Shown here: piece after piece, positions 1 to 19,366 of the stretch
How the letters are laid out: each line of letters starts with the position of its first letter
Position numbering within the stretch: the stretch's first letter is position 1
Assembly: GCA_934569425.1 (NCBI GenBank)
Contig: CAKTKM010000014.1
Location: forward strand, 1 to 19,366
Length of the DNA stretch: 19,366 nt
Direction: 5' to 3'
Origin: an uncultured Oscillospiraceae bacterium
GTDB lineage: Bacteria > Bacillota > Clostridia > Oscillospirales > Oscillospiraceae
The notes under the pieces: generated by a model
Databases searched by the model: none
The model's input: the letters and a program-made list of their open reading frames with translations, nothing else
Told to the model about the DNA's origin: nothing
Position numbers and translations under genes: made by a program

Positions 1-72
1 CGTTAGCTCAGTAGGTAGAGCACCTGCCTTTTAAGCAGGGTGTCCGGGGTTCGAATCCCCGACGAGGCACCA
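1..72 (+). tRNA. tRNA-Lys(UUU), 5' end cut by window start
   Basis: The cloverleaf is readable. The D arm (GCTC/GAGC), the anticodon stem CCTGC/GCAGG with seven-base loop CTTTTAA (anticodon TTT, Lys), the T arm CGGGG-TTCGAAT-CCCCG, and the 3' acceptor strand ACGAGGC followed by A and an encoded CCA (70-72) are all present. Only the first four bases of the 5' acceptor strand lie outside the window; the remaining CGT pairs with the start of the 3' strand. tRNA 3' ends are common integration targets, which matters because mobile-element debris follows. Confidence 0.97.
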
Positions 73-90
73 AGTTAACAAACAGGTTCA

Positions 91-120
91 GATGCCATGC
101 GGTGAAAACCGCATGGCATC
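91..120 (+). terminator. Perfect 13-bp hairpin after tRNA-Lys
   Basis: Arms 91-103 and 108-120 are perfectly complementary around a GAAA tetraloop (104-107). The following sequence has only a short T run, so this is a weak intrinsic terminator or a 3'-processing/stability hairpin of the tRNA transcript. Confidence 0.6.
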
Positions 121-247
121 AAGCCTTTCCGGGGTTTTCCACACCCCGATTTTACCGGTTTTGAGCATGGATGTCAGAGCCGTCTGAGAGGCGTTCGACG
201 TGATTTGAACCCCTCTTTTTCTGCTTTCTGGCGATAAAATCAGATGT

Positions 248-293
248 AGCCCCCTTTTGTACGAGGAGTTTCCTCGCAAAAGGGGGCTTTTTT
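248..293 (+). terminator. Intrinsic terminator with composite stem
   Basis: Outer arms AGCCCCCTTTTG (248-259) and CAAAAGGGGGCT (277-288) pair perfectly. An inner CGAGGA/TCCTCG stem (262-267/271-276) stacks on them, and a T run follows (288-293). No gene is recognised between the tRNA and this site (73-247), so it may end a longer tRNA transcript or an unrecognised small RNA. Confidence 0.8.
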
Positions 294-316
294 CATAAAA
301 AAGTTTCACAAAGTTT

Positions 317-366
317 AGAGCGTCGGTTTGTTGGTTTCGTAAAACCATCGAACCGGCGCTCTTTTT
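317..366 (+). terminator. Intrinsic terminator
   Basis: Arms AGAGCG-CGGTT (317-327, one T bulged at 323) and AACCGGCGCTCT (351-362) pair, with an inner GGTTT/AAACC stem and a run of T at 362-366. It lies just upstream of the Cys-rich ORF. It insulates that ORF from the tRNA side, or it is a scar of a lost gene. Confidence 0.75.
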
Positions 367-410
367 GCGTTTCAGGACAGATCAAGGGCGGAAGCCCGGA
401 GAGGAGATAT

Positions 411-653
411 ATGCGAAAACCATCAAGGCCGCTGGCGCGGCGGATCGACGAACGACAGCCAGCGCCCTATCAGCAAAAATCACCGGAGCCGGTATTCTGT
501 AATGAGCATGAGCGGTGTCAGGGTTGTCCCTACCCGCGCCACGGTATCGTCTGTTGGCATCGGGACGGAGGCTGTCTGCGCACAGATAGTGTAGTACGGC
601 GGCAGAGAAATGTACAGGTGGAAAATACCGAGAGAAAACTTCTCACAGCATAG
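411..653 (+). CDS. Small Cys-rich protein, function unknown
   Basis: An 80-residue ORF starts at ATG 411 behind a good Shine-Dalgarno (GGAGAGGAG, about 5 nt upstream). The N-terminal third is basic and Pro-rich. The middle carries five cysteines at residues 30, 36, 39, 48 and 55 (spacing C-x5-C-x2-C-x8-C-x6-C) with nearby His 33, 44 and 50, which suggests a small zinc-binding knuckle. There is no signal peptide or membrane segment. I do not recognise the family with confidence; short Cys-rich proteins of this kind are often seen in conjugative elements of gut Firmicutes. It lies between terminators and a broken response-regulator gene, in a stretch that looks like mobile-element debris. The good ribosome site favours a real gene, but a fragment is possible. 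Confidence 0.5.
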   Translation: MRKPSRPLARRIDERQPAPYQQKSPEPVFCNEHERCQGCPYPRHGIVCWHRDGGCLRTDSVVRRQRNVQVENTERKLLTA

Positions 654-724
654 TCATTGAAATATAAGGGCGCAGTAGCTCGTAATTACAAAGTGAAAAT
701 GAAGAAAATTAAAGGAGTGCTCTC

Positions 725-871
725 ATGCATCTTTTGGTAATTGAAGATGAACACGCCCTGTGTGAAACTATCGTCCGCAGCCTGCGACGGCTTGCCTACA
801 GCGTGGACTACTGCTACGACGGGAAGAAGGCGCTGGAACTTCTGGGTAATCTAAGTACCATTCCGAGCTGA
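725..871 (+). pseudogene. Truncated response-regulator receiver domain
   Basis: ATG 725 follows a good Shine-Dalgarno (AAAGGAG, 714-720). The first ~40 residues are a clear OmpR/PhoB-type receiver start: MHLLVIEDEH with the acidic pair Glu7-Asp8, then a helix and the YDGKKALELL segment. The reading then leaves the family and stops at 869-871 after 48 residues. The phospho-acceptor Asp, the switch Thr/Ser, the Lys and the whole DNA-binding domain are missing, so the product cannot work. The break near 845 joins directly to a MATE-transporter fragment. This fits a deletion that removed the rest of the regulator, any partner kinase and the start of the transporter gene. Confidence 0.85.
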
Positions 872-1435
872 AGCTGTTTTCCGCAGAGCATCCCGACGTA
901 CTACAGGAGACGGCGGAGGGCGACGGCATTATGACCGGCAGCGACGCACTGATCTACCGGTTGATCTACAATCTGGCGGACACCTTTTTCATCGGGCAGA
1001 CCCATGACGATTTGCAAGTGGCGGCAGTCTCCCTTGCCACACCGGTTTTCCTGCTGTTTATGTCTGTGGGAACGGTGTTTGGGATCGGCGGCGCCTCGGT
1101 GATTTCCCGTGCCTTGGGCGAAGGACGGAGGGACTATGCGAAAAAGGTCTGCTCGTTCTGTATGTGGTGCTGCGTAGGTGTGGGCATCCTCATGTCTGCG
1201 CTGTTCCTGATTTTCATGGATCAGATTCTCGTCATGATCGGCGCAAGTGCGGAAACCTGGGATTATGTGAGAACCTATCTGATGATTGTGAGCTGCTCCG
1301 GTCCGTTTGTGCTAATCGTCAGCTGCTACTCCAACGTCATCCGCGCCGAGGGGCAGTCCGGCAAGGCGATGATGGGTCAGCTTTTGGGAAATCTCTTGAA
1401 TGTCATTCTTGACCTCATTATGATTCTTGTATTAA
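850..1435 (+). pseudogene. MATE-family efflux transporter, N-terminal half only
   Basis: The frame is open from 850, with the first ATG at 931 and no ribosome site there. From about 955 it matches the MATE (NorM/DinF) family: NLADTFFIGQ at the first helix, LATPVFLLFMSVGTVFGIGGASVISRALGEG, then further hydrophobic helices and YSNVIRAEGQSGKAMMGQLLGN. Similarity stops near codon 168 (about 1435), where an IS200 TnpA fragment begins in another frame. The open frame runs on to a stop at 1675-1677 but that tail is not MATE sequence. MATE proteins have twelve helices and about 450 residues, so roughly 60% is missing. The ~26 codons before the match (850-930) have no family I recognise. This would have been a drug/Na+ antiporter in the cytoplasmic membrane and is now non-functional. 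Confidence 0.85.
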
Positions 1436-1528
1436 GACAACATATGGATCATACTGCGGAAGTTGTGTCAGCAAAAGGGCATAGAAATTATAGAAGCACA
1501 AGCTTGCCCAGAGCACATCCGCATGTAG
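1436..1528 (+). mobile_element. Fragment of an IS200/IS605-type TnpA transposase
   Basis: In the frame starting at 1436 the translation DNIWIILRKLCQQKGIEIIE followed by AQACPEHIRM ends at TAG 1526-1528. This matches the middle of IS200-type Y1 transposases, where the family reads approximately ILRxLCxxKGIEIIEAxACPDHIHM. The HUH metal-binding motif (His-x-His) is here His-Ile-Arg, so the second His is lost. No N-terminus, no catalytic Tyr and no subterminal hairpins are visible. It is a dead scrap marking the break in the MATE gene. The sequence from 1529 to about 1648 is unrecognised. Confidence 0.65.
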
Positions 1529-1648
1529 CAAATGCAAAAAGTGAGGGAGCGGTCTGGTCTGCGTTGCCCTTGCTTTTTGCGTTGGGGATATGTAGCATCG
1601 GTGAGTTTTGTCTTTGGCAGATTAAAGAGACAGAATACACAAATAATG

Positions 1649-1678
1649 TTGCAAAGCACAGGCTGTATATAATATAAT
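1649..1678 (+). promoter_or_regulatory. Candidate promoter of the c-di-GMP phosphorelay operon
   Basis: TTGCAA (1649-1654) and TATAAT (1673-1678, perfect consensus) are separated by 18 bp, about 50 bp upstream of the first start codon of the operon. An overlapping TATAAT at 1668-1673 has a poorer spacer. It lies at the edge of the mobile-element debris, so it may have been recruited by the rearrangement. Confidence 0.55.
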
Positions 1679-1726
1679 AAGCATAAAATGGGGCATTTGT
1701 GAATTTCGGATAAGAAGGTGAACGGT

Positions 1727-3502
1727 GTGGAGCTTCAGGTTCAGGAGCTTGCTTCTCCCATCAAAAAAGACGGCACCGACAGCGCCAACCAAGAGGCCGC
1801 CGCCATTCTGGACAACGCCCGGAAGCAGGCGGCCGCCATCGTGGCCGACGCGAAGGCGGAGGCGGACAAGCTGCGCAGCGATGCCAAGGCGGAGATCGAG
1901 GTATTCAAAAACAGCGCCCGGCTGGACGGCGACACGCTGATCCTCTCCGGACGGGACACGCAGGAGCAGGATGCTGTGACCGGCGCACTCAGCCGGAACC
2001 ACTACGAGCGGGACATGGCGTCAGAGGTGTTCCAGGGCGGGGTGGCGCTGGTGGACGCGGACGATCTGAAGCTATACAACGACATATACGGCCACGCCGC
2101 GGGTGACAGGGTGCTGTGGACGCTGGCGGAGACGATCCGGCGGGAGCTGGGGGATCGCGGTTCGCTGGTACGGTACGGCGGCGATGAATTTCTGGTGCTG
2201 GCCCCCGGCGCGGAGGAGGACGTTTTTACAGCCATGCTGGAGACGGTGCGGCAGCGGATACGCGGCGCGGTGATACCGGGCTGTGGCGACGACATCCGGC
2301 TTACCGTCAGCATCGGGGCGGTGATGGCGCGGCAGGAGACGGTGTCAATGGTGGCATGGCGCGCCGACCGGCTGATGTACCGCGCCAAACGGACAAAGGA
2401 CATGCTGGTGACAGAGCGGGATGCGGCGCACCCGGACGACGGCGAGACGGCGCAGCGGATCCTGATCGTGGACGACGCGCCGCTGAACCGCGCCATACTG
2501 CGGGATATGCTGAGGGAGAACTTTCAGGTGCTGGAGGCCGAGGGCGGCACGGCGTGCTTCGCCCTGCTGGAGAAATACGGCACGGACATCGCGCTGGTGT
2601 TGCTGGATCTAATCATGCCGGAGATGAACGGTATTCAGGTACTGAGGGAGATGCGGCAGCGGGAACTGTTGGACAGCATTCCGGTGATCATGATTACGGC
2701 GGACACCTCGAGAGAGAGTATACGGCAGGCCTATGAACTGGGTGTGTCGGACTACATTGAGCGGCCGTTTGATATTCAGGTGGTGCAGCGGCGTGTGATG
2801 AACACGGTGAAGCTGTATGCGCGGCAGCGGCGGCTGGCGGCGGTACTGGCGCAGCAGAGCAGGACACAGGAGCGGCTCAACGGAATGATGACGGATATGC
2901 TGGCGCGTATCGTGGGCTGCCGCAACGGCGAGGGAACCGGACACGCACGGCGGATTCGGCAGCTGACGGAGCTGCTGCTGGAACGGCTGACGGAAAAAAC
3001 CGGCAAATACTGGCTGACCCTGCAGGATTGCAGACGGATCGGAAGCGCGGCTATGTTCCACGATATTGGAAAGCTGGTCATTCCGGACGAGATCCTCAAC
3101 AAGCCGGGAAAGCTGACACCGGAGGAATTCCACCGTATGAAGGAGCACTGCGTCATCGGCGAGTCGATCCTGCGGAGCATGAAGGACTACCAGGGTGAGC
3201 CGCTGCTGGAGACGGCGGCGGAAATCTGCCGGTGGCACCACGAGCGGATCGATGGCAGGGGCTATCCGGACGGCCTGAAGGGAGCGGAGATCCCCATTGC
3301 GGCACAGGCAGCGGGACTGGCGGACGCGTTCGACGCGCTGGTGAGCCGACGGGCCTATAAGGCACCGTACACCTTTGAAAAGGCTATGGAGATGATCATG
3401 GCGGGCGATTGCGGCGCTTTCAACCCGCTGCTGCTGGAATGCCTGCGGGAATTGCAGAATACACTGCGCCGGGAGGTTTACGGCGGGGAGGCGGGACAAT
3501 GA
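1727..3502 (+). CDS. GGDEF-REC-HD-GYP c-di-GMP enzyme (diguanylate cyclase / response regulator / phosphodiesterase)
   Basis: The protein has 591 residues from GTG 1727, chosen because AGAAGG (1713-1718) sits 8 nt upstream; GTG 1718 in the same frame has no spacing for a ribosome site. Residues ~1-65 are Ala/Glu/Lys-rich coiled coil resembling the N-terminus of V-type ATPase subunit E. A GGDEF domain follows (~80-225) with DAVTGALSRN, the metal-site VDADDLKLYND and intact GGDEF at 151-155; no RxxD inhibitory site is seen before it. A receiver domain (~244-365) has the acidic pair VDD, phospho-Asp 294 (LLDLIMPEMNG) and ITADTS, but Arg346 replaces the usual Lys in ERPFD. An HD-GYP domain (~385-575) has HD at 445-446 and HHERIDGRGYPDG with GYP at 512-514. 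Both making and breaking c-di-GMP are therefore possible, gated by phosphorylation. It is cytoplasmic, first in the operon, and its stop overlaps the next start (ATGA). Confidence 0.93.
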   Translation: MELQVQELASPIKKDGTDSANQEAAAILDNARKQAAAIVADAKAEADKLRSDAKAEIEVFKNSARLDGDTLILSGRDTQEQDAVTGALSRNHYERDMASEVFQGGVALVDADDLKLYNDIYGHAAGDRVLWTLAETIRRELGDRGSLVRYGGDEFLVLAPGAEEDVFTAMLETVRQRIRGAVIPGCGDDIRLTVSIGAVMARQETVSMVAWRADRLMYRAKRTKDMLVTERDAAHPDDGETAQRILIVDDAPLNRAILRDMLRENFQVLEAEGGTACFALLEKYGTDIALVLLDLIMPEMNGIQVLREMRQRELLDSIPVIMITADTSRESIRQAYELGVSDYIERPFDIQVVQRRVMNTVKLYARQRRLAAVLAQQSRTQERLNGMMTDMLARIVGCRNGEGTGHARRIRQLTELLLERLTEKTGKYWLTLQDCRRIGSAAMFHDIGKLVIPDEILNKPGKLTPEEFHRMKEHCVIGESILRSMKDYQGEPLLETAAEICRWHHERIDGRGYPDGLKGAEIPIAAQAAGLADAFDALVSRRAYKAPYTFEKAMEMIMAGDCGAFNPLLLECLRELQNTLRREVYGGEAGQ

Positions 3503-4302
3503 AGCACAAGTGGAGAAGCTGGCTGGCGGCGGCACTGGCGCTGTGTGCGCTGGTGCTGTGCGGCTGCGGCCGGCAGGAGCCGGAGGAAGCGCTGCCGCAG
3601 CTGGTTATCGGCAGCGACAACTATGAGCCATATTTCTATCTGGATGAGGACGGCACCTTTGTCGGTATTGATGTGGAGATCGCCACGGAGGCGTGCCGGC
3701 GCATGGGCTATGCGCCAGCGCTGCGGAAAATCGACTGGCAGAACAAGGACGTGCTGTTGGAGCAGGGTGAGGTGGACTGCCTGTGGGGAAGCTTTTCCAT
3801 GAATGGCCGCGAGGAGCGCTACCGCTGGGCGGGGCCATATATGTGCAGCCGTCAGGTCGTGGTGGTACGCAGTGACAGCAGCATCTACACGCTCAGCGAT
3901 CTGAACGGCAAGCGCATTGCCGTCCAGAACAGTTCCAAGCCGGAGGAACTGTTTCTGCGCCATCAGGTAGCGGGGGTGGAGCAGATAGAAAGCATATACA
4001 GCCTCGCCAGCATGGACGCGGTATTCGCAGCATTGAACAGGGGCTATGTGGACGCTTGCGCCGGCCACGAAACCGCCTACCAGGATTTCATGACCGTTCA
4101 CTTGGGGAGCTGTCGGATCCTGGAGCAGGAGCTGCTGCGGGCGAACCTTGGCGTGGCATTTCATAAGGACGATCAGCGGGGGCTTGACGAGCAGCTGAGC
4201 GCGGTGCTGCGGGAGATGGACGAGGACGGCACAATCGCGGGCATTCTGGCGGAATACGGCGTGAACGCAGAAGCGGCGCTGGCGGAGTTGCGGCATGAGT
4301 AA
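3499..4302 (+). CDS. Family 3 solute-binding lipoprotein (amino-acid type), likely sensor subunit
   Basis: The protein has 267 residues. ATG 3499 overlaps the previous stop by 4 bp, and the frame's upstream extension is shadowed by the preceding gene. The N-terminus is a lipoprotein signal: KHKWR, a hydrophobic stretch, and lipobox LCGC with Cys23 as the lipidated residue. The mature part fits the SBP_bac_3 Venus-flytrap fold: LVIGSDNYEPYFYLDEDGTF, GIDVEIATEACRRMGY, VDCLWGSFSMNGREER, then YTLSDLNGKRIAVQNSS and a C-terminal LAEYGV. Such proteins bind polar amino acids outside the membrane. No ABC permease or ATPase is next to it. It sits between a c-di-GMP enzyme and a kinase, so I infer that it presents ligand to the kinase rather than to a transporter. 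It is a separate-chain counterpart of the SBP domains fused to EvgS/BvgS-type kinases. Confidence 0.9.
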   Translation: MKHKWRSWLAAALALCALVLCGCGRQEPEEALPQLVIGSDNYEPYFYLDEDGTFVGIDVEIATEACRRMGYAPALRKIDWQNKDVLLEQGEVDCLWGSFSMNGREERYRWAGPYMCSRQVVVVRSDSSIYTLSDLNGKRIAVQNSSKPEELFLRHQVAGVEQIESIYSLASMDAVFAALNRGYVDACAGHETAYQDFMTVHLGSCRILEQELLRANLGVAFHKDDQRGLDEQLSAVLREMDEDGTIAGILAEYGVNAEAALAELRHE

Positions 4303-6394
4303 AAAAAGATTTTCCAACAAAACAGCGGCGCTGCTGATGCTGGTCATCGGCATCGTTCTTCTGGCCACGGTGTCTCGGGTGGGAGCGTCCGTCAGTATGC
4401 ACAACGCGCAGGAGACGACGGATCGCACCCTGCAGTACCTCAAGCGCCAGTGTATTGCCTATCGGGAGATCATGACCTCCGATGAGGTAAAGAGCCTTAT
4501 GCGCCTGACAGAGCAGGCCGTAGAGCTGGCTACGGTCGCAACTGAAATGCACGGCGACGGGTATCTGTCCAGATATGCCCGGCGGCAGCGGATAACCGAC
4601 GCGGTGATACTGGACGGCGAGCTGAAGCCGGAGTACGTCTACGGCGGCGGAGAATGGAGCAGCCTTTATACCAGCACCTCCGTCAGCTGCATATTGGACT
4701 GGCCCGAGAAAATATACACCCGGCGTCTGACAAAGGACGGAGCAATCTATGATGTTGCGGCGGTGGCACGGCAGGACGCACCGGGGCTCGTCTTCTGTGC
4801 CAGAGCGCGGGACAGCAATGAGTTGACCGCCTATCAGACCTCACTGGAGAGACTGCTGGCAGGATATGAGTCGTCGTTGAGCGACCGGGCCTATTCGTAT
4901 ATCACCGACGGCGTGACCGTCATCGGGAGCAGCAATGCCGCCCAGCAGGGAAGGCCGGTGGAGGAGATCCCTCTGATCCGCGGGCTGGAAGCGGCAGAGG
5001 GCTGCAGCAACATCACTGCGGTGCGGGACGACGGCCTGTATTTCGGCGCGTGCGGACTGTACGGGGATTTCCGGCTGTATGTGTTTCTGTCGGCGGACTC
5101 CGTGTTTGCACATAGCCGCAACGCGGTCATTATGACCTTCGGCGTCTATATGCTGCTGATGATGGTAAGCATGCTGATACTGCTGCGCACCGATCGGGAT
5201 CGCAAGCAGCAGGAGCGGAACTATCAGCATCAGCTGGAGGAGGAAGTGGCCCGTGCCACCCGTGCGGATCAGGCCAAGACCGATTTCCTGCGCAGCATGA
5301 GCCACGACATCCGCACGCCCATCAACATCATTATGGGTATGCTGGAGATCATCGGACGGAGCCCCGACGACCGGGCGCTGGTGCAAAGCTGCCGCGAGAA
5401 GGCACAGACCGCCGCCCGATACCTGCTGGCACTGGTGAACGATGTGCTGACGCTGAACCGTCTGGCGGACGAGAGCACGGCGTCCGTATCCATGTCCTAC
5501 CGCCTATCGGCGGAGCTGGAGGAGGTCATGACGCTGGCGCAGGCACAGGCAGAGGCGCAGGGCGTCACGCTGAAGATGCAGGAGCTGGCGCTGGAATGCG
5601 ACGAGTTTCAGGGCAACCCGCTGTATCTGCGGCAGGTGGGGCAGAACGTCATCGGCAATGCCATCCGCTACAGTCTCCCCGGCGGCGAGGTGCGCTGCCG
5701 CTTCCGCACAAGGCGCGAGGCCGACGGCAAGTGCCGCCTGACCTTCCTGTGCGAGGATGACGGCGTGGGTATGAGCAGCGAATTCCAGCAGCATATGTTT
5801 GAGGCCTTCGCGCAGGAGAACACCGCCCGCTCCATTGGCGGCGGCGTGGGGCTGGGGCTGGCTGTGGTGAAGCGCGTTGTGGACAGTCTGGGCGGCACCA
5901 TTCAGGTGGACAGTGTCAAAGGCAAAGGCACCCGGGTTGAGATAAACGTTTTTCTGCCCCCCAGCGCCGCGCCGCAGATGGCGGAGGATACCCTGCCCAC
6001 CATCGCCGGCATGCATATTTTAGTGGTGGAGGACAACCAGCTGAACAGGGAAATCGCCGTATATCTGCTGGAGGAGGCGGGGGCGCGGGTGACGCAGGCG
6101 CAGGACGGCCGCGAAGCGGTGCAGGTTTTTGCCGACTCGGCGCAGTGGGAGCTGGACGCGATACTGATAGATATGATGATGCCGGTGATGGACGGTCTGG
6201 AGGCCACCCGCGCCATCCGCTCCATGCGGCGCTGCGACAGTGACATCCCCATCCTTGCCATGACCGCCAACCTGTTTGACGAGGACGTTGCGGCCTGTCT
6301 GGAGGCAGGCATGGACGGCCACGTTCCCAAGCCGTTGAACGCGGCGCAAATGATCCGCGCCATCGCGGAGTGTATCGGGAGAAAACGACCATGA
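4295..6394 (+). CDS. Membrane hybrid sensor histidine kinase (HisKA-HATPase-REC)
   Basis: The protein has 699 residues; its start overlaps the lipoprotein stop by 8 bp. One membrane helix (~11-32) and a second (~275-298) bracket an extracytoplasmic sensor region of about 240 residues that I cannot assign to a family. A short coiled coil follows, then HisKA with phospho-His 337 in MSHDIRTPINIIMG. The HATPase domain has the N box NVIGNAIRYS (~450), G1 DDGVGM (~489) and G2 GGGVGLGLAV (~515). A C-terminal receiver (from ~573) has HILVVEDNQLNRE, phospho-Asp 626 (LIDMMMPVMDG), MTAN and Lys679 (GHVPKPL). All catalytic positions look intact. The next gene is an Hpt protein, so the kinase's own receiver probably hands phosphate to it. 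The neighbouring binding protein is the likely ligand-bearing partner. Confidence 0.95.
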   Translation: MSKKRFSNKTAALLMLVIGIVLLATVSRVGASVSMHNAQETTDRTLQYLKRQCIAYREIMTSDEVKSLMRLTEQAVELATVATEMHGDGYLSRYARRQRITDAVILDGELKPEYVYGGGEWSSLYTSTSVSCILDWPEKIYTRRLTKDGAIYDVAAVARQDAPGLVFCARARDSNELTAYQTSLERLLAGYESSLSDRAYSYITDGVTVIGSSNAAQQGRPVEEIPLIRGLEAAEGCSNITAVRDDGLYFGACGLYGDFRLYVFLSADSVFAHSRNAVIMTFGVYMLLMMVSMLILLRTDRDRKQQERNYQHQLEEEVARATRADQAKTDFLRSMSHDIRTPINIIMGMLEIIGRSPDDRALVQSCREKAQTAARYLLALVNDVLTLNRLADESTASVSMSYRLSAELEEVMTLAQAQAEAQGVTLKMQELALECDEFQGNPLYLRQVGQNVIGNAIRYSLPGGEVRCRFRTRREADGKCRLTFLCEDDGVGMSSEFQQHMFEAFAQENTARSIGGGVGLGLAVVKRVVDSLGGTIQVDSVKGKGTRVEINVFLPPSAAPQMAEDTLPTIAGMHILVVEDNQLNREIAVYLLEEAGARVTQAQDGREAVQVFADSAQWELDAILIDMMMPVMDGLEATRAIRSMRRCDSDIPILAMTANLFDEDVAACLEAGMDGHVPKPLNAAQMIRAIAECIGRKRP

Positions 6395-6738
6395 CACTGG
6401 AGGAATTTTTCCGGCTGACCGGCGGCGATGCCGCCGGCACTGTTTCACGGCTGGGCGGCGCCGCAGCCGCGATGCGCTTTCTGCGGCTGTTCCCGGTGGA
6501 CGGCTCCTTTTCCGCGTTGACCGCCGCGCTGGCGTGGGGCGACGCCGAGGCCGCGTTTCGGGCGGCGCACACCCTGAAGGGCGTGGCGGCCAACCTGGGG
6601 TTGGAGCGTCTTCGGGCGCTGGCCTCGGACATGACGGAGTGCCTGCGGGCGGGCGACAGCGCCGGTGCGCAGGCGCTGCTCCCATCGGCGGAGGCGGCCT
6701 ACCGGCAGGTGCTGGACGGGCTGGACAGGCTGGGATAG
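6391..6738 (+). CDS. Hpt phosphotransfer protein
   Basis: The protein has 115 residues from ATG 6391, overlapping the kinase stop by 4 bp (ATGA). It is an Ala-rich four-helix Hpt protein with the phospho-His motif AAHTLKGVAANLGL (His60). There is no signal or membrane segment, so it acts in the cytoplasm as a free shuttle. It would take phosphate from Asp626 of the hybrid kinase and pass it to a downstream receiver. The only complete unattached receiver nearby is Asp294 of the GGDEF-REC-HD-GYP protein at the head of this operon. It is the last gene of the operon; I see no strong intrinsic terminator between its stop and the next promoter. An upstream GTG (6370) in frame is possible but unneeded. 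Confidence 0.92.
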   Translation: MTLEEFFRLTGGDAAGTVSRLGGAAAAMRFLRLFPVDGSFSALTAALAWGDAEAAFRAAHTLKGVAANLGLERLRALASDMTECLRAGDSAGAQALLPSAEAAYRQVLDGLDRLG

Positions 6739-6787
6739 CCGTCCGGCAGAAATGGGGGGAGCCTGTAAAAAATTCGTCATTTTTTTG

Positions 6788-6819
6788 AAATTTTGTCTTG
6801 ACGAAGAAAGACAAAATTT
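6788..6819. promoter_or_regulatory. Perfect 12-bp inverted repeat over the -35 region (candidate operator)
   Basis: AAATTTTGTCTT (6788-6799) and AAGACAAAATTT (6808-6819) are exact reverse complements separated by 8 bp. The dyad covers the -35 box and most of the spacer of the promoter at 6798-6827, a typical repressor position. It could instead form an RNA hairpin in read-through transcripts from the Hpt side, but no U run follows it. Confidence 0.55.
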
Positions 6820-6827
6820 GCTATAAT
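6798..6827 (+). promoter_or_regulatory. Sigma-A-type promoter of the riboswitch/fibre operon
   Basis: TTGACG (6798-6803) and TATAAT (6822-6827) are separated by 18 bp, giving 11 of 12 consensus bases. Transcription would start near 6834, just ahead of the riboswitch aptamer. The -35 box is embedded in a 12-bp inverted repeat. Confidence 0.85.
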
Positions 6828-6839
6828 GATTTTCAGTCA

Positions 6840-6922
6840 TTAAATAAATTTGGCAAATCAGTCGAAAGGCTGAGACGCAAAGCTATGGTGTCTAAACAGC
6901 GTAGGCTGCAGGATCGACCGGC
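6840..6922 (+). promoter_or_regulatory. c-di-GMP-I (GEMM-I) riboswitch aptamer
   Basis: The conserved GEMM-I landmarks occur in order. They are TGGCAAA (6851-6857), hairpin TCAGTC-GAAA-GGCTGA (6858-6873) with the GAAA tetraloop, GACGCAAAGC (6874-6883), TCTAAAC (6891-6897), and a 3' segment GGCTGCAGGATCGACC (6904-6919) comparable to the family's GG-TGCC-AGGTT-CC end. Aligned on the Vibrio Vc2 aptamer, the position of G20 is G6852 and that of A47 is A6879, so it is predicted to read c-di-GMP rather than cGAMP (G20-to-A variants). The 5' edge and the P1 stem are not certain. The 3' edge overlaps the left arm of the following terminator, so binding probably prevents termination (ON switch). This lies directly after an operon encoding a c-di-GMP enzyme. 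Confidence 0.9.
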
Positions 6923-6972
6923 TGCAAAACGAACGCACCCGATGGGTGCGCACTTTTTGCAGCCGGTTTTTT
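6917..6972 (+). terminator. Riboswitch expression-platform terminator
   Basis: ACCGGCTGCAAAA (6917-6929) pairs perfectly with TTTTGCAGCCGGT (6955-6967). An inner CGCACCC/GGGTGCG stem (6934-6940/6944-6950) lies inside, and T6 follows (6967-6972). The first bases of the left arm are also the 3' end of the aptamer (ATCGACC). The two folds are therefore mutually exclusive, and no separate antiterminator strand is evident. Confidence 0.9.
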
Positions 6973-7022
6973 GTTTTCTTTAATGGAGCAAAGACAGGCT
7001 TACGGGAAAGAGAGGCAGACAA

Positions 7023-7631
7023 GTGGAGAAAAAACAGACGGGAGCCACGGCGCTGAACATTGCCGGTGCTGTGCTGTGCGTGGTGTTCGGTTTCTTTCTG
7101 GTGTGCAACCTTATTATCATCGTGAAGGGGACGCTGCGTCCGGAAACCCCTCCCACGGTGCTGGGCGTGGCGCCCATGGTGGTGCTGTCCGGCTCCATGA
7201 GCGGAACGGCGGAGGATCACATTGAGGTGGGTGATCTGATCTTTACCCGGCAGGCCGACACAGACGACCTGCAGGTGGGCGATGTGATCAGCTTTATGGA
7301 CGGCGGCGTTGTGGTGACCCACCGGATCGTGTCCATCAGCGCCGACAGAGGGGAATTTATCACCAAGGGCGACGCCAACAACACCGCCGACGAGCCGGTG
7401 GAGGCCCAGCAGATCATCGGGCGGTATGCAGGCCGTATCCCCAAGCTGGGGGACTTCGCCCTGTTCCTGCAAAGGCCGCTGGGTATGGTGATCTTCATCG
7501 GCGTTCCGGTGTGCGCCTTTGTGGTGTGGGATATTCTGCGGCGGCGCAAGGAGGCCCGCGCCGATGACGCGGAAAAGGAGCAGCTGCGCCGGGAGCTGGA
7601 GCGGCTGAAGGCGGAAAAAAACGGCGAATGA
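7023..7631 (+). CDS. sipW: SipW-type signal peptidase I (S26B)
   Basis: The protein has 202 residues from GTG 7023, with AGAGG (7011-7015) 7 nt upstream; it is the first gene after the riboswitch terminator. An N-terminal membrane helix (~12-34) is followed by the catalytic Ser box VVLSGSM (Ser58) and VVVTHRI with His100. His in place of the usual bacterial Lys defines the ER/SipW branch. KGDANNTAD forms the conserved Asp box. A second helix (~150-170) and a charged cytoplasmic tail (KEQLRRELERLKAEK) follow, a typical two-helix topology. SipW enzymes process TasA, TapA and camelysin-type fibre proteins, and two such proteins are encoded downstream. The gene symbol marks the type rather than proven orthology to the Bacillus gene. 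Confidence 0.93.
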   Translation: MEKKQTGATALNIAGAVLCVVFGFFLVCNLIIIVKGTLRPETPPTVLGVAPMVVLSGSMSGTAEDHIEVGDLIFTRQADTDDLQVGDVISFMDGGVVVTHRIVSISADRGEFITKGDANNTADEPVEAQQIIGRYAGRIPKLGDFALFLQRPLGMVIFIGVPVCAFVVWDILRRRKEARADDAEKEQLRRELERLKAEKNGE

Positions 7632-7643
7632 CAATGTTTTCCC

Positions 7644-7660
7644 GCGCCGCTTCGCGGCGC
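7644..7660 (+). other. Intercistronic RNA hairpin after sipW
   Basis: GCGCCGC-TTC-GCGGCGC forms a 7-bp GC stem with no U run. A second short stem CCGGC/GCCGG follows at 7694-7709. This is more likely an mRNA processing or stability element separating the peptidase from the fibre-protein message than a terminator. Confidence 0.5.
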
Positions 7661-7728
7661 AGCACATAAAACAGACATAAGGGAAAGGCAGCCCCGGCGG
7701 ATGAGCCGGAGCAGAATGGAGGAACTGT

Positions 7729-8472
7729 ATGAAAACAAAGAAAAACGGAAAGACCCTGCGGGTGGCCGGCCTGCTGCTGGCACTGGTACTGGTGACAAGC
7801 TGCTTCGTGGGCGGCACGTTTGCTAAGTATGTGACCAGCGATGGTGGTATGGACGAGGCCCGTGTTGCCAAGTTCGGCGTGACGGTAACGGCTACCGGCG
7901 ATGTGTTCGCCAAGGAGTATGATGCTAAGGATCCGGAACTTCTGGACTATGCAGGCCATGTAATCACCAAGTCTGTGATTTCTTCAGACGATTATAAGCG
8001 CGTGGCTCCTGGTACTAAAAAGGATAATGCGCTGACGGTGTCCGTGACCGGCACTCCTGAGGTGGCCGTGGAGGTCAAGTATGAGGCGCATGTGACGTTT
8101 ACGACGGATCACCTCAATCCCGTGGACAATTGGAAGGATGCAGATGGAAAATACTATTGCCCGCTGGTCATTACTGTTAACGACACTAAATACGACGGGT
8201 TGAAATATAATAGTTCAGATGAGTTTAAAGCTGCTGTTGAGAGTGCTATCAATAATCTGACAAAAAAATATCCGGCAAACACCGATTTGAGTGCTTCTGC
8301 AAGCAAGGGTGTGGCGATTTCCTGGGAGTGGCCCTTTGAAGTCACGAAGACTGATGGCAAAGTGAATCATGATATTGACGTGAAGGACACCTATCTGGGC
8401 GATCAGGCCGCTGAAGGAAAAGCTGCCACCGTGGGTATCGTGGTAGCCACCACTGTTACCCAGATTGACTGA
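7729..8472 (+). CDS. TasA/camelysin-like SipW-dependent fibre protein
   Basis: The protein has 247 residues from ATG 7729, with GGAGGA (7718-7723) as a strong ribosome site. The N-terminus is KTKKNGKTLR, a hydrophobic helix (~12-28), then GGTFAKYVTSDGGMDEARVAKFGVTVT. This is the motif of SipW-dependent secreted proteins, with cleavage expected around TFA-KYV (residues 30-35). The mature part is beta-rich with TVSVTGTPEVAVEVKYEAHVTF and ends IVVATTVTQID. It has no anchor, so it is likely released or assembled into fibres. It sits directly downstream of a SipW peptidase. Bases ~8100-8340 are visibly richer in A+T than flanking genes, suggesting a variable surface segment. A strong hairpin follows it. 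It may be the major subunit; the assignment to the TasA/camelysin superfamily rests on the signal motif and context. Confidence 0.8.
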   Translation: MKTKKNGKTLRVAGLLLALVLVTSCFVGGTFAKYVTSDGGMDEARVAKFGVTVTATGDVFAKEYDAKDPELLDYAGHVITKSVISSDDYKRVAPGTKKDNALTVSVTGTPEVAVEVKYEAHVTFTTDHLNPVDNWKDADGKYYCPLVITVNDTKYDGLKYNSSDEFKAAVESAINNLTKKYPANTDLSASASKGVAISWEWPFEVTKTDGKVNHDIDVKDTYLGDQAAEGKAATVGIVVATTVTQID

Positions 8473-8490
8473 TTTACCTCTCCATATGGG

Positions 8491-8555
8491 CCGCGGGGAA
8501 ATCTCCCCTGCCTCCGCGGCATCGAGAACCCGCCTGCCCCTTGCGGGCAGGCGGG
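8491..8555 (+). other. Strong tandem RNA hairpins after the TasA-like gene
   Basis: Two GC-rich stems lie back to back. CCGCGG (8491-8496) pairs with CCGCGG (8514-8519), with an inner GGGGA/TCCCC. CCCGCCTGCCC (8529-8539) pairs perfectly with GGGCAGGCGGG (8545-8555). No T run follows, so full termination is unlikely. A 3' stabiliser or partial attenuator that raises the amount of the TasA-like message relative to downstream genes would fit. A weaker CTGTCC/GGACAG stem lies at about 8575-8600. Confidence 0.55.
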
Positions 8556-8637
8556 AGTTCCGATATATAGGCGGACTGTCCACATTCGGGACAGGCGGCC
8601 TTTGTAGCGGAACAGAGGAAGAAAAGGAGGGGCAACA

Positions 8638-9393
8638 ATGGCCTTTGCGCGAACAACAAGCCGGCTGGAGGCGGTACTGGCGCTGCTTCTCGCGCAGCTG
8701 CTCCTGCTTCCTGCGGCGCTGGGCATGACCTATGCCAGCGGCGGCACCCGTCCGGAGCATGTGCTGACCTATACCACCGGCCGTCTCACATGGGACAGCG
8801 CCACGGCCACAGACCCGCAGGGCGCGGCGCGGCTGGCACTGTTCCGCAGGGACTACGACAACGTTGCCTCTGCCGACAGGCAGCGGGTGGTGGCGCCCGG
8901 CACATCGGGAGAGACGGTAGTGCGCCTGAAAAACGATACGAACCGCACGGTGTATTACACCGCCGTGCTGTATGAGAAGAAAACCGACCTGCGGATTCCG
9001 GTGACGGCGGCGCTGGAGGGCGAGGGATTTGCCGACACGGAGCGCTACTCCCTGCCGGAGGGCGTGGAGCAGGCACAGGTGGTTCGGGCGGTCAGCGGCT
9101 CCGTGGACGGCGGTCAGCGGCAGGATTTCTCCGTGCTGTGGTCGTGGCTGTTTGAGGTGAGCGCCGAGCAGGACGCGGCGGACACGGCGCTGGGCAACGC
9201 CGCCACAGACAGGGAGGAGCTGGGCTTTTATCTGACCGTCACCGATCAGGGCGGCTCCGGCGGAGGGGTGATCACTCCGGTGGAGAATCCCAAAACGGGC
9301 GACAGCTTCTCCTGCGTGTGGTATGTGGCGGCGCTGGGCGCGGCGGTATCGCTGGTGGTCATCACAGTCAAAAGGAGATCGGAACGTGATTAA
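8638..9393 (+). CDS. Secreted beta-rich protein with NPKTGD wall-sorting signal
   Basis: The protein has 251 residues from ATG 8638 behind an excellent ribosome site (AAGGAGGGG). It has a signal helix (~8-30, LEAVLALLLAQLLLLPAALG). The ~185-residue exported part has a TasA-like layout: a VAPGTSGETVVRLKND strand region, YYTAVLYEKK, and WSWLFEVSAEQDAADTALGN. The last of these resembles the WEWPFEV and DTYLGDQA stretch of the preceding TasA-like protein. A Gly/Ser spacer leads to NPKTGD (217-222), then a hydrophobic helix and KRRSERD, which is an LPXTG-type sorting signal. I infer a sortase-attached base or tip linking the fibre to the wall. The only sortase-like gene in the window (minus strand, 16056-16635) is broken, so a sortase elsewhere would be needed. 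The last 8 bp overlap the next gene. Confidence 0.82.
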   Translation: MAFARTTSRLEAVLALLLAQLLLLPAALGMTYASGGTRPEHVLTYTTGRLTWDSATATDPQGAARLALFRRDYDNVASADRQRVVAPGTSGETVVRLKNDTNRTVYYTAVLYEKKTDLRIPVTAALEGEGFADTERYSLPEGVEQAQVVRAVSGSVDGGQRQDFSVLWSWLFEVSAEQDAADTALGNAATDREELGFYLTVTDQGGSGGGVITPVENPKTGDSFSCVWYVAALGAAVSLVVITVKRRSERD

Positions 9394-9943
9394 AAAAATC
9401 GGACGCGCCGTCATCAGGACGGTGCAGGGGGTGATCGTGGCGGTGCTGGCGCTGATAGTGCTGGTCAACCTCTACACACTGGCAGCGCGGACGCTGTTCC
9501 ATGTTGAGGATCCCGCCGTGCTGGGCTGCCGCGTGGCGGTGGTGCTGACGGGCAGTATGGAGCCGGCCATCCGCGCCGATGATCTGGTGCTTGTGCATCG
9601 TCAGGAGGACTACGACGCGGGCGACATCATTATGTTCCGCAGCGGCGGCAGCACCGTGACCCATCGGGTGACAGCGGTGACGGCGGAGGGCTATCGTACC
9701 AGAGGCGACGCCAACAACACCGAGGACGCGGACACGACACCGCCGGAGGCCGTTCTCGGCCGGGTGGTGCTTACGCTTCACGGCGCGGGCGCGGTGGTAC
9801 GGTTTCTGCGCACCCCGCTGGGGGCGCTGTGTCTGGTGCTGATGGTACCGGTTCTGGTGCTGGCGCCGGATATACTGCAAAAAAGACGGCGCAAGGAGGG
9901 AGAGAGCTATGGCGGCAGGCAATCGTCTGGAAAAACGGAATAG
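9386..9943 (+). CDS. Second SipW-type signal peptidase I (S26B)
   Basis: The protein has 185 residues from GTG 9386, with AAAGGAG (9371-9377) 8 nt upstream and an 8-bp overlap with the previous stop. Longer in-frame starts run back into the previous gene and are not needed. It has an N-terminal helix (~12-34), the Ser box VVLTGSMEPAI (Ser57), STVTHRV with His93, TRGDANNTEDAD, then a second helix (~148-168) and a basic tail. The Ser/His pair marks the SipW branch as in the first peptidase, but sequence between the motifs differs considerably. Its position just before a second TasA-like gene, which it overlaps by 35 bp, suggests each peptidase is dedicated to its neighbour. Confidence 0.92.
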   Translation: MIKKIGRAVIRTVQGVIVAVLALIVLVNLYTLAARTLFHVEDPAVLGCRVAVVLTGSMEPAIRADDLVLVHRQEDYDAGDIIMFRSGGSTVTHRVTAVTAEGYRTRGDANNTEDADTTPPEAVLGRVVLTLHGAGAVVRFLRTPLGALCLVLMVPVLVLAPDILQKRRRKEGESYGGRQSSGKTE

Positions 9944-10508
9944 GCGGGCTGTCCCTCTGCGGACATGGCTGCTGTATCTGGCCATTGCCACCTTTGCGCT
10001 TACAGGCGTTACCTTCTCCCGTTATGTGGCTTCCGCCTACTCGCAGGATACCGCGCGGGTGGCCGCCTTCGGCGACCTGACCGTCACCGACAGCGGCAAG
10101 GTGTTGCTCCAGCCCGGCGTGGCCGCGAGGAAGAATCTCACCGTCCGCTTTGAAAGCAGCGAGGTGGCCACCTACATATTCGTGGAGGTGCAGGCCAACG
10201 GCTGGACACGCGATGCGGACAACATCACCTATCGCTATCGTGACCCCGCCGGTATGACATGGCGCGTGGACGATGGCTGGCGCTTTCTGACGGACAACAA
10301 CAGCAATGCGGTTTATTACCGCGAGCTTGCGCCCAACACGGCGCTGGAGGCGGACATCATATCCGGCGGCACGGTGGAGGTATCGGAGAAAATGACCCGT
10401 TCGCAGCTGAAAGACCTGCCCGGCACGCTGAACATCGGCGTGCAGGCCGCCGCCGTACAGCGAGAGGGGACGGAAACGCCGCAGGCGGCATGGGAACGAA
10501 GCCGTTGA
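9909..10508 (+). CDS. Second TasA-like SipW-dependent protein
   Basis: The protein has 199 residues from ATG 9909 with AAGGAGGGAGAG upstream. The gene begins inside the 3' end of the second peptidase gene (35-bp overlap, different frame). The N-terminus is very basic (NRLEKRNRRAVPLR), then a helix (~18-34) and GVTFSRYVASAYSQDTARVA followed by AFG. This is the same pattern as the first TasA-like protein, reading TF-[AS]-[KR]-YV, then [DE]-x-ARVA-[AK]-FG. The mature part is beta-rich (KNLTVRFESSEVATYIFVEV, YYRELAPNTALEADIISGGT, LNIGVQAAAVQ) and ends without an anchor. It probably is a minor or accessory fibre subunit processed by the preceding peptidase. Sixteen bases separate it from the giant adhesin gene. 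Confidence 0.8.
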   Translation: MAAGNRLEKRNRRAVPLRTWLLYLAIATFALTGVTFSRYVASAYSQDTARVAAFGDLTVTDSGKVLLQPGVAARKNLTVRFESSEVATYIFVEVQANGWTRDADNITYRYRDPAGMTWRVDDGWRFLTDNNSNAVYYRELAPNTALEADIISGGTVEVSEKMTRSQLKDLPGTLNIGVQAAAVQREGTETPQAAWERSR

Positions 10509-10524
10509 AAGGGGGTAACGCCGT

Positions 10525-13500
10525 ATGGCGAAGAGACATACCGACAAGAAAACCACAGGCCTTCGGCGGCTGCTTTCGCTGCTGCTGGGGCTTGTGCTGT
10601 TGATAGAACTGCTGCCCGGCGGGCTGATGGCGGTAAGCGACGCGGCGGAGGCCGTGACCGTCACGGCCGACGGCACAAGGGCGTCACAGATCACGCTGCC
10701 GCAGTCCGGCCGCGTGACACTGGAGGCTTCCTGCGAGACGGGCGAAACGGCGTTTCAGTGGCAGCTCCAGCTGGACGGCGACTGGGTAGACATTTACAAC
10801 GCCGAAGGCGCGGCGCTGACGCTGACCTATGCCATGATCGCGCCGGCACTGGAAAACGGCAGCGCCTCGGTGCGCTGTGCCGCAGGCAGCGAGGCCGCAT
10901 CCCAGCCGGTCGTGGTGACGGTTTCCTATGACGCGGAGACGGACAGCGCCGCCCTGAACCGGCAGAGGAACGCCCAGACGCAGACCGGAGACCAGACCGG
11001 TACCAAGCCCCACCGCGCCCCAAGGCGCACAGACGGCACCGCATCGGATTTCATCGAGGTGCGTATCTCCTATCTGGACGCGGTGTCGAAGCTGCCGATC
11101 TACACCGGCTTTTCAGCCACCATTGAACGAGGCGCGGCCTATGAGCAGACGGTGCTTTCTCCCACCTATCTGGGCTATGCGCCCTACTGGAACGCGGCGG
11201 ATCCGGACAGCACCGACTCCACCGCCGCCTTGGACAGCGCGCAGCATCTGCTTTTGTCCGTTCCGGCGAGATACACCGGTGATAGCTATACGGTGAATGT
11301 GTACTATAAGGCCATTCAGGTGCCTTACGCCGCACGCTATTTCTTCCAGAACATCAACGATGATATGTATACGGAGGATGTGAACTTCTATCGTCAGGGC
11401 AGCGCCCTGACAGGCACCATCATCGCCAATGATGCTTTGGAGCTGGACGAGAATGACATCGTGGGCTTCACAAAGCTGTATCATTATCCGGAGGCGGTGG
11501 CGGCGGACGGCTCCACGGTGTTTGAGTGCTACTACGACCGCAATTACTACCAGCTGAAGCTGGACGCCAACGGCGGCTATGGCTCGGAGCATATCTATGC
11601 CCGATACGGCACCCCCTTTGTCGCCGCCACCCCTACCCAACATGGCTACACATTTGCCGGTTGGGACAAGCTGGACGCCAACGGCAAGGGCGATGGCATC
11701 GCCGACAAGCTGCCCGCCACCGTTCCGGCGGAGAACGCCCAGTACAAGGCGCTGTGGGTCAGCGCCGACACCACCTACACCGCCGTCTACTGGCTGCAAA
11801 ACGCCGAACACACCAACAAGTACGACTACAAGGGCAGCGAGAAGCGCGACGCCAGGGCTGGCGAGGTTGTCACCGGCGATAAGAATTGGCTCACGGCGGA
11901 CACCAATATCTGCGGCCTTGCCGAGAGCAAGAGCCACAACCACTCCAACGCCTGCAAGCCCGATATTCTCCGCCACACCATATTTGAAAAGGCGGATAAG
12001 GACGTCACCGTCAAGGGTGACGGCTCCACCGTGGTGAACGTCTACTACACCCGCAGGCAATATACCCTGCGGTTCTACTACGCCAAGGAGTACGTTCCGG
12101 CTTACGACACGGTCAAGACCGACAACCACGACACCACGCCTGTCTACTCCGTGGTGGGCGGCAGCACGTACAACTTTGGCTATCATCTGGATACGGGGTC
12201 GGGTTCACGCCCGCGCCCGAAGGACAAAGACGGCAATATAGTCAACGATGTCGAGAGCCTGCTGTATAACGTCCCCAACGAAGAGTGGGGCAAGGTGACG
12301 GCGCTGCCCGAGATCCCGACGCAGCTCGAAGGCACGAACTATGAATACACCACAGGCACCTATCCCGCTGACGACTATAACGATAAGGGCGACCGGTTCT
12401 ATTATCTGGAATTTACCGTGCCCTACGGCGCGGATCTCACGCACCTGTGGCCTACCTACGAGGTGTTCGGCAGGGTACCCCTGACGGACGCGGAGAAAAA
12501 CAGCCATAATAGCGGGAACGGCGGTACAAGTTATCTGGAAAACGACGGCTGGGGCAACTACGCCTACTTCTCCGGCTGGAACGGCGAGTACAACGTGAAG
12601 TACACGAAGGATCACAAAAACGCCACCATCAAGTGCCTGTACCCTGTTCTCAACGAGGATCTGCTGTATGACAAAAGCTTCATCGACCAGTGGGGCGACC
12701 CGGACACAGTGAACTTCCTGGGCTTCTTCGACAACGGCGCAAGGAATACATGGAACACCCCCCACCAATGGATCTATAAGCTTTATATTGAGGTGCTGGC
12801 TGATGAGAAGGATGCCGGACACTACGACGAGGAGCGCGTGGTGGACGGCGTGACCCGGTACTATAAGCTCTACGACACCGTCTACGCCAATGACGACAAC
12901 AAGGATGTCGCCCACCAGACCGACCCGCCCCTGCCGGGCTTCACCTCCATGCGGGAAAAACCGGGCGGCTACTTCAAATCCGGAGTGACAACGCTGGAGG
13001 ACAAGCGCGAATCCCGCACCGTCCACTTCTACTACAACCGGAACACCTACACCCTCGTAGCGCAGAACTACGATCAGGTCGACCAGTATGAGGGGGTACC
13101 GTATCAGGACAGTCTGGACAGATGGATGGGCGGCTGGCTGAAACCGGTCAAATACCCGGAAACACTGGAAAAGGACGCGTACATGGAGGGTGGCTGGTAC
13201 ACCTCACCAGACTGCTTCACGGGCAGTGAATACGTCTACGGCAGCACTATGCCGGATCACGACATCAGCCTGTATGTGAAGTGGGTGCCGGTGGAGCGCA
13301 AGGTAAGGCTGTTCCGCAACCAGAAGGATATGGAGACATACCAGGCCACCGGCGGTGAAAGTCTCATCTGGGAGGAAAAGACGGTAAGCCACGGCACCCC
13401 GCTGCAGGAGACACTGGAGCCTGAGGATCCATCGGGACACAACTACAGCTTCACCGGATGGTTCTACATAAAAAACGGCAAGCGCGTGGCCTTTACCCCC

Positions 13501-15330
13501 ATGGATACAGCGGTTAAGGAGGATCTGCTGGTTTATGCCGAGTGGAGCAATCATACGGCGCAGCCCTACCTGATCCGCTATGTGTTGGAGGAAAACGCCA
13601 CAGACGAGTGGAAAACGCTGCTGGACAAGGCGGCACTGTATAGTCCGGCGGACGGCAAGGCCTACACCGTTACCAACGCCTCCGGTGAAAGCCGGACATA
13701 CATCTACTACGCCGGTGAGGACGGCGGCTACCATCAGCAGATCGCGGCGGACACCCGCGGCTATGCCAATCAGGGTACCACCCGTACCTTCTTTCCCAAG
13801 GCCGGAGCCCCTTATAACCAGCTGTATGACGCCTTTAACAACACCGGCTACTATCCCACGCTGGCCAGCCATTCCATCACCATGGAGGAGGATCCCAATG
13901 TATCCTCTCCCACCGTCAACGTGTTCACCTTCCGGTATGTGTATGTGGCGCAGGTAGACTATACGGTGGAGTACCGCTATCGGGACAGTGGAGAGTTGAT
14001 CGGCTCTGCCCCCGGCGGCGGTATAGTCAAAAAATCCACCAGCAAGGCGGTGGTTACGGAGCGGTTTTCCGTGGTGAAGGACTATATGCCGGATGCCTTT
14101 TACAAGCGGCTGGTTCTGGCTGTGGTCAAGGGAAACGATGGTACCTATGTGGGTGCTTCTGACAATATCATCACCTTCTATTACACGAAGGATAAGCGCA
14201 ACGCCTTCTGCGCCGTTCACTACATGCTGCAAAACATTGACGCTACCTCGGACGAGCCGCTCCTCCAGCAGGACGGCACCTATTCCAACTACACCGAGTC
14301 CACTGTCTATACCGAGTGCATCGGCGAGATCGGCACCATGCTCAGCGTCAAGCCGCAGATCTTCGGCGGCTTCACTGTGTGCTCCGCCGCCACCGTCCGC
14401 GGGGGTGACAATACCACCAATACGGCGCAGGAAAACGATGGGAGCTTCTCCTTTGAGGTGCATGCGGAGGGTACGGAGCTGTATGTGTTCTACACCCGCA
14501 ACACCCAGAACTACACCGTCAGCTACCTCCGCTACGGCAGCGACCCCACCGCCCCGAAAGAGGGCGATGAGCTGCTTCCCACCGTGGGTTACACCGGCAA
14601 ATACGGCGCGGTGGTCACAGCAACGATGAAGAGCATTCCGGGCTTTCACTGCGTGTCTGCAGCAAGTCAGAGCATCGTTCTGCGTCCCCGTGACGAGCAG
14701 AACTACATCATATTCTACTATGAGGAACTGCAATATACGGCGGAGTACCGGATATGGAAATACGGCGGCGGTACGCTGAACCGGACGCAGGAGGTGGTGA
14801 AGGGTTCCACTGACTTTCTCGGTTCCACGCCGGCGGCAAGGGCTGGCTACGCCTTTACCGGCTGGTATCTGGACGCGGCATGTACCCAGCCGGTGGGAGA
14901 GAAGGGAAATGTGGCAACGGACACCGGCAAGCTTACTCCTCTGCGGGAGAAGCTCTCTCCCGCTCCCCAGAAGAACGTGTTCTATGCCCAGTTCAAGGCC
15001 ATATACGGCAACCTTACCATTGAAAGGAAAGGCACCGAGGATGAGGGCTATGGGAACGGAACCTACATCTACCGTGTGACTTCTCAGACGGATCCCTCAT
15101 TTGTTGTGGAGGTGACGGTGTCAAAGGGCGGCTGTACGACGATCCACGCACTGCCCTGCGGCACCTATACGGTGGAGCAGGTAAACGACTGGTCATGGCG
15201 CTATTCCGACTTCCGGCAAACAGTGGAAATCCAGAAGGATGAGAAAGCGACGGCGACATTTGATGGCGGGCCTGTCAAAGAAAACTGGCTCACAGGAAGC
15301 AGTCCCGCCATGGTAAATGAGAGGAGGTGA
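10525..15330 (+). CDS. Giant secreted adhesin with InlB-B/MucBP-like repeats
   Basis: The protein has 1601 residues from ATG 10525 (AAAGGGGG upstream). A classical Sec signal covers ~1-42 (basic, then LLSLLLGLVLLIELLPGG, AVSDAAEA). An Ig-like domain spans ~43-137 with two Cys, then a Gln/Arg/Thr-rich linker (~145-172). The rest is a chain of beta repeats joined by aromatic YY/FY-x-R-x-x-Y hinges. Listeria-Bacteroides (InlB-B) repeats lie at ~343-412 (LDANGG, YTFAGWDK), ~842-924, ~925-1009 (YSFTGWFY) and ~1403-1495 (YAFTGWYLD). A MucBP-like unit lies at ~1145-1215. The C-terminal ~1497-1580 resembles Cna-B/SpaA-type or DUF7601-like domains (GTYIYRVTSQTD, ALPCGTYTVEQV). It ends NWLTGSSPAMVNERR with no LPXTG signal or membrane helix. 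It likely is a surface adhesin held by the co-encoded fibre, or is secreted. Its stop lies inside the ribosome site of the next gene. Confidence 0.9.
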   Translation: MAKRHTDKKTTGLRRLLSLLLGLVLLIELLPGGLMAVSDAAEAVTVTADGTRASQITLPQSGRVTLEASCETGETAFQWQLQLDGDWVDIYNAEGAALTLTYAMIAPALENGSASVRCAAGSEAASQPVVVTVSYDAETDSAALNRQRNAQTQTGDQTGTKPHRAPRRTDGTASDFIEVRISYLDAVSKLPIYTGFSATIERGAAYEQTVLSPTYLGYAPYWNAADPDSTDSTAALDSAQHLLLSVPARYTGDSYTVNVYYKAIQVPYAARYFFQNINDDMYTEDVNFYRQGSALTGTIIANDALELDENDIVGFTKLYHYPEAVAADGSTVFECYYDRNYYQLKLDANGGYGSEHIYARYGTPFVAATPTQHGYTFAGWDKLDANGKGDGIADKLPATVPAENAQYKALWVSADTTYTAVYWLQNAEHTNKYDYKGSEKRDARAGEVVTGDKNWLTADTNICGLAESKSHNHSNACKPDILRHTIFEKADKDVTVKGDGSTVVNVYYTRRQYTLRFYYAKEYVPAYDTVKTDNHDTTPVYSVVGGSTYNFGYHLDTGSGSRPRPKDKDGNIVNDVESLLYNVPNEEWGKVTALPEIPTQLEGTNYEYTTGTYPADDYNDKGDRFYYLEFTVPYGADLTHLWPTYEVFGRVPLTDAEKNSHNSGNGGTSYLENDGWGNYAYFSGWNGEYNVKYTKDHKNATIKCLYPVLNEDLLYDKSFIDQWGDPDTVNFLGFFDNGARNTWNTPHQWIYKLYIEVLADEKDAGHYDEERVVDGVTRYYKLYDTVYANDDNKDVAHQTDPPLPGFTSMREKPGGYFKSGVTTLEDKRESRTVHFYYNRNTYTLVAQNYDQVDQYEGVPYQDSLDRWMGGWLKPVKYPETLEKDAYMEGGWYTSPDCFTGSEYVYGSTMPDHDISLYVKWVPVERKVRLFRNQKDMETYQATGGESLIWEEKTVSHGTPLQETLEPEDPSGHNYSFTGWFYIKNGKRVAFTPMDTAVKEDLLVYAEWSNHTAQPYLIRYVLEENATDEWKTLLDKAALYSPADGKAYTVTNASGESRTYIYYAGEDGGYHQQIAADTRGYANQGTTRTFFPKAGAPYNQLYDAFNNTGYYPTLASHSITMEEDPNVSSPTVNVFTFRYVYVAQVDYTVEYRYRDSGELIGSAPGGGIVKKSTSKAVVTERFSVVKDYMPDAFYKRLVLAVVKGNDGTYVGASDNIITFYYTKDKRNAFCAVHYMLQNIDATSDEPLLQQDGTYSNYTESTVYTECIGEIGTMLSVKPQIFGGFTVCSAATVRGGDNTTNTAQENDGSFSFEVHAEGTELYVFYTRNTQNYTVSYLRYGSDPTAPKEGDELLPTVGYTGKYGAVVTATMKSIPGFHCVSAASQSIVLRPRDEQNYIIFYYEELQYTAEYRIWKYGGGTLNRTQEVVKGSTDFLGSTPAARAGYAFTGWYLDAACTQPVGEKGNVATDTGKLTPLREKLSPAPQKNVFYAQFKAIYGNLTIERKGTEDEGYGNGTYIYRVTSQTDPSFVVEVTVSKGGCTTIHALPCGTYTVEQVNDWSWRYSDFRQTVEIQKDEKATATFDGGPVKENWLTGSSPAMVNERR

Positions 15331-15334
15331 GAGC

Positions 15335-15931
15335 ATGACGGCAAAAATGCAGTCTTCACGAAAAAAACGTCCGATTACGGTACTTTTGATCATTACCGCG
15401 ATTTTTGCGACAGTTTCGGTTGCGGCGGCCTTTATGCTCCGCAGGTCGGAAGCGCAGGTGGACTTTGCCCCTGCAGTGGTGTCCTGTGCTGTCCACGAAA
15501 AGGTCAACGGCGAGGTTCCGACCGGCGCCTTCGCCACTGGCGAGGTGAAGTCGGACATTACTGTGGAAAATGCCGGCAGCACTGCGGCGTACCTGCGGGT
15601 GCGGCTCAGCGCCTGTTGGGCGGACAGGGAGGGAAACATCACCGGAACCCCCTCGTCCCTGCCGGAGATCACGCCGCGTCAAAGCTGGCTGGATGCAGGA
15701 AATGGACTCTATTACTACGCTTTCGCCGTGGAGCCGGGGCAGCGTACCACGGTGCTGTGCGATCCGATGGAGCTGACCACCACAGCGGCGCCTGACGGCA
15801 CCGCTGTGTACCAGCGGGTAACGGTGCTTGCCGAGGCGGTACAGGCGCTGCCGGAGAAGGCGGCGCAGGAGGCATGGGGTGTGACCGTAACTAACGGGAT
15901 CATTACCGCAGTTCCAACCCCAGTTCCATAA
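15335..15931 (+). CDS. Membrane-anchored fibre-locus partner (TasA/BsaA-like beta protein)
   Basis: The protein has 198 residues from ATG 15335. Its ribosome site GAGGAGGTGA spans the stop codon of the giant adhesin (15328-15330), so translation is likely coupled. The N-terminus is KMQSSRKKRP then one hydrophobic helix (~14-34) ending AAFMLRRSEAQ. No SipW-type TF-x-[KR]-YV motif or sorting signal is present, so it may stay as a membrane anchor. The outer part has KSDITVENAGSTAAYLRVRL, WLDAGNGLYYYAFAVEPGQR and ITVLAEAVQA-like strands. These are typical of small beta-sandwich proteins found with SipW/TasA operons. I infer an assembly platform or terminal subunit. It is the last gene before the operon terminator. 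Confidence 0.75.
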   Translation: MTAKMQSSRKKRPITVLLIITAIFATVSVAAAFMLRRSEAQVDFAPAVVSCAVHEKVNGEVPTGAFATGEVKSDITVENAGSTAAYLRVRLSACWADREGNITGTPSSLPEITPRQSWLDAGNGLYYYAFAVEPGQRTTVLCDPMELTTTAAPDGTAVYQRVTVLAEAVQALPEKAAQEAWGVTVTNGIITAVPTPVP

Positions 15932-15973
15932 AGCAAAAGCACCGTCACGGAGACATTTTATTACCGTTTAGGA

Positions 15974-16018
15974 AGAACCTCCAATCCCTTGCAGCACAAG
16001 GAATTGGAGGTTCTTTTC
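15974..16018 (+). terminator. Terminator of the fibre operon
   Basis: AGAACCTCCAAT (15974-15985) and ATTGGAGGTTCT (16003-16014) are exact complements, extended by an inner CCTT/AAGG and followed by TTTT (16014-16017). It lies 43 bp after the last fibre gene and ends the riboswitch-controlled transcript. Confidence 0.88.
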
Positions 16019-16055
16019 CGGTATGGATGGGTACACCATTTTAATCTTTTGTTTT

Positions 16056-16635
16056 TTACGCGGCTGCGCAGTGAAGAAGCAAATACAGGTTATCTTTCTT
16101 CACGAAAAGCAGCAATCCGGACGCAGGGTCGCTTAGATCTTCTGCGCCAAGCGCCGCATGGTGCGAGATCTTCGACACGGCGAAGGAATAGCGAACGACC
16201 CACACTTCGGTGAAGGTTATGCATTCCCCGGCATCCATGCAGGCGATAAAAAGCGAAGCAGTCCTCACCGCCGCTGCCGCCGATGACCAACGAGCCGTCA
16301 TACAGTGTTCCGCTGTAACGCGCCGGACGGAAGGAAAACAATCCCGTGTCCCAGTCCGCTGCCACCGGCAGCGTGATCCCGCGCTCCGGCAACTCTAAAA
16401 GGCCGATATAATCCCGCCCGTTCAGCTCCAGCTGCGGCATTTCCCCGTCTGTCCGGTCACCGGTCACACCGGCGGCCGGCTCCGACAGCAGAGCCTGCAT
16501 ATCCCGCAGGGAATCGGACAGCTCCGCCTGCCGCGCTGTTTTTTGCCGTGCGCCCAACAGGGCAAACCCCACCGCCGCCGCCAGCAGGACCGCCCCAGCG
16601 AGGAGAAGCAGCCTGGAAAACGCTTTATTCCTCAT
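16056..16635 (-). pseudogene. Sortase-like protein, frameshifted, catalytic residues absent
   Basis: The ATG is at 16635 on the minus strand. The first frame gives a membrane helix (~9-28), then MPQLELNGRDYIGLLELPERGITLPV and FSFRPARYSGTLYDGSLVIG, the usual start of Oscillospiraceae class B/D-type sortases. After FYRL the family continues in another frame (MDAGECITFTEVWVVRYSFA then VSKISHHAALGAEDL) to a stop at 16056. One extra base in CTGCATGGAT (plus strand 16233-16242) explains the shift. Where the family has the His of an A-H-N motif this protein reads GGSGG, and where it has TLFTC it reads LLLFVKK, so catalysis looks lost independently of the frameshift. It is convergent with the fibre operon and overlaps the small upstream ORF by 11 bp. 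Confidence 0.75.
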
Positions 16636-16738
16636 GGCTTCGTTTTCGGCTTACCCCGCCCGGCAGAAGGAGCGCCAGTCCCGATGCCGCCATCAGCGCA
16701 GCATAATCTCTGGTCTTTTCAATGCGAAAAACTGCCAT
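16625..16738 (-). CDS. Chimeric 37-codon ORF: replication-protein start fused to a wall-anchor tail
   Basis: The ATG is at 16738 (minus) with a strong AGGAGGTG ribosome site 6 nt upstream. Residues 1-12 (MAVFRIEKTRDY) match the start I recall for replication-initiator proteins of Firmicute conjugative elements (MAVFRIEKTRDYTVMSNHH...). The remainder, DYAALMAASGLALLLPGG then VSRKRSHEE, looks like the hydrophobic helix and basic tail of an LPXTG-type sorting signal (KTGD replaced by KTRD). Its stop overlaps the sortase-like start by 11 bp, as substrate and sortase genes often do. I infer that a deletion joined a conjugative-element gene start to the last codons of a lost sortase substrate. It is probably not functional but could be translated. 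The family recollection is from memory and needs a search. Confidence 0.5.
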   Translation of the reverse strand: MAVFRIEKTRDYAALMAASGLALLLPGGVSRKRSHEE

Positions 16739-16923
16739 CTCCGACACCTCCTTTCTGTGAAGATAAAAAGTGTTGATTTTGGGTGGTTTCTCCGCCTGTA
16801 TGCCTCCGCAGACTACCACATAGGAAAACACTCATGCTCACTTTGGAACGCAAACCACAGCGGATAAAACAGCGGTTTTTCCACCCTAATCTCAACATCT
16901 TTGATGGGGTTCACTTGGGTATA

Positions 16924-16955
16924 GAAAAAGGCGACTGTTTTTCAACAATCGCCTT
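16924..16955 (-). terminator. Minus-strand intrinsic terminator
   Basis: Read on the minus strand, AAGGCGA (16955-16949) pairs with TCGCCTT (16934-16928), with an inner TGTT/AACA stem, and the right arm runs into TTTTTC (16929-16924). No minus-strand gene precedes it in the window; this fits a truncated element whose gene has been lost. Confidence 0.6.
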
Positions 16956-17076
16956 GAATTTGAGGACTGAATATGAAGTTACAAGCAAGAAATTTTGTTG
17001 TCCTAAAGCCAGAAACCATTGATATTACTATGTTTTTCAAAAAGTTCTGTATCGCCACTCGCACCATAAGAAAAGC

Positions 17077-17106
17077 CCTTGAAACCGCAAGGTTTCAAGG
17101 TTTTTT
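17077..17106 (+). terminator. Strong intrinsic terminator
   Basis: CCTTGAAACC (17077-17086), GCAA loop, GGTTTCAAGG (17091-17100) and T6 (17101-17106). No plus-strand gene is recognised upstream within the AT-rich stretch. It insulates the TetR gene. Confidence 0.85.
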
Positions 17107-17160
17107 CTTTTGCCGGAGAGCATCAGAAAAGCGTGCGGCCAATGGCCGGAAAAAGCCGAC

Positions 17161-17189
17161 TTGCGGCGCGGCGAAATTTGTTGTAAAAT
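17161..17189 (+). promoter_or_regulatory. Candidate promoter of the TetR gene
   Basis: TTGCGG (17161-17166) and TAAAAT (17184-17189) are separated by 17 bp, about 60 bp upstream of the start codon. The -10 is good and the -35 weak. Confidence 0.4.
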
Positions 17190-17251
17190 AGCAAACAGCA
17201 ATACCGGAAGGAAGCGGCAGATCTACATGGAATGCAGGCAGGAGGAATCCC

Positions 17252-17797
17252 ATGGCCTTATATACCAAAAAGCTCATTATGACGACCTTTCAGGAGATGC
17301 TGACGGAATCTCCTTTTGATAAGATCACGGTAGCGGCGCTGGTCAAGCGGGCCGGAATCAGTCCCAATACATTTTATTATCATTATCAAGACATTTACGG
17401 ACTGCTGGACGCATGGTTTCAGGAGCAGGTGGAGGCCTTTGTTCCCAAAGGGGAGACGATCGAATGGGTGTCTGCCACAAAAGCCATCCTGCATCACTGC
17501 AAGGATCATCCCAAGATCATTTATCATATTTTTGACGGGCTCTCCCGGGACCGGCTGGAGCGGTACATCTTCTCCCTGACGGACGATCCCTTTTCGCGGA
17601 TCGTGCGTCAGGCGGCGCAGGGGCGTCCCCTTTCGGAGGAGCAATGCTCCCGTATTGCCTCCTTCTGCCGGTATGCCTATATCGGGTTCGTCATGCAGTT
17701 CTTCTGGAACCGCATGGAGAACGACATTGACGGGAGCGTAGACCGGTTGGGTGCGCTGTTCGACCAATTCCTGGCCATTGCCGTTCAAATCGAATAG
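17252..17797 (+). CDS. TetR/AcrR-family transcriptional regulator
   Basis: The protein has 181 residues from ATG 17252 behind AGGAGGAA. The N-terminal helix-turn-helix (~8-50) is typical: LIMTTFQEMLTESPFDKITV, AALVKRAGISPNTFYYHYQD, IYGLL. The C-terminal ligand/dimer domain is helical with no recognisable ligand motif (YIGFVMQFFWNRMENDIDGS near the end). The layout resembles the DhaS-like TetR subgroup. It has its own terminator and sits directly upstream of metK. Palindromic decamers between the two genes are candidate binding sites, so metK could be its target, though autoregulation or a distant target are equally open. Confidence 0.92.
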   Translation: MALYTKKLIMTTFQEMLTESPFDKITVAALVKRAGISPNTFYYHYQDIYGLLDAWFQEQVEAFVPKGETIEWVSATKAILHHCKDHPKIIYHIFDGLSRDRLERYIFSLTDDPFSRIVRQAAQGRPLSEEQCSRIASFCRYAYIGFVMQFFWNRMENDIDGSVDRLGALFDQFLAIAVQIE

Positions 17798-17806
17798 GCG
17801 CTTTTC

Positions 17807-17835
17807 AAAAGCCGTCCCTGTGGGGCGGCTTTTTT
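17807..17835 (+). terminator. Terminator of the TetR gene
   Basis: AAAAGCCGTCCC (17807-17818), TGTG loop and GGGCGGCTTTTT (17823-17834), with one G-T wobble, run into a T tract. The T tract also forms the left end of the first TTTGCGCAAA decamer. Confidence 0.85.
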
Positions 17836-17870
17836 GCGCAAAGGGCGGATTTTGCGCAAATTTGCGTAAA
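17833..17870. repeat. Three palindromic decamers in the metK promoter (candidate operators)
   Basis: TTTGCGCAAA occurs at 17833-17842 and 17851-17860, both perfect palindromes, and TTTGCGTAAA at 17861-17870, one base off. The last two are directly abutted, and the third covers the putative -35 of metK (17862-17867). A regulator-binding array is the simplest reading; the adjacent TetR protein is one candidate. Confidence 0.55.
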
Positions 17871-17890
17871 ACCTGTCTTTCCTGTAGAAT
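17862..17890 (+). promoter_or_regulatory. Candidate promoter of metK
   Basis: TTGCGT (17862-17867) and TAGAAT (17885-17890) are separated by 17 bp, giving a leader of about 80 nt. No SAM-riboswitch consensus is seen in that leader. Confidence 0.5.
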
Positions 17891-17978
17891 TTGTAGGAAA
17901 CGGGCTTTTCCACCGTGGTATCCCGGGATGGATTTTGCTACGATGGAGCAAAAGAGCGGAGAGACAGGAGGCGGTACC

Positions 17979-19124
17979 ATGGACAAGCGGCTATTTACAT
18001 CGGAGTCCGTGACCCGCGGTCATCCAGACAAGATCTGCGATCAGGTGGCAGACAGGATCTTGGATGAGCTGCTGGAGAGGGATCCCGATTCCCGCGTTGC
18101 CTGCGAAGTGACCTGTGGGGAAAACCGGCTGCACATTTTCGGGGAGGTCACAACGCAGGCGGAGATCGACTACGCCGCCGTTGCGCGGCAAGTCATTGCG
18201 GAGATCGGCTATACCCAGCCGGGACGCGGCTTTGACGCGGATACCTGCGCCATTCGCGTGGAGCTGCATCAACAGTCTCCGGATATTGCGCGGGGGATCG
18301 CCCGCAGCCGGGAGGCGGAGCGGCTGGATGCCGGAGCGGGAGATCAGGGTATGATGTTCGGGTATGCCTGCAAGCAAACACCGGATCTCATGCCGCTGCC
18401 CATCGAGCTGGCACATGCCCTTGCCCAGCGGCTGGAGCAGGTGCGGCGCACCAATGAGCTACCCTTCCTGCTGCCGGACGGCAAGACGCAGGTGACGGTC
18501 GAATACGACGGAGAGCGTCCCGCCCGCATTGCGTCGGTTCTGGTCTCTGCCCAGCACCGGGAGGAGGTCTCCACGGAAACGGTGCGCGCTGAGATCTGCC
18601 GCCATGTGATCGAACCCGCGCTGCCTGCCGGGATGCTGGACGAAGACACGCAGGTATTTGTCAACTCCACCGGACGGTTCGTGCGGGGCGGCCCCGCCGC
18701 GGATTCCGGGCTGACCGGACGCAAGCTGATGGTGGACACCTATGGCGGATATGCCCGCCACGGGGGCGGCGCCTTCTCCGGAAAGGACGCCACGAAGGTG
18801 GATCGCAGCGGCGCGTATCTGGCGCGGTACATCGCCAAGAACATCGTGGCGCAGGGGCTGGCTGACCGCTGTGAAGTACAGCTCAGTTATGCCATCGGTC
18901 TGGCGGAGCCGATGGCAGTAGGCATCGAGACCTTTGGAACCGGAAAGGTGGAGCGGGATGCGCTGAACCGGGCGATACAAAACAGTGTGGATATGCGCCC
19001 TGCCGCCATCATCCGGCGGTTTGGCCTGACCCGCCCCATTTTTTCCCCGCTGTCCTGCTACGGACACTTCGGCAGCAACGCCAGCCGGATGCCGTGGGAG
19101 CAGACGGATCTGAAAATCAAATGA
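17979..19124 (+). CDS. metK: S-adenosylmethionine synthetase
   Basis: The protein has 381 residues from ATG 17979, with AGGAGG (17967-17972) 6 nt upstream. The open frame extends further upstream, but only this start has the ribosome site and the family's N-terminus. It makes S-adenosylmethionine from methionine and ATP in the cytoplasm. All three signature regions are present: FTSESVTRGHPDKICDQVAD (residues 6-25), GAGDQGMMFGYA (119-130) and GGGAFSGKDATKVDRSGAYL (262-281). Its length is close to the usual 380-400. The C-terminus ends early after SNASRMPWEQTDLKIK, normal for the family. The upstream decamer array suggests transcriptional control. A membrane-anchored ORF follows 27 bases downstream, probably in the same transcript. 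Confidence 0.97.
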   Translation: MDKRLFTSESVTRGHPDKICDQVADRILDELLERDPDSRVACEVTCGENRLHIFGEVTTQAEIDYAAVARQVIAEIGYTQPGRGFDADTCAIRVELHQQSPDIARGIARSREAERLDAGAGDQGMMFGYACKQTPDLMPLPIELAHALAQRLEQVRRTNELPFLLPDGKTQVTVEYDGERPARIASVLVSAQHREEVSTETVRAEICRHVIEPALPAGMLDEDTQVFVNSTGRFVRGGPAADSGLTGRKLMVDTYGGYARHGGGAFSGKDATKVDRSGAYLARYIAKNIVAQGLADRCEVQLSYAIGLAEPMAVGIETFGTGKVERDALNRAIQNSVDMRPAAIIRRFGLTRPIFSPLSCYGHFGSNASRMPWEQTDLKIK

Positions 19125-19151
19125 TGACCATGCGTAAGAGGTGAAAGAAGA

Positions 19152-19366
19152 ATGGAAAAAAAGAAAAAGACCCGGTTCCTTGTGGTGTGGCTGTTGATTA
19201 CCGGGGCGTTTCTGGCCGGATCCCTGCTGGTTCCGGGACAAGGAAAGTCGGAGTCGGTGCAGGAGGCCATGCGTGATGCGGTGCTCCATGGGACGAACCG
19301 CGTCAGCCTGTTCGGACTGAAGGAGGTGAACCCGGCGTACATCTCCTCACTGGTGGTGGTAGGCGC
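19152..19366 (+). CDS. Unidentified membrane-anchored or secreted protein, cut by window end
   Basis: ATG 19152 follows AGAGGTG (19137-19143) at about 8 nt. The visible 71 residues begin MEKKKKTRFLVVWLLITGAF, then a short hydrophobic segment to LLVPG (a signal anchor or signal peptide). A soluble stretch follows (SVQEAMRDAVLHGTNRVSLF and onward). No family is recognisable from this much. It lies 27 bases after metK with no terminator, so co-transcription is likely. Confidence 0.7.
   Translation, partial: MEKKKKTRFLVVWLLITGAFLAGSLLVPGQGKSESVQEAMRDAVLHGTNRVSLFGLKEVNPAYISSLVVVG

What the first reader, a model, noticed from the sequence alone, without database searches (positions are those of the whole stretch)
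1727..15931. Contiguous c-di-GMP circuit: sensor phosphorelay, c-di-GMP enzyme, GEMM-I riboswitch and SipW/TasA/adhesin operon
The sequence shows a four-gene operon (GGDEF-REC-HD-GYP, binding lipoprotein, hybrid kinase, Hpt) followed at once by a c-di-GMP-I riboswitch-terminator and a seven-gene surface-fibre operon. Known biology: GGDEF and HD-GYP domains make and degrade c-di-GMP, GEMM-I binds it, and SipW processes TasA-type fibres. Inference: extracellular ligand is converted through phosphorelay and c-di-GMP into fibre expression in one transferable cassette. Having input, messenger enzyme, RNA sensor and output adjacent is unusual, and I do not know of a described example of this exact arrangement with two SipW/TasA pairs and an InlB-repeat adhesin.
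Basis: partly seen in the sequence, partly recalled or inferred. Interest (0 to 1): 0.88.

Follow-up and report, generated by a model that had tools for sequence, protein, structure and literature searches.

The report
c-di-GMP relay beside riboswitch-controlled fibre genes
A bacterial gene block in which a sensing relay with a c-di-GMP enzyme sits directly before an RNA switch for c-di-GMP and a set of surface-fibre genes; every part is of a known type, the parts recur in other combinations in other bacteria, and the whole looks like one unusually complete version of a recurring layout rather than a new system.

Summary
Four overlapping genes (GGDEF-REC-HD-GYP, binding lipoprotein, hybrid kinase, Hpt) are followed after about 100 bases by a strong c-di-GMP-I riboswitch (70.5 bits, E 2.6e-12) with a terminator and a seven-gene surface operon: 2 SipW-type peptidases, 4 TasA-like secreted proteins, 1 repeat adhesin. 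The aptamer's 3' strand is also the terminator's 5' arm, so an ON switch is predicted.

In other genomes (order of Oscillibacter valericigenes) the surface operon occurs without the relay beside it, as far as contigs reach: whole in G022, next to a recombinase gene and perfect inverted repeats (apparent invertible promoter); without the adhesin in G149, behind tandem c-di-GMP-I riboswitches. A similar relay ending in Hpt stands directly before a c-di-GMP-I riboswitch in G089, but with a polysaccharide-type operon behind it. A c-di-GMP enzyme gene lies directly upstream in 11 of 100 riboswitch loci. So the layout recurs and its ends look exchangeable; transfer as one cassette is not shown, and the window's closest relatives could not be reached. 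The enzyme's N-terminus is a piece of V-type ATPase subunit E. Whether the relay raises or lowers c-di-GMP cannot be told.

The parts
1649..1678 (+). promoter-like site upstream of the relay operon
   Evidence: TTGCAA-18-TATAAT, 10 of 12 matches; consensus match only
1727..3502 (+). GGDEF-REC-HD-GYP protein; residues 1-65 derive from V-type ATPase subunit E
   Evidence: Pfam; motifs GGDEF, YND..GH..GD, HD.GK, HHE, GRGYP, receiver LLDLIMP; N-terminal fusion
3499..4302 (+). extracellular solute-binding lipoprotein, amino-acid-binder type
   Evidence: SBP_bac_3 E 1.2e-23; lipobox-like LCGC (sequence); most named relatives in the PDB are amino-acid binding proteins
4295..6394 (+). membrane hybrid histidine kinase (HisKA-HATPase-REC) with about 250-residue outer sensor between two hydrophobic helices
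   Evidence: Pfam; best NCBIfam TorS 1.1e-73, LuxQ also matches, both below cut-off; hydrophobic stretches at 5 and 276
6391..6738 (+). Hpt phosphotransfer protein
   Evidence: PF01627 E 1.7e-13; AHTLKG motif
6788..6819 (.). perfect 12-nt inverted repeat overlapping the -35 element, operator-like
6798..6827 (+). promoter-like site of the fibre operon
   Evidence: TTGACG-18-TATAAT with TG before it, 11 of 12 matches
6842..6929 (+). c-di-GMP-I (GEMM-I) riboswitch aptamer
   Evidence: RF01051, 70.5 bits, E 2.6e-12
6917..6973 (+). intrinsic terminator sharing 6917-6923 with the aptamer's last helix
   Evidence: folding with and without the aptamer forced; inverted repeat I3
7023..7631 (+). SipW-type signal peptidase 1
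   Evidence: TIGR02228 82.1 bits, cut-off 51.85
7729..8472 (+). TasA-like secreted protein 1
   Evidence: GGTFAKY signal motif; relatives in 4 other genomes at 46-50%; no family model
8638..9393 (+). TasA-like protein 2 with NPKTG + hydrophobic helix + KRR tail, likely wall anchor
   Evidence: weak srtB_target match, 14.6 bits, cut-off 18.15
9386..9943 (+). SipW-type signal peptidase 2
   Evidence: TIGR02228 80.3 bits, cut-off 51.85
9909..10508 (+). TasA-like secreted protein 3
   Evidence: gene order and relatives in L190, L195
10525..15330 (+). 1601-residue adhesin with Listeria-Bacteroides repeats
   Evidence: PF09479 E 2e-15; 1459 homologues at E<=0.001
15317..15931 (+). TasA/BsaA-like protein 4
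   Evidence: TIGR04090 24.3 bits, below cut-off 60

Best explanation
This is a local c-di-GMP signalling block, probably of a bacterium of the class Clostridia. A secreted lipoprotein binds a small ligand, probably an amino acid, and sets the activity of the membrane hybrid kinase; phosphate passes from kinase His to its receiver Asp, to Hpt His, to the receiver of the GGDEF-REC-HD-GYP enzyme, which changes how much c-di-GMP is made or broken down. c-di-GMP binds the GEMM-I aptamer in the leader of the neighbouring operon. Binding holds the last aptamer helix together; its 3' strand is the 5' arm of the terminator, so the terminator cannot form and the two SipW-type peptidases, four TasA-like subunits and the adhesin are made. 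One TasA-like protein carries a wall-sorting-like tail and probably anchors the fibre. Shown: parts, order, motifs, mutually exclusive RNA folds (computed). Inferred: ligand, phosphate flow, sign of the enzyme, that this enzyme's c-di-GMP matters for this riboswitch, fibre assembly.
For: Domains, coupled genes and motifs. Riboswitch match; aptamer strand 6917-6923 reused by the terminator, -63.2 kcal/mol with the terminator and -46.2 with the aptamer forced. The same order hybrid kinase, REC-HD-GYP, Hpt, c-di-GMP-I riboswitch, matrix-type operon in L278 of genome G089, also with ON-type fold. c-di-GMP enzymes directly upstream of c-di-GMP-I riboswitches on the same strand in 11 of 100 loci, on the other strand within the same distance in 0 of 100. 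SipW-type genes downstream on the riboswitch strand in 3 of 100 loci, none elsewhere in those loci at E<=1e-5. Order GGDEF protein then binding protein is preserved in P0150, a fusion of the two, and enzyme and kinase relatives share two contig lengths, 8552 and 8588, among 120 listed each.
Against: c-di-GMP is diffusible and other enzymes may set its level. Both GGDEF and HD-GYP motifs are intact, so the sign is open. The enzyme lacks the N-terminal domain that 68 of 120 listed relatives carry and has a V-ATPase piece instead, so its control may be altered. No relay gene was seen beside the surface operon in any other genome reached, within the upstream sequence available. In C. difficile class I riboswitches are reported as uniformly 'off' (PMC6200980, abstract and passages), opposite to the sign predicted here. 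In 4 of the 11 loci with an enzyme directly upstream (L251, L263, L265, L307) the enzyme lies between two riboswitches and may itself be a riboswitch target. Adhesin contigs shared no length with enzyme or kinase contigs (120 listed each), weak evidence either way.
Confidence: 0.55

Rival explanations
1. Neighbours, not a circuit. The surface operon is a riboswitch-controlled module that reads the cell-wide c-di-GMP pool; the relay beside it was brought there by a rearrangement and mainly regulates other processes.
For: In G149 the surface operon has tandem riboswitches and no relay in the 1.8 kb left upstream; a REC-HD-GYP-GGDEF enzyme with its Hpt lies about 110 kb away on the same contig. 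In eight fetched adhesin loci no Rfam family reached its gathering score. The relay operon starts in a rearranged region: MATE gene matched only in part, V-ATPase fusion.
Against: The same relay-Hpt-riboswitch order recurs in L278; enzymes sit directly before c-di-GMP-I riboswitches on the same strand in 11 of 100 loci against 0 of 100 on the opposite strand.
Confidence: 0.35
2. OFF switch: c-di-GMP binding favours the terminator, so the surface operon is shut when c-di-GMP rises.
For: Class I c-di-GMP riboswitches in C. difficile are reported as uniformly OFF (PMC6200980, abstract; a discussion passage says all but one in the first transcript data).
Against: In this leader the terminator needs the aptamer's own 3' strand and is the more stable state without ligand; no separate antiterminator appeared in the folds made.
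Confidence: 0.1

Closest known systems
Clostridium perfringens sipW-bsaABCRSD operon
   Same: SipW first, secreted subunits of which BsaA forms filaments, two-component genes needed for expression, a sortase gene next door (PMC7395162, abstract and passages)
   Different: There the kinase and regulator genes are inside the operon; here a phosphorelay with a c-di-GMP enzyme precedes a riboswitch, with two SipW-type genes and a 1601-residue adhesin
C. difficile c-di-GMP riboswitch adhesin genes
   Same: c-di-GMP riboswitch upstream of surface adhesins (PMC6200980, abstract and passages)
   Different: There adhesins are under class II ON switches and class I are OFF; no adjoining relay is mentioned in the passages seen
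c-di-GMP-I locus L278 in genome G089 of this search
   Same: hybrid kinase, REC-HD-GYP, Hpt, then c-di-GMP-I riboswitch with ON-type fold
   Different: output has CotH, glycosyltransferase family 2 and GGDEF-EAL genes and no SipW match; a separate GGDEF gene comes first; no match to the binding protein
LuxP-LuxQ-LuxU and TorT-TorS relays; NspS-MbaA (all recalled)
   Same: binding protein plus hybrid kinase plus Hpt, or binding protein plus c-di-GMP enzyme; TorS and LuxQ models match the kinase
   Different: the end point here is a GGDEF-REC-HD-GYP enzyme next to a riboswitch; both models are below their cut-offs

Membership tests
c-di-GMP-I riboswitch (RF01051) | sequence and structure match above gathering score | tested here: met
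   70.5 bits, cut-off 35, full model length
c-di-GMP-I riboswitch (RF01051) | binds c-di-GMP and controls expression | not testable with these tools
   needs in-line probing and transcription assay; fold competition only
HD-GYP / GGDEF enzymes | intact catalytic motifs | tested here: met
   GGDEF at 151, HD.GK at 445, GRGYP at 510
GGDEF of c-di-GMP type rather than Hypr cGAMP type | Asp instead of Ser at the base-selecting position (PMC6456294, passages) | tested here: inconclusive
   YND..GH..GD has Asp, but the mapping of the position onto this motif is recalled, not aligned here
hybrid kinase phosphorelay | HisKA His, receiver Asp, Hpt His, output receiver Asp | tested here: met
   SMSHD, DMMMP, AHTLKG, LLDLIMP
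SipW-type signal peptidase | match to TIGR02228 and to SipW equivalog NF046067 above cut-off | tested here: inconclusive
   TIGR02228 met by both; NF046067 76.4 and 74 bits, cut-off 190 not met
TasA / camelysin / BsaA fibre proteins | match to a family model above cut-off | tested here: not met
   no such match for three; TIGR04090 24.3 bits against 60 for the fourth. Which TasA-type models the libraries hold was not checked. Fold not testable: single-sequence model of the first, pLDDT 34.8
transferable cassette | relay and surface operon together in other genomes, or mobility genes at the ends | tested here: not met

The most novel reading that the evidence does not exclude
Exchangeable front ends: in these Clostridia one SipW/TasA-like operon is driven by interchangeable control units - a sensing relay plus c-di-GMP-I riboswitch here, tandem riboswitches in G149, an apparent recombinase-driven invertible promoter in G022 - while the relay-Hpt-riboswitch unit is itself portable and drives a polysaccharide-type operon in G089. 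Evolution would thus swap deterministic and random control onto the same matrix output.
Probability: 0.35. Interest if true: 0.7.

Novelty: new variant of a known kind. Interest (0 to 1): 0.5.

Why it matters
If the link is real, a full path from outside ligand to second messenger to RNA switch to surface matrix fits into about 14 kb and could be moved as a unit into a laboratory host to measure signal, messenger and output together. The comparison with G022, G149 and G089 suggests that control units and matrix outputs are combined freely in these bacteria, which bears on how they decide when to stick.

Tried and rejected
The window's own genome is not held. Nearest relatives of the adhesin (66-68% identical, 119 of the 120 listed) could not be located: 394 genomes of the order (E<=1e-30) and 391 of the class (E<=1e-60) around Oscillibacter valericigenes gave at best 44%; four named genomes had no match; the families of G022 (12 genomes, only G022 itself) and of G070 (10 genomes) gave nothing more at E<=1e-100. 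Four scans of viral contigs gave no useful relative (nothing; only methionine adenosyltransferases of 44-55%). The genome scan with the GGDEF protein returned mostly distant receiver-domain matches. The contig-length comparison found two shared contigs for enzyme and kinase and none with the adhesin; it is not conclusive because only 120 of 1459, 5063 and 1307 homologues are listed. The structure of TasA-like protein 1 without an alignment was useless (pLDDT 34.8), so no fold search was made. A profile of five TasA-like-1 sequences found no relative among solved structures (best E 0.27); the adhesin found none at E<=0.01. I considered an assembly chimera for the N-terminal fusion and rejected it because P0121, 99% identical and standing for a cluster of 88 member sequences, carries it. 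Literature: the listings and abstract starts showed no paper on this arrangement; passages only were seen of PMC6456294, PMC8835794, PMC7395162 and PMC6200980, no paper was read in full, and most subscription papers are not held.
Full report
What is there. The window carries two same-strand operons. The first (1727-6738) has four overlapping genes: a GGDEF-REC-HD-GYP protein, a solute-binding lipoprotein, a membrane hybrid kinase and an Hpt protein. The motifs I searched for, of the phosphorelay and of both c-di-GMP activities, are present. The usual product-inhibition pattern before GGDEF (recalled as RxxD) is not seen by eye. The second operon begins about 60 bases after the Hpt stop with a promoter-like site at 6798-6827 (11 of 12 matches), the c-di-GMP-I riboswitch 6842-6929 (70.5 bits, E 2.6e-12) and a terminator, then seven genes: SipW, TasA-like 1, TasA-like 2, SipW, TasA-like 3, adhesin, TasA-like 4. 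The name TasA-like rests on gene company and the signal motif (GGTFAKY in the first); no family model was met. TasA-like 2 ends in NPKTG, a hydrophobic helix and KRR, a wall-sorting pattern; the sortase-B target model matches below cut-off.

How the switch should work. In the Rfam structure the aptamer's last helix uses 6917-6923 as its 3' strand; the same bases open the terminator 6917-6967, followed by U residues. The leader folds to -63.2 kcal/mol with the terminator; forcing the aptamer costs 17 kcal/mol and removes the lower terminator stem. The terminator's 3' arm is made after the aptamer: folded only to 6960 the RNA still shows the aptamer helices, to 6972 the terminator. Ligand binding in between would let polymerase pass: a predicted ON switch. 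A crude fold test found this ON-type layout in 29 of 117 c-di-GMP-I hits examined, among them L278, both hits of L282 and, with a poor U tail, L276; neither hit of L277 passed. C. difficile class I switches are reported OFF (PMC6200980, abstract and passages), so the sign needs the experiment. A perfect 12-base inverted repeat at 6788-6819 overlaps the -35 element, so a DNA-binding regulator may add a second layer.

Is the arrangement conserved? I searched 394 genomes of the order around Oscillibacter valericigenes; whether the window belongs to that order is not established. The adhesin matched in 12 of 394 at E<=1e-30; the c-di-GMP-I riboswitch in 103 of 394; the kinase in 0 of 394 at E<=1e-120, with two candidates per genome scored in the rows shown and no positive control. 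The seven-gene order is complete in G022 (L190) and partly seen in G305, G196, G215 and G177. In eight fetched adhesin loci no Rfam family reached its gathering score. I fetched 100 stretches around c-di-GMP-I hits, from 68 of the 103 positive genomes; they follow the hit list from the top, 117 hits were used, some tandem partners in the same stretches were left out, and the weaker listed and all unlisted hits were not fetched. Many stretches end early at contig ends. SipW-type peptidases lie downstream on the riboswitch strand in 3 of 100 (L276 and L277 of G149, L282 of G371) and nowhere else in those stretches at E<=1e-5 (a borderline match downstream in L279, E 0.0006, is not counted). L277 has two tandem riboswitches, then SipW, TasA-like 1, TasA-like 2, SipW, TasA-like 3 and a DUF285 repeat surface protein instead of the adhesin; the 1.8 kb left upstream to the contig end hold no relay gene. 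Five genomes with such operons were searched for the enzyme at E<=1e-20: G149 has a REC-HD-GYP-GGDEF protein (48% over residues 244-587) with an Hpt gene, about 110 kb from L277's operon; G371 has a weaker HD-GYP match; G022, G196 and G305 have none.

A second case of relay before riboswitch. L278 of genome G089 has a GGDEF protein, a hybrid kinase, REC-HD-GYP and Hpt, then a c-di-GMP-I riboswitch starting 8 bases after the Hpt stop, then CotH, a glycosidase-like protein (below cut-off), glycosyltransferase family 2 and GGDEF-EAL. It is the only one of the 100 loci with an Hpt match directly upstream (the Hpt profile was built from four sequences, L278's among them, so distant ones may be missed). 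More broadly a GGDEF or HD-GYP domain lies within 6 kb of the riboswitch in 24 of 100 loci; directly upstream (under 600 bases) on the same strand in 11 of 100, all in different genomes, on the opposite strand in 0 of 100. In four of the 11 (L251, L263, L265, L307) the enzyme lies between two riboswitches. So enzyme, RNA sensor and output side by side is a recurring layout; the full set with binding protein and fibre operon was seen only in the window.

Different control of the same output. G022 has no c-di-GMP-I match. Directly upstream of its fibre operon lie a tyrosine recombinase gene (PF00589, E 6e-26) and perfect 23-base inverted repeats: left copies at 5036-5058 and 5099-5121 and a right copy at 5353-5375 of L190; none was found upstream of the operon in L192, or in the 364-base stretch with the short upstream end of L195. 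Between them a TATAAT lies on the strand pointing away from the operon (read by eye; the promoter scan found none). I read this as an invertible promoter in its OFF orientation; inversion itself was not observed.

A rearranged enzyme. Bases 1728-1923 of the window are 75% identical over 196 bases to the start of a gene in O. valericigenes (L019) whose best family match is V-type ATP synthase subunit E (E 7.4e-30, below that model's cut-off), two genes before subunits A and B, which pass their cut-offs. Of 120 listed relatives of the enzyme only P0121 shares this start; 68 have another N-terminal domain and the other 51 are truncated or begin differently. Just upstream is a MATE reading frame matched only over residues 11-162 of 248. 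The relay operon therefore sits at a scar, which argues for a recent join at least on its left side.

Verdict. The parts and their order are real. The circuit is a good inference, strengthened by L278 and by the strand-biased association of enzymes with riboswitches, weakened by the lack of linkage in the genomes reached and by the altered enzyme.

Noticed in passing
window 1727-1923: The GGDEF-REC-HD-GYP gene begins with about 65 codons of a V-type ATPase subunit E gene (75% DNA identity to O. valericigenes), replacing the N-terminal domain of 68 of 120 relatives; also in P0121.
   Followed up: yes
L190:4169-5375 (G022): Tyrosine recombinase gene and perfect 23-base inverted repeats directly upstream of the same fibre operon, an apparent invertible promoter.
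   Followed up: partly
L278:3657-15916 (G089): Relay ending in Hpt directly before a c-di-GMP-I riboswitch and a polysaccharide-type operon with CotH, glycosyltransferase and EAL genes.
   Followed up: yes
window 6788-6819: Perfect 12-base inverted repeat across the -35 element of the riboswitch promoter, operator-like.
   Followed up: partly
window 16056-16635 (-): Reading frame that looks to me like a sortase but seems to change frame near 16270-16300; no Pfam or NCBIfam sortase match. It lies just past the fibre operon, whose TasA-like 2 has a sorting-like tail.
   Followed up: partly
window 931-1677: MATE transporter reading frame matched only in part, in a region of lower G+C.
   Followed up: no
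adhesin homologues P0002-P0120: Sister-group adhesins differ from each other by about 11% on the median, and 14 of 120 longest contigs are 8.3-8.5 kb and 4 are 14.9-15.0 kb long, perhaps a strain-variable site.
   Followed up: no
window 1-69: Rfam finds a tRNA cut by the window's start (61.7 bits); ARAGORN lists none.
   Followed up: no
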